64,000 bases of DNA from a virus. The position numbers and the translations under genes are program-made. Below are positions 1 through 64,000 of this stretch, piece after piece (the first letter of the stretch is position 1; the number at the start of each line of letters is the position of its first letter). The stretch spans positions 1-64,000 of the IMG/VR virus record IMGVR_UViG_3300036791_000379, one strand, 5' to 3'. The notes under the pieces were generated by a model. That model searched no databases. It was not told the origin of the DNA and worked only from the letters and a program-made list of their open reading frames with translations.

Positions 1-301
1 CTGGAACTTTGGTTCCCTTCCGATTTCCAGCACTCCCCCCCACCCCGTAGAAAGAATTTCTACAATGATTTCAAACGCTTAAGGCCATTCCACCCCGGCA
101 GTGTCACCCTTCCCCATCGGATTGGTCGTTCGCACTCTGTCCCTGTCGTATACGACGGAACCTTGCGGAGGGCCGAAGAGAATATCCTTCTGGCGTCAGC
201 AACCCTTGCAAATGGAGGGCGGCGCGCGCGGGACAGGCGGCAATGGCTCGACCTGACTGGGATTGCTCGGTGTGCTTGGGTTGGGTGGCAGTGTCGTCGC
301 G
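1..301. other. Left-edge non-coding stretch with two palindromes
   Basis: No convincing gene is seen here. Two perfect inverted repeats stand out: GTAGAAA-GAA-TTTCTAC at 47-63, and the 12-bp palindrome GTCGTATACGAC at 145-156. The second matches the half-site of the promoter operators found throughout the window, but no matching -35 and -10 boxes were found around it. It may be an isolated repressor site (inference). Confidence 0.5.
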
Positions 302-535
302 CTATCGGGAGTGCCAAAACGTCGGCAAGCCGGGGCCACCTCCGATCACGCCGGCAATCCACACGACGATCGCGATGATGCAGATCAGGCCAACCACGAT
401 CTGCGCCCATTTGTAGACGTTGGCATCGATGCCCCAGCCAAGAAAGCCGGTGATCAGCCATTTGATGGCATAGGCGATCAGGATGATGACGGCGATGTAC
501 AGCAGCAGGTTCAGGAAGCTGATCAGCAGGGCCAT
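302..535 (-). CDS. Small membrane protein, two TM segments
   Basis: A 77-residue hydrophobic protein. Residues about 3-20 and 40-62 form membrane-spanning segments, joined by a short polar loop with GWGIDANVYKW, and the tail is Gly/Pro-rich. The ATG at 535 is preferred over a longer reading because GGGAGTG lies just upstream and because the longer reading would cross the hairpin terminator at 551-582. It is the last gene of the left minus-strand block. No family is recognised; a membrane role is inferred from hydrophobicity only. Confidence 0.7.
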   Translation of the reverse strand: MALLISFLNLLLYIAVIILIAYAIKWLITGFLGWGIDANVYKWAQIVVGLICIIAIVVWIAGVIGGGPGLPTFWHSR

Positions 536-550
536 GGGACACTCCCACGA

Positions 551-582
551 AAAAACCGGCCTCTGGTTGGAAGCCGGTTTCA
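551..582 (-). terminator. Rho-independent terminator, minus strand
   Basis: Read on the minus strand, AACCGGCTT and a loop are followed by GCCGGTTTTTT, a GC-rich stem with a T-run. It lies between the 192-aa gene (683-1261) and the small membrane protein gene, so it would stop transcripts coming leftward through array 1. Confidence 0.7.
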
Positions 583-682
583 GAATGCGTGGTTGGTTAT
601 AGGGAATGCAGGGTAGGCACACCAAGGGCCGCGCCTGCGCGCGCGAGGAGACACCCGGCGATCAAGGCTGTCAAATGAAAAT

Positions 683-1261
683 TTAATCTTCAGCTGCTTC
701 CAGCGTCGGAAAGATCGAGGGCAATAGATCGCTGCTGTGCTTGACCATACGGACCATCACGCCGCGTCGAAGGCGTGCTCTGGCTTCGCTATAGGTCATC
801 ACGCGGCCTTGCTGCTTGGCTTCCAGCCGCCATTTCCGGTAGGCCTTGTTGAACCATGTGAGGCCACCGTTGCGGCTCGCTTCGTCAAGCCGGCGATCGA
901 TCGTCTGCACCAGAAAGCCGACGCGCGTCATCACGGTCTCATGTTCGGTCAGTCCGATGTTGAGCTTTACCGCTGCTCTGATGATCGCTTCGCGCAGCAC
1001 GCTGATGTCGGATGTCGGCAGCAGTTCGGCATGAACACGACGTCGCACGAGATCGGCCCGTTCTCGATCGCGCGTCCACAATGCGCAGCCGATTTCCGAT
1101 CCGGGAAAACGGCGTTGCAGGCTGAGATCGGACAGATGCAGATCACGGGACACTCCGAGAAAACACAGTTCACTCGGCAGCTTTGCGATGTAGATGGACG
1201 CGACGCCGAGCACATTCAGATATTCGCGCTCAGCGCCGCGCGGCATTTTCAATGCGGTCAT
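683..1261 (-). CDS. Hypothetical protein, weak GIY-YIG/T5orf172-like N-terminus
   Basis: A 192-residue protein. Residues about 18-80 follow a pattern reminiscent of GIY-YIG/T5orf172 domains: SIYIAKLPSELCFLGVSRDL, then a hydrophobic strand (CALWT) and an Arg-rich helix. This resemblance is loose and the catalytic residues cannot be assigned with confidence. The C-terminal half is basic and helical (NKAYRKWRLEAKQQGR). The start codon sits directly after the last, degenerate motif of repeat array 1 (GAACGAGCGAAATG), so the array supplies the whole leader and no separate Shine-Dalgarno box is seen. Confidence 0.7.
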   Translation of the reverse strand: MTALKMPRGAEREYLNVLGVASIYIAKLPSELCFLGVSRDLHLSDLSLQRRFPGSEIGCALWTRDRERADLVRRRVHAELLPTSDISVLREAIIRAAVKLNIGLTEHETVMTRVGFLVQTIDRRLDEASRNGGLTWFNKAYRKWRLEAKQQGRVMTYSEARARLRRGVMVRMVKHSSDLLPSIFPTLEAAED

Positions 1262-2132
1262 TTCGCTCGTTCACTTTGGTGCGCTCAAACGATTTGGCTC
1301 GCTCTCTCGTAATGGTGCTCTCTCGATTTCAGGCTCACTCCCACATTTTGGCGCGCTCTCTCATTTCGGTTCGCTCTTTGCCTCTGGTGTTCTCTGCTGT
1401 TTTGGCTCGCTCGTCTATTTCGGCGCGCTCGATGGCCTCGGCTCGCTCGCTATCCATGGTGCTCACAGCAACTTCGGCTCGCTCGCAAAACTTGGTGCTC
1501 TCACGTTGAATGGCTCGCTCTGACTTTTCGGGTGCTCTCCTGTGCATAGGGCTCGCTCGCCTTTATCGGTACTCTCCAGCGTTTTGGCTCACTCCATCGA
1601 TATGGTGCGCTCAGTCCATTGGTTCGCTCTAGTACACTGGTGCAACTCCCAATTTCTGGCTCGTTCAGGCGTCGTGGTGCTCTCGCAAAATTTGACTCGC
1701 TCGACTTCTACGGCGCTCTCCTTGGTCCCGGCTCGCTCTCCTTTTGTGGTGCTCTCGCGTGTTATGGCTCGCTCTGCATCCTTGGTGCTCTCTGTAGATG
1801 GGGCTCGCTCGCCTTTTTTGGTGCGCTCCGTTGAATTGGCTCGCTCCGGGTCCTTTGGTTCTCTCAGCGACTTCGGCTCGCTTATCCAGTCTGGCGCTCT
1901 CCGGCAACACGGCTCGCTCGTCTATTCTGGCGCTCTCGTCTAGTTTGGCTCGCTTCCGAACCTTGGCGCTCTCCATGTTATGGCTCGCTCACGGGGCTTG
2001 GTGCTCACTACAATTTGGCTCGCTCATCATGTTTGGCACTCTCCGAGACTACGGCTCACCCATTAGGGCTGGTGCTCTCGTCCATTTTGGTTCGCTCGGC
2101 GGTCTTGGTGCTCTCAAACAGGTTGGCTCCTT
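1262..2132 (-). repeat. Alternating 18-nt repeat array 1 (about 48 units)
   Basis: Read on the minus strand, units of exactly 18 nt alternate: GAGCGAGCC plus 9 variable bases, then GAGAGCACC (variants GAGCGCACC, GAGAGCGCC) plus 9 variable bases. The period is kept over about 870 nt with only a few 1-nt indels. Stop codons interrupt all frames, and the constant parts are conserved as DNA, so it is not one protein gene. It begins at the stop codon of the DUF6362-like gene and ends at the ATG of the 192-aa gene, filling the whole intergenic space. The same repeat family recurs in two plus-strand arrays. Confidence 0.95.
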
Positions 2133-2786
2133 TCAAAACACTGGTACGCGACCGGCACGCAGGCCTCTGGCGATGATGTCGCAACCTTGGTCGTGTCGTT
2201 GCCGCCATGTGTCGCCGTAGCCGCCGCGTTTCGCTGCGACCCATCCGGCATCGCGCTCCAGTGCATGCGCCAGCGCCACCGCGTTCACTGCGACAATGAT
2301 GTGGAACGATCGCGCCAAAAATTCAGCCGGCCACTGGATCGCGATCTCCATCCGCGAGACCTCGGCAAAACTGGGCAGCAGCCTTGTCCTGTTCTGCAGA
2401 TGCTGGGTCCTCTCCAGCTCGCCCTGCTCGTGCTGGGCCAGCAGGTCCTCGAACGTATAGCAGTGCGGTGGCCACGCCGGCTTGAAGCCCGTGATCGATG
2501 GCATCGGCACCGTGCGCAATATCCGCATCGCCTCGACCAGCCGGCGGCCAACATGAGGCCCTGACCATTTCGACGGAACCTCCTCGTCGAGGACATCCAG
2601 CAGCTCCGGTTCCATTTCACGCTGTCGAGGACGGTCTGGAGGATGGGTCGCGTAACCACCTCCCCTATAGAAGTGGGGGAAGGTGTTACGCTCCCATCCA
2701 TAATCCTCACGTAACAGGTTGTTACGATGTGACGTAACAGTTACGCCGCGCTCGCTTTCTCTCGACTTGTCAGTGACATTCACCAT
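2133..2786 (-). CDS. DUF6362-like protein
   Basis: A 217-residue protein. Residues about 58-165 (from EPELLDVLDEEVPSKW through RRLVEAMRILRTVPMP to EVSRMEIAIQWPAEFL) match the pattern I recall for DUF6362, a phage and prophage family of unknown function. The N-terminal 57 residues are polar and may be disordered. A GGAGG box serves an earlier ATG that encodes a six-codon peptide (MESEKW) whose stop lies just before the ATG used here. That arrangement could couple or attenuate translation. Its stop codon marks the start of repeat array 1. Confidence 0.75.
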   Translation of the reverse strand: MVNVTDKSRESERGVTVTSHRNNLLREDYGWERNTFPHFYRGGGYATHPPDRPRQREMEPELLDVLDEEVPSKWSGPHVGRRLVEAMRILRTVPMPSITGFKPAWPPHCYTFEDLLAQHEQGELERTQHLQNRTRLLPSFAEVSRMEIAIQWPAEFLARSFHIIVAVNAVALAHALERDAGWVAAKRGGYGDTWRQRHDQGCDIIARGLRAGRVPVF

Positions 2787-2884
2787 TTTTCGCTCTCCAT
2801 TTTTCCTCCGATTGAAACGCTTTTGCAGGCGTTGGAACTTTCGTAACAGCGGCGCTTGGCCGTAACATCGGTTTTGCAGCCTTT

Positions 2885-4027
2885 TCAGTCGTCATGATCG
2901 GCCCCTCGCGGCTGCGCGCCGGGCCTGCGCCGCGTCTCGGCCATGGCGATCTCCTGCTCGCCTTGGCTTGTCAGTTCGAGCCGGCCGCGTCGCTTGACGA
3001 CCAGCTTTTCGGCGATCAGGGATTTGATCGTGCGCTGGACCATCACCTTGTAGGGTTGGCCGTCGCCCATGAACCACTGCAGCGTCCGGGCCAGATCAGC
3101 CAGCGATGCGGTCCTGTTGGCCGGCTCCGATAGCGCGGCGAGCAGCTCGTTCTCGCGGAAGTGCGCCGTCTTGGCGATCTCCTCGCGGCCGATCTCGGAC
3201 AGCGGCGAGGCCACCACGGTCGGGATCAGCCGGCCCTTGCTGTCCTTCAGGTCCTGATGCGTCACGGTGCGCAGCTGGAACGTGATCGGTGCGAAGTCCG
3301 GCCCGCGAAATTTTCCCTGCGCCGAAATCTCGATGCTGCCGTCGTGCGCCTTGGCTGCGAGGTTGCCGTCGACCTCGTTGAGGAATGCGCCGCCGCCGCG
3401 CGGGACGAGATTTTCATCGGTGGCGTTCTTGACCGGGTGGCACGCGGCGATCGTGCAGGGCCGGCCCGGCATCTCGGTGAAGCGGCGCAGCAGCCGGGCG
3501 TGGTCGCCTGCCTGCTTGTTGTCGTTCTCGTCGATGCCCTCGAAAAATGCCGCACTGGTGTCGATGAAGATCGCGGCGACGTCGCCAGCCAGCACGATCT
3601 CGGCACGTACACGCTGATACATCTCTGTGATCTTGAACACGCCGGGGATGAAGTTGACGTCGATTGTGCTGATGTCGAAGCCCATCTGTTGCGCCATGGC
3701 GATCCAGCGCATGCGGACGTCGTCGGCATTCTCGCCGGCCAGATACAGCACCTTGCCGCCGTCGACCTCGCGTTCGAGCAGCGGCTTGGCCAGCGCGACA
3801 TGCGAGGCCAGCAGCAACATGAGCGCGGTTTTGCCGGCTCCGGTCTTGCCGGTGAGGCTATAGAAGAACCGCCGCTGCAGCACGCCGTCGAGGATGTAGT
3901 CGGGCGGCACGAAGCCGCGCACGAACTGCTCGCTCGTGAGGATGCGCGGCACGCGCGTCGGCATCGGCACGACCTTGTCGTCCGGGATCGGAACGCGGAC
4001 GTGATCCTCATCCTCATAGTCGGGCAT
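2885..4027 (-). CDS. RepA-like hexameric replicative ATPase/helicase
   Basis: A 380-residue RecA-fold NTPase of the RepA/AAA_25 type. Walker A GKTGAGKT is at residues 60-67, Walker B (IFID) at about 153-156, and a histidine-containing switch region (AACHPVKNA) follows. The C-terminal 90 residues look like a winged-helix tail (TIKSLIAEKLVVKRRGRLELT). The ATG at 4027 is chosen because it overlaps the end of the primase gene by 14 nt; a longer reading would run far into that gene. Next to the Toprim primase it most likely unwinds DNA for phage replication (inference from family and context). Confidence 0.85.
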   Translation of the reverse strand: MPDYEDEDHVRVPIPDDKVVPMPTRVPRILTSEQFVRGFVPPDYILDGVLQRRFFYSLTGKTGAGKTALMLLLASHVALAKPLLEREVDGGKVLYLAGENADDVRMRWIAMAQQMGFDISTIDVNFIPGVFKITEMYQRVRAEIVLAGDVAAIFIDTSAAFFEGIDENDNKQAGDHARLLRRFTEMPGRPCTIAACHPVKNATDENLVPRGGGAFLNEVDGNLAAKAHDGSIEISAQGKFRGPDFAPITFQLRTVTHQDLKDSKGRLIPTVVASPLSEIGREEIAKTAHFRENELLAALSEPANRTASLADLARTLQWFMGDGQPYKVMVQRTIKSLIAEKLVVKRRGRLELTSQGEQEIAMAETRRRPGAQPRGADHDD

Positions 4028-4925
4028 TACGTGCGCTCCACACGTCAGCCTCATCACTGCCCTCGCGTCGTGACTTGAAAACGTCGATTTCCTTGTTGGC
4101 TGCTTTCCACCGTTGAGCACAAATCACGGCGGACTGTTCGCCCGGCCGCTTGCCGGTCTTTGGGTCGACCCGATCATGATCGGCCCAGATTGTCAGAGTG
4201 TTGACGCTTTCGAGGACCGGGAAGCTCTGGATCAGGCTGGTCGAGCCGAGCGCCCACACCGGCCCGCGATCCTGCGCGATGATCGCGAGCCCGGTCTCCA
4301 GCCCTTCGCAGACGTGCAGGCTGCCGTTCTGCAGCCGCTGCAGCTGCATCGCGGCACCCTGCGGCGAGCCGAGCATCATGGGCGTGCCGTCCTTCTTGGC
4401 CTCGCGGGTCAAAAATATCCGCTGGATCGCCAAGAGTGCGTTCGATGTGAAGTGCCGCATCGCGATCACGACCGCCGGCTGCCGGAACTGCTCGCGCGGA
4501 CAATGCGCCTGATAGCGGATGTCGGTGATCATGCGCGCGACCGACCACAGATCGCGCTGCTCGAAATAGCGCTGCGCCAGCGTGCCCTCGATCGGTACCG
4601 CCTCATCGAAGATGCCGCGCGCGAGCGTTCGCATCCGCTCGATCTCGTTGCGCTGCTTTTCGGTTTCTTTGGAAGCGCTACTCTGAAGATCGTACACATT
4701 CCGCGCCGCATCCTGCAGCTCGTTGCCGTGCCACAGGCCGCGCGCCTTCAGCACCGCGATGATCTCGACCGGTTCGCATCCGGCCTTGCAGCGGACCTGC
4801 ACCGACTGCCGGCCGTCGAAGATCAGCATGCTCGGCGTGCGGTCCTCGTGAACGACACAGTGGCACTTGAACTGCCGGCCAGACCGGCGCGCACCCAGTG
4901 CGATGGCGAGCCGCTCGGCACTCAT
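4014..4925 (-). CDS. CHC2-type zinc finger/Toprim DNA primase
   Basis: A 303-residue primase. An N-terminal zinc finger uses Cys21, Cys23 and/or His26, and Cys46 and Cys50 (KCHCVVHEDRTPSM, then VRCKAGC). A Toprim domain follows: the Glu motif CEGLETG at 206-212 and the DxD motif IWADHD with Asp249 and Asp251. The layout fits phage primases with a Toprim_3 domain. It would lay RNA primers for replication and is translationally coupled to the RepA-like helicase downstream. All expected catalytic acids are present. Confidence 0.87.
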   Translation of the reverse strand: MSAERLAIALGARRSGRQFKCHCVVHEDRTPSMLIFDGRQSVQVRCKAGCEPVEIIAVLKARGLWHGNELQDAARNVYDLQSSASKETEKQRNEIERMRTLARGIFDEAVPIEGTLAQRYFEQRDLWSVARMITDIRYQAHCPREQFRQPAVVIAMRHFTSNALLAIQRIFLTREAKKDGTPMMLGSPQGAAMQLQRLQNGSLHVCEGLETGLAIIAQDRGPVWALGSTSLIQSFPVLESVNTLTIWADHDRVDPKTGKRPGEQSAVICAQRWKAANKEIDVFKSRREGSDEADVWSARNARL

Positions 4926-5188
4926 GGCTGTCGCTCCATGCGAACGCGCAAGGCGGTCACCAGTGCGCTGATGCTGCAGCCCTTGCGGATGATGGTGGCC
5001 GGCGGCAGCGACACGTCGCAGGGCAGCACGTCGATCGCGTCGAGCTGGCAGGTCTCCTCATGAAACGCCATGGCGCTGAGACAATCCCTGACGTGCCCCA
5101 TCAGGGCGGTGACCTGCGGCGCGCAGATGTGGGCGCTCGCGACCTCGTCGAGCTTGCGCGCCAGATCGCGCAGCGGGCTCTCGATCAT
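4922..5188 (-). CDS. Hypothetical protein
   Basis: An 88-residue protein with a clear AGGAGG box before the ATG at 5188. It overlaps its neighbours by 4 nt on both sides, so it is part of the primase operon. The sequence has a helical first half (LRDLARKLDEVASAH) and four cysteines, without a recognisable metal-binding spacing. I do not recognise the family. Position suggests an accessory replication role, which is inference only. Confidence 0.75.
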   Translation of the reverse strand: MIESPLRDLARKLDEVASAHICAPQVTALMGHVRDCLSAMAFHEETCQLDAIDVLPCDVSLPPATIIRKGCSISALVTALRVRMERQP

Positions 5189-5556
5189 GCGAACCTCCTC
5201 GCGCGCGGATGCCAGACATGCTGCTTGTGGCGGCCTTTGCCGACGCGGCGGCTGCGCCAGTCGTGCCGGTTGCACCAGTCGATCAGCAGACGCGACGGTT
5301 CGACCAGCACGGGCGTCAGGCCGGCGGCCTCGATCGCTGCGATCAGCCGGGTGAATGCGCCATGGCCGGGCTGGATCGCTGCGATCAGCACCAGCCGGAC
5401 GCGGTCGCCATCGAGGGTGAAGACGCTGTCGGAATCCCACTCGTTCCAGTTCAGCCACGCCGCCGATCGGACCGGCTCAAATCCCTGCGCGTGTTCCAGC
5501 GCGAGGATGCTGGCGCGCGCGATCTCCTTTGGCCGGGCCTCCGTCGAATGGATCAT
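5185..5556 (-). CDS. Hypothetical protein
   Basis: A 123-residue protein, compact and Trp-rich (SAAWLNWNEWDSDSVFTL), with a basic C-terminal tail (WRSRRVGKGRHKQHVW) that could bind nucleic acid. It sits in the tightly packed operon upstream of the primase genes. No family is recognised. Confidence 0.75.
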   Translation of the reverse strand: MIHSTEARPKEIARASILALEHAQGFEPVRSAAWLNWNEWDSDSVFTLDGDRVRLVLIAAIQPGHGAFTRLIAAIEAAGLTPVLVEPSRLLIDWCNRHDWRSRRVGKGRHKQHVWHPRARRFA

Positions 5557-5559
5557 GGG

Positions 5560-5787
5560 TCACCTCCCCGGTCTCGGTCCGCAGTGCGTCTCGATGAACA
5601 GCGCCAGCTCCGGCTCGTCGAACATCACCAGCGCGCGGTAATCCTCAGCGATGGCTTCCATCAGCTCGATCTCGCGTGCCTGCTCGGTATCCGACATCTT
5701 GCCGCGTGTAACGAGGCGCTCGTAGAGCTGATGCCGGAATGCCAGCTCGCGCTCCACGCATTGCAGCTTTTCCTTGGCGGTGATCAT
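5560..5787 (-). CDS. Small acidic helical hypothetical protein
   Basis: 75 residues, mainly alpha-helical with heptad-like charged stretches (ERELAFRHQLYERL and EIELMEAIAEDYR). The start overlaps the stop of the preceding gene by 4 nt. No family is recognised; it may be a small adaptor. Confidence 0.75.
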   Translation of the reverse strand: MITAKEKLQCVERELAFRHQLYERLVTRGKMSDTEQAREIELMEAIAEDYRALVMFDEPELALFIETHCGPRPGR

Positions 5788-6281
5788 TCGACAACTCCGC
5801 GCTCAGCTTTTGCATACTCTTCCGGATGCTCCTGCTGCACTCGCCTTTCGTATTCGGCGGTACGTTCGACAACCATGTCGCGAAATTCCCTGATCACTTC
5901 GATAGAGCTGATGTCGCTGTCATCGAACGCATCATGGACCATCGCGTACAGGTCGGCGTTGGCAATCACCCCATCCTCGCGCGAGTACAGGCAAAGGCTG
6001 GCTTCCTGCTCATCACTTTCATCGCCCTCATCGCGCTTCCAAAAGAAGGTGATACTCAGATCGAGGTCCAGCAGCATGCGTATGAGCAGAGCCGATTGTG
6101 TCTTGGTTAGATCGAGGTCCTCGATCCACCATTCGTAACTGAACTCACACTGCTCGGAGTCGTCTGTCAGCCAATGCTTGAACAGGTAGAACTTGCCGTC
6201 GACATAGTTGACGCCAAACGCTGCGCTCTGTCGGCGATCCTGTTTCGTCACTTTCTCTGAGCTGGCGGTGATCTCGGTCAT
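5784..6281 (-). CDS. Hypothetical acidic protein
   Basis: 165 residues, strongly acidic (DLDLTKTQS, KRDEGDESDEQE). The first half looks like a small beta-rich domain (FGVNYVDGKFYLFKHW) and the C-terminal helix is charged (VVERTAEYERRVQQEHPEEY). The ATG at 6281 is chosen because it overlaps the end of the next upstream gene by 4 nt. Function unknown. Confidence 0.75.
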   Translation of the reverse strand: MTEITASSEKVTKQDRRQSAAFGVNYVDGKFYLFKHWLTDDSEQCEFSYEWWIEDLDLTKTQSALLIRMLLDLDLSITFFWKRDEGDESDEQEASLCLYSREDGVIANADLYAMVHDAFDDSDISSIEVIREFRDMVVERTAEYERRVQQEHPEEYAKAERGVVE

Positions 6282-6463
6282 CGACGTCGCCTCCGCTCCT
6301 GCGCCTTGCCCTGTTTCCAGCCGCGCTTGAACGCGGCGCGATACTCGCGAATTTTCTGGATCGGCAGATGATGCTTGCGCGCCAGATAGCGGTCGCCGAG
6401 CTTGGTGAAGCCCAGATCGTAGACAAGCTGGCCGAACGGCGATGGGCCATAGGTCACGGTCAT
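6278..6463 (-). CDS. Small basic protein, possible HTH
   Basis: 61 residues with the pattern KLGDRYLARKHHLPIQKIREYRAAF, which could form a short helix-turn-helix, followed by a very basic tail ending QERRRRR. It probably binds DNA or RNA (inference). It overlaps both neighbours by 4 nt. Confidence 0.7.
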   Translation of the reverse strand: MTVTYGPSPFGQLVYDLGFTKLGDRYLARKHHLPIQKIREYRAAFKRGWKQGKAQERRRRR

Positions 6464-7005
6464 GGGTCGATCCTCTGCAGCGCATCGAGCGGATAGAACG
6501 CGGACCACGGGATGATGGCGCACGGCTCGTAGTCCTCGGCATCTCGCGGATTGTTGCGGCCGAAAAACTTCACCGGCCGGCGCGGGCACAGCGGTGCCCA
6601 GCGGATCACCCCATCACGGAAACGCACCGCCAGTAGACTCTGCACATGACTCGCCTGCGTCATCTGCTGGGCGCGCATCACCTTCTGCAGCGCGATGTAG
6701 TAGCCGTCGCCATAGCCGAACGTCAGGTCGCGGCACTTGATCTCGTCAAAGGAGTGCAGCTCATGCCCGCACAGCAGCGCGTAGTCGAGCCCGTAGGCGC
6801 GCGGCAGCTTGTAGGCCTTGCTACAGCCCCAGCTCTTGCACACGCACTCCACGACCTCGCGCTCGTTCTCACGATCGCGCGCCTGCTCGAACTGCTCGCG
6901 TGGGACCACCATTGGTGCCGGCGGCTCCGGCCGCTCGGTGATCTGCGACGGGCCTTGGTTGCGCCCGCCCTTCACCGTCATGCCTTCGGTCAGCTCTCTA
7001 ACCAT
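6460..7005 (-). CDS. Hypothetical protein with Cys pairs
   Basis: 181 residues. The N-terminal 45 residues are Pro-rich and likely flexible. Residues about 53-80 contain CVCKSWGC and a later LLCGHELHSF, a possible metal site. The C-terminal half is beta-rich (VKFFGRNNPRDAEDYEPCAI). Function not recognised. Confidence 0.75.
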   Translation of the reverse strand: MVRELTEGMTVKGGRNQGPSQITERPEPPAPMVVPREQFEQARDRENEREVVECVCKSWGCSKAYKLPRAYGLDYALLCGHELHSFDEIKCRDLTFGYGDGYYIALQKVMRAQQMTQASHVQSLLAVRFRDGVIRWAPLCPRRPVKFFGRNNPRDAEDYEPCAIIPWSAFYPLDALQRIDP

Positions 7006-7165
7006 CGGTCACATGCTCCGGCCCGTACAACTCGTCGAGAATCTTGTCGCGCTCATCCTTGCGGACCTTCATCCCGTTGAGCTGATCCTTCTTGGCTGAT
7101 CGCGTCAGCTCGTTTTTCTTCAGCCCCGGTGTCGAATGCTGATCGATGATGTGCTGATCGGTCAT
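6998..7165 (-). CDS. Small hypothetical protein
   Basis: 55 residues (begins MTDQHIIDQHSTPGLKKNEL, ends GPEHVTDG), too short for usual gene-calling limits. GAAGGGAGA lies just before the ATG, codon third positions are GC-rich like the neighbours, and it overlaps the next gene by 8 nt. The basic middle (LTRSAKKDQLNGMKVRKDER) suggests nucleic-acid contact. It overlaps the 3' part of the TSCPD gene by 113 nt in another frame. Confidence 0.6.
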   Translation of the reverse strand: MTDQHIIDQHSTPGLKKNELTRSAKKDQLNGMKVRKDERDKILDELYGPEHVTDG

Positions 7166-7478
7166 GGTCGTCTCCCTTCAGCTGATCGACCACGGCACCG
7201 ACAATCGATAGCGGCCGACCAAAACTGTCGCGGGTGATGGAATGCTTGATGGTGTCGAGCGACACGCCGTGCTGCAGCGCCATCGACAGCAGCACCGCGC
7301 CGTCTCGCGCGATCGCCTCGACCATCTCGCCGCTCTTGCCTCCAGTGATGAAGACCTCGCCGAGGCTTCCGTCCTCGAACAAGCCTACTGTGATGGTGTG
7401 GCCTTTCGTCAAGCCACCGAACGCCATCTCGAAAGTCTCGCAGCGGCGACGCTGCGGCAGCGCACGACGTTCGCTCAT
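7053..7478 (-). CDS. TSCPD domain protein
   Basis: 141 residues. Residues about 10-95 (RCETFEMAFGG through GLFEDGSLGEVFITGGKSG to LQHGVSLDTIKHSI) match the TSCPD domain, which occurs alone or at the C-terminus of vitamin B12-dependent ribonucleotide reductases. As a stand-alone phage protein its role is unknown; nucleotide metabolism is inferred. The last 45 residues run in an alternative frame over the 55-aa gene and look less ordered, so the true end of the fold is near residue 100. The start overlaps the ParB-DUF5131 gene by 4 nt. Confidence 0.8.
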   Translation of the reverse strand: MSERRALPQRRRCETFEMAFGGLTKGHTITVGLFEDGSLGEVFITGGKSGEMVEAIARDGAVLLSMALQHGVSLDTIKHSITRDSFGRPLSIVGAVVDQLKGDDHDRSAHHRSAFDTGAEEKRADAISQEGSAQRDEGPQG

Positions 7479-8977
7479 TCGGCGGCCTCCCCTATCGGCA
7501 GTTCGCCTTGGGCGCGCCGCAACGGCGGCAGCTTTGGCACCTCTTGGATGAGCTTCATGCCAGCATGTTGTGGGTCGGTGACGCCGAGCAGATTTGGCTT
7601 CTGATAGACCTTGCATCCGGCGGCATGCGCCTGTTCAGTCAGGCGCGCGACCCAATCGAACGGCGGCGCAAATTCCGATATACGTCCGTCCGGCTGCTCG
7701 GTGGCGCTTTGCGAGCCGATGACGACGAAGTCGAACATCGAGAGATCGGAAAATTCGAGCGGTGCCAGCAGCGGCTCCAGCGACAGCCATCTCACCCGCA
7801 CGCCGCTGATCTTCCGGAACGCCTCTTCCGCGATCTTGACTCGATACTGCTCATCGACCGTGGTGCCGATCCACGCAGTTGCCGGCAGATCGAGCCCGAC
7901 GTAGCGCTGCGGGAATTTTGTCAGGAACAGGTACTCCCAGTCCGGGTTGCCGTGCGCAGCGGCAAACACTTTTGCAATCCATTCGTCCGGCACCCACTTG
8001 CCGAACAAATCACCCATCGACGACACAAAAACACGGCCGAGCCGGGGGTCATCTCTGACGGTCTCCGGCACACTGCTGTTGGCCGGCGCTTCCAGCCGAT
8101 AATCGTAGAAGGTTGGTGTGAAGCCGAACGGATAGAACGGCGCGAGATTCCTGTTCATCACCGCGCCTTCGCGCGCGTAGCAGTATTTGCAGTTGTGTAG
8201 GCAGCCGGTCACCGGATTCCATGTCCACGCCGCCCACGACACCTGATCGTTGGTTGCGTTGAACTTCGCCTTGCCCTTCGGCAACTTGTATTCCTTCGTC
8301 TGGCCGTCGTGGCTTCGCACGATGGTGGTTTTGTTGTTGGTGGCGACCACCTCGTTTTCGCTGACCACGGCCGACGCCGCTTCGGCCCGCTTCACCTGTT
8401 TGTAGGCGTCGTTCAGGCTAATGGTGCCAGCGACGACAGCGGCGGCGAGTGTCGGCGAGGACGCCTGAACCTTCTTGCCTTTGCTGACTGCGCCATGGCT
8501 GGTGCCCGTCGCTTTTGCGACTTGGCGGTTAACGCGGCCAGCGGAATTTTTCGGTTGGCCACGCGCGTGGCCACCCGATGTCCGATTTTTCCTTGCCTTT
8601 GCAGACCTTTGGTCACCGCCGCCTTTCGTCATCCGGGCCTTCGCCGCAGCTTCCAGCTCTGGCGCGATCTCCAGTCCGATCATCGCCTTCTGCCCGGCCG
8701 ACAGATCGCGTCGCCGCATATTGGCGCTGAGAATGTAGTTGATGATGTCCAGCTCATCGTAGGACTTCGGAAGATTGCGAAATTTCGGCTCCACGCTGCC
8801 GGCCTTGCACGCCTTCCACCGATTGATGCCATCGACGATGGTGTTGCCGTCCGCCGTCACGGCGATCGGCACATGCTGCCCGTTCACCTTGATGTCGGCG
8901 ACGAGCTGCTCGAACTCTTCGGCGCTGAGCGGCGGAAACTTCGCTGCGACGGGATGAATTTTAAGAGTGTTGGTCAT
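7475..8977 (-). CDS. ParB-like nuclease domain fused to DUF5131 (phage Gp37/Gp68 family)
   Basis: A 500-residue two-domain protein. Residues about 1-120 form a ParB/Srx-type domain, with the signature IVDGINRWKA at 47-56, followed by a basic linker (120-170) and helices. Residues about 240-490 are DUF5131: TWNPVTGC then HNCKYCYAR, giving Cys259, Cys263 and Cys266, a CX3CX2C cluster like that of radical-SAM enzymes. Strands such as FVSSMGDLFGKWVP and IGSQSA are typical of the family. DUF5131 proteins are often paired with TcmP proteins, and a TcmP-like gene lies two genes upstream. The reaction is not established. Confidence 0.87.
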   Translation of the reverse strand: MTNTLKIHPVAAKFPPLSAEEFEQLVADIKVNGQHVPIAVTADGNTIVDGINRWKACKAGSVEPKFRNLPKSYDELDIINYILSANMRRRDLSAGQKAMIGLEIAPELEAAAKARMTKGGGDQRSAKARKNRTSGGHARGQPKNSAGRVNRQVAKATGTSHGAVSKGKKVQASSPTLAAAVVAGTISLNDAYKQVKRAEAASAVVSENEVVATNNKTTIVRSHDGQTKEYKLPKGKAKFNATNDQVSWAAWTWNPVTGCLHNCKYCYAREGAVMNRNLAPFYPFGFTPTFYDYRLEAPANSSVPETVRDDPRLGRVFVSSMGDLFGKWVPDEWIAKVFAAAHGNPDWEYLFLTKFPQRYVGLDLPATAWIGTTVDEQYRVKIAEEAFRKISGVRVRWLSLEPLLAPLEFSDLSMFDFVVIGSQSATEQPDGRISEFAPPFDWVARLTEQAHAAGCKVYQKPNLLGVTDPQHAGMKLIQEVPKLPPLRRAQGELPIGEAAE

Positions 8978-9163
8978 TCAGTGGTTTCTCCCTTCTTCTT
9001 TCAAACACAAGGAGGCGAGACCCGCTCTCACATCAGCCAAGATTTCCAAGGCTTCCATCTGCGCCTCCGGCGGACCATCGAACGCGGCCGACCATTCCTC
9101 GATCGTGTCGTCGATGAACTTCTGCAGTTTCAGCAGCACTCGGCTAGGCACGTCATGAGTCAT
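8978..9163 (-). CDS. Small helical hypothetical protein
   Basis: 61 residues, largely helical and acidic (LLKLQKFIDDTIEEWSAAF). It is wedged between the DUF5131 fusion and the TcmP-like gene, abutting one and overlapping the other by 4 nt, so the three are almost certainly co-translated. It may be a partner subunit (inference). Confidence 0.75.
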   Translation of the reverse strand: MTHDVPSRVLLKLQKFIDDTIEEWSAAFDGPPEAQMEALEILADVRAGLASLCLKEEGRNH

Positions 9164-9924
9164 TTCAGGTCTCGCTCGATGATTTCGACCTTGCGCATTC
9201 GCCGCACGCCGTCAGCGATCCAGTTGCTGATGATGAGGACCCGAAAATGAAAACGTGGCGATTGCTTCACCAGCGAGGTGCGCGCCAGATAGCGCTTGGC
9301 CAACTTTCCGAGCCACCACATCGGCTCTCTCATGGGCACGTATTTCTGATGCTTGGCCCAAAACGGCGAATGAGCAGCGCTCTCGAACTGGTTCAGTGTG
9401 TGTTCGTTGAGCACGATGACAAAGTCGCTGCGCCGGACTCTCGTCGCGACCAAGCACATGGCATCTACGCCTTGGCCCTTCGGTCCGCAGGGATCGGACA
9501 GCCACAGGACATAGCCAAAACCTTCACGAAGGACGAAGTCGGCAACTTCCCTGTGACTGCCAAAAATGGTCGCAGCGGGGAATAGGCTTCGCAACGACGC
9601 GCGCTTTTCGCGATCCTCATCGCATAGGCACAGCGTCGTGTTATGACATTCGGACAACTCGGCAAGCAGCAGTGGTGTCGGGCGTGAAAGGTTGGTACCG
9701 AACAGGCAGCCCTGCTCCAGCTCGACGCCGAGTCCGTCGCCAGCATTGCCGTCGACGAGCACCATCTTGGTCTCGGGAAAGCTCTGGCGGAAAGCTCCGA
9801 CTTGAGCACCGACGATCTTGCCGACCATCCCCTGCTTGATCCACGAGTGATCGCTTTTGCCCGCGCCTTCACGGTCCCGATTGCGGCGACGGCGACGAAC
9901 AAGCTCGGGCGTAGGCTGCATCAC
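9160..9924 (-). CDS. Three-Cys-motif partner-like protein (TcmP-like)
   Basis: 254 residues. After a basic N-terminus, residues 25-63 (HSWIKQGMVGKIVGAQVG ... LVDGNAGDG) match the TcmP opening, including the Gly-rich loop that resembles a nucleotide- or SAM-binding motif. LSDPCGPKG at 141-149 corresponds to the DP-containing second motif. The C-terminal basic segment (FRVLIISNWIADGVRRMRK) is also family-like. TcmP proteins are named for pairing with CX3CX2C (DUF5131) proteins, which matches this locus. The start at 9924 overlaps the neighbouring stop by 4 nt. Confidence 0.7.
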   Translation of the reverse strand: MMQPTPELVRRRRRNRDREGAGKSDHSWIKQGMVGKIVGAQVGAFRQSFPETKMVLVDGNAGDGLGVELEQGCLFGTNLSRPTPLLLAELSECHNTTLCLCDEDREKRASLRSLFPAATIFGSHREVADFVLREGFGYVLWLSDPCGPKGQGVDAMCLVATRVRRSDFVIVLNEHTLNQFESAAHSPFWAKHQKYVPMREPMWWLGKLAKRYLARTSLVKQSPRFHFRVLIISNWIADGVRRMRKVEIIERDLK

Positions 9925-10886
9925 GCCACCCAATTCGGTTTGGGCATGCGGAACGGCTTGCTGTATTCCTGCGAAAGCCTCTCGGCGAAGATGGTGGCGA
10001 GCCGCCTGTAGCAGGGTGAGCGGTCGCGCTCGCTGATATTGCGGCCCTGCAGCCAGTCGCAGTAGGCGGCATTGGCGGACACCGACATCAGGCACTTGCG
10101 GAAGATTTCGGGAGATACAGCCACACGCCGATTGTTGGGCTCCAGCACCAGTGCGCGGTACAGGAACATGCACATGCTCAGATTGAGGCCGGACCACAGC
10201 CGATGATATTGGCGGTCATTGCCCCACGCGGTATGAGCAGCGCGGAGAAACACCATCATAAATCCGCGCTGCGTCTCCGTGAGCTGATCGAGCAGCGTAA
10301 CGGCCTGCTGACCCGACATTTGTGGCGTAGGTGCTCCAGAACCAAACCACGCCTTCAGTGCAACCGACATGCTCAACACGGGTGAATACTCAGCCCGGCG
10401 AACATTGGAATAGCCGAGAAAAGGACAGTCCTCGCGGAGCTGCTTCAGATGCGGATGATTCACCTCATAAGCGCGCAACATATCATCGGGCTTCAGCGCC
10501 ACGAGTCGGCTGTTGATGTTCTTGAAGTCTTCCGCCATCGCAGCCATTGAGTCGTAGACCTTCAGGCAGACGTCGGCGATGAACTCCTCCAGCCCGGACA
10601 TATTGCCGGCGTTGCGGCGCTGCTGCCCGTCAACCAGATAAACGATCAGCGGGTCCTGATCCTTCAGCACACCGAGATGAATCACGCCGCCGATCATGCC
10701 GCCGTTCTGTTTCAGGCCCTCGGCATATTCGATGACCTTCCGATTTTGCGCCTCGTCGCGCTGGAACGGCGGCAACACCCAATTGTTCATTTCCGCCAAC
10801 GTCAACAGCTTGGTCTCCATCTGCGTCACGGCAACGGAAGTGGATTCGGCTTGCCTAAGTGGAAATTGCATGATGTCTCCCTTCAT
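9921..10886 (-). CDS. DUF262/ParB-superfamily-like protein (DGQQR motif)
   Basis: 321 residues. LPPFQRDEAQN at about 38-48 and YLVDGQQRRNAG at 83-94 reproduce the FQR and DGQ(Q)R signatures of DUF262/GmrSD-N and related ParB-fold proteins, which hydrolyse nucleotides or cut DNA. The C-terminal part is helical and lacks the DUF1524 His-Asn nuclease domain of complete GmrSD proteins. It is the first gene of a four-gene run with the TcmP-like and ParB-DUF5131 genes. An AAGGAG box precedes the ATG; an in-frame ATG five codons later also has a good box. Confidence 0.75.
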   Translation of the reverse strand: MKGDIMQFPLRQAESTSVAVTQMETKLLTLAEMNNWVLPPFQRDEAQNRKVIEYAEGLKQNGGMIGGVIHLGVLKDQDPLIVYLVDGQQRRNAGNMSGLEEFIADVCLKVYDSMAAMAEDFKNINSRLVALKPDDMLRAYEVNHPHLKQLREDCPFLGYSNVRRAEYSPVLSMSVALKAWFGSGAPTPQMSGQQAVTLLDQLTETQRGFMMVFLRAAHTAWGNDRQYHRLWSGLNLSMCMFLYRALVLEPNNRRVAVSPEIFRKCLMSVSANAAYCDWLQGRNISERDRSPCYRRLATIFAERLSQEYSKPFRMPKPNWVA

Positions 10887-10916
10887 AACTTCTCCTTGAA
10901 GCCCCCTGTTTTCCTT

Positions 10917-11504
10917 TCAGTCGTTGCCGATCAGATGGAATCCGCTGCCGGATTTTCGCGCGCGCTCGGCGAGCTTCTGCTGGATTGAGTTGATGTCGAG
11001 CAGCGGCATCATGCTTTCGATCGGCTTCATGTTGTCGAGGAACGCAATCGCGGCATCGGACGTCAGGCCGTGCGCGATCACCTCGGTTTGTGCCCGCACG
11101 CTCTCGGCCTCGATCTGCACCCGCGTCGACTTCTCCATCGCGTCGATCTCGGCTTTAGCGACCCGGCGCAGCTCGTCGCGGCGCGCCCGATAGACGTCCT
11201 CGCTGCGCTGCAGCCACGAGAAAGTGATCCTCGGGTGAAATTCGTCCGGGATGCCCAGCTCCTTGGCCTTCGCCATGATCTTTTCACTGGCCTCGTGCGC
11301 CGCCTGCTGCGCCGCCTCCTGTGCCGCGCGCCAGACCTCGTTGTTGGCGAACGCATGCAGCTTCGACACCGACGACTCGAACTCGGCCAGCATCGAAGCC
11401 GAGCGCTGCTCGGCCGCCGTCTTCGCCACCTTCTCGCGCTGCTTGATCAGCCTGATCAGGTCCTCGCGCTCGCCCTTGGTCATGATACGGGTGACTTCGT
11501 TCAT
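10917..11504 (-). CDS. Coiled-coil hypothetical protein
   Basis: 195 residues, almost entirely helical, with long Ala/Glu/Lys/Arg heptads (AAQEAAQQAAHEASEKIMAK and RARRDELRRVAKAEIDAMEK). Such proteins in phage early operons are often scaffolds or single-strand DNA helpers, but no family is recognised here. Confidence 0.75.
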   Translation of the reverse strand: MNEVTRIMTKGEREDLIRLIKQREKVAKTAAEQRSASMLAEFESSVSKLHAFANNEVWRAAQEAAQQAAHEASEKIMAKAKELGIPDEFHPRITFSWLQRSEDVYRARRDELRRVAKAEIDAMEKSTRVQIEAESVRAQTEVIAHGLTSDAAIAFLDNMKPIESMMPLLDINSIQQKLAERARKSGSGFHLIGND

Positions 11505-11755
11505 TGCTGCGGCCTCCGATCGGTCTCGATCTCGTCGAGGATCACCGGCACCATCAGCTCCGCACCCTCGACCACGAGCTGGGCGGCGCGCTCACGTAGC
11601 GGCGGGATGTGGCCGGCGATGAAGACGGCGAGCAGCTGCGCCAGCACGGCTCCGACAACCTCGAACTCCCGGTCCTGCAGCATCGGTGCGATCTGTTTAG
11701 CCAGATCGGTGGCCTCGAACGTCGCCGCCAAGCAGGTCTCCTCCATGTTGGTCAT
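11501..11755 (-). CDS. Hypothetical protein
   Basis: 84 residues, helical with a hydrophobic centre (VVGAVLAQLLAVFIAGHIPP) that could be a buried helix or a weak membrane segment. The ATG at 11755 has a GAGAGGA box. It overlaps the next gene by 4 nt. Confidence 0.7.
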   Translation of the reverse strand: MTNMEETCLAATFEATDLAKQIAPMLQDREFEVVGAVLAQLLAVFIAGHIPPLRERAAQLVVEGAELMVPVILDEIETDRRPQQ

Positions 11756-11900
11756 CGCGCATTCCTCTCGGTCGATAGTGTTCGAGGCAGTTGATGCGCC
11801 GCGCGTGCATCTGGGCGCGCGTGCATTGCGGTTCATGGAGAGCGAGACACACGGTGCGATCGAGCCGCTGATCGCACAGCCAGCAGACGCGGCGCGACAA
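11697..11900 (-). CDS. Possible small Cys-rich zinc-finger protein (TTG start)
   Basis: 67 residues if the TTG at 11900 is used. The opening CWLCDQRL followed by CLALHEPQC and INCLEHY gives spaced Cys/His residues like a zinc ribbon. It is the only sensible reading of the 177-nt space between its neighbours, but the start codon and ribosome site are weak and it overlaps the next gene by 59 nt. Confidence 0.4.
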   Translation of the reverse strand: MSRRVCWLCDQRLDRTVCLALHEPQCTRAQMHARRINCLEHYRPRGMRDDQHGGDLLGGDVRGHRSG

Positions 11901-11932
11901 ATAGCGCCGCTGCAGCCGTGTCAGCTTGCTGA

Positions 11933-12205
11933 TCAGAATTTGAACTCGTCGTCGGTCTTCGGCGCGAAGGCGTCCTCGATGTAGGCCGCCATCTGCTTCA
12001 CTTCGCTGATGATCTTGGCAGCCTGCTCTTCGGTGTGCGGGTAGGCCGCCAGATTCCTGATCTGCCGGGCCTTGCCCTTCAGCGCGTTGATGCGCTTCAG
12101 CGCCAGCCGCACGAATTTGTCCTCGCGCGCCTCATTCTCCGGGACTGGCGTTCGCGGTGCCCGCTGCTTCCCGTTGCTGCTCGTCGTCGTGCCCGTGCTC
12201 GTCAT
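11933..12205 (-). CDS. Small basic helical hypothetical protein
   Basis: 90 residues. A disordered N-terminus (TSTGTTTSSNGKQRAP) leads to a helical domain (KFVRLALKRINALKGKARQI). It begins 74 nt inside the preceding gene in another frame. Function unknown. Confidence 0.7.
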   Translation of the reverse strand: MTSTGTTTSSNGKQRAPRTPVPENEAREDKFVRLALKRINALKGKARQIRNLAAYPHTEEQAAKIISEVKQMAAYIEDAFAPKTDDEFKF

Positions 12206-12449
12206 CGTTGGCCTCCTTGGTTGATTTCTTTTTTCGCCGTGGCTTGCTCGCCAGCAAAGCGCGACCGGCCGACGTCAGCTCGAACCGCAGATGGCCGAAC
12301 GAACCGGTCGGGATTGCCTGCAGATGGCCGTCGCGGATCATCAGGTTGCGCATGTACTTGGTCGGCACCCGCTGGCCCATCACGCTGTTCTGCTCGCGCG
12401 AATGATCGTCGAACCAGCGCATGGCCGTCAGTCGTCGGTGCGTGATCAT
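12132..12449 (-). CDS. Hypothetical winged-helix-like protein
   Basis: 105 residues. Residues about 10-70 (KYMRNLMIRDGHLQAI and FELTSAGRALLAS) look like a degenerate winged helix, a pattern also seen at the C-terminus of the RepA-like protein. The tail is highly charged and rich in His/Asp. Probably DNA-binding (inference). Confidence 0.65.
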   Translation of the reverse strand: MITHRRLTAMRWFDDHSREQNSVMGQRVPTKYMRNLMIRDGHLQAIPTGSFGHLRFELTSAGRALLASKPRRKKKSTKEANDDEHGHDDEQQREAAGTANASPGE

Positions 12450-12787
12450 TCGGCGGCCTCCGCTTTGCTCGCGCGCATTCGCGATTCAGCGTTCTCGACG
12501 GCGCGCAGGGCAACATCGATTTTGTCTCTCACGGCTTCCAGCGCCACGCGCGCCGCCCAGATGGTGCTTCGGGCCTTCCAAAGATCGTAGGGGGACGGAT
12601 AGGGCGCAGGAGGCGGCAAGTCCTCCAGCGGCGCTGCAGTAACGTCCGAAGCGCGCTGCCCGGTATTGATCTCGGCGACGCGCCCGGCGTTGATCTGGAA
12701 ACACGCCGCGATGTCGCTCTGGTCGTCGTGGCGAGCCAGCATCCCCTTGATCAGCGGGATCATCCAATCTTCTAGTGGCTTTGCCAT
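12446..12787 (-). CDS. HTH-containing hypothetical protein
   Basis: 113 residues. DIAACFQINAGRVAEINTG at about 25-43 reads as a helix-turn-helix of the type found in many small alphaproteobacterial phage proteins. A Pro-rich linker (LEDLPPPAPYPSPYDLW) joins it to a C-terminal coiled coil. Likely a DNA-binding regulator or adaptor. Confidence 0.75.
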   Translation of the reverse strand: MAKPLEDWMIPLIKGMLARHDDQSDIAACFQINAGRVAEINTGQRASDVTAAPLEDLPPPAPYPSPYDLWKARSTIWAARVALEAVRDKIDVALRAVENAESRMRASKAEAAE

Positions 12788-13078
12788 TTACTCTTCCCAA
12801 TCATCAGCAACCATGTCTTCGTATTCGTCGATGAACTTGTCGATCGGCCTCACCACCAGCTCGGGCGCGTTGTACTCTTTGGCCGCGTCCATCGTGGCCC
12901 AATAGACCGTGCCGTTGTGAATCACGTACTGACTCGGATAGCCGCCATGGCAGTCGAGCCGCGTCTCGTCGATTATGTCGATCAGCACAGCGACCTTGGC
13001 TTCGTCTGAAAGCGTCAACCAGCCACGTTGCGTTGCTGACGCCTCGTGATCCACGTTTGTTGCGTGACCCGCCATCAT
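12788..13078 (-). CDS. Hypothetical protein
   Basis: 96 residues. The middle contains a beta pattern (QYVIHNGTVYWATMD) and the end is strongly acidic (DKFIDEYEDMVADDWEE). It overlaps the MT-A70 gene by 4 nt and directly abuts the next gene. Function unknown. Confidence 0.75.
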   Translation of the reverse strand: MMAGHATNVDHEASATQRGWLTLSDEAKVAVLIDIIDETRLDCHGGYPSQYVIHNGTVYWATMDAAKEYNAPELVVRPIDKFIDEYEDMVADDWEE

Positions 13079-14082
13079 TCGGCCGCCTCCTGTGCTTCAT
13101 CGCCCCACGCATCCCAACCCGCTCGCGCAGGACCGCGCCGGTTCAGTTCGATCTTCGGCACGTTCGGGAAGTAAGCCTCGATCATCTCGCAGATCGCGTC
13201 CGGCTTTTCCGAGTGCCGGCCGACCACCATCTCGATGACGCTGTCCCATTGCTCGCCCTGCGCCGGGCACGGCACGTCGCCGCGAACGCCGAGCAGCAGA
13301 TGTTCGTGGCGGTTTCGATTCCAGTAGCCGGTGATGATGCGGTCCTTGTGCAGCTCAAAGTTCGTCTTGTAGCCGAAGCCCCACACCGCCATGACCAGCG
13401 CGGCGTGCATCAGCATCGGCGCGGTCGCGCACAGGAACAGCACGCAGTCGTCGGCTGCGATCGACGGCACGTCGCGCGCCGCGATCACCTCGGTGCAGCT
13501 GGTCGGATAATGATTGTCGGCGGCGCGATCCATCCCGGTCAGGCGCGACCACGGCTCGAACCGCCATTCCGGATCGGCGAGGATCACGCCGTACTTTTTC
13601 TCCGGGAGCGCCACGATCTTGGTGGCCAGTGCGATCTCGCGCTCGGCTCGGCGCTCTTTCTTCTCTTCGGTGCTGGTGCCGTCCATCGCGGACCACGCCT
13701 TGCTCACCGCCGCCTCGTTTTTCGCCTCGAATGTCTCCTCGTCCATGTCCGCCAGCTTCATCCAGCGCGAGGATTCGGTCTTGCTGATGCCGAGATCGGC
13801 GAGCTTTGGCTCAACGGGAGTAGCGGCACGCGACCCCCGTAGATTTTGCTTGTTGCGTCCGGTGTGCCGCTCGCCGCTCTTCGCCATCTGGCGCAGCAGC
13901 TGGCCGGCTCGGCGTTCGGCCCGCTTGCGGATTTTTGTGGCGCGCTCGATCAGCTGCCTGTCCTTGGCCTGCTTGGCGTAGGCTTGGGCAGCCACCGCGA
14001 CGTCGCGGATTTGCTTGACGTCGTCGATCCGCGTCGCTTCCGCGAGAGCCTTGCAGGCGGCGTCGTAGCGGATCAGCTTCAT
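13075..14082 (-). CDS. MT-A70 family N6-adenine DNA methyltransferase
   Basis: 335 residues. The N-terminal 150 residues are helical and basic (DRQLIERATKIRKRAERRAG), with a ParB-like or HTH-like part (LADLGISKTESSRWMKLA). The C-terminal domain is MT-A70: VILADPEWRFEPWS carries the catalytic DPEW motif at 170-173 (a DPPW variant), followed by LFLCATAPML, and GYKTNFELHKDRIITGYW resembles the family. It most likely methylates adenine in phage DNA, perhaps to evade host restriction (inference). It is the first gene of the long left minus-strand operon. Confidence 0.88.
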   Translation of the reverse strand: MKLIRYDAACKALAEATRIDDVKQIRDVAVAAQAYAKQAKDRQLIERATKIRKRAERRAGQLLRQMAKSGERHTGRNKQNLRGSRAATPVEPKLADLGISKTESSRWMKLADMDEETFEAKNEAAVSKAWSAMDGTSTEEKKERRAEREIALATKIVALPEKKYGVILADPEWRFEPWSRLTGMDRAADNHYPTSCTEVIAARDVPSIAADDCVLFLCATAPMLMHAALVMAVWGFGYKTNFELHKDRIITGYWNRNRHEHLLLGVRGDVPCPAQGEQWDSVIEMVVGRHSEKPDAICEMIEAYFPNVPKIELNRRGPARAGWDAWGDEAQEAAE

Positions 14083-14180
14083 CGGGTCAGCTCCGATGCT
14101 TGATCTAAATCAACAGGCAGATCGCCGTACCGTGGCGGCAATGGCCGGCTGGCTCGGCGGCAGCGAACGGGGCGACGCTG

Positions 14181-14576
14181 ATGGACGCGCTTGAACGACG
14201 CCACCGCCAATCGGCGGTGGTCTCCAAAATGATGCTGATCTGCTTGCGCTCGTTGCACCGCGAGTATTCCCGCAAGAACGTCGCGGCGCTGTTTCCCGAT
14301 CTGCTGGTCGCGTGGGCCGTCATTGCCGATGACGATCGCGGCTTGTCGCCGGTCTCGATCAGCAGGCTGGCCCGGCTGACCGGCATTCCGCGCGCCAATG
14401 TGCGACGCACGATCGAGCCGCTGGTCCGGCAAGGTCTGGTGATCCGGAAAGACGGCGGCATCGCCCGCAACCGCAGCTATGCCGGAGCGCGGATCGAGGC
14501 GACCTACTTCAAACGCTTGAAGCGAACGATCATCACGGCGGGGAAACTTTTGCAGCAGCTCGACGCGAACGGTTGA
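14181..14576 (+). CDS. Winged-helix transcriptional regulator
   Basis: 131 residues. Residues 50-95 (VSISRLARLTGIPRANVRRTIEPLVRQGLVIR) form a MarR/GntR-type winged helix, with a wing in KDGGIARN. It is transcribed divergently from the methyltransferase operon. No strong ribosome-binding box was seen, and a start at an internal ATG (about residue 17) is possible. Confidence 0.8.
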   Translation: MDALERRHRQSAVVSKMMLICLRSLHREYSRKNVAALFPDLLVAWAVIADDDRGLSPVSISRLARLTGIPRANVRRTIEPLVRQGLVIRKDGGIARNRSYAGARIEATYFKRLKRTIITAGKLLQQLDANG

Positions 14577-14674
14577 TGCTGACGTCTCGTCGTACTGGCC
14601 ACTTTGGCCATGGCCACTTTGGCCAGTGGCTCGAAAACGAACATGGGTGGTCGCGCTGATGCACACCAACATCA

Positions 14675-15121
14675 TCACTGCACCTCGAAATTCGAGCGCA
14701 GGATTCCTAATTGTTTAAGAGTCGCAACGGCATCGTCGAGGGAGGTCGTGCAAAGATAAGCGAAGCCGCAGGCAACAAGGTGCGCTGCAACTTGCGATTG
14801 TTCATCCGACAGGCGTCCTGTCCTGAATCTTTTCAGCTCCAGCCAGAACACGCGGCAGCCGGGACCGACGAAAATGAAGTCGGGCCAGCCGGGCATCACG
14901 CCCATTCGCTTCAGCCGCTGACCGGCGAGCGAGTAGCGTTTTCCGTTGGCGTTGAACTGGTGTTCGCGCTCCTCGCCGAGTGGAAGATGCGTGAATTTCC
15001 ACTCCGGCCTGATCCAGCGCTTGATGATGTCGGCGAGAGTGGCGTGCAGCTCGAACTCAAGCGGCGGCGGTGGCGCGATCCCGCGCTGACGACGACCCTT
15101 GAACAGCGACAGCTGCCTCAC
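14675..15121 (-). CDS. VRR-NUC domain nuclease
   Basis: 148 residues. GVMPGWPDFIFV with Asp81, then FWLELKR with Glu95 and Lys97, and SDEQ with Gln108 give the complete D-ExK-Q active site of VRR-NUC nucleases. In phages these small nucleases act in recombination or Holliday-junction processing. It sits next to the exonuclease/annealing genes on the other strand. Confidence 0.88.
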   Translation of the reverse strand: MRQLSLFKGRRQRGIAPPPPLEFELHATLADIIKRWIRPEWKFTHLPLGEEREHQFNANGKRYSLAGQRLKRMGVMPGWPDFIFVGPGCRVFWLELKRFRTGRLSDEQSQVAAHLVACGFAYLCTTSLDDAVATLKQLGILRSNFEVQ

Positions 15122-15171
15122 TGCGAAGCCTCCCCAGAACCCCTGCCCGCAGTCTCGTTGTCATAAAACTG

Positions 15172-15411
15172 TCACGCTGCCTTTCGCGACGCTCTCAGCG
15201 CCGACGTGAAACCCCACAACTCGATCGGTGCAAAAAACCCCTTATCCGCAAGGGCTTCCTTCATGATGAAGTAGTGCTCGGCCGGGAAACGGCGGCGACG
15301 AACCGAGTTGCTGACCGCGTTGGAGCCATAGAGATTGCGGGTGAGACGGCCGACAGCAGTCGGCCCTCCGAGCACATCGACGACGCTTTGATGATCCCAC
15401 AACGGTGTCAT
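15172..15411 (-). CDS. Cro/CI-like repressor
   Basis: 79 residues. DVLGGPTAVGRLTRN then NAVSNSVRRRRFPAEHYFIM is a typical small phage Cro-like helix-turn-helix. The ATG at 15411 is chosen because upstream in-frame codons run into the repeated decamer region and look like an artefact. It faces the recombination operon across a repeat-rich control region that probably holds its operators. Confidence 0.82.
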   Translation of the reverse strand: MTPLWDHQSVVDVLGGPTAVGRLTRNLYGSNAVSNSVRRRRFPAEHYFIMKEALADKGFFAPIELWGFTSALRASRKAA

Positions 15412-15802
15412 GACAGCGCCGACTACGAACCCAAAAATGCTTTTCGTCAAACTGACATAAATTGTGATCGACCTCCCCTGAAGTAGCACATTCCTGCACA
15501 TTCCCGCACAATTTCTGATCCGGAGAACTGCACATTTCTGCACATTCCTGCACAACGTCTCACATTCCCGTGAGCGCCGGAATTAGCCAGTCATTGGAAT
15601 GTCATCTTGCAATAGCCCGGAAACGGGAGTTGAAATAATCGACGTCACACAGAACGTGTGGAACGCGGCAAGACCGACCAGCGCAGTGCGGTTGCGATTT
15701 TGGAATTAGGCCCCGTTCAACCTTGCGGCGAAGACGGGCGTCCCCCGAAAAAGCAGCTTTCTCGAACCTTTGCTAGTCCAAAAAGCAAGGGGAGTGAATC
15801 TT
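15412..15802. promoter_or_regulatory. Divergent control region with clustered decamer repeats
   Basis: No gene is evident. On the minus strand the decamer GGAATGTGCA and close variants occur in two clusters of about three tandem copies (about 15486-15512 and 15530-15563), with another GGAATGT at about 15595. The tandem 9-10 nt spacing, which puts sites about one helical turn apart on the same face, suggests cooperative binding by the Cro-like protein; replication iterons are another possibility. No convincing sigma70 promoter could be fixed by eye. Confidence 0.6.
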
Positions 15803-16606
15803 ATGCGGTCCGAAGAGTTCGCGTACCAAGAAGGCAAGTTCACCGGCTCGCTGGCACCGCGCGTGATGACGGTGACAGATGCAGCTGAACTCAATCGCCT
15901 CGCGCGGATCAAGGCCGGCACCGAACCATCCGATCCAGAAAACTACGCGATGCGCGCCGGCACTCACATGGAGCCGTTCCTGCGCCGCGAGCTGGAGCGC
16001 GAGTGCGGTCATCCGATCAGCCGCGTCGGCGAGATCGTCGACCATCCGAGCAACTCCACCTTCCGCGTCAAGCTCGACGGTTATCGCGCGTTCGATGACG
16101 CCGTCGTCGAGTTCAAATTCCTGTCTCCGCATTTCCGGCGCGAGCAATTCTTCCCCTACTATTATTGGCAGGTGCTCCTGCAAATGCTGTGTACCGGCGC
16201 GACGCGCGGTGTGCTGTGCGTCGGCCAAGGTACATCACCGCCGGTCGAGCATGAAGTCGCATACGATGAGACCTGCGCCGATGCGCTGATCGAGCGCGGC
16301 AGCGCGTTCATGCTGTGCGTGGCGACCGGTGCCGACCCCTGCCCGATGCCGCCGATCGTGGTGCCCGATAAAATGCGCGTCGTCGATCTCACCAAGGAGA
16401 AGACCAACTGGAGCGACGAGCTGCTGTCGCTGCTGGTGCTGTATCACTCCACCAAGAAGTATGCCGACGCGCACGACGAGGCCGGTGCTGCCGCCCGCAA
16501 GCTGATCCCCGACGATGTCAACCGCGTCTTCGCCGGCCGCTACTGGGTCAACCGGGACAAGCGCGGGCGCGTGTCGATCACATCCAAGGAAAAGGAAGCT
16601 GCATGA
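15803..16606 (+). CDS. YqaJ-like/lambda-exonuclease-type recombination nuclease
   Basis: 267 residues. The PD-(D/E)XK core is visible: AGTHMEPFL with Glu57, KLDGYRAFDD with Asp92, VVEFKF with Glu103 and Lys105, then WQVLLQ with Gln123. This matches YqaJ-type viral exonucleases that resect DNA ends for single-strand annealing. The ATG at 15803 is preceded by AAGGGGAG. It overlaps the Bet-like gene by 4 nt, forming the classical exo-bet pair. Confidence 0.88.
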   Translation: MRSEEFAYQEGKFTGSLAPRVMTVTDAAELNRLARIKAGTEPSDPENYAMRAGTHMEPFLRRELERECGHPISRVGEIVDHPSNSTFRVKLDGYRAFDDAVVEFKFLSPHFRREQFFPYYYWQVLLQMLCTGATRGVLCVGQGTSPPVEHEVAYDETCADALIERGSAFMLCVATGADPCPMPPIVVPDKMRVVDLTKEKTNWSDELLSLLVLYHSTKKYADAHDEAGAAARKLIPDDVNRVFAGRYWVNRDKRGRVSITSKEKEAA

Positions 16607-17607
16607 ACACGCCGCAGACCACCACCGCCATTGCCGTCGCGCAGCCGCGTCTACCGATGCCGCAGGGTGAAGCCGATCCGCGCCGCTGGCGCGTGCTGAC
16701 CGACGCGATCTTTCCGAAAGCGCGATCCGCCGACTCGATTCTCCTCGCGCTGGACTACTGCCGCGCGCGCAATCTCGATGTGATGAAGCGCCCCGTCAAC
16801 ATTGTCCCGATGTACGACGAGCAGCAGAAGAAGTGGATCGAGACGATCTGGCCGTCGATCAACGAGACCCAGATCACCGCCGCGCGCTCGCACGAGTGGG
16901 CCGGCATGGACAAGCCGCAATGGGGTCCTGATGTCACGCGCAAGTTCACCGACGACAGGGGCGGCAGCTACGACGTGACCTTCCCAGAATGGTGTGAGGT
17001 CACGGTCTATCGCATGGTCAAGGGGCAGAAGTGCGCGTTTGTCGACGGGCCGGTGTACTGGATGGAAGCCTATGCGCGCACCTCGGTCGGCGTGCCGAAT
17101 ACGATGTGGCGCAAGCGTCCGCGCGGCCAGCTGCAGAAAGTCGCCAAAGCGGCTTCGCTGCGCGCCGCCTTCCCGGAGGAGAACGCCGGGCCATCCGATG
17201 ACGAGATGGACGGCCAGACGATTTTCGCCGATGCCGGCATCGATCCCGGCGCGGCTCCGGTGCCGCGCGCCGACCTGCCGAAGATTGCGACGCCGCAAAC
17301 GGCGGCAGCGCCGCCGGCAGACGAGCAGACCATGGTGGAGATCATCGACGACACGACCGGCGAGGTCACGACCATCGACATCACCAAGCCGCACCGGATC
17401 GAAGGCCGGACGTGGGCCGACTTTATGGAGCCGATGACGGCGGCGATCCTGCGCTGCAAGGACTTCGCCGAGTACGATGAGTGGATGAAGCTCAATCAGG
17501 AAACGCTGCTCAAGATGAAGGAGACCAAGCCCGAGCTGTTTCAGGTTTTCGACAAGAGCATCTCGGCGAAGCATGCCGAGCTTTCAGCGGGGACGAAAGC
17601 AACATGA
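16603..17607 (+). CDS. bet: Phage recombination protein Bet (RecT family)
   Basis: 334 residues. The first 200 residues match RecT/Bet annealases: RSADSILLALDYCRARNLDVMK, then PVNIVPMYD and MWRKRPRGQLQKVAKAASLRAAFPEE. The C-terminal third is variable and acidic. It anneals complementary strands after resection by the upstream exonuclease, giving RecA-independent recombination. Confidence 0.9.
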   Translation: MNTPQTTTAIAVAQPRLPMPQGEADPRRWRVLTDAIFPKARSADSILLALDYCRARNLDVMKRPVNIVPMYDEQQKKWIETIWPSINETQITAARSHEWAGMDKPQWGPDVTRKFTDDRGGSYDVTFPEWCEVTVYRMVKGQKCAFVDGPVYWMEAYARTSVGVPNTMWRKRPRGQLQKVAKAASLRAAFPEENAGPSDDEMDGQTIFADAGIDPGAAPVPRADLPKIATPQTAAAPPADEQTMVEIIDDTTGEVTTIDITKPHRIEGRTWADFMEPMTAAILRCKDFAEYDEWMKLNQETLLKMKETKPELFQVFDKSISAKHAELSAGTKAT

Positions 17608-18056
17608 GATTCCAGTTGGACAGGATCGAGGACCAGCTGACACTGGTGCCGTTCGACGAGGCCGCGATACGGACGCTCGACATCTTCGTCGAGGCCGGCC
17701 AGATCGGCGGCGAGCCGGTCGAGGTCGAGATTCTCAATCCGCGCGACATGGTTGAGCACCGCCGCATCATGGCGCAGATCGGCGACTTGGCGAAGGCGCT
17801 GCACAAGACTCACGAGCAGGTCCGCGCCGAGCTGCTCTACGCCACCGGAAATTTTGCAGTGATCGGCGAGATCGTCGGCCTGCCGCCGGTCATCGCGGTG
17901 AACAGCATGAGCCGTCACGCCATGACCGATCACGAACTGCATCTGTTCTGGGACGAGGCGCGGCCGGTGATCGAGTCCCGACTGCTGCCGAGGATTGCCG
18001 ACACCGCCGAGCGGGAGCGCTTGGCGGGGATGCTATCACGAGAGCCGGCGGTATGA
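17604..18056 (+). CDS. DUF1367-like recombination-associated protein
   Basis: 150 residues. The pattern HRRIMAQIGDLAKAL, then RAELLYATGNFAVIGEIVG and NSMSRHAMTDHELHLFWDEA, resembles DUF1367 (NinX/YbcN-region phage proteins of unknown activity). The resemblance is moderate. It overlaps bet by 4 nt, so a recombination role is likely. Confidence 0.7.
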   Translation: MRFQLDRIEDQLTLVPFDEAAIRTLDIFVEAGQIGGEPVEVEILNPRDMVEHRRIMAQIGDLAKALHKTHEQVRAELLYATGNFAVIGEIVGLPPVIAVNSMSRHAMTDHELHLFWDEARPVIESRLLPRIADTAERERLAGMLSREPAV

Positions 18057-18081
18057 CGCCCGCCGACTGAAGTGAACCGAT

Positions 18082-18132
18082 GGCCCGTCGCGGAACAGCC
18101 CCCTGCCCCTGCGACGGGCCAAAGGGATTTTT
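18082..18132 (+). terminator. Strong hairpin, possible terminator or attenuator
   Basis: GGCCCGTCGC (18082-18091) pairs perfectly with GCGACGGGCC (18111-18120) across an 18-nt loop, and a T5 run follows 6 nt later. It separates the exo-bet genes from the next gene. The gap before the T-run makes full termination uncertain. Confidence 0.55.
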
Positions 18133-18159
18133 AACCAGCGTGGAAAAGGAGAAACGCAG

Positions 18160-18603
18160 ATGAAGCAACAGGCGATGATCAAGGAGAGGCCGGACAGGGA
18201 AATGAACGGCGCACCAGCACCGGCCACGCCGGTTGGACCCGTCGCCGAAAACAGCGAGACCGTCGAGACGTCGATCACCGAGATCGCCGGCCACATCAAG
18301 CCGGCCGAGCCGCCGATTCAGGCGAGCGAGATCACGGTGCCGTTCTCCCAGCGCGAGCACACGCTGATGATGGATGCGGTCGACAAGATCGCAACCGAAT
18401 GGATGCATGAGCTGAGCGCCGAGCGCGACTGCTCCACCGAACTGGAGAAGCGGGTGATCGATCGGCTGGCGAAGCTGAAGAACGATCTGACCCAGTTTTT
18501 TCTTTTGGGCAACGCCATCTGCAGCAAGGTCAAACGCGATCAGGAATTTCACGAGAAGCTGCACGTCGAGATCGACAAGCTGGCCGAGGAGCCGGTGACA
18601 TAA
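18160..18603 (+). CDS. Hypothetical helical protein
   Basis: 147 residues. A Pro/Ala-rich flexible N-terminus (about 1-60) is followed by a helical domain (HTLMMDAVDKIATEWMHEL and LEKRVIDRLAKLKNDL). AAGGAG lies close before the ATG. No family is recognised. Confidence 0.75.
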   Translation: MKQQAMIKERPDREMNGAPAPATPVGPVAENSETVETSITEIAGHIKPAEPPIQASEITVPFSQREHTLMMDAVDKIATEWMHELSAERDCSTELEKRVIDRLAKLKNDLTQFFLLGNAICSKVKRDQEFHEKLHVEIDKLAEEPVT

Positions 18604-19320
18604 ATGCCGAAGCCGGAGACCATGGGCACTCGCGAGATTCTGGATGCGGCACGCAGCGCAACAGCTGACGGGCTCAGCATCGTTGAACAGATTCGCGCGG
18701 ACCATGGTCTCGCCGATCGCGCTGATGATGGTCCGCTGACGCTGGCTTGGCGGCAACGCGGCGCTGAGATCGCACCGCTGCCGTCACCACTGAGCGAGCC
18801 GCTGATCGAGATGATCAAGGTCTGCATCGTCGAGTCCGAGCGCACCGGCCGGCTCGTGACGGCTGGCTTGGCGCTAAGGCGACTGCAGGAGCATTGCGAG
18901 GCCTATGACGTGCGCGAGCTGCCGCCGGATGAGCAGGACTGGCAGGCGGTCGTCGCCAAATATATTCCGCTGCCGGCGGCGCGAATTGCCGAGCTGATCG
19001 GCCGCGTGTCCCGCAGCAGCGGCCGGCTGCTTCGTTGCGCCGGGTGCGGTGCCAGCCTGCACAGCCGCTGCGCCTGCGGCGCGCCCTACAGCAGCGGCGA
19101 GCATTCGCCGGTCGAGGCTCCGCCGCTCGCACCCGTGCCGGCCAAGCAAACCGCCCACGACCGCGCCGTCGCCGCCGTCACCGCCCATCCGGAGAAGTCG
19201 GACCGGGCGCTCGCCGCCGAAATTGGCGTGGGACATCAAACAGTTGGCCGGGCGCGCAAGCAACTAGAGGTCAGGAAAGATCATGGACCACTCATGGACC
19301 ACCGCGAGGCAACACCATGA
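18604..19320 (+). CDS. Zinc-ribbon and HTH protein
   Basis: 238 residues. A small Cys cluster CAGCGASLHSRCACG lies at about residues 140-155. The C-terminal 60 residues carry a helix-turn-helix (KSDRALAAEIGVGHQTVGRARKQLE). Likely a DNA-binding phage regulator or replication helper. It overlaps the following gene by 4 nt. Confidence 0.75.
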   Translation: MPKPETMGTREILDAARSATADGLSIVEQIRADHGLADRADDGPLTLAWRQRGAEIAPLPSPLSEPLIEMIKVCIVESERTGRLVTAGLALRRLQEHCEAYDVRELPPDEQDWQAVVAKYIPLPAARIAELIGRVSRSSGRLLRCAGCGASLHSRCACGAPYSSGEHSPVEAPPLAPVPAKQTAHDRAVAAVTAHPEKSDRALAAEIGVGHQTVGRARKQLEVRKDHGPLMDHREATP

Positions 19321-19997
19321 GCCATAATCACCAGCTGAAGTTGAACCAGAGTATCGCGCACCTCGAAATTCCCGAGCGCATGCGCGACCTCAAGATCGAC
19401 AAGCGCGGTTACCCGATCCCGTGGTTCGTCGGCTACGTCGATGGCGAAGCCGATTTTAGATGCATGGACGGCAGCAAGATGGGCGTTGCTGTTCGACTGA
19501 AGCGCTGCTGGCAGTGCGGCAAGCCGCTCGGAAAATTCATGACCTTCGTCATCGGGCCGATGTGCATCGTCAACAGAAATATAAGCGAGCCTCCGAGCCA
19601 TTTGGCCTGTTGTGAGTACGGCGTCCGCGCCTGCCCGTTCCTCACTCAGCCACGCATGCGTCGCAACGAGCGGCACATGCCGGAGGAAGGCACGATCGCC
19701 GGCATCGGCATCATGCGCAATCCCGGCGTCACCGCGCTGTGGACGACGCTGACCTACAAGGCGTGGCGTCCATCGACCGGCGGCGTGCTGTTCGAGATCG
19801 GTGATCCCGAGCATGTCGAGTTCTACGCCGAGGGCCGGCGCGCGACGCGCGCCGAGATTCTCGCGTCGATGGAAAGCGGGCTGCCGCTCCTGATGGAGGT
19901 GGCGGAGCAAGACGGGCCGGATGCGGTCGAAGCGCTGAAGGCGCAGTACGCCAAGGCGCTGCAGCTGCTGCCTGCGGAAAAACAAGAAGCCGGATAA
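19317..19997 (+). CDS. Zinc-binding phage protein (paralogue of the 40910-41446 product)
   Basis: 226 residues. The core reads CWQCGKPLGKFMTFVIGPMC, an N, then an acidic/Pro stretch, C-C and ACPFL. The same order (CGLCG, F-GGPKCVDN, C-TYALQTCPHL) occurs in the 40910-41446 product, so the two are paralogues. The spaced Cys pairs suggest a structural zinc site. Function unknown. Confidence 0.75.
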   Translation: MSHNHQLKLNQSIAHLEIPERMRDLKIDKRGYPIPWFVGYVDGEADFRCMDGSKMGVAVRLKRCWQCGKPLGKFMTFVIGPMCIVNRNISEPPSHLACCEYGVRACPFLTQPRMRRNERHMPEEGTIAGIGIMRNPGVTALWTTLTYKAWRPSTGGVLFEIGDPEHVEFYAEGRRATRAEILASMESGLPLLMEVAEQDGPDAVEALKAQYAKALQLLPAEKQEAG

Positions 19998-20032
19998 GCC
20001 AACAGTGCAAGCGTGAGTGACGGGAGGGAATT

Positions 20033-20422
20033 GTGCCAACAACAAAGACCAACACCAGCGAGGCGGTGCCGAAGGCCGTCATCGATGCATTCAAATTCAT
20101 CAGGCGGGAAAAATCGCCGGATGAAATCAAGGACAATCTGCTACGCCGCTACATGGAAGCGTCCAACAACAAAGGTGGGGAGATCAACGCCGAGAGGAAT
20201 GCCATGACCAGCAGAGGTGACGGGAGGACACGAACACGCGAGCCACCTGAGATGATCAAAATGGTCGACGTCGTCAAATCGACCGGCCATCACCGCAACA
20301 CCATCAACAATCTGGTGAAGAAAAAACAATTCCCGAAGCCGGTGCGGCCGAACGGCACCATCCGCTACTGGTTCAAGGAGGAGGTTGATCTCTGGAAAAA
20401 AGGAAAGTGGCGCTATGACTGA
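20033..20422 (+). CDS. AlpA/MerR-like HTH protein
   Basis: 129 residues starting at a GTG with a good GGGAGGG box. The C-terminal 60 residues (MVDVVKSTGHHRNTINNLVK ... IRYWFKEEVDLWKKG) resemble AlpA/excisionase-type winged helices. The N-terminal 60 residues are polar. Likely a small DNA-binding regulator. Confidence 0.75.
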   Translation: MPTTKTNTSEAVPKAVIDAFKFIRREKSPDEIKDNLLRRYMEASNNKGGEINAERNAMTSRGDGRTRTREPPEMIKMVDVVKSTGHHRNTINNLVKKKQFPKPVRPNGTIRYWFKEEVDLWKKGKWRYD

Positions 20423-21281
20423 CATCGATCTCGAACATCGGCCATCCGCCGGTCGCCTGTCGCGCGATCTCGTCAAGGCATCGGTGACGCTGTCCGACAA
20501 GGAGGCGCGCTTCCTCGTGGACGCCTATTACATCATGCAGGAGGATCGCAAGCGCGCGAACAATCAGGTCCGCGCGATGAAGACCGAGCCGCATCTGTTG
20601 ATCGGCTGGATCGCCGAGCAGAACGAGACGCTGGAGAGCCAGATCAAGCGCGCGCTCGAAAGCTATTCCGAGAGCCATTTGATCGGCCAATGGATGAAAT
20701 CGATCTACGGCATCGGCCCGGTGATCGCCGCCGGCATGATGGCGCACATCGACATCACCAAGTCGCCGACAGCCGGGCACATCTGGCGCTTCGCCGGCTA
20801 CGATCCCACGGTGAAGTGGGAGAAGAGCCAGAAGCGGCCATGGAACGCGGCGCTGAAGACCCTGTGCTGGAAGGTCGGGCAGAGCTTCATGAAGTTCTCC
20901 GGCAGCGAGGAGTGCGTCTACGGCACGGTGTATCGCGAGCGCAAGGCCTACGAGGTTGCGCGCAACGATCGCGGCGACAATGCAGAGCTGGCGGCGCGGA
21001 CGCTGGAGGCGCGCAAGTTCAAAAAGGACACCGAGGCGTTCAAGGCCTACACGATCGGCAAGCTGCCGGCCGGCCAGATCGACGCGCGGGCGCGGCGCTA
21101 CGCGGTCAAGCTGTTCCTGTCGCATCTGCAGCTGGTCTGGTTCTGGATGCATTTCCAGAAGTTGCCGGCGAAGCCCTACGCGCTCGGCCACCTCGATCAC
21201 ACCCACTTCATCGATCCGCCCAACGTCGAGCTGGTCGATGGATTGCTCCCGGCGCTGCGCGCCGAAGGCCTGATGCACTGA
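20415..21281 (+). CDS. Transposase_20-like (IS110/IS116 C-terminal) domain protein
   Basis: 288 residues. MKSIYGIGPVIAAGMMAHIDI then IWRFAGYDP at about 95-130 matches the helix-hairpin-helix pattern of the IS110/IS116/IS902 C-terminal domain (Transposase_20). The RuvC-like DEDD catalytic domain of true IS110 transposases is not visible, so it is probably not an active transposase. Similar proteins occur in phages with unknown function. Repeat array 2 follows directly. The ATG at 20415 overlaps the upstream gene by 8 nt. Confidence 0.7.
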   Translation: MTDIDLEHRPSAGRLSRDLVKASVTLSDKEARFLVDAYYIMQEDRKRANNQVRAMKTEPHLLIGWIAEQNETLESQIKRALESYSESHLIGQWMKSIYGIGPVIAAGMMAHIDITKSPTAGHIWRFAGYDPTVKWEKSQKRPWNAALKTLCWKVGQSFMKFSGSEECVYGTVYRERKAYEVARNDRGDNAELAARTLEARKFKKDTEAFKAYTIGKLPAGQIDARARRYAVKLFLSHLQLVWFWMHFQKLPAKPYALGHLDHTHFIDPPNVELVDGLLPALRAEGLMH

Positions 21282-21284
21282 GCC

Positions 21285-21500
21285 ATCAACGGTGAGAGCG
21301 CCATACTCGCGGAGCGAGCCAATGCAGGGAAGAGCACCAACGACCCGGAGCGAGCCAACCTCGGTGAGCGCACCAAAAAACGGGAGCGAGCCTTATCCAC
21401 GAGCGCACCAGATTTCGTGAGCGAGCCTATCCCGGATGAGAGCACCAAAGTCGAAGAGCGAGCCGAATATGCAGAGAGCACCAGATAGTATGAGCGAGCA
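21285..21500 (+). repeat. Alternating 18-nt repeat array 2 (about 12 units)
   Basis: The same alternating unit as array 1, here on the plus strand: GAGAGCGCC-N9-GAGCGAGCC-N9-AGAGCACC and so on. It starts within a few bases of the stop codon of the Transposase_20-like gene. Its last motif (ATGAGCGAGC) contains the start codon of the next gene. Variants include GAGCGCACC for the second motif. Confidence 0.95.
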
Positions 21501-21996
21501 AACCGCACCATTGAACAAGAACGAGGTCGACGAGCTGGTCGATCGCCTCGACAGTCTGCTTGTCACCGGACTGTCGCAGCTCCGGAGCGGCAACGCCGAC
21601 GAAACACTGATGGTGCTGCAGGAGGCGCTGCAGACGGCGCAGCGGCTCCCGATGAAAGCCGACTCCGACGAGAGCGTCATCACGATCGAGCAGCTGACCA
21701 AGGACGAGCGCTTCCTGCTCGAATGGCTGAGCAAGGAAGACTTCAGTCAATATGGAGAATGCCACGGCAAATCGCTCGACGGGCTGATCGCCAAGGGCCT
21801 CGCCCAGCTCCACGGCGCGGAGACCGAGCGCAACAACACGTTCATCGCCAAGGGCGACGGCATCATGTTCCGCGCAGTATCGCTGACCGAAAAGGGCTGG
21901 GGCCTGATCAAGGAAATGCGATCATGTTGTACGACCCACACTTCTGGATCGGAATCGGAATCGGGACCTTCCTCGGGGCCAACTTCGGCATCCTGA
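21490..21996 (+). CDS. Hypothetical protein beginning inside array 2
   Basis: 168 residues. The first codons ATG AGC GAG C are the last repeat motif of array 2, and no separate Shine-Dalgarno box is seen. The N-terminal half is helical and acidic. The C-terminal part (LLEWLSKEDFSQYGECHGKSLDGLIAKGLAQL ... SLTEKGWGLI) looks like a winged helix. Function unknown. Confidence 0.75.
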   Translation: MSEQTAPLNKNEVDELVDRLDSLLVTGLSQLRSGNADETLMVLQEALQTAQRLPMKADSDESVITIEQLTKDERFLLEWLSKEDFSQYGECHGKSLDGLIAKGLAQLHGAETERNNTFIAKGDGIMFRAVSLTEKGWGLIKEMRSCCTTHTSGSESESGPSSGPTSAS

Positions 21997-22151
21997 TCAT
22001 GGGCATAATGATGCTGGGCAAGGACGAACCGGCAGTCCCGCCGTTGCCCTCGCCGCCACGCGACGACGTCGAAGCCTCCGGCGATCATCATGATCACCGG
22101 CTGGCACCGGACTATCCCGGCGAGAAGCAGCGGCTGGAATGGAAACGGTGA
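21924..22151 (+). CDS. Small membrane protein
   Basis: 75 residues with one transmembrane helix near the N-terminus (FWIGIGIGTFLGANFGILIM) and a Pro/His-rich soluble tail. It starts 73 nt inside the preceding gene. Its stop codon TGA is part of the first repeat motif of array 3 (cggTGAGCGAGCC). Confidence 0.75.
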   Translation: MLYDPHFWIGIGIGTFLGANFGILIMGIMMLGKDEPAVPPLPSPPRDDVEASGDHHDHRLAPDYPGEKQRLEWKR

Positions 22152-22951
22152 GCGAGCCCGCGTCCATGAGAGCACCAAGCTGAGCGAGCGAGTCACTACA
22201 GCTGAGAGCGCCAAGTAAAATGAGCGAGCCGATCCCACGATGAGCACCATGGATGATGAGCGAGCCGACATGCGCGAGAGCACCACCATAGTCGAGCGAG
22301 CCATGCTTCGTGAACGCACCAAGTTGAGCGAGCGAGCCAATGAAATCCGCGAGCGCCAAGGCACATGAGCGAGCCGTTACGCAGAGAGCACCATCACAGA
22401 GGAGCGAGCCAAAGGAGTGCAAGGACACCACACTCCACCGAGCGAGCCGAGCGCATTGAGCGCACCAACATGAGTGAGCGAGTCAATGATGCCGAGAGCG
22501 CCATTGGGATGAGCGAGCCATTGATACCGAGCGCACCAAAAATAGAGAGCGAGCCGTGACGCGGAGAGCACCAAGGCGAAGCAGCGAGCCATTCTATCCG
22601 GGAGAGCACCACATCCTCGGAGCGAGCCGGGATGACCGAGAGCGCCACATCCAGTGAGCCCAATACAAGAGAGAGCACCGTAGCGCTGGAGCGAGCCATC
22701 ACGCAGGAGAGCACCGAGAAACGAGAGCGAGCCATGCGAATGGAGAGCACCACATCCTCGGAGCGAGCCGGTTGGGAAGAGAGCACCGAAAAACGAGAGC
22801 GAGCCGGTCCTGATGAGAGTACCGAATTAAGGGAGCGAGCCACACGAGCAGAGCGCACCACGCACCATGAGCAGCCGAGCACATCGAGAGCGCCATCGAG
22901 ATGGAGTGAGCCAACGTCAGGAGAGCACCAAACACGTTGAGCGGAAATATC
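22149..22951 (+). repeat. Alternating 18-nt repeat array 3 (about 44 units)
   Basis: GAGCGAGCC and GAGAGCACC alternate with 9-nt variable spacers for about 800 nt. Some longer identical blocks recur: GAGAGCACCACATCCTCG starts at both 22602 and 22743, and a spacer GA(G/A)AAACGA occurs twice, evidence of local duplication. A few units are shortened or indel-bearing. The array starts at the stop of the small membrane protein gene and runs up to the promoter of the excisionase gene. Confidence 0.95.
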
Positions 22952-22955
22952 ACCA

Positions 22956-23009
22956 TATACGACAGGAGCTTGGCGACCCCTTGCCGTATACGACAAAACG
23001 GCGTATATT
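22956..23009 (+). promoter_or_regulatory. Promoter/operator P11 for excisionase-integrase
   Basis: -35 TTGCCG (22981-22986), 17-bp spacer, -10 TATATT (23004-23009). The spacer holds TATACGAC-AAAAC-GGCGTATA, an operator with one mismatch. An extra half-site TATACGAC lies upstream at about 22956. A strong AGGAAAAGG box follows just before the ATG at 23023. Confidence 0.85.
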
Positions 23010-23022
23010 GAGGAAAAGGACG

Positions 23023-23397
23023 ATGCAGAGCGAACGACTTCTCTTCACCAGCCGCGAGACGGCGGCGATGCTGGGGGTCACACTTGAGCAGCTGCGACGC
23101 TACGTCAATGCTGGGGACATCTCCTATATCGCCACTGGTTACGGCGAGAAGCACAAGCGTAAAAGATTCGAGCGGCACGACATCGACCGCTTCATCGAAT
23201 CGCGAAGGAGAACCGAGTGTCACGACGACGTAAAGAAACCACGGGCATCCCCGGCTCGTTCTACCGCCGGCCGAACTCGCCTTGGGTCTGGTACAAGCTC
23301 TATCTCGGGGAGGGACGGACCTTCCGTGGTGCAACTTCCCACCAGACCGAGAAGGCGGCCGAGGCCGACAAGCGGGCCATCTACGAGCAAGCCGTGA
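23023..23397 (+). CDS. Excisionase-like MerR/HTH_17 protein
   Basis: 124 residues. Residues 1-62 (FTSRETAAMLGVTLEQLRRYVNAGDISYI ... HDIDRFIES) form an excisionase/HTH_17 winged helix. The remaining 60 residues are encoded in the overlap with the integrase gene (181 nt, different frame) and look unstructured. It probably controls the direction of integrase action, and it lies directly under an operator-bearing promoter. Confidence 0.8.
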   Translation: MQSERLLFTSRETAAMLGVTLEQLRRYVNAGDISYIATGYGEKHKRKRFERHDIDRFIESRRRTECHDDVKKPRASPARSTAGRTRLGSGTSSISGRDGPSVVQLPTRPRRRPRPTSGPSTSKP

Positions 23398-24548
23398 TCG
23401 CGATCGACGCCAAGCGCAAGATCGACGCCACCACGCTGAACTCGACGATGGAGACGTTCGAGGACGCGGCCGAGCTGTACTGGAAGCAGAAGGGCCAGTT
23501 CCTCAACGGCGGCGGCGATGGCGCGGACAACGAGCGCGACTTCCTCGACTGGCTGCTGGCCGACCACGCGGTCGGCAGGACGCGCAAGCTCACCACGATC
23601 GACGACGCCGTAGTCTCGGCGGTGATCGCGATCCGGCGCGGCGAGGACAAGAAGTGCGGCGTCAACCGCAAGACCGGCAAGCCGATCACCATGAAGGGCG
23701 TCAAGGTCTCGAACGCGACGGTGAACCGCAGCGTGCGCGACCCGTTCCGGCGCGTCGTCTATTTCGCCCGCGACATTGGCCGGGTGACCGGGATGCAATC
23801 GATCAACTGGAAGCAGCACAAGTTGCCGGAACCCAAGGAGCGGGTCCGCGAGATGCAGGATCACGAGGAGGTGGTGCTGCGTGACGGCGTGATGCGTCAC
23901 GACTATCTGCCGATGATCACGGTCGGCAGCGTCTTGGGTTTCCGCGCCAGCGAGCAGCGCAAGCTGGAGTGGAAGGAGGACATCCTGTGGTCCACCAACC
24001 AGATCAAGATCAGGAACGGCAAGGGGGCAAACGGCGCTGACGAGTACGTGCCGATGACGCCGGAGGTGCGCAAGATTCTCTTGGAGCTGTGGGCGATGCC
24101 GAACCGGCACCCGGTCTACGTCTTCACATGGGAATCGACGCGCAACGATCCGAAGAAGGGCCACGTCAAGGGCGTCCGCTACCCCTACACCAAGTCGGGC
24201 TGGTCGAGCGCGTGGAAGCGCGTGGTCAGGAAGGCCGGCATCAGCGGGCTGCGCTGGCACGACGCCTCGCGGCACACGGCGGCGAGCCGGGCGCACCGGC
24301 AGCTGTCACTGAAGGAGACCCAGACGCTCCTGCGACACAAGGACGAGCGGACCACGGGCAAGTACGCCCACGTCCGCAATGACGACATCGTTGCCGGGCT
24401 GTCTCGGGCGGTGGCGAAGGCGGAGGCGGCGCGCGCGGAGATAAGGTCGCACGGCGCTGAAATGCCTTGGAAATTGGGTGCGCCGCAACAGGTTTCGGGC
24501 ACACAGTCGGGCACACCAGCAGATGAGGAGATGAAAGATGCAGGATAA
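23217..24548 (+). CDS. int: Tyrosine-recombinase integrase
   Basis: 443 residues starting at a GTG with an AAGGAG box. Catalytic residues are visible: Arg243 (GFRASEQRKL), His348 and Arg352 (WHDASRHTAAS), His374 (LLRHKDERTT) and the nucleophile Tyr383 (GKYAHV). The N-terminal 170 residues contain the arm- and core-binding domains. The gene lies directly upstream of attP, and its 3' end carries two copies of the arm-type repeat. Confidence 0.93.
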   Translation: MSRRRKETTGIPGSFYRRPNSPWVWYKLYLGEGRTFRGATSHQTEKAAEADKRAIYEQAVIAIDAKRKIDATTLNSTMETFEDAAELYWKQKGQFLNGGGDGADNERDFLDWLLADHAVGRTRKLTTIDDAVVSAVIAIRRGEDKKCGVNRKTGKPITMKGVKVSNATVNRSVRDPFRRVVYFARDIGRVTGMQSINWKQHKLPEPKERVREMQDHEEVVLRDGVMRHDYLPMITVGSVLGFRASEQRKLEWKEDILWSTNQIKIRNGKGANGADEYVPMTPEVRKILLELWAMPNRHPVYVFTWESTRNDPKKGHVKGVRYPYTKSGWSSAWKRVVRKAGISGLRWHDASRHTAASRAHRQLSLKETQTLLRHKDERTTGKYAHVRNDDIVAGLSRAVAKAEAARAEIRSHGAEMPWKLGAPQQVSGTQSGTPADEEMKDAG

Positions 24549-24762
24549 TCAGATGCTTGCAGTGACTTGCCCGCCGTCCTCCCAGACTAGTGCGCTAACC
24601 GGGCTGCGCCACGCTCCGACAAGGCTAAGTGCCTTTGATCTCGTTAGTTTTTTTGCTCCGGCGCGTCAAGCCCCGACGAACAAATCGCCAACGAAAAGCA
24701 ACGAAAACCCACCAAAAACAACCAACTTCGGGCACACACTCGGGCACACACTCGGGCACACT
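24495..24762. other. attP: attP: tRNA-Pro-like core flanked by arm-type repeats
   Basis: On the minus strand at about 24576-24618, CGGAGCGTGGCGCAGCC then CGGTTAGCGCACTAG and TCTGGGAGG read as the 5' half of a tRNA-Pro, from acceptor strand to anticodon loop; the 3' half does not follow. This is the likely core identity with attB. Direct 11-nt repeats TCGGGCACAC(A/C/T) flank it with a 12-nt period: two copies at 24495-24517 and three at 24728-24762. They are the expected integrase arm sites. Target assignment to tRNA-Pro(GGG) is inference. Confidence 0.75.
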
Positions 24763-24824
24763 GGAGCAGCCGTTCTGCGGCTGTTCACGCGATGCTTCGA
24801 TGTGGCATGCCAAGGGGTGTGGCC

Positions 24825-25328
24825 ATGCATCCGAGCCTGACTCCGATCAACCTGACCACGCCGATCACGCTCGTTAGCGCTGCTCTCTGGTGCGCCGCTG
24901 CGGTCTTCGCCATCACCGTCCCTCATCACAAAACGAATGCACCGCTGACGACGGCAGCGCTGGCAACCCCGGCTCCAGACGAAACAATCGCCGCCTTCGC
25001 TTACGACGAGGAGCAGGTCTCGACGCCGAAAGCCGACCGGCTGCCGCTGTTCGCCGATGCGCCGCCGGTTGACAAAAACTGGCAAAATTCGGTTCCGGTT
25101 GCACAGCCCCCGAAGTTGCCGTCGCCGGAGTCGCTGCCCCCGGAGATGCGGGAACCGTCGCCTCGTTCAGTGAAGCCAGTGAAGGAGGCCGACGACGATC
25201 GTGACGATCGTCACGCCCGTCACGCCCGTCACGTCCGTGACGAGGGCCGTGACGTCTGCCAGCGTCACGGCATGCACAAGGAGTATTACCACCGGGGCCG
25301 CTGGCCGAGCTGGAGGTGCCGGCGATGA
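24825..25328 (+). CDS. Secreted or membrane-anchored hypothetical protein
   Basis: 167 residues. An N-terminal hydrophobic segment (LVSAALWCAAAVFAIT) could be a signal anchor. The middle is Pro-rich. The region near residues 125-145 (DDRDDRHARHARHVRDEGRD) is encoded by tandem CGTCACG/CGTGACG repeats. The end has basic/Trp residues (RGRWPSWRCRR). Function unknown. Confidence 0.65.
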   Translation: MHPSLTPINLTTPITLVSAALWCAAAVFAITVPHHKTNAPLTTAALATPAPDETIAAFAYDEEQVSTPKADRLPLFADAPPVDKNWQNSVPVAQPPKLPSPESLPPEMREPSPRSVKPVKEADDDRDDRHARHARHVRDEGRDVCQRHGMHKEYYHRGRWPSWRCRR

Positions 25329-25588
25329 TGAAGCTGCCAGACGACATCGTCGGGACGGTCTACAGCGGAGGCTATGACGTGCTCGGCGGCAAATTCGTGC
25401 CACGGGCCTACATTGCCAAGCTCACCGCCGTGGGCGAAAACCGCGAGCCGCGCTTCATGGTGTCGTCCGATCTGGAAGCGCTGCAGCAGCGGATGAGGCA
25501 GTTCGGGTTACACCGTCGACCGCCGCACCCGAGAGACCCGAGCGTCATTCTTGAGGTCTGGACCCATGAGCGTGCGCCGGCCGAGTAA
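25325..25588 (+). CDS. Hypothetical protein
   Basis: 87 residues, beta-rich (GTVYSGGYDVLGGKFVPRAY). It overlaps the previous gene by 4 nt and the next by 23 nt. No family recognised. Confidence 0.7.
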   Translation: MMKLPDDIVGTVYSGGYDVLGGKFVPRAYIAKLTAVGENREPRFMVSSDLEALQQRMRQFGLHRRPPHPRDPSVILEVWTHERAPAE

Positions 25589-25721
25589 GCGTGAGATCAT
25601 GCACGAGCTGCTCGGCAGGCTCGGCGACGACAAGATCACGCTGGAGGAATTTCTGCGACGGATCAAGCAGCACGGCATGACCATCGACGACATCGACCGC
25701 TATCTGGACGGCACACTATGA
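25566..25721 (+). CDS. Small helical hypothetical protein
   Basis: 51 residues (MSVRRPSKREIMHELLGRLG ... DIDRYLDGTL). The spacing and overlaps (23 nt and 4 nt) fit the operon. The helix-rich sequence could be a small DNA-binding or adaptor protein; no family recognised. Confidence 0.65.
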   Translation: MSVRRPSKREIMHELLGRLGDDKITLEEFLRRIKQHGMTIDDIDRYLDGTL

Positions 25722-26005
25722 CCAACCGCGCAACGACATCGCTCCAAGTCCACTGGGTCGATCGCGGCTATGAGCCGAAGTCGCCGCCGAACCCGGCGTT
25801 CCCGAAGGGCGTCGACATCGATCTGACCGGCGGCGATCGACTGGTGCGGAGCTGCAGCGCCGAGCTGCCCTACCCTGCGAAGCGCGTCGGCTACTACGTC
25901 GTGACCTGCAACAAGTGCCAGACGAAGTCGATCGTCAGCACCGCCGGCCGGCCCGATGATCCGCGCAGCGTGCGGCTCGCGTGCAAACGGAAGGCGGACG
26001 CATGA
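25718..26005 (+). CDS. Hypothetical protein with CxxC
   Basis: 95 residues. YYVVTCNKCQTKSIVSTAGR contains a CxxC that may bind zinc or be redox active, and a beta-rich core surrounds it. It overlaps both neighbours by 4 nt. Confidence 0.7.
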   Translation: MTNRATTSLQVHWVDRGYEPKSPPNPAFPKGVDIDLTGGDRLVRSCSAELPYPAKRVGYYVVTCNKCQTKSIVSTAGRPDDPRSVRLACKRKADA

Positions 26006-26187
26006 AGACATTCACTTCGCAGTTCGAGTTCGGTGACAAGGTTGTCATCGACGAGGGAGCGGTCACCGGCACGGTGATCGGGTTTTGTTTCTACCCGCAC
26101 GCGATGCAAGTGCAAGTCTCATGGTGGAACAGCGGAGCATTGGTCGAGCAATGGATCGCCGACTGGCGGCTGAAGGAGAAAACGTGA
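26002..26187 (+). CDS. Small beta-barrel-like hypothetical protein
   Basis: 61 residues. The pattern FEFGDKVVIDEGAVTGTVIG then MQVQVSWWNSG resembles small SH3-like barrels (as in KOW or Tudor-like phage proteins). It overlaps the previous gene by 4 nt. Function unknown. Confidence 0.7.
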   Translation: MKTFTSQFEFGDKVVIDEGAVTGTVIGFCFYPHAMQVQVSWWNSGALVEQWIADWRLKEKT

Positions 26188-26453
26188 TGACAAGCCTCGG
26201 CGACAAGCCGATCGATCCACGCTACGAGCGGAAGATGAACGCGCTGGCGCGGACGCTCGACGAGTGGTTCAACGGCCCGGACAAGGGGCACGATCGCAAG
26301 GTCGGCTTTTGCCTGATGGTGTTCGATTTCGGCGAGGGGCCGGGCCGCGCCAACTACATCAGCAACGCCGACCGTGCTGACGTCGTCACGCTGCTGAAGG
26401 AGCAGCTCGCGCGGTTCGAGGGCCAGCCGGAGCCGAAGGAAGGTAGGGTATGA
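26187..26453 (+). CDS. Hypothetical protein
   Basis: 88 residues. KVGFCLMVFDFGEGPGRANYISNADRADVVTLLKEQLA is a pattern common in alphaproteobacterial phage proteins of unknown function. It starts at a TGATG overlap with the previous gene. Confidence 0.75.
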   Translation: MTSLGDKPIDPRYERKMNALARTLDEWFNGPDKGHDRKVGFCLMVFDFGEGPGRANYISNADRADVVTLLKEQLARFEGQPEPKEGRV

Positions 26454-26665
26454 TGGACAGTGGGATTCTATCGTTCATCCACTGCGCGACATGCGTCACG
26501 AACAAGAAGCCCGGCCGGATTGCTGCCGGTCTCACGGACCCGTTCACGCTGCGGGTCTGGTGCAAGAGCTGCAGCAAGCCCGTCGCCGACTTCACGCTCG
26601 CCGAGCCGATCATGCCTCGGTGCGACGTCTGCGGAGAACCGATGAGTCCAAACCATACACACTGA
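26450..26665 (+). CDS. Small zinc-ribbon protein
   Basis: 71 residues with three cysteine pairs: HCATC, CKSC and CDVC (CATCVTN, VWCKSCSKPVADF, PRCDVCGEPM). It probably binds zinc; the role is unknown. It overlaps the previous gene by 4 nt. Confidence 0.75.
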   Translation: MMDSGILSFIHCATCVTNKKPGRIAAGLTDPFTLRVWCKSCSKPVADFTLAEPIMPRCDVCGEPMSPNHTH

Positions 26666-26698
26666 AGCATTAAGCGGGCGGGGCAACAGGAGGAGCAA

Positions 26699-27262
26699 AT
26701 GCACCACGTCCCCGTGACCATCGCACGCGAGACCGCGCGTGAACTCTGGCGCGCGTATCAGACGCACCGACACTATTCGACGCCGATCGACCGTGAGGTG
26801 ATGAGCGCCTACCAGAAGCTCGCGCAGGGCCGGCTGGTGATCAAGGCGCTGGAGTCGATCACGACCGGCGGTGTCGACGAGCATGGCCTGCCCAAGCTCG
26901 CCATCGCGCGCGCCGACGCCAAGATTTGCCATCTGTCCATGCACGGAAATGGCGCAGCGACCATGGCGATGTCGCGCCGGACCTCGCGCGGCCTGACCAC
27001 GACGTTCACCTTCCCGGCCAAGAGCTTCGGCGGCGATGCCGGCTGGCGCAACGCGGAGGCGATCGTGCCGCAGGCACCGCTGCATCTGCGGCCGAAGCGC
27101 GCGATGCAGAACTATCATTGCATGTTCGAGGCCGACTGGACCAAGGCACCGCCGTCCGATCCGTTCCTGCTGCGCCGGCTCGGCAAAGGCGATCTGTGGG
27201 TCGTGCTCGCGATGTGGGACCTCACCGAGGTCGAGAAGGCCGCGCTCAAGGCCCGGCTCTGA
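26699..27262 (+). CDS. Hypothetical protein
   Basis: 187 residues. The N-terminal 70 residues are helical and the C-terminal half is mixed (TTFTFPAKSFGGDAGWRNAE). A GGAGGAG box is present before the ATG. Function unknown. Confidence 0.7.
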   Translation: MHHVPVTIARETARELWRAYQTHRHYSTPIDREVMSAYQKLAQGRLVIKALESITTGGVDEHGLPKLAIARADAKICHLSMHGNGAATMAMSRRTSRGLTTTFTFPAKSFGGDAGWRNAEAIVPQAPLHLRPKRAMQNYHCMFEADWTKAPPSDPFLLRRLGKGDLWVVLAMWDLTEVEKAALKARL

Positions 27263-27325
27263 ACGATGCCACGGCGACATCTGCTATGGCACGCACATCG
27301 GCACCCGCACGGGGAGATACTTGAG

Positions 27326-27754
27326 ATGGCCGAAGCAAGAGAACCGCCCTCCTTCGTCTGTCCGCGCTGCGGTGCCAAGAGCTATCACCCGAAGGACATC
27401 AGCGAAGGCTATTGCGGTCGCTGTCACGACTTCACCGGAAAGGAGAGACCGATGCACACCAAGGACATGCTGGCCGCCGCACTGCGCGAGGTCCGGCTCC
27501 ACACCATGGCCGACAAGGCGGCGACCGGCTACTACCACGACTTCCTGTCACCGCTCGATCTGCCGGAGATGCAGCTCATCACCGAGCTTGGCGTTGCAGC
27601 AACGGCTCGACCGGCGCAAGCCGCCGCGATCATGGAGCTGCGCGACCGCGTCATGGACGGCGACTTCGATGCTAGCGTCGAGGAGAGCGAGGAGTGGGCC
27701 GCGAGCGCCGAAGGTCAGGAGACGTTTCGCAAGCTGGCGAAGCCAATGAGGTGA
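27326..27754 (+). CDS. Zinc-finger N-terminus hypothetical protein
   Basis: 142 residues. CPRCGAKSYHPKDISEGYCGRCHDFTG at about residues 11-37 is a two-pair zinc knuckle that recurs in many phage proteins. The rest is helical and acidic. It is the last gene before the terminator. Confidence 0.75.
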   Translation: MAEAREPPSFVCPRCGAKSYHPKDISEGYCGRCHDFTGKERPMHTKDMLAAALREVRLHTMADKAATGYYHDFLSPLDLPEMQLITELGVAATARPAQAAAIMELRDRVMDGDFDASVEESEEWAASAEGQETFRKLAKPMR

Positions 27755-27995
27755 ATTGACCAATCCTGCATCGCGTGAGGGATGCCTACCCCATAAGCCT
27801 TATGCGCGAATGTCGGGACACCTTGCGAGAGAGGGCGCGAATGCCTCTCTCGCTTTTTTCGGGATGCATGAAGCAGGAGTTTCACTTGCCGGGAGGCATT
27901 GCCGCAGGGGTGTCTAGGTCGCCTGTGATCCAGCGGTTAAGTTAGCAAGCATCCGGATGCCGGGCCGGGCGGCGGCATAACGACCGCCCTCTAAA
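27755..27995. other. Intergenic region between convergent operons
   Basis: No gene is evident. It contains the plus-strand terminator (27823-27860), and near its right end GGCGG-N8-CCGCC forms a small hairpin without a T-run that may end transcripts from the minus-strand gene at 27996. Confidence 0.6.
27823..27860 (+). terminator. Rho-independent terminator
   Basis: GCGAGAGAGG, an 8-nt loop, CCTCTCTCGC and TTTTTT: a 10-bp stem with a six-T tail. It ends the plus-strand accessory operon. Confidence 0.9.
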
Positions 27996-28835
27996 TCACG
28001 CAGACTTCGCCGGCCGCGCCACCATCAGCAGGATGCCGCCGACCTGCGGCAGCAACGCCAGCAGGATCAGCCGCAGCATGGCAAAGTCATCGCCGGACGG
28101 CGTCAGCCAGCCACGGCTGATCCAGACCACGATCTTGGAGGCAGCCTCGATCTGCGGATCAGCGGCATGCGCGACGATTGCCGTTGCCGCGTCGAGCGCC
28201 TTGCGGCGATCGGTGACGGTGGCCTCGCGCTCCCGGCAGAACTTGCCGGTGCCACTGGCGCACTCGCGGTCGCGTGACGCCATCGCGTCACTCAGCGCGG
28301 CCTGCGCCGTCACGACGGCCGGCGTGATGCGTGACGCTCGCGACAGCGACACTTCGCTGATGTTGGTCGAGGCGAAGCCGATGCCGGCGGTGCAGGCGAA
28401 GACGAAGGTCATGGCCCAGACCGCCCAGCCGGCGAGCGCAGTCGCGCGCTGGTGCGCCTGCCAGAGGTGGGCAGCACATGAGGGCACCGCGAGCGCCGCG
28501 CAATCGGCGGCGATGCCAACGGCGAGGAAGAGCCATCCGGCGCTGTCGCTTGATCCCAGTGACCGCGCGAACGAGCCATTCATGGTGATGCCGACGCCGG
28601 CCAGTGCGACGGCTGCGGCGCTCAGCGCCAGCGACGAAAGACGTCGCCGTGGCGTGACGACCGGGACGCTTGCAGTCGCCCCTACAGTTTGAAGCACGTC
28701 GGTTCGTGCTCGGTCGCCAGCGACGATCGTAGCCACCTTCTTGCGCTGCCGGTACGCCTTGGCGCGCTCGGCCGGCGTTTTCGGCCGCTTGGGTTGATGC
28801 AGGGTGATGATTGTTGCAGAATTGTCGTCAGCCAT
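27996..28835 (-). CDS. Integral membrane protein
   Basis: 279 residues. A basic cytoplasmic N-terminus (AYRQRKKVATI) is followed by about four hydrophobic helices (LALSAAAVALAGVGITMNG, LFLAVGIAADCAALAV, ALAGWAVWAMTFVFA, LILLALLPQVGGILLMV). A Cys-rich soluble segment between the third and fourth (DRECASGTGKFCRERE) may lie outside. Function unknown. Confidence 0.7.
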   Translation of the reverse strand: MADDNSATIITLHQPKRPKTPAERAKAYRQRKKVATIVAGDRARTDVLQTVGATASVPVVTPRRRLSSLALSAAAVALAGVGITMNGSFARSLGSSDSAGWLFLAVGIAADCAALAVPSCAAHLWQAHQRATALAGWAVWAMTFVFACTAGIGFASTNISEVSLSRASRITPAVVTAQAALSDAMASRDRECASGTGKFCREREATVTDRRKALDAATAIVAHAADPQIEAASKIVVWISRGWLTPSGDDFAMLRLILLALLPQVGGILLMVARPAKSA

Positions 28836-28910
28836 TGTGAACCGCTCCTACGGTTTTCGGTGGTTAGGCCCGGCGGCGTGCTACCAACACGTCGTCCGGG
28901 CTGTTGATTC

Positions 28911-29570
28911 TCATGCCGGCTCGAACTTGCCGAAGCTCTCGCGCAGCACCTTGGCGAGCTTGCGCCGACGCTGCAGGCTCTGCGGATCGGTCGCGTCGGG
29001 TTGACGTCGCCAGTTGATGTCGGGTCGATCGCCCCATGCAATCTCGAACTGCATGTTGTCCCCAACCGCCTCGAACACCATCCCGGCGATCTGCTTCAGG
29101 TCTCGCACGCGGTACGGGCTGTCCGGCAGGTACTGCAGCGCCATCATGCCGGTGATCGCACCGTCCCATTGCGGGCGGATCATCTGATAGAGCGTGACGT
29201 CGATCAGGATATTCTTGGATGGGATGACGACGGCGGCGTGGCCGTTGAACTTTTCCGGGATTTCGCGCTCGCCAACGAGACCGATGCCGAGCGACCAGAC
29301 TTCCTTGCCGTCGCGCTCCGCGCGCGCCACCAGCGTGCAGGGTCGCACTGTGGCGTCGGCGTAGCCAACCGCGACCAGAAAATCGCGCGCGACCAGCGAG
29401 GAGAACAGGCAGGACTCTTTCGAGCTGTCGATCTTCCTGCGGTCCTCAAGATCGTTATAAGCCGGATGCAACACGCCAGCGATCACGGCGAGCGCCTTGA
29501 TCAGCTTGGGTTCGTGCTCGCCGACGACCAGCATGTCGCCGAGCTGTTCCATGTAGGTGGTCTCGGACAT
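28911..29570 (-). CDS. Cys-His-Asp (transglutaminase-like) hypothetical protein
   Basis: 219 residues. ESCLFSSLVARDF (Cys), FNGHAAVVI (His) and NILIDVTLY (Asp) lie in the order and spacing of a papain/transglutaminase-like catalytic triad. A similar arrangement is seen in the 40404-40913 product. Catalysis is inferred from these motifs only. It is the first gene under promoter P1. Confidence 0.65.
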   Translation of the reverse strand: MSETTYMEQLGDMLVVGEHEPKLIKALAVIAGVLHPAYNDLEDRRKIDSSKESCLFSSLVARDFLVAVGYADATVRPCTLVARAERDGKEVWSLGIGLVGEREIPEKFNGHAAVVIPSKNILIDVTLYQMIRPQWDGAITGMMALQYLPDSPYRVRDLKQIAGMVFEAVGDNMQFEIAWGDRPDINWRRQPDATDPQSLQRRRKLAKVLRESFGKFEPA

Positions 29571-29592
29571 CGCGTCTCCTTTCGATGTCCAT

Positions 29593-29621
29593 TAGATACG
29601 ACGCCCTGTCGTATATGTCAA
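29593..29621 (-). promoter_or_regulatory. Promoter/operator P1
   Basis: Minus strand: -35 TTGACA, 17-bp spacer, -10 TATCTA. The operator is TATACGAC-AGGGC-GTCGTATC. An AAAGGAG box and the ATG at 29570 follow immediately. Same family as P2-P11. Confidence 0.88.
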
Positions 29622-29629
29622 GCGGTCAT

Positions 29630-29926
29630 TTATCGGATTATCTCGACGCGGTTGCCGCCCATGGTCGAGCCGATGATCTGCAGCGCTGCGAGTTTATCGA
29701 GGCCGATGTGATCGTTCAGTCCGTTCGCCCACTGCTCGGCCTCGTCCTGATTCTTGAACGTCTTGCCGGCGATCGGATTGTAGCCGCTCTCGTTGGCGAC
29801 GGCGACGCCGAGCTGCCAGCCTTCACCGTAGACGGCGACGAAGGCGTAGCGCTTGTCGAAAAGCTGGCCGGCGACGCTCTGGTCGATCAACGCAGCTTCA
29901 AGATGGTTCGATGTGATGTCGGTCAT
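29630..29926 (-). CDS. Hypothetical protein
   Basis: 98 residues with a beta-rich centre (KRYAFVAVYGEGWQLGVAV) and a helical C-terminus containing EAEQWANGLNDH, a motif typical of many small alphaproteobacterial proteins. Its 3' end abuts P1. Function unknown. Confidence 0.75.
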   Translation of the reverse strand: MTDITSNHLEAALIDQSVAGQLFDKRYAFVAVYGEGWQLGVAVANESGYNPIAGKTFKNQDEAEQWANGLNDHIGLDKLAALQIIGSTMGGNRVEIIR

Positions 29927-30117
29927 TACTTCTCCTGTTTGAGTTCGGTCGGTGAAAATTCCACGGCGTGGCGCATGAGCGCATCGAGCGTGTTGGCCAA
30001 GTCGCGTCTTTCGTCACCGGACAGCGGCCTGTCCGCGTAGAGTCGTCGCCGCAGCCGTTCGAGCACTCGCATGTCGCCAGCCTCGAAAGCGTAAGCCTTG
30101 TCGTCCGCGTAGGTCAC
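29926..30117 (-). CDS. Small helical hypothetical protein
   Basis: 63 residues from a GTG (VTYADDKAYAFEAGDMRVLERL ...). The helix-rich basic/acidic sequence (RRRLYADRPLSGDERRDLAN) could be DNA-binding. The GTG overlaps the previous stop, and GGGG is upstream. No family recognised. Confidence 0.65.
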   Translation of the reverse strand: MTYADDKAYAFEAGDMRVLERLRRRLYADRPLSGDERRDLANTLDALMRHAVEFSPTELKQEK

Positions 30118-30371
30118 AGCTTCAATGGCCCCTTTCTCTTGGTCGGCGGCGGTCTCTTCTTCATCTTGTCGACGAAGTCCGTGCCCTCCTCGATCCATCG
30201 CTCCAGCGTCATGTCACGCAGCCGCATGACGTAGACGCTGTGCGTGTCGTAGAGCCCGGTCGGGATGTCGTCGAAGACGAAGTACCAGTAGCCGTTGCCG
30301 CCGATCAGGTTGAGTCGGGGATCGCCGATCGCGCGGGTCACGTCGGTGGATCGGAACGTCTTTGCGCTCAC
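30114..30371 (-). CDS. Hypothetical protein
   Basis: 85 residues from a GTG at 30371. A beta pattern (RLNLIGGNGYWYFVFDDI) is followed by a charged tail (KKRPPPTKRKGPLKL). The longer in-frame extension is out of register with upstream genes and was rejected. Function unknown. Confidence 0.7.
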   Translation of the reverse strand: MSAKTFRSTDVTRAIGDPRLNLIGGNGYWYFVFDDIPTGLYDTHSVYVMRLRDMTLERWIEEGTDFVDKMKKRPPPTKRKGPLKL

Positions 30372-30568
30372 GCGATCGTCCTTCGCGTGTCCTGAGAGTA
30401 GCCGCGTTGCCAAGCGAGATGCTCCTTGGTGTTGCACGGGTACGGGTTCAGGGTTCTGACTTTGACGATCGGCGGCTCCCTGACTGTCGGACCGTGGGTG
30501 CCGACGTCGTGGAAATAGGCCTTCTTGCCTTCGGCGCGGATGGTGTCGAGCTGTGCTTGCGTACTCAC
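30368..30568 (-). CDS. Small hypothetical protein
   Basis: 66 residues from a GTG with GGAGG upstream. Contains KKAYFHDVGTHGPTVREPPI and RTLNPYPCNTKEHLAWQRGY. GTGA overlap with the following gene. No family recognised. Confidence 0.7.
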   Translation of the reverse strand: MSTQAQLDTIRAEGKKAYFHDVGTHGPTVREPPIVKVRTLNPYPCNTKEHLAWQRGYSQDTRRTIA

Positions 30569-30825
30569 CGCAGTGACCTCCAGAACTGTTGCCCGTTGCC
30601 GTGAACGCCGCAGTAGATCGCGAGCGCGTCGAGCGCCTCCGGGATCGATTGAAACCACGTCGCGGCCGGCATGATGTTGCACAGGCCATCGGTCACGACA
30701 TAGCCGTGCTTGACGAAGCCATATTTGCCGGTGCCGGTGGTGCCGGCATTGGGCATCCAGTAGCCGGGGCCGCTGCCGAAGTCTCGCTTCGGTACAATGC
30801 GGAACGGTGTGCGCGGTTTCTTCAT
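30565..30825 (-). CDS. Hypothetical protein
   Basis: 86 residues with a GAGGAGAGG box before ATG 30825. Glycine-rich centre (FGSGPGYWMPNAGTTGTGKY) and a mixed C-terminal half. Overlaps the next gene by 4 nt. Function unknown. Confidence 0.7.
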   Translation of the reverse strand: MKKPRTPFRIVPKRDFGSGPGYWMPNAGTTGTGKYGFVKHGYVVTDGLCNIMPAATWFQSIPEALDALAIYCGVHGNGQQFWRSLR

Positions 30826-30833
30826 GCCTCTCC

Positions 30834-31046
30834 TCACTTGCCGGTCACCTCGTGCCACCACGAACGGAGCGCGACGGGATTCTTGCGGATGCCCAACTCT
30901 TCAGCCTTGGCGACCATCTCGGTCCACGAGACGCGGGTGCCGGGGTCGAGCCAGTCGATGCGCGCCGTGTTGTCTCGCACAGCGCGCGTGCGGGATTGGT
31001 ACGTTTCGTTGTACCAGTGCAGCAGTTGGCGATCGGCTGGTGTCAT
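30834..31046 (-). CDS. Small hypothetical protein, possible HTH
   Basis: 70 residues. TPADRQLLHWYNETYQSRTR and VSWTEMVAKAEELGIRKNP suggest a helical domain, possibly DNA-binding. It overlaps the next upstream gene by 4 nt. Confidence 0.7.
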   Translation of the reverse strand: MTPADRQLLHWYNETYQSRTRAVRDNTARIDWLDPGTRVSWTEMVAKAEELGIRKNPVALRSWWHEVTGK

Positions 31047-31276
31047 TGCCGCACGTCGATGAAGACGTTTGCCGTGCCGATCGTCTGCATTGCGAGCTTC
31101 CATCCGTCCGCCGCACCGTTGGCGTAGGCCACGCAATCCTGCAGCGCCTGCGCCGCGTTGCTGTCGGCGGCGGCGGCTTGGGTTATCACGCGCTTCTCGC
31201 CGGTCGGCAGCTCGGCGACGACCTGATATATCGCGCCGGAAGATGCCGTCATCATCTGGGTCACTCTGATGTCCAC
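31043..31276 (-). CDS. Small hypothetical protein
   Basis: 77 residues from a GTG with an AAGGAG box. Beta-rich N-terminus (DIRVTQMMTASSGAIYQVVA) then a helix (AAQALQDCVAYANGA). First gene under promoter P2. Confidence 0.72.
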   Translation of the reverse strand: MDIRVTQMMTASSGAIYQVVAELPTGEKRVITQAAAADSNAAQALQDCVAYANGAADGWKLAMQTIGTANVFIDVRQ

Positions 31277-31303
31277 TTCGTTCTCCTTGTTTCTCTCTGG
31301 CCT

Positions 31304-31332
31304 GATATACGACCTCTCGTCGTATACGTCAA
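31304..31332 (-). promoter_or_regulatory. Promoter/operator P2
   Basis: Minus strand: -35 TTGACG, 17-bp spacer, -10 TATATC. Perfect operator TATACGAC-GAGAG-GTCGTATA. It drives the 31276-to-29630 gene group. Confidence 0.9.
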
Positions 31333-31739
31333 GAGCCTTTCGCCCATGGCGGAATCGTCTTGCCGTTGAACAGGACGTGATAGCGCGCGTTGTCCTTTTC
31401 CTCGATCACGTAACCTCTGCAGTGCTTGAGGCCGCGCTGGTGCATGGCGCGCAGATGATGGGCACCGTCGATCAGCCAGACCTTGTTGTCCCAGACGACG
31501 AGGATCAGCTCGAACGCATGCAGATTTGGATCGCGCGCGTAGCGATCGACCTTGGCCTGATCGATCTCGATCGCGTCGCTGTGTGCGAACAGCTCAGCGA
31601 CGTCGTGCTGATAGCGACCATGCAGACCCGCCTTGCAGTCGGCCCACGCGCGGGTGATGTTCCAAGTGCCATGGGGGATGCCCTCGAACGTGATGTCGGC
31701 CGGCTCCATGTTGGAGATCACCATGACCGGCTTGCTCAT
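31329..31739 (-). CDS. ParB/Srx-like protein (IDGAHH motif)
   Basis: 136 residues. KVWLIDGAHHLRAMHQRGLKHCRGYVI matches the core of the ParB N-terminal/sulfiredoxin fold, where (I/V)DG(A/N)HR coordinates nucleotide. The rest is mixed alpha/beta. Standing alone, it may be a small nucleotide-binding or nuclease protein (inference). Overlaps its neighbour by 4 nt. Confidence 0.72.
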   Translation of the reverse strand: MSKPVMVISNMEPADITFEGIPHGTWNITRAWADCKAGLHGRYQHDVAELFAHSDAIEIDQAKVDRYARDPNLHAFELILVVWDNKVWLIDGAHHLRAMHQRGLKHCRGYVIEEKDNARYHVLFNGKTIPPWAKGS

Positions 31740-31972
31740 GCGGCCTCACTTTCGACGGGCAAAGCCTCGAACACCCAGTCGTGCATTCCCGGCTTCGACA
31801 ATCTCGTCGCGTGGCAGGCGCAGATGTTGAACCATTCAGAAGCCTCAAAGCGCACGCCCTGCCCTGCGATCTGCAGAACGCGCGCCGGCAGCATCACGCG
31901 GCCGATCGCTTCATTGTCGTCCGGCGTAGGCTGGCCGTTCGCGTCAATCCATTTGATCTGACAGGTCGTCAT
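31736..31972 (-). CDS. Hypothetical protein
   Basis: 78 residues, beta-rich (CQIKWIDANGQPTPDDNEAI) with ICACHATRL near the end. Function unknown; tightly packed between neighbours. Confidence 0.72.
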   Translation of the reverse strand: MTTCQIKWIDANGQPTPDDNEAIGRVMLPARVLQIAGQGVRFEASEWFNICACHATRLSKPGMHDWVFEALPVESEAA

Positions 31973-32151
31973 CAGTCCTCCTCGATGGCCTCATCGGCCC
32001 AGTAATTCGGATCGCCCAGCACGTCCGGGCGATAGCGCGAGAGCTTCTCACGCTTGCACTTGACGCAGACCCGGCACAGCGGAATCCCGCGCGCGTCGTG
32101 CTCCCACCATGACTCCTGCCCGCTTCCGCAGGGACAAGGTCTGCTGCTCAT
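31972..32151 (-). CDS. Small zinc-ribbon protein (SEC-C-like knuckle)
   Basis: 59 residues (starts MSSRPCPCGSGQESWWEHDA). The CPCGSGQ knuckle resembles SEC-C motifs, and a second pair follows (CRVCVKCKREKL). AGGTGG precedes the start. Probably zinc-binding; role unknown. Confidence 0.7.
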   Translation of the reverse strand: MSSRPCPCGSGQESWWEHDARGIPLCRVCVKCKREKLSRYRPDVLGDPNYWADEAIEED

Positions 32152-32378
32152 TTCACCACCTTGAGGCTGCGCCGCGCCGGTCGCTTCGCTTTGCGCTCCC
32201 GCGTCTGCTGTTGCTTCCGTTCATGCTTCTCTCGATCGAGCTGCGCCTTAAGCCTATGGGCAGTGTGGCGCGCGCTCACCAAGGCAATCGTGCCCTCGTC
32301 GCCTTTGAGCACCAAGGCGAGTTCTTCAGCGGACATCGACGGCTCGTCTTGCTCGGGTTTGGGGTCCTTGGCCATCAC
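32148..32378 (-). CDS. Small charged hypothetical protein
   Basis: 76 residues, helical, basic C-terminal half (KHERKQQQTRERKAKRPARR). Likely binds nucleic acid or acts as an adaptor. Overlaps neighbours by 4 nt on both sides. Confidence 0.7.
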   Translation of the reverse strand: MMAKDPKPEQDEPSMSAEELALVLKGDEGTIALVSARHTAHRLKAQLDREKHERKQQQTRERKAKRPARRSLKVVK

Positions 32379-32575
32379 GTCTCGGCCACCTCGAAACCCT
32401 CGCCGGCCAGCCGCTCCATCAGGTCTCGCGCTGCGCGCCAGTCGGTCGTGAAGCGCTCGGGCACACCCTGCCAGCCTTCGACCGGAAAATTCTCACGCGC
32501 GAACTCCTTCGCGGTCTCGCTCTCGGCGATCACGGTGATCACCGTGCCGTGGTTCTGGAATGCAAAGTCGGTCAT
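32375..32575 (-). CDS. Small hypothetical protein
   Basis: 66 residues. NHGTVITVIAESETAKEFARENFP and WRAARDLMERLAGEGFEV form a beta-alpha pattern common in small alphaproteobacterial phage proteins of unknown role. Confidence 0.72.
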   Translation of the reverse strand: MTDFAFQNHGTVITVIAESETAKEFARENFPVEGWQGVPERFTTDWRAARDLMERLAGEGFEVAET

Positions 32576-32796
32576 TGGTCTTCCTTCCGGCCTTCGGCCT
32601 TCGCCAGCGCCTTCGCCAGCTTGATCGTCGCCGGGTTCGACGTGAAGTCTTCCGGGAAGTCGATGCTCGACGAGCACATCACGTTCTCGGCTCCGTGGTT
32701 GGCCACGAGGCCCTTGAACTGCTTGACGCTCTCGATCGCGTTCTTTCGGCCGCCGATCTCAAGCATGACCTTGTCGTTGACGATGGTTAGAAACAT
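32572..32796 (-). CDS. Small hypothetical protein
   Basis: 74 residues, beta-alpha pattern (MFLTIVNDKVMLEIGG then ESVKQFKGLVANHGAEN) with a helical Lys/Ala tail. Function unknown. Confidence 0.72.
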   Translation of the reverse strand: MFLTIVNDKVMLEIGGRKNAIESVKQFKGLVANHGAENVMCSSSIDFPEDFTSNPATIKLAKALAKAEGRKEDQ

Positions 32797-32797
32797 C

Positions 32798-33208
32798 TCA
32801 TCCTTCCAGTTTTGCCAATTCCGTCCGCGCCTGCTCGGCGCGCTTGCTGTAACCCTCGGCCTCGCGCTCCAGCCGGCGCACGGTTGCCTTGCGGCTCGCG
32901 CCCTCGGCCTTCTCCTGCGTCTTCTCGGCCAGTTTCTCCAGCCGTACCGCAGCGGCCTCCAGATTGGCCCGCGTCCGCACCTCGTCGCTCACTGGCGTAC
33001 AGGTGAAGTGCATCATGGCGATGCCGGCGGTCCACGAACCGTTGCCCAAGAAGTCCCAGAAGAACTTCAGGGCGTGCTCGCCCTTGGCGATCTCGGAGCC
33101 GCAGCACCGGCAGAACGATTTCCGCTTGGCGGTGACCTGCTCGACCGTGCCGTACTCGACCCGGCCGGCGCGCACTTGCTCGACTTGGTATTTCAAAAGA
33201 ATTTCCAT
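32798..33208 (-). CDS. Zinc-knuckle and coiled-coil hypothetical protein
   Basis: 136 residues. RKSFCRCCGSEIAKGEHALKFF is a Cys knuckle with His and a later Cys (MMHFTC). The C-terminal 60 residues are a coiled coil (RLEKLAEKTQEKAEGAS ... RRLEREAEGYSKRAEQAR). It starts at a TGATG overlap. Function unknown. Confidence 0.72.
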   Translation of the reverse strand: MEILLKYQVEQVRAGRVEYGTVEQVTAKRKSFCRCCGSEIAKGEHALKFFWDFLGNGSWTAGIAMMHFTCTPVSDEVRTRANLEAAAVRLEKLAEKTQEKAEGASRKATVRRLEREAEGYSKRAEQARTELAKLEG

Positions 33209-33519
33209 CACGCCGCCTCGTTCAGCATCTCGGCGGAGAGCTTCCGCCACGGATAGGCCGCGACCATCTCGCGCATCGTGCCGAAGCAGACGCTCTTGAT
33301 GTGGCCGACCTCCTCCTCCGCGCCGTTGATCTCGATCGTGCCCTTGCCGATGAACCGGCCGAACAGCTTGCGCTGATCGCTGGCGGTCAATCGACCGGAC
33401 CACTTGCCGAAGATCGAACCGGTCTGCTCCAGCAGAAACACGGCCATGTTGCCGGCCGCATCGGTCCCGCAGTGAAAACCTGCGAGCGACGTGAATGGCT
33501 TGACTTTCGGCTTCCGCAT
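33208..33519 (-). CDS. Hypothetical protein
   Basis: 103 residues, beta-rich (GNMAVFLLEQTGSIFGKWSG and IEINGAEEEVGHIKSV). It is the first gene under promoter P3. Function unknown. Confidence 0.72.
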   Translation of the reverse strand: MRKPKVKPFTSLAGFHCGTDAAGNMAVFLLEQTGSIFGKWSGRLTASDQRKLFGRFIGKGTIEINGAEEEVGHIKSVCFGTMREMVAAYPWRKLSAEMLNEAA

Positions 33520-33543
33520 GACTTCCTCGTTCTCTTCATCACC

Positions 33544-33572
33544 TATATACGACGGCCTGTCGTATCCGTCAA
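33544..33572 (-). promoter_or_regulatory. Promoter/operator P3
   Basis: Minus strand: -35 TTGACG, 17-bp spacer, -10 TATATA. Operator GATACGAC-AGGCC-GTCGTATA. It drives the 33519-to-31329 group. Confidence 0.9.
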
Positions 33573-34075
33573 GCCGTCGCAGCAAAAATTTTCGCAGCCT
33601 TTTCCAACAGGATCGGCGAGGCCTTGCCCAGTACAGCGAGCTGCGCGGCCTTCTCCGGCAGGTAGGTCTTGGCGAACTTCGGCGACCGCTCGATCAGTGA
33701 CGAGCAATTGTCGATAATGTCGGCGACCTTGATGGTCATGGCGCTCGGGGAGATCGTGGCAAGCCTCGCGGTCTCCTTGGCCTTCCGCTCGGCCCTCGGC
33801 AGGCCGCTGGCGCTGCGAAACACGTTGGTGACCTCGATGACGAGGCCGGCGACCTCGGGGCCAAACTCCGCCTCCAGCTCAGCAGCGCTGACACCGGTAT
33901 CTTCGATGACGTCGTGCAGGATGGCGGCGGCGATCACCGCCTCGCTCGCGCCACTGGCCTCGACCAGATCGGCGACCGCCAGCGGATGGACGATGTAGGG
34001 CTCGCCAGTGAACATACGTTTCTGGCCGGCGTGCCTCTCATCGGCGAACATCGCGGCTTTCCTGATCAAACTCAT
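33569..34075 (-). CDS. MESH1/SpoT-type HD hydrolase
   Basis: 168 residues. The HD-domain residues of SpoT/MESH1 hydrolases are present: ERHAGQKR (His15), GEPYIVHPLAVA (His30), AAILHDVIEDTG (His54, Asp55) and IKVADIIDN (Asp119). The length fits stand-alone MESH1-type enzymes that hydrolyse (p)ppGpp or NADPH. In a phage this could blunt the stringent response or act on another nucleotide (inference). It is a single-gene unit under promoter P4. Confidence 0.85.
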   Translation of the reverse strand: MSLIRKAAMFADERHAGQKRMFTGEPYIVHPLAVADLVEASGASEAVIAAAILHDVIEDTGVSAAELEAEFGPEVAGLVIEVTNVFRSASGLPRAERKAKETARLATISPSAMTIKVADIIDNCSSLIERSPKFAKTYLPEKAAQLAVLGKASPILLEKAAKIFAATA

Positions 34076-34092
34076 CTCAACTCTCCACCCCA

Positions 34093-34121
34093 TATATACG
34101 ACGCCCCGTCGTATATGTCAA
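34093..34121 (-). promoter_or_regulatory. Promoter/operator P4
   Basis: Minus strand: -35 TTGACA, 17-bp spacer, -10 TATATA. Perfect operator TATACGAC-GGGGC-GTCGTATA. The closest of the set to sigma70 consensus. Drives the MESH1-like gene. Confidence 0.92.
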
Positions 34122-34134
34122 GGCGTCTTTTCCC

Positions 34135-35127
34135 TCAGACGGCGGCCCACTGGCCGCCCTTCCATTCGTGTGTCTGCTTCCAGCCATCGTATCGCGCCTG
34201 CTCCTCGTTGATGTGCGCGCGGAGGTTCTTGATCTGGCCGGACAGGTACTCAACATGCCGCGCCTTGTAGGCATCGAAGTCGTAGATGCTATAGCAGGAG
34301 TCGCTACCCGGCCCGGCCTTGAACTCTTCGAAGCTCTCGCGCGACACGTTGAACGAGTGCTTCACGACCGGCCACTTGATCCAGTAACCGAACTGCTGGC
34401 CGCGCTGCGGGCCGATCAACTGGCGTTCGTACTCGAACACGATGGGCAGCTTCTCGGCCTTGATAGCGGCCCGGTGCTTCTCCGCACGCGCCAGACGATC
34501 CCGCATAAACTGGATCATCTCGCCGAGCGCCGCACGATCAACCTCGAACGGCAACCGCTTCGCGCCCATGCACGAGGCCGTCTGCCAACCGTAGCCGGGT
34601 CGCTCGTAGCCGTGGTGGGCGATGCTGCCCAGCTTGGCGAAAATCTGACGCTCGCAGCACTGGCACGTCATGCGGTCCGCTTCTTCCTCGATCTGCTTCG
34701 CGGACTTGACCTTCGGCAGCTCGCCCTTTTTCCTGATCAGCGGCTTGGCGGACTGCAGCATCTCGTGCAGCGGCAACAACCCGGTCAGGAAGGCGGCATA
34801 CTCAGTCAGGCCGGCCTTCTGCGCCCGCTTCAATGCGGTCGGGATGCCGGTCGCGCCGCGCACGAAGGCGTCGTGATCGTAGGCAACGAGCCACCAATCG
34901 CTCTGATGATGAGCCTCGCCGTTGCGGCCAACGATGTGGGGACCAGTCTTCAAAAACGCTTCCGAGCCCTCCTCGACCGCGCGGTTGATGACATCCTTCG
35001 CGTCCTTGAACAGGACGTTGGGGACCATCCCGGAGGCGATGGCGGACTTCAGCTTGCCGACCACCTCGTGCAGCCGAATGCTGCGGCGCTCACTGATGAG
35101 GCTGGACTTGATCAATTCGATCGACAC
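34135..35127 (-). CDS. Hypothetical zinc-binding protein
   Basis: 330 residues from a GTG at 35127, chosen because the ATG at 35160 lies inside the -10 box of P5 and GGAAGGAAAAGGG lies before the GTG. A Cys/His cluster (CQCCERQIF ... HHGYERPGYGWQTASCMG) in the middle is shared by many phage proteins and probably binds zinc. The flanks are helical. Function unknown. Confidence 0.78.
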   Translation of the reverse strand: MSIELIKSSLISERRSIRLHEVVGKLKSAIASGMVPNVLFKDAKDVINRAVEEGSEAFLKTGPHIVGRNGEAHHQSDWWLVAYDHDAFVRGATGIPTALKRAQKAGLTEYAAFLTGLLPLHEMLQSAKPLIRKKGELPKVKSAKQIEEEADRMTCQCCERQIFAKLGSIAHHGYERPGYGWQTASCMGAKRLPFEVDRAALGEMIQFMRDRLARAEKHRAAIKAEKLPIVFEYERQLIGPQRGQQFGYWIKWPVVKHSFNVSRESFEEFKAGPGSDSCYSIYDFDAYKARHVEYLSGQIKNLRAHINEEQARYDGWKQTHEWKGGQWAAV

Positions 35128-35155
35128 TTGATTCCCTTTTCCTTCCGACCCGTTC

Positions 35156-35184
35156 GACATACGACACCCTGTCGTATGCGTCAA
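35156..35184 (-). promoter_or_regulatory. Promoter/operator P5
   Basis: Minus strand: -35 TTGACG, 17-bp spacer, -10 TATGTC. Operator CATACGAC-AGGGT-GTCGTATG: both outer bases differ from the other sites but keep the palindrome. Confidence 0.85.
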
Positions 35185-35375
35185 GCGGCCTTCGTCAGTT
35201 TCTGCTTCCGGGCATACAGCACGCTGGAAGCGTCGTTGATCTGGTCGAGGTACTTGGCCTCGGCCTCGTAGTTCCAACCCATCATGGCCATCGAGGCCTC
35301 GCCCGCGTCCTTGATGATGTACCGCAGCTCAGCGTCGCTTTTGGTCCAGTACGATTTGTTCTGAAGAGCCATCAT
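35181..35375 (-). CDS. Small hypothetical protein
   Basis: 64 residues, helical (ELRYIIKDAGEASMAM and NYEAEAKYLDQINDASSVLY). Single gene under promoter P6, overlapping the -35 box of P5 at its end. Function unknown. Confidence 0.7.
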   Translation of the reverse strand: MMALQNKSYWTKSDAELRYIIKDAGEASMAMMGWNYEAEAKYLDQINDASSVLYARKQKLTKAA

Positions 35376-35417
35376 TTCCAAAACCCAATTCTCCGGCGGC
35401 CTCCCGCCTTCACCACC

Positions 35418-35446
35418 TATATACGACGCCCCGTCGTATACGTCAA
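35418..35446 (-). promoter_or_regulatory. Promoter/operator P6
   Basis: Minus strand: -35 TTGACG, 17-bp spacer, -10 TATATA. Perfect operator TATACGAC-GGGGC-GTCGTATA. It faces away from P7 and is separated from it by about 70 bp. Confidence 0.9.
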
Positions 35447-35501
35447 GCCGGCGTATACGATGCATGGCTGCCATGCGCGGTATCCCGGCACCTACCGCCC
35501 A

Positions 35502-35541
35502 GATACGACCGCTTGACGTATACGCCCCGCCGTCGTATATC
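35502..35541 (+). promoter_or_regulatory. Promoter/operator P7
   Basis: -35 TTGACG (35513-35518), 17-bp spacer, -10 TATATC. The operator right half GTCGTATA is intact and the left half is TATACGCC. An extra half-site GATACGAC lies directly upstream of the -35. The leader forms GCGGGA-TGG-TCCCGC just before the ribosome site. Confidence 0.9.
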
Positions 35542-35592
35542 AGAGGCGAAGTTGAGTTGAGAGGCGGGATGGTCCCGCGAGAGAGGGTTTCG

Positions 35593-36030
35593 ATGGAATA
35601 CGGTTCGTTGCGCGAGAAGATCGCGGCCGAGTCCAAGGCCCGCAAGGCCAAGTACGCGGCGTTCGAGTCGGCCTTCGGTGAGGCCAACCGCGCGGGTTTC
35701 GCGGCCGGTGAAGCGGCCAAGCCTCAAGCGATGGTGGTCAGCGAGCATGCCAGTCCTTTGGACGATGCATCGCCGGTCAAGAACCAGTGGTTCGTCGCGG
35801 ACGGCGTCTGCGGTTTCGCGTGGGTCAAGGTCCAGAACGGCAACAGCTCGTTCGCCAAGTGGCTGACGAAAAACAAGCTCGCTCGCAAGAGCTACTACGG
35901 CGGCGTCGAGATTTCGATCTCGGCCCATGGGCAGTCGATGGAACGAAAGGAGGCACATGCTCGCGAGATGGCGCGGGTCCTGCGGGAAAAACTCGGCGTG
36001 GAAGCCTACGCCGATTCGAGGATGGACTGA
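35593..36030 (+). CDS. Hypothetical protein
   Basis: 145 residues. The N-terminal 45 residues are helical and basic. A central beta-rich part (WFVADGVCGFAWVKVQNGNS) and a helical tail follow. The start at 35593 has GAGAGAGGG upstream; an ATG 24 nt earlier lies in the leader hairpin and is unlikely. First gene under P7. Confidence 0.72.
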   Translation: MEYGSLREKIAAESKARKAKYAAFESAFGEANRAGFAAGEAAKPQAMVVSEHASPLDDASPVKNQWFVADGVCGFAWVKVQNGNSSFAKWLTKNKLARKSYYGGVEISISAHGQSMERKEAHAREMARVLREKLGVEAYADSRMD

Positions 36031-36104
36031 CGAACGAAAGGAGGTGTTTCGCCTCGGCGCTGTGTCCCCAAGCCAGCGCCGCACGAAACCCCGGAAGGAA
36101 GATC

Positions 36105-36320
36105 ATGAAGCTCACCTATTGGATTGCTGAGTGTCTGACCGACAGTCACGCCTATTCTATACGCGCGCGAACCAAGCGCGAGGTCGTCGCGGTGCTGGCG
36201 AGCGGGAAATACCGGGCCTCGGACTACGGGTCGCCGAAGAAGGTGAGCGTCGAATACGAGAACGCCTTCGACCTGATGGACCAGTGCATGAGCGAGGCTC
36301 GCGGTTACTGGGAGGCGTGA
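36105..36320 (+). CDS. Small hypothetical protein
   Basis: 71 residues (MKLTYWIAECLTDSHAYSIR) with GGAAGGA before the start. A beta-alpha pattern (RTKREVVAVLASGKYRASDY). Function unknown. Confidence 0.72.
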   Translation: MKLTYWIAECLTDSHAYSIRARTKREVVAVLASGKYRASDYGSPKKVSVEYENAFDLMDQCMSEARGYWEA

Positions 36321-36410
36321 AGAAACATGGCCGCGAACGTGGCGGCGATCCCCACTACGTTTGATCGTGACAGAGGGGCGAGGCGGGTGAGAGGCCGCCA
36401 CAAATAAATG

Positions 36411-36450
36411 GATACGACCCCTTGACGTATACGGCAGGACGTCGTATATA
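36411..36450 (+). promoter_or_regulatory. Promoter/operator P8
   Basis: -35 TTGACG (36422-36427), 17-bp spacer, -10 TATATA. Operator left half TATACGGC, right half GTCGTATA, plus an upstream half-site GATACGAC. The leader contains a GGCGGGG-ATGG-CCCTGCC hairpin, like that of P7. Confidence 0.9.
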
Positions 36451-36488
36451 GAGGGTGAAGGCGGGGATGGCCCTGCCGGGAGAGCAAG

Positions 36489-36653
36489 ATGTTTGAAGTG
36501 ATACAGGCGAAGCAGGTTGGTTCGGAATGGCACGTTTTCAACGTCGCCGCCCTGTCGAAGCCCGAGCACATGGACGGTCCGTACCAGAGCGAGGAAGAGG
36601 CGATGGAAGCGGCCGAATTGATCAGCCAGCCGTGGCAGGCGTGGCAGCACTAA
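36489..36653 (+). CDS. Small hypothetical protein
   Basis: 54 residues (MFEVIQAKQVGSEWHVFNVA ...), beta-rich first half and acidic helical end. GGGAGAG precedes the start. First gene under P8. Confidence 0.7.
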   Translation: MFEVIQAKQVGSEWHVFNVAALSKPEHMDGPYQSEEEAMEAAELISQPWQAWQH

Positions 36654-36664
36654 GAGGAGAGAAC

Positions 36665-36997
36665 GTGAGTAAGGAACTACAAGCCCTTCAGTCCGCCCGT
36701 GAGGCCGCGCTCGCCAAGAGCGCCGCGCTCTGGGAGCGCGACGAGCGGCAGGACCGTGGCAGCTGCGGCAGCGCGATCCTGAAGCTGGATGCCCGGAGCA
36801 AGCTGGCCAAGGTCGCGGTTGCCGAAGGCTTCGCCTCCAAGAGCGGCACCGACATCTATGTCAACTCGAACATCGCCGAAGGCGTGCGCTCGCAGAACGC
36901 CGACATCTGGCAGGACTCCATGCGGGCTTTCAAGAACGAGCTGGAGGCCGCCGGCTACGGCAAGGCCATCAAGAAGTTCTGGACCTACATCGACTGA
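36665..36997 (+). CDS. Helical hypothetical protein
   Basis: 110 residues from a GTG with AGAGGAGAG upstream. Helical N-terminus (QALQSAREAALAKSAALWERD), then GTDIYVNSNIAEGVRSQNAD. Function unknown. Confidence 0.72.
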   Translation: MSKELQALQSAREAALAKSAALWERDERQDRGSCGSAILKLDARSKLAKVAVAEGFASKSGTDIYVNSNIAEGVRSQNADIWQDSMRAFKNELEAAGYGKAIKKFWTYID

Positions 36998-37007
36998 GGA
37001 AAGGCAA

Positions 37008-37364
37008 ATGAAAGTTTTCACAAAGGGCGTGCTGACCAAACTCGCAAAGAATGGCGCGGCGAGCCGCGCGGCGATCGAGAAGGACGGCAAGACGCCGGAC
37101 CACAAACCGGTGCTCAAGGTTTTCAACCCGGCCGGAGCTGCGACGTGGCTGCTGACCGAGATCGACGAGGACGGCGATCGGCTGTTCGGCCTCTGCGACC
37201 TCGGCATGGGCGAGCCCGAGCTGGGCTACGTCTCGCGCGCCGAGCTGGAAAGCGTGCGCGGCCGGTTCGGCCTGCCGCTGGAGCGTGACATCTGGTTCAA
37301 GGCCGACAAACCGCTGTCGGAATATGCAGCTGCGGCCAACGAGAAAGGAAGGATCGAAGCGTGA
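37008..37364 (+). CDS. DUF2958 protein
   Basis: 118 residues. WLLTEIDEDGDRLFGLCDLG then GYVSRAELESVRGRFG and LERDIWFKA match DUF2958, common on plasmids and phages, unknown function. It overlaps the next gene by 4 nt. Confidence 0.85.
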   Translation: MKVFTKGVLTKLAKNGAASRAAIEKDGKTPDHKPVLKVFNPAGAATWLLTEIDEDGDRLFGLCDLGMGEPELGYVSRAELESVRGRFGLPLERDIWFKADKPLSEYAAAANEKGRIEA

Positions 37365-38008
37365 GTTACGTGATTGAAATCCCGAGCAAGTACGGTCACC
37401 GACCCGACATCAAGATCGACCTGCCGCGCTTTGCCGCTGATCTGGCCAAGGAGCTGGGCGGTAAGCTGCAGAAGCCCGACACCGATTACCCGAATGAGCG
37501 CCAGAGAATCCAGATCGGCGCGGACATGCTGGAGCTGGGCGCGAACAACTGGAAGAAACGGGTCACGGCCTCGCTCAGCGCGCCGGAGATCAAATGGGGC
37601 GACTGGTCGACCTATGACAAGGCACAGAAGACCGAGAGCGCCAGCGTCAACCCTGACGGCCGGTCGATCGCGGCGATTGCAAAGGACATCCGGAAGCGGG
37701 TGATCGAGGCCAACCAGCCGGCGCTGGCCGCGCGGCGCGCCTATGCGGCGCAGCAGCAGCAGAACCGGGAAGACATCGTCCGGCACGCCGACGCGCTGAA
37801 GGCCGCGCATCCGACGCTGAACGTCCGGGTCAATCAGGACAAGCAGAGCGCCGAAATCTACACGGGCGCGAGCGGTCACTACATCGACGCCGCGCTGAGC
37901 AGCAGCGGCAAGGTTTCCATCAGGCGTCTCGGTGACGTGAGCGCGGAGCAATTCGCGAAGATCATGGCCGTGCTGGGCGCGAACAACGCGGAGGCGAACA
38001 GCCAATGA
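37361..38008 (+). CDS. Hypothetical protein
   Basis: 215 residues from a GTG. N-terminal part carries RPDIKIDLPRFAADLAKELG, a long central charged helix, and a beta-rich C-terminus (LNVRVNQDKQSAEIYTGASG). Function unknown. Confidence 0.72.
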   Translation: MSYVIEIPSKYGHRPDIKIDLPRFAADLAKELGGKLQKPDTDYPNERQRIQIGADMLELGANNWKKRVTASLSAPEIKWGDWSTYDKAQKTESASVNPDGRSIAAIAKDIRKRVIEANQPALAARRAYAAQQQQNREDIVRHADALKAAHPTLNVRVNQDKQSAEIYTGASGHYIDAALSSSGKVSIRRLGDVSAEQFAKIMAVLGANNAEANSQ

Positions 38009-38526
38009 AGGAATACGGACTATTGATCAGGAAGCGCGACGTCTTCGGCACGCCGCACATCATGGCGACGGTGGTCTGCCGCGAGAAAGGCCGCGATGCC
38101 CCGCTGGGCTGCTCGTCGGACGGCGAGGCCGAATGGGACGAACAGGTGCCGAAGCATCTGCGCGGCACAGCGCTGGACGGCCTCTCCTTGGACGGCCACA
38201 TCAGCGACTACGGCGGCGGCGAGTTCATCGGCTTCACGCCGGAATACCGCGAGGTGTTCTCGATGGAGCTGCCCAAGCTCAACCGCATGGCCAAGACGCT
38301 GAAGCGCGTGATCAAGCAGAAGGAGAAGGACGAGTCCTATGAGCCGGGCGATACCTTCGTTTCGTTCGCCAAGGCACTGAAGCTGAGCTTCGCGGTGGTC
38401 AACAACGAGAACAATGCGGATCGGCCGTGGCACTACATGACGATTATCGAGGGCCGCAACTGCCTGCGACGAATGATCGACGAAGCAGTCACTGCCTTTC
38501 GCAAACATCACACTACGACGGGTTGA
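38005..38526 (+). CDS. Hypothetical protein
   Basis: 173 residues, acidic with a long helix (ELPKLNRMAKTLKRVIKQKE). Contains FAVVNNENNADRPWHYMTI. Last gene of the P8 unit; its end overlaps the upstream flank of P9. Confidence 0.72.
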   Translation: MKEYGLLIRKRDVFGTPHIMATVVCREKGRDAPLGCSSDGEAEWDEQVPKHLRGTALDGLSLDGHISDYGGGEFIGFTPEYREVFSMELPKLNRMAKTLKRVIKQKEKDESYEPGDTFVSFAKALKLSFAVVNNENNADRPWHYMTIIEGRNCLRRMIDEAVTAFRKHHTTTG

Positions 38527-38551
38527 CGTAGGCGTCAGACAGTCGTATATT
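38523..38551 (+). promoter_or_regulatory. Promoter/operator P9
   Basis: -35 TTGACG, 17-bp spacer, -10 TATATT. The right operator half GTCGTATA is intact, the left half is degenerate (TAGGCGTC). A GGAAAGG box and an ATG follow at 38581. Confidence 0.85.
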
Positions 38552-38580
38552 GATCGAGTGATGGTAGGAAAGGATTTGAA

Positions 38581-38985
38581 ATGAAGCGCCTTACCAAGGC
38601 CGACAGCGAACAGCAGGAGAGTCTCGTTCGCAACCTCGACGAAAAGGCCGGCGGCGTCCGCGAGGCTCTGGAGAAGATCAACGCGCTGATCCGGGAGGAA
38701 CTCAATCCAGCGATAGACGAATACAACGGCATGATCACCGAGACCGAGGAGTTCCGGACTGAGATCGTCGGCCGCATGGAGGACTACGTCAGCGCGCGCT
38801 CGGAGAAGTGGTCCGAGGGCGAAGCCGGCCAGAACTACACGTCATGGAAGGATGAATGGGAAGGCATCAGCCTCGAAGAAATGCAAAACCTCGATGAGCT
38901 GGAGATCGACGGCATTGGCAGCGAGGGCGAGAGTTGCGCGGTCGCGACCGAGCTGGAGCAGCTCAACGCAGGCCCGGCTGAATAG
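38581..38985 (+). CDS. Acidic coiled-coil hypothetical protein
   Basis: 134 residues, mostly helical (NLDEKAGGVREALEKINALI) and strongly acidic at the C-terminal half. Function unknown; acidic DNA-mimic character would be one possibility. First gene under P9. Confidence 0.72.
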   Translation: MKRLTKADSEQQESLVRNLDEKAGGVREALEKINALIREELNPAIDEYNGMITETEEFRTEIVGRMEDYVSARSEKWSEGEAGQNYTSWKDEWEGISLEEMQNLDELEIDGIGSEGESCAVATELEQLNAGPAE

Positions 38986-39000
38986 AGGAGAGCCAGCCGA

Positions 39001-39333
39001 ATGACGCCAGACCCGCTCGACATCCCGGAGTTTTTGCGACGGCAGCCCGGCGACGGGCAGACCCAGTGCGCGCAGCCCGGCACCGTCAAGCCGAAGCGGC
39101 AGCGCCGCAAGAAACATCCGCCCGGCTGGGTCTACCTGACCAAGGCCGAGCAGGACGGCACCGCCGATGCGGTGACCATCGCATTGCGCAGGCAGCGCGA
39201 ACACGAGCAGAAGAAGACCAAACAGAAACGGAAGAGCAAGAGGAAGAGAACCAATGCCGATGACGAAGGCCGCGCTGCTGGCGCGAAACCTCGACAACAA
39301 ATTCAGTTACGCGGCCCCGCACCGGGTCTATGA
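39001..39333 (+). CDS. Basic hypothetical protein
   Basis: 110 residues, Lys/Arg-rich (KQKRKSKRKRTNADDEG) after a Pro-rich part. Overlaps the next gene by 80 nt in another frame, so the true C-terminus may be functionally unimportant. Possibly nucleic-acid binding. Confidence 0.6.
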   Translation: MTPDPLDIPEFLRRQPGDGQTQCAQPGTVKPKRQRRKKHPPGWVYLTKAEQDGTADAVTIALRRQREHEQKKTKQKRKSKRKRTNADDEGRAAGAKPRQQIQLRGPAPGL

Positions 39334-39499
39334 GACCATCAGCGAGTGGGTCGGCTTCATGAAGACCGGCCGCGACTGCTGGCGCTTTGTCGCGCTCGAC
39401 AACGACCTGACATATGAATCCGTGATCGGCCCGGTCTATCCGACGCGCAAGGCGCTGTTGGCGGACATGGCCCGCTATATCCGGGAGAGTGGGTACTGA
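39254..39499 (+). CDS. Small hypothetical protein
   Basis: 81 residues. KFSYAAPHRVYETISEWVGF and CWRFVALDNDLTYESVIGPV give a small alpha/beta domain. Starts inside the previous gene. Function unknown. Confidence 0.7.
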   Translation: MPMTKAALLARNLDNKFSYAAPHRVYETISEWVGFMKTGRDCWRFVALDNDLTYESVIGPVYPTRKALLADMARYIRESGY

Positions 39500-39705
39500 T
39501 GAAGATGCCCGACATCCCGCTGGAGATCGCGCGCAAGGTCATTGACGACATGCGCGCCTTCTATGCCGAGCAGGACGGCCACAAACGCGACGGCATCGCT
39601 GCCGAGACGCTGGAGCGGCTGCGCCCCTATCAGCCGAAGTACGGCAAGAAGATTCGGCTGATGGACGTCAAGGAATTGTTTCAGCAAATGCACAGGGAAG
39701 GATGA
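39499..39705 (+). CDS. Small helical hypothetical protein
   Basis: 68 residues, helical (PLEIARKVIDDMRAFYAEQD). Overlaps its neighbours closely. Function unknown. Confidence 0.7.
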   Translation: MKMPDIPLEIARKVIDDMRAFYAEQDGHKRDGIAAETLERLRPYQPKYGKKIRLMDVKELFQQMHREG

Positions 39706-39707
39706 CC

Positions 39708-39926
39708 ATGGGATACATGCTCGCGATCGGCCCCTGCATCGGCTGCGGCCAGACATTCAGCTTCAACCCGGAGAGAGTGCCGAGCAGCTCGGCCGTCACC
39801 GGCAAGCGCGAGCCGATCTGTCAGGGCTGCGTCGAGCGGCTCAACCCGATCAGGATCGCGAAGGGACTGCAGCCGATCGCCGTGCTGCCCGGCGCTTACG
39901 AGCCGGAGCCGGAGGACCGGCTGTGA
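39708..39926 (+). CDS. Small zinc-ribbon phage protein
   Basis: 72 residues. CIGCGQTFSFNPERVPSS then EPICQGCVERLNPIRIA is a two-pair zinc ribbon widespread in phage accessory operons. The ATG at 39708 is chosen over the one at 39702 because GGAAGG would abut the earlier one. Confidence 0.78.
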   Translation: MGYMLAIGPCIGCGQTFSFNPERVPSSSAVTGKREPICQGCVERLNPIRIAKGLQPIAVLPGAYEPEPEDRL

Positions 39927-40165
39927 TCAGGATCGCCGTCACCGCCCTCGCCCTGCTCGCTCTGCCGGCGCAGGCCCAACAGACCCGGCTCTACGGACCG
40001 GACGGCCGGAGCCTTGGCACGGCGGCGACCGCCGGCAGCTCCACACGCTACTACGACTCCGCCGGCCGCAGCGCCGGCACCTCGACGACGATCGGCGACA
40101 CCACGACGTTCTACGACGCGCGCGGCAATGCTGTCGCTCGCTCAGCAAAGGATGGGAAACGATGA
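39923..40165 (+). CDS. Secreted repeat protein
   Basis: 80 residues from a GTG. A signal peptide (RIAVTALALLALPAQAQ) precedes three repeats of the type RLYGPDGRSLGTA / RYYDSAGRSAGTS / TFYDARGNAVARS. Likely exported to the periplasm; function unknown. Confidence 0.72.
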   Translation: MIRIAVTALALLALPAQAQQTRLYGPDGRSLGTAATAGSSTRYYDSAGRSAGTSTTIGDTTTFYDARGNAVARSAKDGKR

Positions 40166-40407
40166 CCGTCACCCCCGCGATGCACCGCGCGCTGGAGGCC
40201 GTCAAGGCCGGCCAATGCTGGCGGAATTACAACGACAAGGGCAACACGCTGCACGCACGGAACGGCGTCACATCGTCCGCGATGTTGTGGCGTCTCGACA
40301 AAGCCGGGATGATCAAAGACTGCAAAGGCAACCACACATATCAGATCAGCTACACTCAAGAACTGACGCCGGCCGGCGAAGCTGCGCTCGGAGAGATCAA
40401 GACGTGA
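40162..40407 (+). CDS. Small winged-helix-like protein
   Basis: 81 residues. TSSAMLWRLDKAGMIKDCKGNHTYQISYTQELTPAGEAAL has the recognition-helix/wing order of a winged helix. Likely binds DNA. Confidence 0.7.
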   Translation: MTVTPAMHRALEAVKAGQCWRNYNDKGNTLHARNGVTSSAMLWRLDKAGMIKDCKGNHTYQISYTQELTPAGEAALGEIKT

Positions 40408-40913
40408 GCGACATACGCAAACTATTCGAGATGCAAGTGACCGCGTTTGGCGGTCACCCGTACAGCCGCTTCATGCTGGACCACGGCAACGAGTATACCA
40501 TCGGGCCGAAGTCGTTCGCGGGCGAGCGCGCAGAGCCGGGCTCGTGCTTCAAGAACGCCAGCATGCTCGCCTTCGCGAGCCAAGACGGCAAGCGAGCCCT
40601 CGCCTATGTCGAGGGACAGATCGCGGTCCATGGCGTTCCCATCGACCATGCATGGTGCGTCAACGGCGATGGTGTGGTGATCGATCCGACGCTGACGCCG
40701 GATGAGCGCGGCAACAGCATGGACTACGTCGCCGGTTATTTCGGCGTGCCGTTCCAGACCGACTATGTCCGCAAGGCGGTGATCCGCAACGGCTACTACG
40801 GCGTGCTCAACGTCATGTACGCGCGTAAGACCCTGCCGAAGCTGATCGAGCTGGGACTGGAGGACGGCCAGCAATGGCTGCTCCGGGATCGCAGGAAAGG
40901 ACGAAAGGCGTGA
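40404..40913 (+). CDS. Cys-His-Asp (transglutaminase-like) hypothetical protein
   Basis: 169 residues from a GTG. GSCFKNASMLAFAS (Cys), IDHAWCVN (His) and GVVIDPTL (Asp) give a papain/transglutaminase-like triad, as in the 28911-29570 product. The two are weakly alike outside these motifs. Catalysis is inferred. Confidence 0.68.
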   Translation: MSDIRKLFEMQVTAFGGHPYSRFMLDHGNEYTIGPKSFAGERAEPGSCFKNASMLAFASQDGKRALAYVEGQIAVHGVPIDHAWCVNGDGVVIDPTLTPDERGNSMDYVAGYFGVPFQTDYVRKAVIRNGYYGVLNVMYARKTLPKLIELGLEDGQQWLLRDRRKGRKA

Positions 40914-41446
40914 GCGACATTCCCTTCCGCATGGCGCGCCGGCCGCGCGATGATCGCGGCTTCGCGGTCCCGGCCGTCCAGTTCATCGATCAGAACGGCA
41001 AGCCAGACTTTCGCGTGCTGGATCACCGGCTGATGGGCAAGACGCTGCGCGGTCGCCGCTGCGGCCTGTGCGGCGATCCGATACGCAAGAACGTCTGGTT
41101 CATCGGCGGCCCGAAGTGTGTCGACAACGGCTTCTTCTACGATCCGCCGATGCACAAGGAGTGCGCGACCTACGCGCTGCAGACCTGTCCGCACCTCGCG
41201 CGTTCGAAGGGTAAGTATTCGCCGGTCCCAGATCGTATCGATGGTGCGACCATGATCGTGGGCCAGATGGACGACAAGAAGTCGGAGTGGTTCGGTTTGA
41301 TGGAGTCCACCGGTTACACCTTTGAGCCCAGCGGCGACGGCATGATGCTGATCAAGGCCACGATGCCATGGGTCTCGGTCGAGCGCTGGCGCGACGGGAG
41401 CCTGATGCAGGAACACATGATGCGAGATTCGAGGAACAAGAAGTGA
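40910..41446 (+). CDS. Zinc-binding phage protein (paralogue of the 19317-19997 product)
   Basis: 178 residues from a GTG. CGLCGDPIRKNVWFIGGPKCVDN, then HKECATYALQTCPHLA, repeats the Cys/His order of the 19317-19997 product. Probably a structural zinc site; the family is common in alphaproteobacterial phages, function unknown. Confidence 0.75.
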   Translation: MSDIPFRMARRPRDDRGFAVPAVQFIDQNGKPDFRVLDHRLMGKTLRGRRCGLCGDPIRKNVWFIGGPKCVDNGFFYDPPMHKECATYALQTCPHLARSKGKYSPVPDRIDGATMIVGQMDDKKSEWFGLMESTGYTFEPSGDGMMLIKATMPWVSVERWRDGSLMQEHMMRDSRNKK

Positions 41447-41694
41447 CGACGACGCCCCAATGGATGACCGGAACACCGAAGCGGCTGCTCGCCGATCTGC
41501 GCCCCGGCGGCGAGGTGCTCGGTCACAGCGGCCTGTGGCCGAGTTATATCCGGTTGCACAAGACCGAACTGTCAGCCGACCTGCGCAAGCTGCCGGCCGA
41601 TCACCCCTGCATCTGGAAAATCGTCGGCGACCCGAATGAGACGGGTGCCTATGCCAAGAACCGCCGCACCGTGGTGGTGTGGCTGGGGAAATGA
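41443..41694 (+). CDS. Small hypothetical protein
   Basis: 83 residues from a GTG. Contains LWPSYIRLHKTELSADLRKL and a beta-rich end (NRRTVVVWLGK). Last gene before P10. Function unknown. Confidence 0.7.
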   Translation: MTTTPQWMTGTPKRLLADLRPGGEVLGHSGLWPSYIRLHKTELSADLRKLPADHPCIWKIVGDPNETGAYAKNRRTVVVWLGK

Positions 41695-41696
41695 TA

Positions 41697-41725
41697 TTGC
41701 CGAATACGACCAGATGACGTATATA
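41697..41725 (+). promoter_or_regulatory. Promoter/operator P10
   Basis: -35 TTGCCG, 17-bp spacer, -10 TATATA. The spacer holds AATACGAC-CAGAT-GACGTATA, an operator with two mismatches. It precedes an AAAGGAG box and the HTH gene at 41786. Confidence 0.82.
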
Positions 41726-41785
41726 GACAGACCAAGCCGGCAGGGAATCGTTCCGCCGGATTTTTTCGAAAGGAGAAAACCGAAG

Positions 41786-42034
41786 ATGGGGAAGCCAAAA
41801 CCTCTTCCGCAACATACCGTCAAGATGTCGGCCAAGGACTATCGCGCCGCGATCGACCGGCTGGGCATGAGCCAAACGAGAGCCGGACAGTTCTTCGGCT
41901 TCAGCGATCGACAGGGCCAGCGCATGGCGAGCGGCGACGTCAAGCTGCTGCCGGCCGTCGTCCATCTGCTGAAGCTGATGCTCAAGTACAAGGTCGATCC
42001 CGCCGATCTCGATCAGCGCTTCGTCGAGCAGTGA
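41786..42034 (+). CDS. Cro/CI-type HTH protein
   Basis: 82 residues. RLGMSQTRAGQFFGFSDRQGQRMASGD is a helix-turn-helix of the small phage type. First gene under P10, so it may feed back on the shared operators (candidate regulator, not proven). Confidence 0.78.
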   Translation: MGKPKPLPQHTVKMSAKDYRAAIDRLGMSQTRAGQFFGFSDRQGQRMASGDVKLLPAVVHLLKLMLKYKVDPADLDQRFVEQ

Positions 42035-42303
42035 TCGCAGATCAGACCAGCGCGGTGAACATGGTGCTGCAGAAACAGCACGACGCCATGAAGCGCGGCC
42101 AGCTCGCGATGTGGACGATCTACGACAGTCCGCGCGACTGGCCGAACGGCCACATCGCGCGCCAGTTCGAGTACGACAAGCCGACCGAGGCGACGTTGAC
42201 CGGAGACCTGCCGGCGTTGCGCGAGGTGTTTGCGCGCGCCGGCCTCGTCTGCCTGACCCGCAATCCGCAGGACCAGCCGCAGATCGTGGAGACGTGGATA
42301 TGA
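42031..42303 (+). CDS. Hypothetical protein
   Basis: 90 residues from a GTG, mixed alpha/beta (HIARQFEYDKPTEATLTGDL ... REVFARAGLVCLTRNP). Function unknown; overlaps both neighbours. Confidence 0.7.
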   Translation: MIADQTSAVNMVLQKQHDAMKRGQLAMWTIYDSPRDWPNGHIARQFEYDKPTEATLTGDLPALREVFARAGLVCLTRNPQDQPQIVETWI

Positions 42304-42518
42304 CCGATGCCGATCTGACTTTTCTCACGCGCAAGATCGACCGGATGATGACCGAAGTCGCATCAATGCGCGACGACATGAGCGTGCTGACTGCCATCGT
42401 GTTGCGGCTCGACGGCACGCAATCGGCGACACTGACCGAGATGCGCGCTGTCCATACCCAGATCGGCCGCATGAACGACCGCGTTCGCAAGCTGGAAAAT
42501 TCAGAAAGTTCTGTATGA
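42300..42518 (+). CDS. Coiled-coil hypothetical protein
   Basis: 72 residues, one long coiled coil (ASMRDDMSVLTAIVLRLDGT). Likely a dimeric adaptor. Overlaps both neighbours by 4 nt. Confidence 0.7.
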   Translation: MTDADLTFLTRKIDRMMTEVASMRDDMSVLTAIVLRLDGTQSATLTEMRAVHTQIGRMNDRVRKLENSESSV

Positions 42519-43024
42519 GTGAGAAGCAGCTGCGCGACCTGATCACGTTCGCGTCCGAGTTTTGCGACCGCCAGTTCGCGGCGAAGGGCGTGATCTACCC
42601 GCGTTGGCACGCGGTCACGTCGAGCGGCGAGCAGTTCTATGAGACGTCACCGTTGCTGGACAAGGACCTCGCGGTCGCCATGATCCGCGCGCTGTTCGAT
42701 CTCCGCGACGTTGTCCGCTACGTCTTCATTGACGAGGCGTGGACACTGAGCCGGATGGTCCAGCCCGGCGAGGAGGCGAAGGTTCAGCGCGAGGGCCTAT
42801 CGAAACATCCCGATCGCGTCGAGGTCGTGATGATCAGCGGCGAGGATCGCGAGTGCGGCCAGCTGATGCTCCATCGCAACATCATCCGGCCGGCGAAGGG
42901 CAAGCCGTACCTTGGGCCGTTGCTGAGCCTCGATGAGCTACCGTTCATGCCGCAAGGTGGCCACGTCGACCAATCCGAAGGCCGTATGGTCGGCCTGCTG
43001 CCGAAGCGAGGGACCATGCAATGA
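42515..43024 (+). CDS. Hypothetical protein
   Basis: 169 residues, mixed alpha/beta (VEVVMISGEDRECGQLMLHR). Typical length for many unknown alphaproteobacterial phage proteins. Function unknown. Confidence 0.72.
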   Translation: MSEKQLRDLITFASEFCDRQFAAKGVIYPRWHAVTSSGEQFYETSPLLDKDLAVAMIRALFDLRDVVRYVFIDEAWTLSRMVQPGEEAKVQREGLSKHPDRVEVVMISGEDRECGQLMLHRNIIRPAKGKPYLGPLLSLDELPFMPQGGHVDQSEGRMVGLLPKRGTMQ

Positions 43025-43302
43025 CGACAGTCGTTCTCACGCCGGCCAACGAGCAGCTGCGCATCGACGAGGTTTACCTGTTCGTCTCGATCGACGAGAC
43101 CGGCGAAGGCGTCTGCGCCGCGCCGCTGATGGGTCCTGACAGCCTTGTCCCGCTGATCGCCGCTGACGAGGCCCGGCTCAAATCGCTGGTCCCGGTCGCG
43201 CGCCAGCTCGCCAAGATGACCGGCGGGAAGATCAAGCTGATCAAATTCACCGCGCGCGAGGAGATCATGGAGATCACGCCGGACGGGAGCCCGACGCAAT
43301 GA
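43021..43302 (+). CDS. Hypothetical protein
   Basis: 93 residues, beta-rich first half (EVYLFVSIDETGEGVCAAPL) and a helical second half. Function unknown; overlaps neighbours by 4 nt. Confidence 0.72.
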   Translation: MTTVVLTPANEQLRIDEVYLFVSIDETGEGVCAAPLMGPDSLVPLIAADEARLKSLVPVARQLAKMTGGKIKLIKFTAREEIMEITPDGSPTQ

Positions 43303-43520
43303 GCATCGAAGACATCGCGGACGGCCCGGAGCGCGATCGGATCATCTACGCCCTGCAGCGCGACCTGTGCCCGGACTGCGGCCATCTCGGCATGCGCGGT
43401 GGTCCGCGCGGCGGTGCCGGCCAGAACATTTTCTGCGAGGCCTGCGGTTCCGGCTTCAATGTCGCCCTGCCCCGCAACATCATGTTTGTTCAGCGCATCG
43501 GTGGAGGCGTAAAGCAATAA
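43299..43520 (+). CDS. Zinc-ribbon protein
   Basis: 73 residues. LCPDCGHLGMRGGPRGGAGQ and FCEACGSGFNVALPR form a two-pair zinc ribbon found in many phage proteins. Last gene of the P10 unit. Confidence 0.78.
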   Translation: MSIEDIADGPERDRIIYALQRDLCPDCGHLGMRGGPRGGAGQNIFCEACGSGFNVALPRNIMFVQRIGGGVKQ

Positions 43521-43560
43521 TCGTATTCACCTGCTTTTTAGCGGCAGCCGCAGCTCGTCT

Positions 43561-43602
43561 GTCGTATACCCCTTGACAAAGCCGCAATACAGGCGCTTAT
43601 CC
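43561..43602 (+). promoter_or_regulatory. Putative promoter P12 for the Y RNA/Ro60 unit
   Basis: -35 TTGACA at 43573-43578, a spacer of 17 or 18 bp, -10 CTTATC or TTATCC. A half-operator GTCGTATAC lies immediately upstream (43561-43569), as in P7 and P8, but the spacer itself lacks the palindrome. The -10 is weak, so confidence is moderate. Confidence 0.6.
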
Positions 43603-43682
43603 CGCGCCGCCACGCCGTAGCTCTCGGTTACTTCGCTTTGTCCTAAAAGCACCAAGATGCCGGGCGCGTCACTTGCTGGCAC

Positions 43683-43826
43683 CCATGAGACAGACGCCGT
43701 AGAAGTCGGTTACTTCGCCTTGTAAGCGAGAGGTCGCAGGTTCGAGTCCTGTCGGGCCGAAAGGCTCGTAGCTCAGTTGGTAGAGCGCTTACGTGATCCG
43801 GTTTCGCATTTTGCTCTGTCTCACCG
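43683..43826 (+). ncRNA. yrlA: Y RNA with tRNA-like domain (YrlA-type)
   Basis: Terminal stem TGAGACAGA (43686-43694) pairs with TCTGTCTCA (43815-43823). Next, GAAGTCGGTTAC (43702-43713) pairs with GTGATCCGGTTTC (43793-43805), with one bulged U at 43797: the likely Ro60-binding helix. An 8-nt bulge leads to a tRNA-like domain (43722-43792) made of GTAAG/CTTAC, a T-arm GCAGG-TTCGAGT-CCTGT, an acceptor-like stem CGGGCC-GAAA-GGCTCG closed by a tetraloop, and a D-arm GCTC-AGTTGGTA-GAGC. Gene order is permuted relative to tRNA and there is no CCA end. This matches the known YrlA architecture, and a Ro60 gene follows directly. Exact transcript ends are not known. Confidence 0.88.
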
Positions 43827-43865
43827 GTTGCTCGCCGTCGTGGCACGACGAGAAAGGAGCGACCG

Positions 43866-45203
43866 ATGCGAACCAACATCCGCGCACAGAACGCCCTCCG
43901 CACCCATGAGGGCGCAATGGCCCACCCGATCAACGCCGAGCAGGCGCTGCGCCGGTCCGTGCTGTCCTGCCTCCTGTTTGAAAAGGAGTTTTACGAGGAC
44001 GGCATCGAGATCGCCGCGCGCATCAAGACGCTGGCCGAGAGCGTGAAGCCGGAAACGGTAGCCGCGCTCGCGGTCGAGGCGCGCAACGTCATGCAGCTGC
44101 GCCACGTCCCGCTGCTCTTGCTGGAGGTACTGTCGCGCACGGCTGCCGGCCGCACTGACGCGCTGGTCTCCAAGACCATCGAGCGCGTGATTGCGCGCGC
44201 GGACGAGATGGCCGAGTTTCTGGCGATCTACACCGCAGGCGGCGATCGTCGTGCGGCGAAGGCTGGCCACGGTCGCCAGTTCTCCGCGCAGGTCATGCTC
44301 GGCATCGCTCTGGCGCTGCGCAAGTTCGATGCCTACCAGCTCGCCAAGTACGATCGGACCGGCAAGGTCAAGCTGCGCGATGTCTTCCGCATCGTGCGGC
44401 CGAAGCCGGAAGACGACGCACAGGCAGCCTTCTTCAAGGCAGCCAAGGATGGCACGCTGCCCTCGCCCGATACGTGGGAGGTAGCGCTGTCCTCGGGTGC
44501 CGAAACCAAGAAGGAGGTGTTCGAGCGACTGCTCACCGGGGACAAGCTCGGCTATCTCGCGCTGCTGCGCAATCTGCGCAACATGGCGGAGGCCGGTGTC
44601 GATCGTGATCTGGTCACCGACAAGATCGTGCTGCGCAAGGGCGCGGGTCGCGTGCTGCCGTTCCGCTACGTCGCGGCGGCGCGCGCGGTGCCGACGTTCG
44701 AGCCGGCGATCGACAAGGCGCTGCTGGCCGCGATCGGCGAGCTGCCGGCCTTCGCAGGCCGGACGGTGCTCTTGGTCGACGTCTCGGGTTCGATGAACGA
44801 AAAGCTCTCGGCGAAGTCCGATATGACCCGGATGGATGCAGCGGCCACGCTAGCCGCGATCTTCCCCGGCGATGTCCGGATGTTCACGTTCTCGAACAGC
44901 GTGGTCGAGGTGCCAGCACGGCGCGGCATGGCCGGCATCGATGCGATCAAGCGCAGCCAGCCGCATCAGGGGACGTATCTCGGTCGGGCGCTGATGCAGC
45001 TGAACAGCGTGAACCATGATCGTATCGTGGTGATCACTGACGAGCAGAGCCACGATGGCGTGGCCCAGCCGGAAGGTGGCCCGGCCTACATGATCAACGT
45101 CGCTTCCAACAAGAACGGCGTTGGCTATGGCCGCTGGACCCACATCGACGGCTTTTCCGAGAACGTCATCCGCTTCATGCGGGAGTTCGAGACCCAAGCC
45201 TGA
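43866..45203 (+). CDS. rsr: Ro60 orthologue (TROVE-vWA RNA-binding ring protein, Rsr)
   Basis: 445 residues. The TROVE hallmarks KYDRTGKVKLRDVFRIVRPK (about 161-180) and LGYLALLRNLRNM (228-240) are present. A vWA domain follows with a complete MIDAS site: DVSGSM at 305-310, a Thr in GTYLG and Asp in VITDEQS. In bacteria with known function Ro60 forms a ring that binds Y RNA and misfolded RNA and can tether PNPase to make an RNA-degrading machine. The Y RNA lies just upstream, and AAAGGAG precedes the ATG. A terminator follows. Confidence 0.93.
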   Translation: MRTNIRAQNALRTHEGAMAHPINAEQALRRSVLSCLLFEKEFYEDGIEIAARIKTLAESVKPETVAALAVEARNVMQLRHVPLLLLEVLSRTAAGRTDALVSKTIERVIARADEMAEFLAIYTAGGDRRAAKAGHGRQFSAQVMLGIALALRKFDAYQLAKYDRTGKVKLRDVFRIVRPKPEDDAQAAFFKAAKDGTLPSPDTWEVALSSGAETKKEVFERLLTGDKLGYLALLRNLRNMAEAGVDRDLVTDKIVLRKGAGRVLPFRYVAAARAVPTFEPAIDKALLAAIGELPAFAGRTVLLVDVSGSMNEKLSAKSDMTRMDAAATLAAIFPGDVRMFTFSNSVVEVPARRGMAGIDAIKRSQPHQGTYLGRALMQLNSVNHDRIVVITDEQSHDGVAQPEGGPAYMINVASNKNGVGYGRWTHIDGFSENVIRFMREFETQA

Positions 45204-45208
45204 CAGGA

Positions 45209-45238
45209 GGCCCGCCCGCAAGGCGGGCCTTCATTTTT
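45209..45238 (+). terminator. Rho-independent terminator after Ro60
   Basis: GCCCGCC-CGCAA-GGCGGGC then CTTCATTTTTT on the plus strand. It ends the Y RNA/Ro60 unit at the junction with the minus-strand block. Confidence 0.9.
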
Positions 45239-45437
45239 TCTCCAGCTCCGCGATCCGCGCCTTCAGCTTCCCGTTCTCGTTGATCGTCTGCCCGAGCTGG
45301 CGCGCTATCGCGAGATCGACGCGGAGCTGCCGGCGATGGTGGCGCACCTCGTCGACCAGCTGTCGGACATCGCCAGAGATGGTGGTGTCGTAGATCAGGT
45401 CCAGAGCGGCGGTGGAGAGAAAATCGTCGTCAGCCAT
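45231..45437 (-). CDS. Small coiled-coil protein
   Basis: 68 residues. Helical throughout, ending in a coiled coil (ETINENGKLKARIAELEKK-like end, here QTINENGKLKARIAELEKK). Last gene of the right minus-strand accessory block. Function unknown. Confidence 0.72.
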   Translation of the reverse strand: MADDDFLSTAALDLIYDTTISGDVRQLVDEVRHHRRQLRVDLAIARQLGQTINENGKLKARIAELEKK

Positions 45438-45790
45438 CACTGCTTCCCGAAGTCGGTGAAGAACTGGTGCATCTCCCGCTCGACCTGTTGGCGGCCGAAC
45501 GGTGTCGACAGATCGGCGCGAATGATGCGGTCGGCAATCCGCTCCAGCTTGGGCGGCACGGTGCGATCTCCGTCGACCACCAAGACCAGCGGCTTCTCCA
45601 ACAGCACGGAGGCACCGATCTGCAGGGCGAAACGGACGTCGAAATCGGACGAGATGTCGGGTGCGATCATCAGCACGTTGGCTGAGTCCCTCATCTGCGG
45701 GATCAGGTTCTTGCGCACGTCGGCCTCGAACTGCCGCCAACGCGGATCGCCGGTCGATATAAGCTCGCCGCCCCGTCGTCGTCGCTTCAT
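45437..45790 (-). CDS. Rossmann-like hypothetical protein
   Basis: 117 residues. ANVLMIAPDISSDFDVRFAL and GASVLLEKPLVLVVDGDRTV have the strand-helix-strand order of nucleoside deoxyribosyltransferase/TIR-like folds, but key catalytic residues cannot be assigned. Function unknown. Confidence 0.7.
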   Translation of the reverse strand: MKRRRRGGELISTGDPRWRQFEADVRKNLIPQMRDSANVLMIAPDISSDFDVRFALQIGASVLLEKPLVLVVDGDRTVPPKLERIADRIIRADLSTPFGRQQVEREMHQFFTDFGKQ

Positions 45791-45820
45791 CTCACGATCT
45801 CCTTTTCGCGACCGAGCGGG

Positions 45821-46066
45821 TCATTGTTGCTTCTTGCGCAGATAGGCTCGCAAGTCCTCTACCATCTGCGGCGTGGTCTCGATCTTTTCGTCGCCCTCGA
45901 TCAGTGCGGCAGTGCATTTCATGCAGCGCAGCCGGTGCGGTCGCGGCGCGTGCGGCCGGTACTGCACCTTGCATTGGCACTCGGCGCAGCGGCCGATGCA
46001 GTTGTCGGGGAGGTACAGCTTTCCCTCGAACCGCGCGCAGACGAGAATGATCTCGTCGTCGCTCAT
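45821..46066 (-). CDS. Small zinc-ribbon protein
   Basis: 81 residues. CIGRCAECQCKVQYRPH and LRCMKCTAALIEG give two Cys pairs, likely one zinc site. Its end has a basic helical tail. Overlaps the next upstream gene by 4 nt. Confidence 0.75.
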   Translation of the reverse strand: MSDDEIILVCARFEGKLYLPDNCIGRCAECQCKVQYRPHAPRPHRLRCMKCTAALIEGDEKIETTPQMVEDLRAYLRKKQQ

Positions 46067-46254
46067 GGATAGACCCTGACGGTTGAGCCCTGCTGGTGAT
46101 AGGGACAGGCGTCGTAGGTTTTTGCATCGGCGCTGCAGTCCAGTCGGCCCTTGGCGAATCTGCAGCCTTGGTGCGCCAGCTCGCTGCCGCATCGTGGCGG
46201 CTGATCGAGCCGGACCGATTCGCCGATGATGCAACGGCTGCGATCTTCGCTCAT
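46063..46254 (-). CDS. Small Cys-rich protein
   Basis: 63 residues (MSEDRSRCIIGESVRLDQPP ... CPYHQQ) with five cysteines and one His. The ATG at 46254 overlaps the stop of an even smaller possible gene (46251-46307, TTG start, 18 aa). Metal-binding is likely; function unknown. Confidence 0.68.
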   Translation of the reverse strand: MSEDRSRCIIGESVRLDQPPRCGSELAHQGCRFAKGRLDCSADAKTYDACPYHQQGSTVRVYP

Positions 46255-46334
46255 TCGCGCCATTCCCCGAAGGCCTTGACCTGCAGTTCGCCGATCTGTT
46301 GGTTCAAGTCTTCACCCGTTCCTGCTGATTAAAG

Positions 46335-46610
46335 CTATTTTGTTGACCAGCCGCGCCGCCACATGAAGGCGCAGTAGGCCGCTACGTCGAGCGGATCGCC
46401 CTTCTCAATGTGTCGCAACAGTTCGGCTCGGCATTCGGCTTCCCAATCATCAGTACGCCAGTTGTCCCGGTAACCATACTTTTGCTCAGCCTTCGCGAGC
46501 TTGTCGGAGAGGGCTTGGGCAAAATCGCGGATCAATTGCCGGGTATTGGGATGCAGATCATCTCGCAAGACTGTAATCTGGTTCTCTGATGGTGCCGTGC
46601 AGTTGGTCAT
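46335..46610 (-). CDS. Hypothetical protein (common phage family)
   Basis: 91 residues. FAQALSDKLAKAEQKYGYRDNWRTDDWEAECRAELLRHI then KGDPLDVAAYCAFMWRRGW is a pattern I recognise from many phages of alphaproteobacteria and others, of unknown function. Confidence 0.8.
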   Translation of the reverse strand: MTNCTAPSENQITVLRDDLHPNTRQLIRDFAQALSDKLAKAEQKYGYRDNWRTDDWEAECRAELLRHIEKGDPLDVAAYCAFMWRRGWSTK

Positions 46611-46647
46611 TGTCTCACCTCGCGTTAATGCGCCACAAACGCTTCGC

Positions 46648-47067
46648 TCACGTCTTCACGCGCGAATAGGTGACGATGCTGCGATCGACGTTGCCGATCC
46701 TGTCCCACACCACCTCCGGCTTGATCAGGCCGAGCCATGTCACATCCTGTCGCAGTATCGCGATCGGCATCCGGCAGCTTGCGGTTTCGCCGAGATGGTT
46801 CGCACCGATGATCAGGCACTTGCCGGCGATCGGGTCCTTGGCGGTCGGCAGCAGGAAGGCGTGGATCGGCTCGCCGCGCATTAGGCCGCCGTCGTCGACC
46901 CAGCCAGAATCCTTGTGGCCGCCTTCAAAGGCCGCGAGCCCGAAGTTGTCGAGAGTCTCGGCACCGATCAGTTCATGCATCTCGGCGAACGAGAGCGTGC
47001 TCTCCAGCTCGCGGACATTGCGGGCCTCCGGGTCGATCAGGATCGCGCGATAGGTCTTCTTGCTCAT
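46648..47067 (-). CDS. Hypothetical protein
   Basis: 139 residues, alpha/beta (YRAILIDPEARNVRELESTL). DDGGLMRGEPIHAFLLP and KCLIIGANHLGETASCRMPI resemble DUF3846-type proteins, but the resemblance is weak. It overlaps the next gene by 4 nt. Confidence 0.72.
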   Translation of the reverse strand: MSKKTYRAILIDPEARNVRELESTLSFAEMHELIGAETLDNFGLAAFEGGHKDSGWVDDGGLMRGEPIHAFLLPTAKDPIAGKCLIIGANHLGETASCRMPIAILRQDVTWLGLIKPEVVWDRIGNVDRSIVTYSRVKT

Positions 47068-47219
47068 CGCCGCACCGCCAAGACCAGCGCCAGCGCCATC
47101 AGCTCGTTCAGCCCATTGACGGCCTTGATCAGGTGCCGGATGGCGAGGCCGTTGAAGACAAGGCCGATGCCGAGCACGAGGATCGTAATCGATTGCGCCA
47201 GTTCGTGTGCTATTTGCAT
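47064..47219 (-). CDS. Small membrane protein
   Basis: 51 residues with two hydrophobic stretches (QSITILVLGIGLVFNGLAI and ELMALALVLAV). Likely an inner-membrane miniprotein. Confidence 0.68.
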   Translation of the reverse strand: MQIAHELAQSITILVLGIGLVFNGLAIRHLIKAVNGLNELMALALVLAVRR

Positions 47220-47220
47220 T

Positions 47221-47775
47221 TCACTCCTCCACCACAAGTCTGGCTTCGCCGCCAAGCGCCTCGACCATTTCCGTGTATGTGTGCGTCCTCGTCGCGACCA
47301 TCCCGCTCGTGATCTCGCGCCACTCACCATTCTCGTCGAACGGCGGCGGGAAGATCACGATGGCGTCCTTGGCGTTGTAGCGGACGATAGTCGCGATGCC
47401 TTCCTGCGCCCGGCGAAACATCCAGCGCCGCAGCGCCGGGTCGCGATGTGCGTCCGGGTGATTCGGATCGATCCAGACTTGCACGACCTGAATGTTCTGC
47501 TTGTTGCCGGTCCCGTCGTTGTTGACGGTGACGAAGTCCGGCATCACGTCGATGACATAGTGCGCCCGGTCGGGGCGCGACAGCTCGTCGGCGTCGTCGT
47601 TGACGAGCCACCGGCAATTCCAGACGCCGCACTCGAACGGCATCTTGGCGGTGTGGTAGACCGCACAACCCTTGCCGAACTTCTGATGCTTGCAGCGCTC
47701 GCCCGCCTTCTTCTGCAGCGGCGGCACCGGCAGCAGCTTGCAGCAGAGCTGGCAGTCACCGCACTCGCGTTTCAT
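47221..47775 (-). CDS. YkgJ-like Cys-cluster protein
   Basis: 184 residues. CGDCQLCCKLLPV at residues 5-17, then CKHQKFGKGCAVYHTAKMPF and ECGVWNCRWL, fits the YkgJ/CxxCxxCC zinc- or iron-chelating family. Whether the cluster binds Fe-S or Zn is unknown. The rest is alpha/beta. It may be a metal-dependent modification enzyme (inference). Confidence 0.78.
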   Translation of the reverse strand: MKRECGDCQLCCKLLPVPPLQKKAGERCKHQKFGKGCAVYHTAKMPFECGVWNCRWLVNDDADELSRPDRAHYVIDVMPDFVTVNNDGTGNKQNIQVVQVWIDPNHPDAHRDPALRRWMFRRAQEGIATIVRYNAKDAIVIFPPPFDENGEWREITSGMVATRTHTYTEMVEALGGEARLVVEE

Positions 47776-47969
47776 TTGGCTCCTCGACCGAACTCTGGAT
47801 TACTTTTTTGCTTGGCGATTAACTGATAGATGCGCTGCCTCGACAGGTGAAACTGGTCGGCAGCTTCACCCGCCGAATGGGTCTTCAGGAAAGCAAAGAT
47901 AGCGCTGCGCCGCCGCTGCCATTTGTCATGGTCGGCAAAGCGCTTCCATTTGCCGGGTCCGTGCATCAT
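47772..47969 (-). CDS. Small HTH protein
   Basis: 65 residues. HSAGEAADQFHLSRQRIYQLIAKQ is a clear resolvase-type helix-turn-helix. Likely DNA-binding. Confidence 0.75.
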   Translation of the reverse strand: MMHGPGKWKRFADHDKWQRRRSAIFAFLKTHSAGEAADQFHLSRQRIYQLIAKQKSNPEFGRGAK

Positions 47970-48199
47970 TGCTTCCTCGATAGAACGACCTCGGTGCCGT
48001 CGACAATCGAATGATAGATGCCGCGTGCCGCATCGGTCGAGGTCTGAGCGAAGATCGGCATCGAACCGACATGGCCGTTGAGGATCGCCTCGAACTGGAT
48101 GAAGGCCGAGATTTGATTGTCCGAGATGAGAACGACGAGGCCGTCGACCGTCCGGTCGCCGCACGTTACGATGCATTCGTCACCGCTGGAGAACGTCAT
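47966..48199 (-). CDS. Small beta-rich hypothetical protein
   Basis: 77 residues, beta-rich (DECIVTCGDRTVDGLVVLIS). Overlaps both neighbours by 4 nt. Function unknown. Confidence 0.72.
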   Translation of the reverse strand: MTFSSGDECIVTCGDRTVDGLVVLISDNQISAFIQFEAILNGHVGSMPIFAQTSTDAARGIYHSIVDGTEVVLSRKQ

Positions 48200-48471
48200 T
48201 CTTTGGCGATCCTGCTCATGCGTTTGATATAGATCGTCGCTCGCCTGATCCGCTCGCCCGGCCGCTTCTCAGCTCTTGCCATCAGGCGACCCCACACGAT
48301 CCTGCGGACCTTGAACTGGCCGTTCTTGAGCACGGTGCCGAGCGCCCAGCATTCGGCATTGGAAGCCCGTACACTGGTCGCCGCCGCAAGCCGGGCCTTG
48401 GCGCTCTTCAGATCAAGCCGGGCTGTCTCGACCCTGTCCATCACGTCAGCCGTGGTCGCGTCTTTTTTCAT
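48196..48471 (-). CDS. Small basic helical protein
   Basis: 91 residues. N-terminal coiled coil (VETARLDLKSAKARLAAATS), basic C-terminus (ARAEKRPGERIRRATIYIKR). May bind nucleic acid. Confidence 0.72.
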   Translation of the reverse strand: MKKDATTADVMDRVETARLDLKSAKARLAAATSVRASNAECWALGTVLKNGQFKVRRIVWGRLMARAEKRPGERIRRATIYIKRMSRIAKE

Positions 48472-48782
48472 CCCTTACTCCACTTCGCGCGCTCGTAAAT
48501 CTTGGTGAAGGTCAGGCCCGGCTCTACCGTCAATCGCTTGAGCATGGCCGCGAACGGCTCCTCCGGTCCGTCGATCCCGACTTCAAAGTGACAGCCGGGG
48601 TTCGCGGTGTCGAAGTCGCGCAGATGCTGCAGCCACTTCTGCTGCAGCGCTTCCGGGACATGGGCACAGGTGAAGATTTTGATGTCCAGCTTTTCCGCTC
48701 GCCGTAGCGGCTCACCCATCGGACCCGGTATCCCGTCCTGCTCTGGTAGCGGTCCCTTTGGTCCTTGTTCAGCGTTCGTCAT
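48468..48782 (-). CDS. Hypothetical protein
   Basis: 104 residues. A Pro/Gly-rich start, then KIFTCAHVPEALQQKWLQHLRDFDTANPG. The last half resembles small alphaproteobacterial phage proteins of unknown role. Confidence 0.72.
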   Translation of the reverse strand: MTNAEQGPKGPLPEQDGIPGPMGEPLRRAEKLDIKIFTCAHVPEALQQKWLQHLRDFDTANPGCHFEVGIDGPEEPFAAMLKRLTVEPGLTFTKIYERAKWSKG

Positions 48783-48921
48783 CGCGCTCGCTCCATTTCT
48801 TGAGCCGCGCCGCCCGGCGACGGGCATGCCGGTTGCCGGTCTCGGTTTCAGCGGCGATCCGCCGCATCGGGGTCGACGGCAGCCTCTCCATGTTGCGGCT
48901 CTTGTTTCGCTTCTTCGTCAT
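48769..48921 (-). CDS. Small very basic protein
   Basis: 50 residues (MTKKRNKSRNMERLPSTPMR ... RRAARLKKWSERDDER) with an excellent GAGGAGG box. Likely RNA- or DNA-binding. Confidence 0.7.
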   Translation of the reverse strand: MTKKRNKSRNMERLPSTPMRRIAAETETGNRHARRRAARLKKWSERDDER

Positions 48922-49196
48922 GGTTTCCTCCTCGACTGGAACGGCTCGATCCGCGCGCCCGGTGCCAGTTGCGAATGCGGTCCCGGCTGCTTGCAGATTT
49001 GACAGGTGATGATGGTGCCGGGATGCTCGGCGATCACCCGCTGGCCCGAAGGATAGATGCCAACCTCGTGGTGGCAGCTCATGCAGCGCGCGACGATCTG
49101 ATCGGGATGCACCATGTGCATGTCGGCGAGCCGCATCACGATCAGCTCCGGTGCTCGCGGTCGCCGCCATCCGCGCAGGCGCTCGAACAGCTTCAT
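48918..49196 (-). CDS. Zinc-ribbon protein
   Basis: 92 residues. RCMSCHHEVGIY and TCQICKQPGP are two CxxC pairs 25 residues apart, giving a zinc ribbon. Overlaps both neighbours. Confidence 0.75.
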   Translation of the reverse strand: MKLFERLRGWRRPRAPELIVMRLADMHMVHPDQIVARCMSCHHEVGIYPSGQRVIAEHPGTIITCQICKQPGPHSQLAPGARIEPFQSRRKP

Positions 49197-49402
49197 TTAG
49201 GTCCTCTGAGATACGCGCGGAGTCTCGGCTCCGAGCAGAACAGGATCGCATTGACCGCCGCCAAGTAGGCATCAATCGATGCGTACAGATAGCGGCCCTC
49301 GTTGAACGCAAGGCACGCCATCCAGACGCACGCCGCACCGACGAGCACGGCACCGACCTGCATGCAATAGGTGCTCGCGAGCAGCAGCAGCCTCGGCGTC
49401 AT
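49193..49402 (-). CDS. Small membrane protein
   Basis: 69 residues with hydrophobic helices (LLLLASTYCMQVGAVLVGAA, then YLAAVNAILFC). Likely in the inner membrane. Confidence 0.7.
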   Translation of the reverse strand: MTPRLLLLASTYCMQVGAVLVGAACVWMACLAFNEGRYLYASIDAYLAAVNAILFCSEPRLRAYLRGPK

Positions 49403-49575
49403 TTGCGGAACTCCTTGCGGATGTCGGCTGCGATCAGCGCGCCGATCTTCTTTGCCATGGCGCGAGCGGAGGTTTCGCCCGGCGGCTCAAGCAGCTCGTG
49501 GAAATGTTCCGCGCGTTTGGCACAGGCCTCGACGGTCACATCGATCAGCGCGTCGCGTTCTTCGGGCGTCATCAT
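49399..49575 (-). CDS. Small helical hypothetical protein
   Basis: 58 residues (MMTPEERDALIDVTVEACAK ... ALIAADIRKEFRK). It fits the 4-nt-overlap chain between its neighbours and was placed by reading the gap. Function unknown. Confidence 0.7.
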   Translation of the reverse strand: MMTPEERDALIDVTVEACAKRAEHFHELLEPPGETSARAMAKKIGALIAADIRKEFRK

Positions 49576-49805
49576 GCGCTCCTCGCTTTCGCGATGTCCT
49601 CGTCAAGCTGTGCGACCAGCAGCTTGCGGGCGTCGAGCCCGAACTCGCGCTCGATCCGCAGCGCCAGCTCAATCGACAGTGCCGCGTTGCCGTTGACGAC
49701 GTTCGACAGGCTTGGCCGGGACATCTGCAGACGCGCCGCCGCGTCGGTGACGGTCTGACCGCCCTGCACGATGACGGCCTCGTACACTCGCTCATATACT
49801 CGCAT
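49572..49805 (-). CDS. HigA/VapI-type XRE antitoxin-like regulator
   Basis: 77 residues. TVTDAAARLQMSRPSLSNVVNGNAALSIELALRIEREFG matches the HigA antitoxin family. No HigB toxin (a short basic protein) is seen next to it, so it probably works as a stand-alone regulator. Confidence 0.8.
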   Translation of the reverse strand: MRVYERVYEAVIVQGGQTVTDAAARLQMSRPSLSNVVNGNAALSIELALRIEREFGLDARKLLVAQLDEDIAKARSA

Positions 49806-50161
49806 CAAGCATCCAGCCTCGCGCATTCGTTCGAACAGTAGACCGCGACATGCGCGGGCGGGATCGGCTTGCCGCAGTCGAAGCGCAGGCAGAGCCGCCC
49901 GTTGGCATCACCGGCAGCAACCCAGCCGCGTTTGCCGCAAGCCGAGCAGCCGTGGCCGCCGCAGCCGTGGCACTGCACGGCATCGGCCGAATAGGTCTTG
50001 TCGCGCGGGATGTCCATCATGGCCTCCAAGGTAGCAAATTGGGCTTCCAGCTTGCGCTGGATGCTATTGAAGCGACGCAGCGCCAGATGGTGCCGCACCA
50101 GCGCCACCGCGTTGAGGACCATGACTGCGACGAAAATCCACATCCAGATGTTGTCGGTCAT
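49805..50161 (-). CDS. Membrane-anchored zinc-ribbon protein
   Basis: 118 residues. An N-terminal TM helix (IWMWIFVAVMVLNAVALV), then CHGCGGHGCSACGKRGW and a second pair (DCGKPIPPAHVAVYCSNECAR). Likely anchored with a cytoplasmic zinc domain. Confidence 0.72.
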   Translation of the reverse strand: MTDNIWMWIFVAVMVLNAVALVRHHLALRRFNSIQRKLEAQFATLEAMMDIPRDKTYSADAVQCHGCGGHGCSACGKRGWVAAGDANGRLCLRFDCGKPIPPAHVAVYCSNECARLDA

Positions 50162-50397
50162 TGTCGGCTCCTGCCGGCCGAGTCGATGTCGTGGCGCTCG
50201 GTCTGCGAGACCACCGAAACGGTCCAGCCCTTCCGTTGGCAGTGATCGCGGACGAGGTCGCGGGTCCACTTCTTGCGCTTCATGAAGCCGACGATCGGTG
50301 CGGCCTCGATCACCACGTCGTCCCAGAGTACGATGCCGGCATTGAAGCGTTGTCCCTTGTCGGTTGCGCCCGTGATCTGGGCCAGCAGCTCGATCAC
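50158..50397 (-). CDS. Small hypothetical protein
   Basis: 79 residues from a GTG. Contains GIVLWDDVVIEAAPIVGFMK and KKWTRDLVRDHCQRKGW, a pattern repeatedly found in phages of rhizobia and relatives, unknown function. Confidence 0.73.
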   Translation of the reverse strand: MIELLAQITGATDKGQRFNAGIVLWDDVVIEAAPIVGFMKRKKWTRDLVRDHCQRKGWTVSVVSQTERHDIDSAGRSRQ

Positions 50398-50633
50398 TGC
50401 AGCCTCGGCGGCCGGTCATCCCAGCCGAGCAGCCAGTGTGGCGTCTTGTGGAGAACGTCGCAGAGCCGGACGATCTCGGACCCATACAGCACCGCGCGTC
50501 CCAGCTCCCAGTTCTCAATCTGGGTTTCGCTAAACCCGGTCAGCCCGGCCAGTTCGTTGCGGCTCATGTCGGCATCGTACATCGCCTGTTGCAGGCGCGC
50601 GCCAATTTCCTTCCCCATCTTCGCTTCCGTCAT
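50394..50633 (-). CDS. Cro/CI-like HTH regulator
   Basis: 79 residues. MSRNELAGLTGFSETQIENWELGRAVL is a classic XRE helix-turn-helix with a conserved Trp-Glu. Likely a phage regulator. An internal ATG (MGKE) five codons in may be the real start. Confidence 0.82.
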   Translation of the reverse strand: MTEAKMGKEIGARLQQAMYDADMSRNELAGLTGFSETQIENWELGRAVLYGSEIVRLCDVLHKTPHWLLGWDDRPPRLQ

Positions 50634-50662
50634 CGTCGTCCCCTTTCACCGCGCTGGTGTGT

Positions 50663-50815
50663 TCAGGGCCTCACCAAGATCGACACCCAACCGCAGAACG
50701 GAATGCCGAGCAGCACGAGACCCATTACGAAATTGCCTCGCAAAATCTCGCGTCCGCCGCCGATGCAAAGCAGCACCGTCGTGAACAGGCCGATGAAAAG
50801 CTGCGGTTGCGTCAT
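50663..50815 (-). CDS. Small membrane protein
   Basis: 50 residues (MTQPQLFIGLFTTVLLCIGG ... LVLLGIPFCGWVSILV). Two membrane segments. Function unknown. Confidence 0.68.
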   Translation of the reverse strand: MTQPQLFIGLFTTVLLCIGGGREILRGNFVMGLVLLGIPFCGWVSILVRP

Positions 50816-51243
50816 GCGTGACCTTCCTGCTTCGGCGCGTAGAGCGAGACCAGATTGACGGCGAACTCGCCGGGGTCGAACTCCTCCATCCACATCTTGT
50901 CGGCCGGGTAGGACACGCCGAATGTCTCGGCGATCATCTGAACCGCTTCTGGCGACGGCATCATGCCCTTCTTCGGACGGTTGATAACGCTGACCGAGAG
51001 ATGTGTGCAGAGACCGGACGGCTGATCTTCGACGGAGAACGCGGCGCGGTAGCCGCCGGGGAAGATGATGTGCTGCGACGGCGGTCTTTCGAAACCCGGC
51101 TTGCGATCCGCCAGCTTCACCATCACGCTGTCCGGCGTGATGCCGTCGCGGAGCGTCTCGAACCTGATCGGATGCGCTTTGGCGTAGGCAATCATCTCAG
51201 CGACTCGTTTCTCTTCAGTCTCGCCTATCCGCAGTATGGCCAT
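50812..51243 (-). CDS. Hypothetical protein
   Basis: 143 residues, alpha/beta (RKPGFERPPSQHIIFPGGYR and HLSVSVINRPKKGMMPS). The ATG at 51243 has AAGGAG at 7-nt spacing. Seen in many phages of alphaproteobacteria, function unknown. Confidence 0.75.
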   Translation of the reverse strand: MAILRIGETEEKRVAEMIAYAKAHPIRFETLRDGITPDSVMVKLADRKPGFERPPSQHIIFPGGYRAAFSVEDQPSGLCTHLSVSVINRPKKGMMPSPEAVQMIAETFGVSYPADKMWMEEFDPGEFAVNLVSLYAPKQEGHA

Positions 51244-51829
51244 CGGCACGCTCCTTCGTGATCACTCCCACGACGGCATTCAATTGTGTGGCGAGCGACT
51301 GGCACTCGCTGACGACGTATTGCTGGTCGCGATAGATGCGCTCCCGGCCATGAACGATCTCGCGCATGATGCCGCGCGCCTCTTCCGGCATCGAGTCGAC
51401 CATCTCGTCCATCAGCTTGTCGATGATGTCGGACCGGAACGGCATGTAGTCACCGGCATGGCCGCAGTCGAAACCGAACCACCAGTGACCGTCCGGCTTG
51501 TCGCCCGGCACACGATCCTCGGCAAAGTTGACGCCGCCGTGGACTTGCAGCGCGATGCTGATCTCGCAGGCGTCGGTCAGCTCTTTGCCGCTGAACAAAT
51601 GGATGAACAAATCCATGGGTCCGGTGCCCTCGAATCCACGTCGCCGCGCAAACCACGAGGCAGGGAGCTTCAGCAGATGATTGGTCGGCAGGCCGAACAG
51701 CGGATGCCCCTCGCCGACGCCGACATAGCCACACCAATTGCCGCGAGGAATCCGCTGCATCCTGCACGGCAGGCCCTCGGCCTCAAAGTCGAGGCTGTCC
51801 GGCTCGGTTTCCCACGGACGCTCGGTCAA
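51215..51829 (-). CDS. Hypothetical protein (conserved phage family)
   Basis: 204 residues. YVGVGEGHPLFGLPTNHLLK, VHGGVNFAEDR and HWWFGFDCGHAGDYMP are hallmarks of a widespread phage family of unknown function; the C-terminal YVVSECQSLATQL also fits. Confidence 0.8.
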   Translation of the reverse strand: MTERPWETEPDSLDFEAEGLPCRMQRIPRGNWCGYVGVGEGHPLFGLPTNHLLKLPASWFARRRGFEGTGPMDLFIHLFSGKELTDACEISIALQVHGGVNFAEDRVPGDKPDGHWWFGFDCGHAGDYMPFRSDIIDKLMDEMVDSMPEEARGIMREIVHGRERIYRDQQYVVSECQSLATQLNAVVGVITKERADGHTADRRD

Positions 51830-52017
51830 TTCATCGACTCCGCCATTGTTCGCTTCTTCATCGCCACGAGATCGTCCACGAAACAGGTCATGGCGCTGAT
51901 CGCGTCGGTGGACGACACACCTCTCTCGGTCAGGTGATGATAGACGTCGAGCAGCCAGTTGTCGCTGTAGCCCCTGTCCCTGATGCGCTCGACGATCAGC
52001 GTGCGGTGGTGGTTCAT
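51826..52017 (-). CDS. Small hypothetical protein
   Basis: 63 residues, helical (LLDVYHHLTERGVSSTDAIS). Overlaps the following gene by 4 nt. Function unknown. Confidence 0.7.
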   Translation of the reverse strand: MNHHRTLIVERIRDRGYSDNWLLDVYHHLTERGVSSTDAISAMTCFVDDLVAMKKRTMAESMN

Positions 52018-52035
52018 GGAGTCCTCACTCCAGTT

Positions 52036-52371
52036 CTACTGACTCGGCGTCTTGAGTCTGGCTTTCCTGAACCAGTCTTCCGTGGCCTCCGGGATGTCGG
52101 AGGTGTCGATCTCTTCAGTCATCGACGCCGCCATCACGTCTGCGGGTGACGGCACCTCGATCTGGCGCACCTTGAACCACAGCTCGCTGCGCACGATGTC
52201 TTGCCAGACCCTAGCACCGAGACGATCGCCGATCTCGTTGTGGATCACCACGAGTTCGAGATGCGGCGGGTTGCTGGCCTTGGTGAAGGTAGCGATCCGC
52301 AGATTGGCCCACGGCTTGTTCATCGGAGAATAGATGAACCAGACTTCGCGGTGTTCCTGATCCTCGTCCAT
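52036..52371 (-). CDS. Hypothetical protein
   Basis: 111 residues. Beta-rich (REVWFIYSPMNKPWANLRIA) with an acidic tail. Function unknown. Confidence 0.72.
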   Translation of the reverse strand: MDEDQEHREVWFIYSPMNKPWANLRIATFTKASNPPHLELVVIHNEIGDRLGARVWQDIVRSELWFKVRQIEVPSPADVMAASMTEEIDTSDIPEATEDWFRKARLKTPSQ

Positions 52372-52808
52372 TACTCAAAGTCCGTATACGCGCGCACCAG
52401 AGTCCGAGCCAGATCGATCACGCCGCGCCGATGTGCGTTGCCGAGCTTCATCATAGCCTCGTTGATCGCGACGCCGTCCGTGGTCGCCAAGAAGTCGATG
52501 AAGCGCGACGCGCTCTCCTTGCCGTTGCCGCTCTTGAGATCATCCAGAAAATACGATGTGTTGACTTCAAGGATGGCGGCGATCTGCACCAGCCGCGCCG
52601 ATCCGATCCGGTTGACACCCTTCTCGTATTTCTGGACCTGTTGGAACGTCAGGCCGAGCCTGTTGGCCAGCTCCTGCTGGCTCATGTGCCGCTCCAGACG
52701 GCGGGCACGCAGACGCTTCCCGATGATGCGGTCGATCGACGTCACACCGCGAACGCTGGCCGTTATGCTGACGCGGCGTGCCTTTGTCGCCCTTGTCGCC
52801 TGTGTCAT
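52371..52808 (-). CDS. XRE-family transcriptional regulator
   Basis: 145 residues. IGKRLRARRLERHMSQQELA, then NRLGLTFQQVQKYEKGVNRI, form an XRE helix-turn-helix typical of rhizobial regulators. The C-terminal half is helical and could dimerise. A candidate for the shared-operator repressor by size and type only. GAGGAG precedes the ATG at 52808. Confidence 0.85.
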   Translation of the reverse strand: MTQATRATKARRVSITASVRGVTSIDRIIGKRLRARRLERHMSQQELANRLGLTFQQVQKYEKGVNRIGSARLVQIAAILEVNTSYFLDDLKSGNGKESASRFIDFLATTDGVAINEAMMKLGNAHRRGVIDLARTLVRAYTDFE

Positions 52809-53167
52809 CGCTTGACGCTCCTCTTCTTCGGTTTCGCGTGGCCGTTGGTTTTCGGCTTGGCCTGCTCCTGCTTCTCCGCCCACGCCTTGGCAGCCTTGCG
52901 CTCCTTCTCGATGTCGATGTCATGCTCCTTGACGAACTCTTCGCGATAGCCGAGTGCCGTCATGACGCCAGCGACGGTGCGGTGTTGTGGGTTGCGGGTG
53001 TTGCCGTGGAAAAGTGCGTGAAGGCAGCTCGTCGAGATTCCGGACAGCTCGTGGACGAGGCCGAGCTTCGTGAAGAGATGTTCGTCCTGCAGCACCGTTC
53101 GCATTTTGTCGATGACAGGATTTTTATCGATGTAGCGATACGTCCTCAGTACGCGAAGCTCAGCCAT
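52805..53167 (-). CDS. HTH-like hypothetical protein
   Basis: 120 residues. LGLVHELSGISTSCLHALFHGNTRNPQHRTVAGVMTALG is a helix-turn-helix pattern seen in phage DNA-binding proteins. The C-terminal tail is Lys-rich. Overlaps neighbours. Confidence 0.75.
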   Translation of the reverse strand: MAELRVLRTYRYIDKNPVIDKMRTVLQDEHLFTKLGLVHELSGISTSCLHALFHGNTRNPQHRTVAGVMTALGYREEFVKEHDIDIEKERKAAKAWAEKQEQAKPKTNGHAKPKKRSVKR

Positions 53168-53819
53168 GGGCGGCCTCCACTTCGATCTTCATTCCCTTGG
53201 CGGTCAGCTCGTAGCCCGTGCCGTTGTGCTTGATGAAACCGCTCTTCTTGGCACGGTCGACGATGCCGCCCATGCTCTTTGATGACACGCCGTGCGCGAC
53301 GGCGCGCGTTTTGATTTCGCCGAGGGGAAGCGCGCCTTCCGCCAGTACGCGACGCAGCACGATGTTGCCCGAGCCGGGTGCAGCGCGCCCCTTCGGCCCA
53401 TGCCTGACAGGAGCCGTCAGCGCTGGTGCATTCGATGCGATCGGCTGCGCCTGCTGCATCCCTCCTCCGCGCAGATCGGCCATCGCCTTCGGCGTCAGCT
53501 CGTAGACGCCGCCTCCGTTGGACTTGACGATCTTCTTTTTCTTGAGGCCGTGCATCGTGCCGTAGATTTTCGCCTTCGACCGGCCGGTCGCTTGACACAG
53601 CGCGCTGATGTGTTGAGGCCCATTGGCGAGCAACGCGACGATCTGCATCTCGAATGTCGCGCCGTTGCCGTTCTTGGCAACTGGATGAGGTAGCGCCTTC
53701 CGGGGGCCGCTGAGACCCAGATCGATCTTGACCACGCCATGCATCTCGTCGAGTCGCCGGAGCACCGTGCCCAGCGCGATCTCTTCGACTTCTAATTTAA
53801 TTGGAAATGTTTTCGGCAT
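53160..53819 (-). CDS. Tandem winged-helix protein
   Basis: 219 residues with two winged-helix units: HISALCQATGRSKAKIYGTM then KKKKIVKSNGGGVYELTPKA; and LGEIKTRAVAHGVSSKSMGG then KSGFIKHNGTGYELTAKG. The repeat implies internal duplication. Likely a DNA-binding regulator at the head of the right minus-strand accessory block. Confidence 0.78.
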   Translation of the reverse strand: MPKTFPIKLEVEEIALGTVLRRLDEMHGVVKIDLGLSGPRKALPHPVAKNGNGATFEMQIVALLANGPQHISALCQATGRSKAKIYGTMHGLKKKKIVKSNGGGVYELTPKAMADLRGGGMQQAQPIASNAPALTAPVRHGPKGRAAPGSGNIVLRRVLAEGALPLGEIKTRAVAHGVSSKSMGGIVDRAKKSGFIKHNGTGYELTAKGMKIEVEAAHG

Positions 53820-54070
53820 CGCTTGTCCCTCTGCTGTTGCAGCGTTTCAGTTTCAGGGGATGTGCCGATTGAAAGTCGCGAGCCGGCATTTGCCGCTGCT
53901 CACGTTCGCCCGTCACACACACATTCTTTTTTGCTTTTCGGACCCGGTTCGAGCCGGTTGGTGCATATGAATACGACGTTCCCTTACGGTTGTGTAGGCA
54001 AAATTTCGTTCTGATGGTAAAAACTTTGCCGGATGGGGACGACACACACCGCCCCATTGCCGACAACTTT

Positions 54071-54127
54071 TGGACCTGCACTTCGGGCGAAGATTTGTCT
54101 TCCGGTGTGCAGGTCCATCTTTTTTGC
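54071..54127 (+). terminator. Terminator, plus strand
   Basis: GGACCTGCAC and GTGCAGGTCC form a 10-bp stem around a loop that itself contains a small TTCGGGCGAAGA-type hairpin, followed by a TCTTTTTT tail. Confidence 0.8.
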
Positions 54128-54140
54128 CGTGCTGCACGCA

Positions 54141-54171
54141 AAAAAATCCCCGCCCGAAGGCGGGGATCAAG
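54141..54171 (-). terminator. Terminator of the late (tail) operon
   Basis: On the minus strand ATCCCCGCC-TTCG-GGCGGGGAT is followed by TTTTTTT. It stops transcripts coming from the tail genes on the right. Confidence 0.88.
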
Positions 54172-54227
54172 GCCGGGAGAACTGGTCAGACTGGCCAGAA
54201 TGGCCATGGCCAAAGTGGCCACCACGT

Positions 54228-54434
54228 CTATTGCTTCTTCTGGTCCTTCAGGTCGAAACACTCCTTGGCCATGGTGGTGAGCAGGGCGTCCTTGCGCTCG
54301 ACCGCCGCGCTGACCTCGCGCCACATCAAGATCGTGCTGGCCAAAAACAGCACGTTGAGGATGATGAGCGCGAGCACGAGCGGTTGATGCCGAAGCTCAT
54401 GCACAATCGATCCTGCGACCCGGACGATCATCAC
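54228..54434 (-). CDS. Small membrane protein, possible lysis-related
   Basis: 68 residues. One transmembrane helix (PLVLALIILNVLFLASTILM) after a short N-terminus, then a charged helix. Last gene of the tail operon; small membrane proteins in this position can be holins or spanin-like, but that is inference. Confidence 0.68.
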   Translation of the reverse strand: MMIVRVAGSIVHELRHQPLVLALIILNVLFLASTILMWREVSAAVERKDALLTTMAKECFDLKDQKKQ

Positions 54435-55009
54435 ACGATACTCTTGCTGGCAGGCGCGCCCTCATCGACCTGATAGATGTGAAGACTCAGCGTCTGCGCA
54501 TTGGCGAACGGAGCGCCCGCACTGTTGCGTGGCGAGATCGCGATTGTCAGGGCTGCGACGTCGCCGCCGGGCGGAGCGCGTTGGGTCGCGCTCTCGATCC
54601 TGTGGCTGACGAACTGTGTCGCGTCGTTGCGCGCCTCGATGCGCAGCACACGACCGGGTAATGCTGCCGTCGTGAGCGTCGTCGAGATGTCGCTGTCGTC
54701 CTGATTGTTCTTGGCGATGACAATTTGCGTCGCGGTGGCAGCGTCATCGTTATTCCAGCCGAGCTGACCGATGCTCTTCACAGCGGTGACGGCACCCGCG
54801 ACCGCTTCGTAGCTGTCCGACCACGCCTTTAATTCGGACGGCGCAGGCGGCGGCGGATCGGGCGGCACATAGGGATCGGGCACGCCGCCGTCATCGAGCC
54901 AGCGCTGATAGTCCTGCCAATCGCGGTTGGCGTCGTCGTTCGGGATGTGCGTCATGTCGGCGGTGCGGATCACGACGGCATCGGTCTCGGTCAGTTGATA
55001 GTCGGCCAT
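54431..55009 (-). CDS. Tail-fibre assembly-like protein
   Basis: 192 residues. DWQDYQRWLDDGGVPDPY matches the N-terminal signature of tail fibre assembly/chaperone proteins in alphaproteobacterial phages. The remaining 120 residues contain beta-rich DUF4376-like or unique sequence. It sits directly after the fibre gene, the usual place of a chaperone. Confidence 0.7.
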   Translation of the reverse strand: MADYQLTETDAVVIRTADMTHIPNDDANRDWQDYQRWLDDGGVPDPYVPPDPPPPAPSELKAWSDSYEAVAGAVTAVKSIGQLGWNNDDAATATQIVIAKNNQDDSDISTTLTTAALPGRVLRIEARNDATQFVSHRIESATQRAPPGGDVAALTIAISPRNSAGAPFANAQTLSLHIYQVDEGAPASKSIV

Positions 55010-55011
55010 GT

Positions 55012-57639
55012 TCATAGCCTCGCGTCGGCGACCCAATGCCACAGGCGGATCAGACCAGCGGCGGCTGCTCCTGCCGAATAGACCCGCGCGGCGATGCTGG
55101 AGGTAAAGTCCACAGTCGCCGCGAGGTCCACAGTGCCATAAGCATCGTAGACAAATCCAACCGCGCCGGTCTGCACCGAGTAAATCTTCAGCGACGGTGC
55201 CGAGCGCTTCTCCACTTTGAACCGCACTGACTGACCAGCCTGAATTGCGGTCCCACTGAAGCCCCCACCTATCATCAAGACCTCACATCCGTTGTAGGAT
55301 GCCGCACCGGACGCAGTCGTGTAATCGTAGCTCTTCTCCCAATGGCGCTTGCAGAGCGCCAGTTCCTGATCGAAGGGCCGGATCAGGCAGTTCGCGCGTG
55401 CAGAGCTTGGCACGTCGCTGCCGGGGGTGACGGTGACGCCCGTGATCTGCACCGTGTTGCTGACGCTGCCGAACCAATGCGTGTTCGCGCTGGTGCCGTA
55501 GAAATTCCCAGCCTGCCACGCATTCGGCGTGCCATAGAAGTTCGACCCGATGTCGAAACTGAAGTCGAACCACATGCCGACCGTCTTGTCGGTGGTCCAC
55601 GTCCCCGCAGTGTCACCCCCCACTGTGATCGTCTTGTATTCCCACGTTGCTGCCGCGTTGACGGTGAAGTTCGCGACATAGCAGCGATTGCCAGCACCGT
55701 TGTGGATCGAGACGGACGCCGTGCCAGCGACGGTCGCAATAATCCAGAAGCCAATCGTGATCGCACGCGCGCCCGCAGCGCCCCAACCAAGCCGCGCCAT
55801 GCGGTAGCCCTCGATTGGATGCTGGATGATGGTGTAGTCGCCAGCCGCGACGCTCGCCATCGCCGTCGTCGCTTGCAGCGAGAAGCAGAACGGGTAGCCG
55901 CTGAACGGATTACCTGCGCTTTGAAACCCCCTGAAAACTCCCCCCGACGAACTCGTGAACAGGCACTGCCAGCCATCGACAATGTATTTTTGCAAAGCGC
56001 CTGACACGAGCGCAACTGACGCCGTGCCGTTCTCCTGCGACACCTCCATCGCGCCGTTGATCTGCAAGCCGTTGAAGGCTTGGGCATCGAACGGCGCGGC
56101 GTAGATGTTGACGCGCGCAGTCTGCTGCTGCAACGAGTTGAGCGCCTGCGCCGCGTCGTAGCGCACCATGGCGTTGTAGGTGGCATTGACATCCGCCATG
56201 CTGGCGACCTGTTGCCACGCGCCCCATGCCGCGCCGACTTTCGAGCGCACATAGGTCGGACCGTTCGCGACTTCCAAACGTGTCGCGCGCTGGAACGTGT
56301 AATTCGCAGCGTCGGCATACCCGACGATTTCGAGATACCAGTACCCGGTCAAGGCGATGGGCAGATTGACGCACGATGGATCGGCGGAGTAGGTGCCCGC
56401 CGCCGTCAGCGTGTTCAGATCGGTTGCAGCCGAAAGCGCAATCGTCTGGTTGATGCCAAGGTTGCCGCGTGCGGTCGCCGGGACAGTTATCTCAATGAGA
56501 TTGTTGTCGCCTGACATCAAGCGATGCCAGCTTCCCCATGTGCCGCTGTAGTTTCGGACATAGACCGTCGCGATGTTCGCCTCGTACATCGTCGCGCGCT
56601 GCATGACGAAACCGGAATTTTGCGTCAGCACTTCCAGATGCCAGAAGTGACCAGCGACCGGGACGTTCGTGCAAGCGTTGTCGGCGGTGATGTAGGTGCC
56701 GGGGTTCGTGATCGTGTTGAGATCAGAACCAGCCGCAATCACAATCTCTTGGCGGATGCCGAGATTGAGCCGCGAGGTCGGCACGTTCGCGACATCGGAC
56801 AGATTGTTGGTCGAGAGCATGTCGCCAGAGCCGGGACCGGACGGACCAGCCGGACCCGGTGGTCCCACCGGACCTTGAATGCCTTGGATGCCCTGAATGC
56901 CTTGCGGCCCACGGATGTTGCCGACCGGCGAGCCCCACGAGCTGCCGCTGTAGCTGTAGACATCGCCGTTCGTGGTGTTGAGATAGTTGTCTCCGGCGAG
57001 CACGCCGCTGATCGCGCCGGGAGCACCAGCGCCCTCGTACCAGAGCGTGCCGCGCACGCCTTGGATGCCCTGCGGACCCACGAGCGACGCGCCTGCGGGC
57101 CACGCGCCACCCGCCTTCGGACCGAACAGGAAATGCGATGTGGTATTGATGAAGAAGTTGCCGTTGACGCCGACACCAGCAGTCGGATCGATGGCACCGT
57201 ACAGCACCGTATTGCCGTCGACGCCGGGGTTGCCCTGCACGCCCTGAATGCCTTGCGGACCCGGTACGCCCTGAATGCCTTGGATGCCCTGAATGCCCTG
57301 CGGACCGATGAGCGACGTGCCAGCAGGCCACGATCCTGCAGCCTTCGGACCGAACAGGAAATGATTGGCCGTGTTGATGTAGCTGTCGCCGTTGATGCCG
57401 ATCTCAGGCGTCGGATTGCCGATGCCATAATGGATTTGATTGCCCGGCAGGCCCGGCGTCCCGGTCGGTCCCTGCGGACCCGGCGGTCCGATAGGACCCG
57501 GCACTTCCGAAGCCGGACCCGGCGGTCCCTGCTCCAGTTCCTGAATGACCTCGACCGCGAAGTCAGCGACGACGACGACAGGATCGCTGCCGGTGCTGTC
57601 CGTCGAGACGTCGGTGTCTTGGCTGATGTCGACCTTCAC
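55012..57639 (-). CDS. Tail fibre with collagen-like repeats
   Basis: 875 residues. Residues about 35-270 contain collagen-like Gly-X-Y stretches (GPPGPQGPTGTPGLPG; GPQGIQGIQGIQGVPGPQG) that separate knob-like units, two of which share INTANHFLFGPK/INTTSHFLFGPK. Two pyocin-knob-like repeats follow (LGIRQEIVIAAGSDLNTI and LGINQTIALSAATDLNTL). The C-terminal 350 residues are beta-rich and probably bind the host surface. Likely a trimeric fibre. Confidence 0.88.
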   Translation of the reverse strand: MKVDISQDTDVSTDSTGSDPVVVVADFAVEVIQELEQGPPGPASEVPGPIGPPGPQGPTGTPGLPGNQIHYGIGNPTPEIGINGDSYINTANHFLFGPKAAGSWPAGTSLIGPQGIQGIQGIQGVPGPQGIQGVQGNPGVDGNTVLYGAIDPTAGVGVNGNFFINTTSHFLFGPKAGGAWPAGASLVGPQGIQGVRGTLWYEGAGAPGAISGVLAGDNYLNTTNGDVYSYSGSSWGSPVGNIRGPQGIQGIQGIQGPVGPPGPAGPSGPGSGDMLSTNNLSDVANVPTSRLNLGIRQEIVIAAGSDLNTITNPGTYITADNACTNVPVAGHFWHLEVLTQNSGFVMQRATMYEANIATVYVRNYSGTWGSWHRLMSGDNNLIEITVPATARGNLGINQTIALSAATDLNTLTAAGTYSADPSCVNLPIALTGYWYLEIVGYADAANYTFQRATRLEVANGPTYVRSKVGAAWGAWQQVASMADVNATYNAMVRYDAAQALNSLQQQTARVNIYAAPFDAQAFNGLQINGAMEVSQENGTASVALVSGALQKYIVDGWQCLFTSSSGGVFRGFQSAGNPFSGYPFCFSLQATTAMASVAAGDYTIIQHPIEGYRMARLGWGAAGARAITIGFWIIATVAGTASVSIHNGAGNRCYVANFTVNAAATWEYKTITVGGDTAGTWTTDKTVGMWFDFSFDIGSNFYGTPNAWQAGNFYGTSANTHWFGSVSNTVQITGVTVTPGSDVPSSARANCLIRPFDQELALCKRHWEKSYDYTTASGAASYNGCEVLMIGGGFSGTAIQAGQSVRFKVEKRSAPSLKIYSVQTGAVGFVYDAYGTVDLAATVDFTSSIAARVYSAGAAAAGLIRLWHWVADARL

Positions 57640-57986
57640 CGGCTCGCTCCCGGATTGTTGGTCAGCGTGCCCGACCAGATGCGATAGCGCTGCGTGGTGC
57701 CGGTGATGAAGCGGACCAGCGAGTGGTCGTAGTCGCCAAGGTCGAGGTGAACGAGCTGATCCTGCGTGATCTGCACGGTGAACTTGCCGTTGGTCGGATC
57801 AATGATGACGAGCGCGCCGTTCTCGGTGGTCAGCAGCAGCTCTTCGGCGGCATCCTGCGCATGCCTGCGCAGGCCCATCCGCAGCGTGTTGCCGGTCAGA
57901 TCAATCGGCAAGCCATCGACAGTCTGATAGGCGAACTGCCGATAGAAGTCGGCGTCGTTCTCGACGGTGATGTTGACGATGGCCAT
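57636..57986 (-). CDS. Hypothetical tail/baseplate-associated protein
   Basis: 116 residues. FYRQFAYQTVDGLPIDLTGNTLRM then GKFTVQITQDQLVHL has an immunoglobulin/BppU-like beta pattern seen in phage tail accessory proteins. Its position between fibre genes supports a structural role. Confidence 0.7.
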   Translation of the reverse strand: MAIVNITVENDADFYRQFAYQTVDGLPIDLTGNTLRMGLRRHAQDAAEELLLTTENGALVIIDPTNGKFTVQITQDQLVHLDLGDYDHSLVRFITGTTQRYRIWSGTLTNNPGASR

Positions 57987-57992
57987 TGCCGC

Positions 57993-58607
57993 TCACCAGT
58001 GCTTCGGCTCGTGGTCGAGGAATGTCTTGAACAGCGCGATGATCTGCTCGCGCTTGGTGATCTTGCCGCTCTTCAGTCCGCCGATGGCGTTGTTGTAGGC
58101 GGTGTAGCAAGCCTGCATGTGATCGGAGAGGCCGGTCGCCAGAACACTCTTAATCTCCGCGTTGGTCACCGCGTAGCCGACGCCGTCAGCGCCGAACCAG
58201 ATCGTCGTGTATTGATTGTCGAGTTGTGCGCGGTTGGTTGCGATGTTGATCTCGGTGCGGTTGTACTGCGCCGTCATCACCGGGAAGCCGTTCGGTGCCG
58301 ACACGGTCGCCGCCGACGTGAACCCGGCGTCAATCGCCAGATTGAGTTGGTTTCGCGCCGCATATTCCTGCGTGCAATAGATGCCGTAAGGCGTCAGCAC
58401 GTCTTGCAGCGCCGCGTCGGTCTGGTTGCCAGCATTGTCGCGCGGCCATGCTGTCGCCGTGTAGCCGTTGCTGACCCAATCGGTGTAGCCCTGATCGCTG
58501 GTCGGGATTTGCGTTTGCGATGCGCTCGAAAAAAGCCGTCCGTCGTCCGCCAACCAGTACCAGTTATAGGGATTGTAGGCGCTGCCGCCGATTGTACCAT
58601 TAGACAT
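57993..58607 (-). CDS. DUF4376-like tail-fibre protein
   Basis: 204 residues. The C-terminal half (RNQLNLAIDAGFTSAATVSA ... YTAYNNAIGGLKSGKI) resembles DUF4376 tail fibre domains. The N-terminal half is Tyr/Trp-rich. Overlaps the next gene by 8 nt. Confidence 0.7.
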   Translation of the reverse strand: MSNGTIGGSAYNPYNWYWLADDGRLFSSASQTQIPTSDQGYTDWVSNGYTATAWPRDNAGNQTDAALQDVLTPYGIYCTQEYAARNQLNLAIDAGFTSAATVSAPNGFPVMTAQYNRTEINIATNRAQLDNQYTTIWFGADGVGYAVTNAEIKSVLATGLSDHMQACYTAYNNAIGGLKSGKITKREQIIALFKTFLDHEPKHW

Positions 58608-59922
58608 AGACGCCTCCGTTCGAAGTCGCGCCAGCGATTGTGCCGGGGAAGGCATTGATGCCGCCGCCGTTGCTGTCGATCACCGAGTTGGTGGCCGATA
58701 GATATTTCTGTCCGGTGACATTCGCGTAGCCGGTGATGCCGCCTTGGAAGGCCAAGCTGATATTCGATGCGGCGAGCGCAATGGCGAAATACGGAAGGGT
58801 GACCGCAGCGGGGATCGCCAGAGTCGGCAACTGCAAGCCATTGACGCCGACGTTGCCGTTGACGTTCGCATCGATCCAACCGCCGCCCTGAATTGGACCG
58901 CCCACCGAGCTGCCGACAATCCGGTGAGCAGCGTACAAGCCGACCGTTGCCTTGCCGACGTAGAGCGAGTAGCCAAGGCACGCGCCCCAATCAATGTTGC
59001 GCAATGTGATGGTGCTGCTGGCGCTGAACTGCGCGCAATTACAGGTATCCGAGTTCACCGACTGACTGCCGGTCGAGATCAGCCGGAAGCCATCGACGGT
59101 TTGGACGCCGCAGTTGTAGCCGTTGCAGGCGGTGTGATTGACGCCGGTCACGACGACATTCTGAGGGTTACCGGAATTGCCCTGCCAAACGACTGCGCCG
59201 GACCCTGCGGGCGCTGGCAGCGTCCAGTTCGCATAGCCAGCGTAATCGGCGACATGCACGGTGACGCTGAAGCCGTTCAGGTTGAACTTGTTGATTTCGG
59301 TCGAGGCGCGCTGCAGCGTCTTGAACGGCCCCTTCACAGCGGAGACGAAGACCGCGCTGGTGCCGTCCCAAGCATCGTTGCCCGCGTTGCCGTCGACATA
59401 GTAGTCGCGCGATGCCGTCAGGTAGATCGGCGCACCCGCGACCGTGCCGCCCGACCACACAAGCTGGAAGGCCGCGCCATCGTAGACGAAGCAGCAAATC
59501 TGCCCGAGCCTCAACTCGCCGCCGACAATCGGTGAACCATCGATATGCACGATGGGCTTCGGTCCCATCGCGTTGACGTTCAGCACTGACGGCCCGGTGT
59601 TCGGGTTGCCGATCTTGGTGATGACCGTCATGTATTTGAAGTACACTGACGGCGCGGGTGACTGCGTCACCTGATAGGCATTCGACGTGCCAGCGTCATC
59701 GTCCGAGATCAGCAACTGACTCTGCACCGCCTTCGCGAGCTGCGACAGATCGCCGTCATCTGGCAGCGCGAGCCCGGCGTCGGCGATCAGCGCAACGATC
59801 TCGCGCTGCGGATACTCGATGCTCTCGGCTGGCGGGATCGAGCCTGCGCGACCGACTGACGGATCGCCGTTGATGTACGGCGCGTTCGGATCGGTCACAC
59901 CGTAAGGCTGATGATACTTCAT
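58600..59922 (-). CDS. Tail fibre/spike protein
   Basis: 440 residues. The N-terminus (YHQPYGVTDPNAPYINGDPS and GSIPPAESIEYPQREIVAL) is a recognised anchoring region in Mu-like fibres. From about residue 170 the sequence is beta-helix-like (DYYVDGNAGNDAWDG). Probably a receptor-binding spike. Confidence 0.82.
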   Translation of the reverse strand: MKYHQPYGVTDPNAPYINGDPSVGRAGSIPPAESIEYPQREIVALIADAGLALPDDGDLSQLAKAVQSQLLISDDDAGTSNAYQVTQSPAPSVYFKYMTVITKIGNPNTGPSVLNVNAMGPKPIVHIDGSPIVGGELRLGQICCFVYDGAAFQLVWSGGTVAGAPIYLTASRDYYVDGNAGNDAWDGTSAVFVSAVKGPFKTLQRASTEINKFNLNGFSVTVHVADYAGYANWTLPAPAGSGAVVWQGNSGNPQNVVVTGVNHTACNGYNCGVQTVDGFRLISTGSQSVNSDTCNCAQFSASSTITLRNIDWGACLGYSLYVGKATVGLYAAHRIVGSSVGGPIQGGGWIDANVNGNVGVNGLQLPTLAIPAAVTLPYFAIALAASNISLAFQGGITGYANVTGQKYLSATNSVIDSNGGGINAFPGTIAGATSNGGVYV

Positions 59923-59938
59923 GGCGCGCGTTCCTCTT

Positions 59939-60730
59939 TCACGGCGTTCCTGCCATGGGGTCGTCGGGAATCGCGCCCGAGTAATCCCAGACAATTTGGG
60001 TGTGCGCTGGCTTCCAGCGGGCAATGATGCATTCGAGGTCCTGCGCGCGGCCGATGCGCAGATGAGGGTCGACGCCGGTCTGTCCGCCGCCGCCGCCGCA
60101 GCGGAACCACGTCAGGCTCGTCTTGTGGACATGCACCGTCCAGTAGAAGCGGTTGGTATCGGGACCGAGCCCGTAGTTCGGATACTCCGACAGCTCGCCG
60201 TTCTGAACGCGCTCGCCGTTGATGTCGTAGACCGGCAGATAGCCGCGCACGAAAGTGCCGGAGAACATCGGATTGGTGCCGTCACCGTAGACGCGGTTGT
60301 CGCCGCAACGATCGAGTCCGACCATGAACGGCCGAAATTCGCTGATGGTGATCGAGTAACCGAGATAGGCCGCCGTATCGATGAAGAACTGCCGCGACTG
60401 ACCACCCAGCATGGTCATGCGCAGCACCAGCTCCTTCTGGCGTTGGCCGATGGTCTGCGCCTGCGACCAGCAGGGATCAGGCAGTCCCCAGTTGCGCTCC
60501 CAGTCCGGCAGCAGCTCCATCGTGATGCGCGGATCGCTCTCGATCTCCAGCAGGTCCGCCGCCCGGCCGTCGACAAAGCCCCAGTATTCGGCGAGGCCTC
60601 GACAGGTCAGGTCGAGCGTGGTGCCGGGATATTTCGGCCACGCCTGCCCCTGCGGCAGCAGCGCGAGGAAGGCGTTGCCGTAGTCGTCACCTGATCGTCG
60701 AACGTGGATATCGACGACGACGTCCGTCAT
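59939..60730 (-). CDS. Mu gp48-like baseplate/tail protein (DUF2313, YmfQ)
   Basis: 263 residues. AFLALLPQGQAWPKYPGTTLDL, RAADLLEIESDPRITMELLPDWERNWGLPD and QRQKELVLRMTMLGGQSRQFF match the DUF2313 family (Mu gp48). It follows the gp47 homologue in Mu order. Confidence 0.88.
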   Translation of the reverse strand: MTDVVVDIHVRRSGDDYGNAFLALLPQGQAWPKYPGTTLDLTCRGLAEYWGFVDGRAADLLEIESDPRITMELLPDWERNWGLPDPCWSQAQTIGQRQKELVLRMTMLGGQSRQFFIDTAAYLGYSITISEFRPFMVGLDRCGDNRVYGDGTNPMFSGTFVRGYLPVYDINGERVQNGELSEYPNYGLGPDTNRFYWTVHVHKTSLTWFRCGGGGGQTGVDPHLRIGRAQDLECIIARWKPAHTQIVWDYSGAIPDDPMAGTP

Positions 60731-61803
60731 GGCTCATCGAACAGGATGGTGCCGAGCACCGCCATGTAGCCCGGCGCTGGCATGACGTAGTCGCTGTCGG
60801 TGACGAGCTTGAACGAGATCACGCCGGGCGCATTCATGATTGCGTAGGACACCCAAGCCGCGAAGATGGTCTGACCGGGGAACGCCATTTCGTGCAGCAT
60901 CTCGCGCACGCTGGCCTCGATCGCACCGGAGACCTCGGCGGTGTTCGGCACCAGATTGGCGATCTCGATGTCGATGAACTGCTTGATCGGCGCGACGACG
61001 TAGCAGTCTTTCACGGTCACCGGCCGCATCTTGTCGACGTAGTCGGCGACGGCGGTGATGTCTTGCGGCTGCGGCCAGCCATCATCGTCGGCGTGCAGCT
61101 GATCCATCAGGAAGCGCACCGTCACGGTGCCGACGCCCATCTCGTTGGGATAGGCCCACGCCCGCGTCACGCCGGGGACTGCCAAGGCCCATGTGACGTA
61201 ATCGCCCTGTGCGCCGCCCATCGGTGGCTGCTGGATGCGCTGCAGGATTCTGGCGCGCAGATCGTCGTCGTTCTCGGTGTCGACGCCGCCGAGCATGCTG
61301 ACGACGGTCGCCGTGCTGTCGACGCCGGGGATTGCCAGCGCCAGTGTGTCCCCGACATTCATGTTGCCGACGATGCCGGGATCGAGCGCGCGCACGGTGG
61401 TCTCGACTGGATTGCCACCTATCGTGACATCGGCCGTCGTCTCGTAATCAGCGAGTGGTCCCGTCAGTTGTGTCCCGGTCGGAACGATGACGCCAACAGT
61501 CCCGGTGAATGTCGCCGAGCCCTGCGCGAACGTCGCTTGCTTGCGGCCTTTCGAGCCATCGGAATTGACCAGCCAGATTTGTCCGTGCCGATCTAGCCAT
61601 TCAGTCTCGGCAGTGTCGGGCAGGAGCTGCAGCGCCAGCCAGTCGACATACTGCAGCGTCAAATGGCACAGGCCGCCCTGCGCATCGGAGAGCACGCGCA
61701 GGACTGAATTGGGGACACTCGCGTCCGCGCCGGGCAGCGTCGCACGAATGTTGTCGCGAACGAGGCCGCGCACCTCTTTGAGCGTTGGCGTTGACCATGG
61801 CAC
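60727..61803 (-). CDS. Baseplate J-like protein (Mu gp47)
   Basis: 358 residues. The N-terminal TLKEVRGLVRDNIRATLPGA, and TAETEWLDRHGQIWLV, then the repeated beta segments and the C-terminal LVPNTAEVSGAIEASVREML, define Baseplate_J. It forms part of the contractile-tail baseplate wedge. Confidence 0.92.
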   Translation of the reverse strand: MPWSTPTLKEVRGLVRDNIRATLPGADASVPNSVLRVLSDAQGGLCHLTLQYVDWLALQLLPDTAETEWLDRHGQIWLVNSDGSKGRKQATFAQGSATFTGTVGVIVPTGTQLTGPLADYETTADVTIGGNPVETTVRALDPGIVGNMNVGDTLALAIPGVDSTATVVSMLGGVDTENDDDLRARILQRIQQPPMGGAQGDYVTWALAVPGVTRAWAYPNEMGVGTVTVRFLMDQLHADDDGWPQPQDITAVADYVDKMRPVTVKDCYVVAPIKQFIDIEIANLVPNTAEVSGAIEASVREMLHEMAFPGQTIFAAWVSYAIMNAPGVISFKLVTDSDYVMPAPGYMAVLGTILFDEP

Positions 61804-61806
61804 GGT

Positions 61807-62310
61807 TCAGGACCCCTCGATCTCGTCCCATAGAATTTGAAAGCGCAGCTCGACCGGCGTCTTCGGTCCGCGATAAAGCACCACATAGGCGTCGATCCGC
61901 TCGACCCCGATACGCATCGCCTGCACGTCGAAACTGGAGACGATCATCAGATCGACGAAGGGCTGCAGCGCCTCGACGATGTACTGCTCGACACGGGCAA
62001 CGGTCGCCCCTTCGGGGTCCTCCGGTCCGACGATCTTGCTTCGTCTCAATAGCCAGAGCCGCGTGCCGATCGGCCAGCCGTCGAACAGCTCTTGGGCGTC
62101 GAGATCACCCCACCAGCCGGCGCGATCCGTCGAGTCCGGGTCAGGCAAGATGTCATCGGGCTGCGCCAGCGCGTCGGTGCCGAGCGCGACGATCACCGCC
62201 GAGGCGAGCGCCTGCGTGTCGTCGAGCGTGCCATCCGGCAGCAGAGACCAGTCGACGCTGATCGAGTAACGCGGCCAGCGCGGGTCCTCGACGAGACGGA
62301 TGTCAGGCAC
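61807..62310 (-). CDS. Mu gp46-like baseplate protein
   Basis: 167 residues from a GTG at 62310. DIRLVEDPRWPRYSISVDWS, DDTQALASAVIVALGTD and RAGWWGDL match phage gp46 family features. A baseplate component between gp45 and gp47. Confidence 0.86.
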   Translation of the reverse strand: MPDIRLVEDPRWPRYSISVDWSLLPDGTLDDTQALASAVIVALGTDALAQPDDILPDPDSTDRAGWWGDLDAQELFDGWPIGTRLWLLRRSKIVGPEDPEGATVARVEQYIVEALQPFVDLMIVSSFDVQAMRIGVERIDAYVVLYRGPKTPVELRFQILWDEIEGS

Positions 62311-63307
62311 GAGCGGCTTCCAGCTCGGCGACGCGCTGTTCGAGGGCAGCGATGCGCGCCAGCGGGTCCTCCAGCGGCTGACCGTCCATCGACGTCGGCG
62401 GTCCCGGCTTCGTCGCATTGACCAATACCGCGCCGACGCCGCTCGTCTCCGTGGTCATGCCGACGCCGCCGCTGACGCCGTAGATCGGATGGTCGGAGTC
62501 TTCGGTGCCGAGATGAATCTCGCCGATGAAACACCACTTCTTCGATTGCTTGTCGTAGTAGCCGACGACACTGTCATCGCCGTCGCGAAACTCGATCCGC
62601 TTCTTGCTGACACGCATCTCGTTGTTGACGCTCTCGCCCTCGTGCTTGTAGTCCTGCTGCTGGCCACCGCTCTGACCGGACGTGCCGCCGCTGTCTCGCG
62701 CGCTCGGAGACGCCGAGCCGCCGCTGCTGCCGCCATCCTGCCCTTGTGCTGCACTGCCTCGCTTCGGGCGATCCTGTTTTTTCTTTTCGACGTGGCGCAC
62801 GGACACGAAGCGCTCAGTGGTCTGACCGCTGCTGCCGCTTCCGCTGCTGCTCCCGTCACGCGATCCCGGAGTTGCCCCACCGCCGCCGCCCTGCTGCTGG
62901 CTGTCATCGGGATTGTCGAGCGAAAGGATATAGACCCCAGTGCGACGGATCAGCGTCATCTGGCCGAGATCGTCGTATTGCGAGTTCTCGCCCGGCTTCA
63001 TGCTCATCGGCCGATAGCGGCGGTCATCCATCACACCGCAAAAATTCGACGTGCGGTTGCCGCCGAAATACGACATGAAGCCTTCGGCGCAATCCTCGAT
63101 CTTGCCGTCCTTGCCCTTGGTCGCTGGCTTGACGACGCTGGAGAAGCCGTAGTTCTGCGGGCACTCGACGGCTTCCCGGCCCTCGCCCATCATTGCGCCC
63201 TTCATCTGCTGCATCATCTTGCCGTCGTCGATGGTGTCGATCAGGGCGCGAGCGCCACCGCTGGTGTAGCCGGTGAAACCTTGGGTCAACGGTGTCTGGC
63301 GATGCAT
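62303..63307 (-). CDS. Mu gp45-like baseplate/spike protein
   Basis: 334 residues. The N-terminal and C-terminal parts (EAVECPQNYGFSSVVKPATK; RDGDDSVVGYYDKQSKKWCF) fit the Mu gp45 spike family. Between them lies an unusual Gly/Ser-rich stretch (about residues 135-215) that looks inserted or low-complexity. The tail ends in a coiled coil (IAALEQRVAELEAARA). Confidence 0.8.
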   Translation of the reverse strand: MHRQTPLTQGFTGYTSGGARALIDTIDDGKMMQQMKGAMMGEGREAVECPQNYGFSSVVKPATKGKDGKIEDCAEGFMSYFGGNRTSNFCGVMDDRRYRPMSMKPGENSQYDDLGQMTLIRRTGVYILSLDNPDDSQQQGGGGGATPGSRDGSSSGSGSSGQTTERFVSVRHVEKKKQDRPKRGSAAQGQDGGSSGGSASPSARDSGGTSGQSGGQQQDYKHEGESVNNEMRVSKKRIEFRDGDDSVVGYYDKQSKKWCFIGEIHLGTEDSDHPIYGVSGGVGMTTETSGVGAVLVNATKPGPPTSMDGQPLEDPLARIAALEQRVAELEAARA

Positions 63308-63324
63308 GAGAACGTCTTCCTTTT

Positions 63325-64000
63325 TTAGGGCACTTCGGTCGCCGCTGGCGGCGCTTGCGGGTTGGCCGGGCTATCGACTGCACCGAATGGCTTGTCTGAC
63401 AGCATCCACGGCATCACCAGCTCCAGCACCGTCGTCGTGCCGCTGCTGTTGTCCTGCTGAAATGTTGCCGTCTGGATTTTCATGATGAAATCGAGCATCG
63501 CCATCGGCGCGATAACGACCACATCGTCCCCGCATCGCCACAGATTCTTGCCGTCGCGCAGCCAGCCCTGCACGGTGACGTTCGCGCGGACTTGTGTGCC
63601 GTCACGAAATTGGGCTTCGTAATTGGCTCGCGAGATCACCTCGCCGATGCCCATCGCCGGGTGTTCCAAGACCGTCTGAATGAATTTTTTGTAGCCCTTG
63701 TAGGCGCTGCTCCCGACCTCTGCTTCCATCTTGGCCGCGACACTTGCTGACAGTTCTTCGGCGTTGGAGCCTTGACCGATGGCATTGTAGATGGACGCCA
63801 TCATCTCGTTCGAGATGACGCATTGCATCTTCTTGATGTTCTGGCCCTCGACGAGGTTTTGCACGGGCGAATAGGAATGATCGCCGATCAGCAGCATGTT
63901 GCCGAGATGGTCCGAGCCGAGCGTAGCCCCGCGCTGCCGGGCCAGATGCTCGACATGGTCGAATACCAAAGCGCCCGGCTGCGCCTGACACTTCTTGAAC
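63325..64000 (-). CDS. Mu gp44-like baseplate hub protein (partial)
   Basis: The gene continues past the window edge; at least 220 C-terminal residues are visible. SDHLGNMLLIGDHS, NIKKMQCVISNEM, NVTVQGWLRDGKNLWRCGDDVVVIAPMAML and the final strands match the gp44/phage hub protein (gpP-like). Its order before gp45 follows phage Mu. Confidence 0.88.
   Translation of the reverse strand, partial: FKKCQAQPGALVFDHVEHLARQRGATLGSDHLGNMLLIGDHSYSPVQNLVEGQNIKKMQCVISNEMMASIYNAIGQGSNAEELSASVAAKMEAEVGSSAYKGYKKFIQTVLEHPAMGIGEVISRANYEAQFRDGTQVRANVTVQGWLRDGKNLWRCGDDVVVIAPMAMLDFIMKIQTATFQQDNSSGTTTVLELVMPWMLSDKPFGAVDSPANPQAPPAATEVP

What the first reader, a model, noticed from the sequence alone, without database searches (positions are those of the whole stretch)
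1262..22951. Three arrays of a strictly 18-nt alternating two-motif repeat with variable 9-nt spacers
Arrays at 1262-2132, 21285-21500 and 22149-22951 (about 48, 12 and 44 units) alternate GAGCGAGCC-N9 and GAGAGCACC-N9. Nine conserved bases, nine variable, always alternating, over more than 1.8 kb in total. No CRISPR, iteron, operator or satellite I know has this pattern, and no continuous protein can be read through. The conserved 9-mers imply a protein or RNA that reads both motifs in order, so this could be a new kind of binding array, partition site, RNA scaffold or decoy.
Basis: seen in the sequence. Interest (0 to 1): 0.95.

Follow-up and report, generated by a model that had tools for sequence, protein, structure and literature searches.

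The report
Phage TIGR guide-RNA arrays with TasA
The repeats are arrays of tiny paired guide RNAs, belonging to the recently described TIGR-Tas system, carried by a soil-type phage next to the gene for the protein that uses them; they are a real RNA-guided DNA-targeting system, but not an unknown kind of repeat.

Summary
Three arrays alternate GAGCGAGCCR-N8 and GAGAGHRCCR-N8 every 18 nt. They are dual-repeat TIGR arrays (tandem interspaced guide RNA; Faure et al. 2025, PMC12045711). GAGCGAGCCR is the edge repeat, GAGAGCACCR the loop repeat, and the unit is a 36-nt tigRNA. The gene upstream of array 2 (20415-21281 +) encodes TasA, a solo Nop-domain protein: its closest solved structures, by profile and by fold, are TasR and TasH. 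The same arrays lie beside tasA in hundreds of IMG/VR loci; TasA relatives with other repeats also have 36-nt arrays. RNA function is supported by covariation: edge-repeat changes are compensated in the NEXT edge repeat, i.e. between the two ends of one tigRNA, not within one repeat.

Beyond the paper: (i) arrays sit in operons, starting on the stop codon of one gene and ending at the start of the next; (ii) some arrays, like array 1, lie far from tasA yet keep compensatory changes, so probably act in trans; (iii) related arrays gain and lose whole 36-nt units internally, very fast relative to tasA. Natural targets were sought and not found. New member of a known kind, with useful evolutionary data.

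The parts
20415..21281 (+). tasA: solo Nop-domain (IS110 C-terminal-like) TIGR-associated protein, 288 aa; the only tas gene in the 96-kb record
   Evidence: PDB profile search: TasR 9mty E 1e-22, TasH 21kl 2e-13, IS621 9e-5; AF2 pLDDT 89.2, pTM 0.87; top 10 Foldseek hits all TasH or TasR; one copy in the record
21276..21500 (+). TIGR array 2, about 6 tigRNA units; first (truncated) edge repeat contains the TGA of tasA, last edge repeat overlaps the ATG of the next gene
22150..22943 (+). TIGR array 3, about 22 tigRNA units; starts on the TGA (22149-22151) of gene 21933-22151 and ends with truncated edge GAGCG
1264..2133 (-). TIGR array 1, about 24 tigRNA units, 18.3 kb from tasA on the opposite strand; edge changes compensated in trans
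20033..20422 (+). helix-turn-helix / excisionase-like DNA-binding protein just upstream of tasA
   Evidence: phrog_66 E 5.5e-8, phrog_597
21490..21996 (+). unknown 168-aa protein between arrays 2 and 3; its start codon lies in the last edge repeat of array 2
   Evidence: no Pfam or PHROG match
21933..22151 (+). small 72-aa protein, hydrophobic stretch by eye, whose stop codon starts array 3
23023..23397 (+). HTH_17 / excisionase-like protein after array 3
   Evidence: Pfam HTH_17 E 1.4e-9 (ORF from 22867); phrog_66
23217..24548 (+). tyrosine integrase
   Evidence: Pfam Phage_integrase E 6.9e-12; phrog_216

Best explanation
The arrays are TIGR dual-repeat arrays served by the phage's TasA protein. 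They are co-transcribed with the neighbouring genes, and the array RNA is cut in the middle of each edge repeat (GAGCG|AGCCR) into 36-nt tigRNAs of layout edge half, spacer A (8 nt), loop repeat, spacer B (8 nt), edge half. The two ends of each tigRNA pair with each other, and a TasA dimer holds it as a figure-eight. Spacers A and B would pair with opposite strands of a DNA site, so TasA binds, opens and bends that site. TasA has no nuclease domain, so the likely outcome is occupation or silencing of DNA of competing elements rather than cutting. Shown here: arrays, TasA identity and fold, association, sense orientation, covariation across one unit, whole-unit turnover. Inferred from TasR/TasH work: processing, dimer, dual-strand targeting, bending. 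Inferred with least support (about 0.5): the use against competing mobile elements. The confidence below is for the identification as a TIGR-TasA system with array-derived guide RNAs.
For: TasA matches TasR and TasH by profile and fold. In loci holding tas, 268 of 340 arrays lie within 100 bp of it on the same strand. Of 77 new loci found with TasA alone, 62 have the same motif and the other 15 give a period signal near 36 nt, most of them beside the gene (three read directly). Arrays begin and end with truncated GAGCGAGCC copies, as published for edge repeats. Covariation between the two ends of one unit: 117 vs 6 mbit for p4/p7 and 267 vs 109 mbit for p3/p8, compared with the same repeat; T-A pairs 69 vs 0. 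Box C third base is fixed per locus. 102 of 114 arrays with both neighbours called are co-directional with both genes.
Against: No natural target was found: spacer pairs match 3.3 Mb of related phage DNA and their own loci no more often than shuffled pairs. Scans of IMG/VR for two conserved units gave hits that look like chance. Processing and RNA binding are not measured. The usual terminator after a published TIGR array was not found here. Whether the purine after CC pairs with the target is not known.
Confidence: 0.95

Rival explanations
1. The arrays are double-stranded DNA binding sites (partition, packaging or nucleoid-like array) read by a sequence-specific DNA-binding protein.
For: Regular spacing with conserved 10-mers; ParB-like and HTH genes are present in the window.
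Against: Strong sense-strand bias relative to genes; compensatory base-pair changes between repeats 36 nt apart that make sense only in single-stranded RNA; constant link to a Nop-domain RNA-guided protein family.
Confidence: 0.03
2. The gene beside the arrays is an ordinary IS110-type transposase and the arrays are unrelated or relic repeats.
For: Pfam Transposase_20 (E 2.5e-4) and PHROG label 'transposase'.
Against: All-helical solo Nop fold with no DEDD catalytic domain; TasR and TasH score far better than IS621; the array is kept under compensatory selection and follows the gene across many loci.
Confidence: 0.02
3. On function: TIGR-TasA regulates the phage's own genes or guides its own integration, rather than acting on other elements.
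For: Arrays sit in the window beside excisionase-like and integrase genes; Faure et al. suggest TasA could aid integrases; integrase within 3 genes of 20 of 344 arrays against 12.3 +- 2.9 at random positions.
Against: The integrase excess is small and the rows are not independent; spacer pairs do not match their own phage DNA more than shuffled pairs (limited to the DNA held); guide content turns over quickly between close relatives, unlike a regulator of conserved own genes.
Confidence: 0.25
4. Array 1, 18 kb from tasA, is a decaying leftover without function.
For: It lies in another operon on the other strand and has more repeat variants than arrays 2 and 3.
Against: Its non-consensus end pairs that could be read in both partners (units 2098, 1703, 1630) are Watson-Crick compensated in the next edge repeat; spacing is kept over about 24 units.
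Confidence: 0.12

Closest known systems
TIGR-TasA dual-repeat systems (Faure et al. 2025, PMC12045711; example Flavonifractor plautii FpTIGR)
   Same: Two alternating short repeats, 36-nt unit, truncated edge repeats at both array ends, solo Nop-domain protein, array beside the gene; TIGR loci are common in phages.
   Different: Different repeat sequences; 8-nt spacers; up to about 40 units per array; arrays embedded in operons without a recognised terminator and fused to stop codons; additional remote arrays.
TIGR-TasR (9mty) and TIGR-TasH (Salicola phage CGphi29; 21kl, 9w04)
   Same: Nop core, box C-like CC(A/G), edge pairing between the two ends of a tigRNA; SpTIGR has a total of 16 variable nt per tigRNA, as here.
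   Different: They carry RuvC or HNH nuclease domains; TasA here has none. Only 28% identity over 31% of the query to the CGphi29 protein.
IS110/IS1111 transposases with bridge/seek RNA (IS621, 8wt6)
   Same: Distant homology of the Nop-like RNA-binding domain.
   Different: IS110 has a DEDD domain and a single bridge RNA; no arrays.
CRISPR arrays
   Same: Repeat-spacer array giving guide RNAs; spacer content turns over fast.
   Different: Two alternating repeats, 8-nt spacers, no cas genes seen, gains and losses internal rather than at one end.

Membership tests
TIGR-Tas (dual-repeat type) | Two distinct alternating 8-12-nt repeats with short spacers, 36-nt unit | tested here: met
   10 + 8 + 10 + 8 nt; 3466 of 3899 steps exactly 18 nt, 3490 of 3727 short steps alternate
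TIGR-Tas (dual-repeat type) | Array begins with 5'-truncated and ends with 3'-truncated edge repeat | tested here: met
   Half GAGCGAGCC copies at both ends in the window and many related arrays
TIGR-Tas (dual-repeat type) | Neighbouring protein with a Nop domain of the Tas family | tested here: met
   TasR E 1e-22, TasH 2e-13; Foldseek top 10 all Tas
TIGR-Tas (dual-repeat type) | Edge-repeat base pairs between the two ends of one tigRNA, with covariation | tested here: met
   Mutual information 117 vs 6 and 267 vs 109 mbit, trans vs same repeat
TIGR-Tas (dual-repeat type) | Box C/D motifs agree between edge and loop repeats | tested here: met
   Both start GAG and end CCR; third base A or G fixed per locus
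TIGR-Tas (dual-repeat type) | Array processed to 36-nt RNAs bound by Tas | not testable with these tools
   needs RNA sequencing
TIGR-Tas (dual-repeat type) | Spacers A and B direct binding to opposite strands of one DNA site | tested here: inconclusive
   No excess of spacer-pair matches in related phage DNA or own loci
TIGR-Tas (dual-repeat type) | Rho-independent terminator after the array (typical, not universal) | tested here: not met
   No plus-strand terminator-like site found in 19900-24700; arrays run on to the next gene
TasR / TasH subtype | N-terminal RuvC or HNH nuclease | tested here: not met
   288-aa all-helical model; no nuclease domain in Pfam
IS110 transposase | N-terminal DEDD (RuvC-like) catalytic domain | tested here: not met
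   Only Transposase_20 positions 4-45 match; all-helical model without a RuvC-like sheet
CRISPR-Cas | cas genes and a single repeat | tested here: not met
   Two alternating repeats; no cas gene among the neighbours searched

The most novel reading that the evidence does not exclude
A nuclease-free TIGR-TasA clade of environmental phages keeps a dispersed, fast-changing guide repertoire: arrays embedded in operon mRNAs at several places in one genome all feed one TasA in trans, and whole 36-nt guide units are gained and lost internally by an unknown, unpolarised mechanism, giving RNA-guided DNA binding for inter-phage competition.
Probability: 0.45. Interest if true: 0.75.

Novelty: new member of a known kind. 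Interest (0 to 1): 0.58.

Why it matters
TIGR-Tas is a recent family whose natural targets, TasA function and array growth are open questions (stated in PMC12045711). This clade gives hundreds of related natural arrays and thousands of guide pairs with the same repeats. It shows by covariation that the tigRNA unit is selected in nature, that arrays far from tas are maintained, and that guides turn over as whole units much faster than tasA. That makes the question of how TIGR arrays grow, and against what, directly testable.

Tried and rejected
Rfam (no match), tRNAs (none) and the literature by motif string led nowhere. Protein-coding repeat rejected: spacers are uniform in composition and indels of 1 nt occur. 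Target search in four geometries and several gaps against shuffled pairs: on 1.25 Mb a small excess at gap 2 also appeared in other geometries and vanished on 3.3 Mb. Own-locus targets: no excess. Whole-IMG/VR scans for two conserved units: hits look like chance, and the gap-2 preference of one pattern can be read as codon structure. Integrase association weak. General splitting of genes by the cassette was not supported by an automatic test. Plasmid records hold no relative.

Full report
OBSERVATION. The three arrays are real. Reading, they alternate GAGCGAGCC and GAGAGCACC (often GAGCGCACC or GAGAGCGCC) with spacers that are usually 9 nt. In the 96-kb virus record the paired pattern (up to 3 mismatches) occurs 35 times, all in the three arrays, against 1 for the reversed pattern. 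It is therefore a phage-borne repeat class.

ANATOMY. In 3899 unique steps the consensus is GAGCGAGCCR-N8-GAGAGHRCCR-N8. The purine after CC is about 96% conserved, so the repeats are 10 nt and the spacers 8. Spacers are nearly all different (3340 distinct 9-mers among 3466 steps of exactly 18 nt) and near-uniform in composition. Of 151 distinct arrays, 102 lie between two genes that both run in the array's direction; only 2 run against both. The first repeat is usually a half GAGCGAGCC fused to the stop codon of the upstream gene (TGA-GCC, TAG-CCR, TAA-GCC), so the first full repeat begins 11-13 nt after the stop in 44 of the 83 or so arrays with a close upstream gene. The last is often a half copy, GAGCG, just before the next start codon. 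In the window, array 2 starts on the stop codon of tasA and ends on the ATG of gene 21490-21996, and array 3 starts on the TGA of gene 21933-22151.

THE PROTEIN. Clustering genes beside arrays gave one dominant family, in 96 loci. In the window it is 20415-21281. Its profile finds TasR 9mty (1e-22), TasH 21kl (2e-13) and IS621 (9e-5) in the PDB. The AlphaFold2 model (pLDDT 89.2, pTM 0.87) is all-helical, and its ten best PDB matches are all TasH or TasR, followed by IS110 transposases. It lacks RuvC and HNH domains, so it is a TasA. The record has one copy. Among 50,697 phage records only Salicola phage CGphi29 has a weak relative, which is the TasH phage of the TIGR paper.

ASSOCIATION. Of 77 new loci kept, 62 carry the same repeats; the other 15 give a period signal near 36 nt, in most of them beside the gene. 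Three were read: edge GATTGAAACA with loop GAGAGCACCA, GAGTGAACCA with GAGAGTTCCA, GAATGAATCA with GAGAGAACCA. In these edges position 3 pairs with 8 and position 4 with 7 (G-C, T-A or A-T), by eye. 268 of 340 arrays in loci with a tas gene lie within 100 bp of it on the same strand.

COVARIATION. In 3384 unique units, position 4 of the downstream edge repeat covaries with position 7 of the upstream edge repeat (C-G 2792, T-A 69, G-C 6, A-T 4, wobble T-G 68), while within the same repeat T-A is 0. Mutual information is 117 against 6 mbit; for positions 3 and 8 it is 267 against 109. The same-repeat comparison controls for relatedness. The paired bases are thus the two ends of one edge-A-loop-B-edge unit, exactly the 36-nt tigRNA of Faure et al., in whose TasR structure the pairs lie between different edge repeats of a processed tigRNA. 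This is direct evidence of selection on a processed RNA.

THE REMOTE ARRAY. Array 1 lies 18.3 kb from tasA on the other strand. Its readable non-consensus end pairs are compensated: units starting at 2098 (T-A), 1703 (A-T) and 1630 (T-A). In all remote arrays (over 2 kb), of 19 non-consensus pairs 6 are Watson-Crick, 10 wobble and 3 mismatched; within the same repeat 0 of 22 are Watson-Crick. 23 remote arrays were seen, some from the same contig. I infer that they serve TasA in trans.

ARRAY EVOLUTION. Related arrays share whole units in the same order, with whole 36-nt units gained or lost inside the array (28 pairs: 266 matched, 411 internal unmatched, 76 leading, 113 trailing; examples). 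At 90-94% TasA identity 12% of units are shared on average, at 95-98% 18%, at 99% and over 98%, and below 80% almost none (exact identity of both spacers was required, so point changes also count as loss). Sharing of one spacer with an unrelated partner is 113-142 pairs against about 71 expected by chance with uniform base use, so most is probably chance and spacers mostly travel in pairs. The paper names array expansion as an enigma.

TARGETS. From the paper's cutting rule and 8-nt 3' overhang I derived the target geometry spacer A then reverse complement of spacer B with 0-2 bp between (my derivation). No excess over shuffled pairs was found in 3.3 Mb of related phage DNA or in own loci including all 96 kb of the window's record. 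The natural targets remain unknown.

MECHANISM. Shown: arrays, TasA identity, sense orientation, unit-level covariation, turnover. By homology to TasR/TasH: processing in the edge repeat, dimer, pairing to both DNA strands, DNA bending. Inferred: with no nuclease, TasA probably occupies target DNA and blocks transcription or replication of competing elements; own-gene regulation or help to integration is the main rival. Integrase proximity in the window (arrays, excisionase-like gene, integrase) is suggestive only; across loci the excess is small.

VERDICT. A TIGR-TasA system: new member of a known kind. That features (i)-(iii) of the summary go beyond the paper rests on its main text; its supplementary figures and tables could not be read here.

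Noticed in passing
L033:9840-13245; L028, L065, L076, L080: In L033 the array-tasA-array cassette lies between what look like the ATPase half and the nuclease half of a terminase large subunit (family judged by eye, not searched); in related loci the cassette lies beside one such half. It may mark an insertion site in a packaging gene.
   Followed up: partly
window 7475-8977 and 13075-14082: A ParB-like protein (phrog_4715) and a DNA methyltransferase (phrog_359), both also matching phrog_21315. The TIGR paper reports occasional ParB neighbours of TasA; here they are 6-13 kb away.
   Followed up: no
window 55012-57639 (-): Large tail-fibre gene with 9-nt repeats (collagen-like); with baseplate wedge genes at 59939-61803 it suggests a contractile-tailed temperate phage.
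   Followed up: no
window 15770-17607: RecE-like exonuclease and single-strand annealing protein upstream of the tasA operon.
   Followed up: no
L144, L145, L155, L156 (Acidobacteria MAG contigs), L141 and L143 (Gemmatimonadetes MAG): The same arrays occur on contigs binned to Acidobacteria (including Solibacter and Bryobacterales) and Gemmatimonadetes; tas is found in three of the five genomes checked. This hints at hosts of this phage group, or at binned phage contigs.
   Followed up: partly
own-locus target test, 61 loci: In the expected target geometry, own-locus near matches (2 mismatches or fewer, gaps 0-2) were fewer than for shuffled pairs (28 vs 46), a weak hint of self-avoidance that may be chance.
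   Followed up: partly
window 43866-45203 (+): 445-aa protein matching phrog_850 (RNA-binding protein, E 9e-48) in the same phage; relation to tigRNAs unknown.
   Followed up: no
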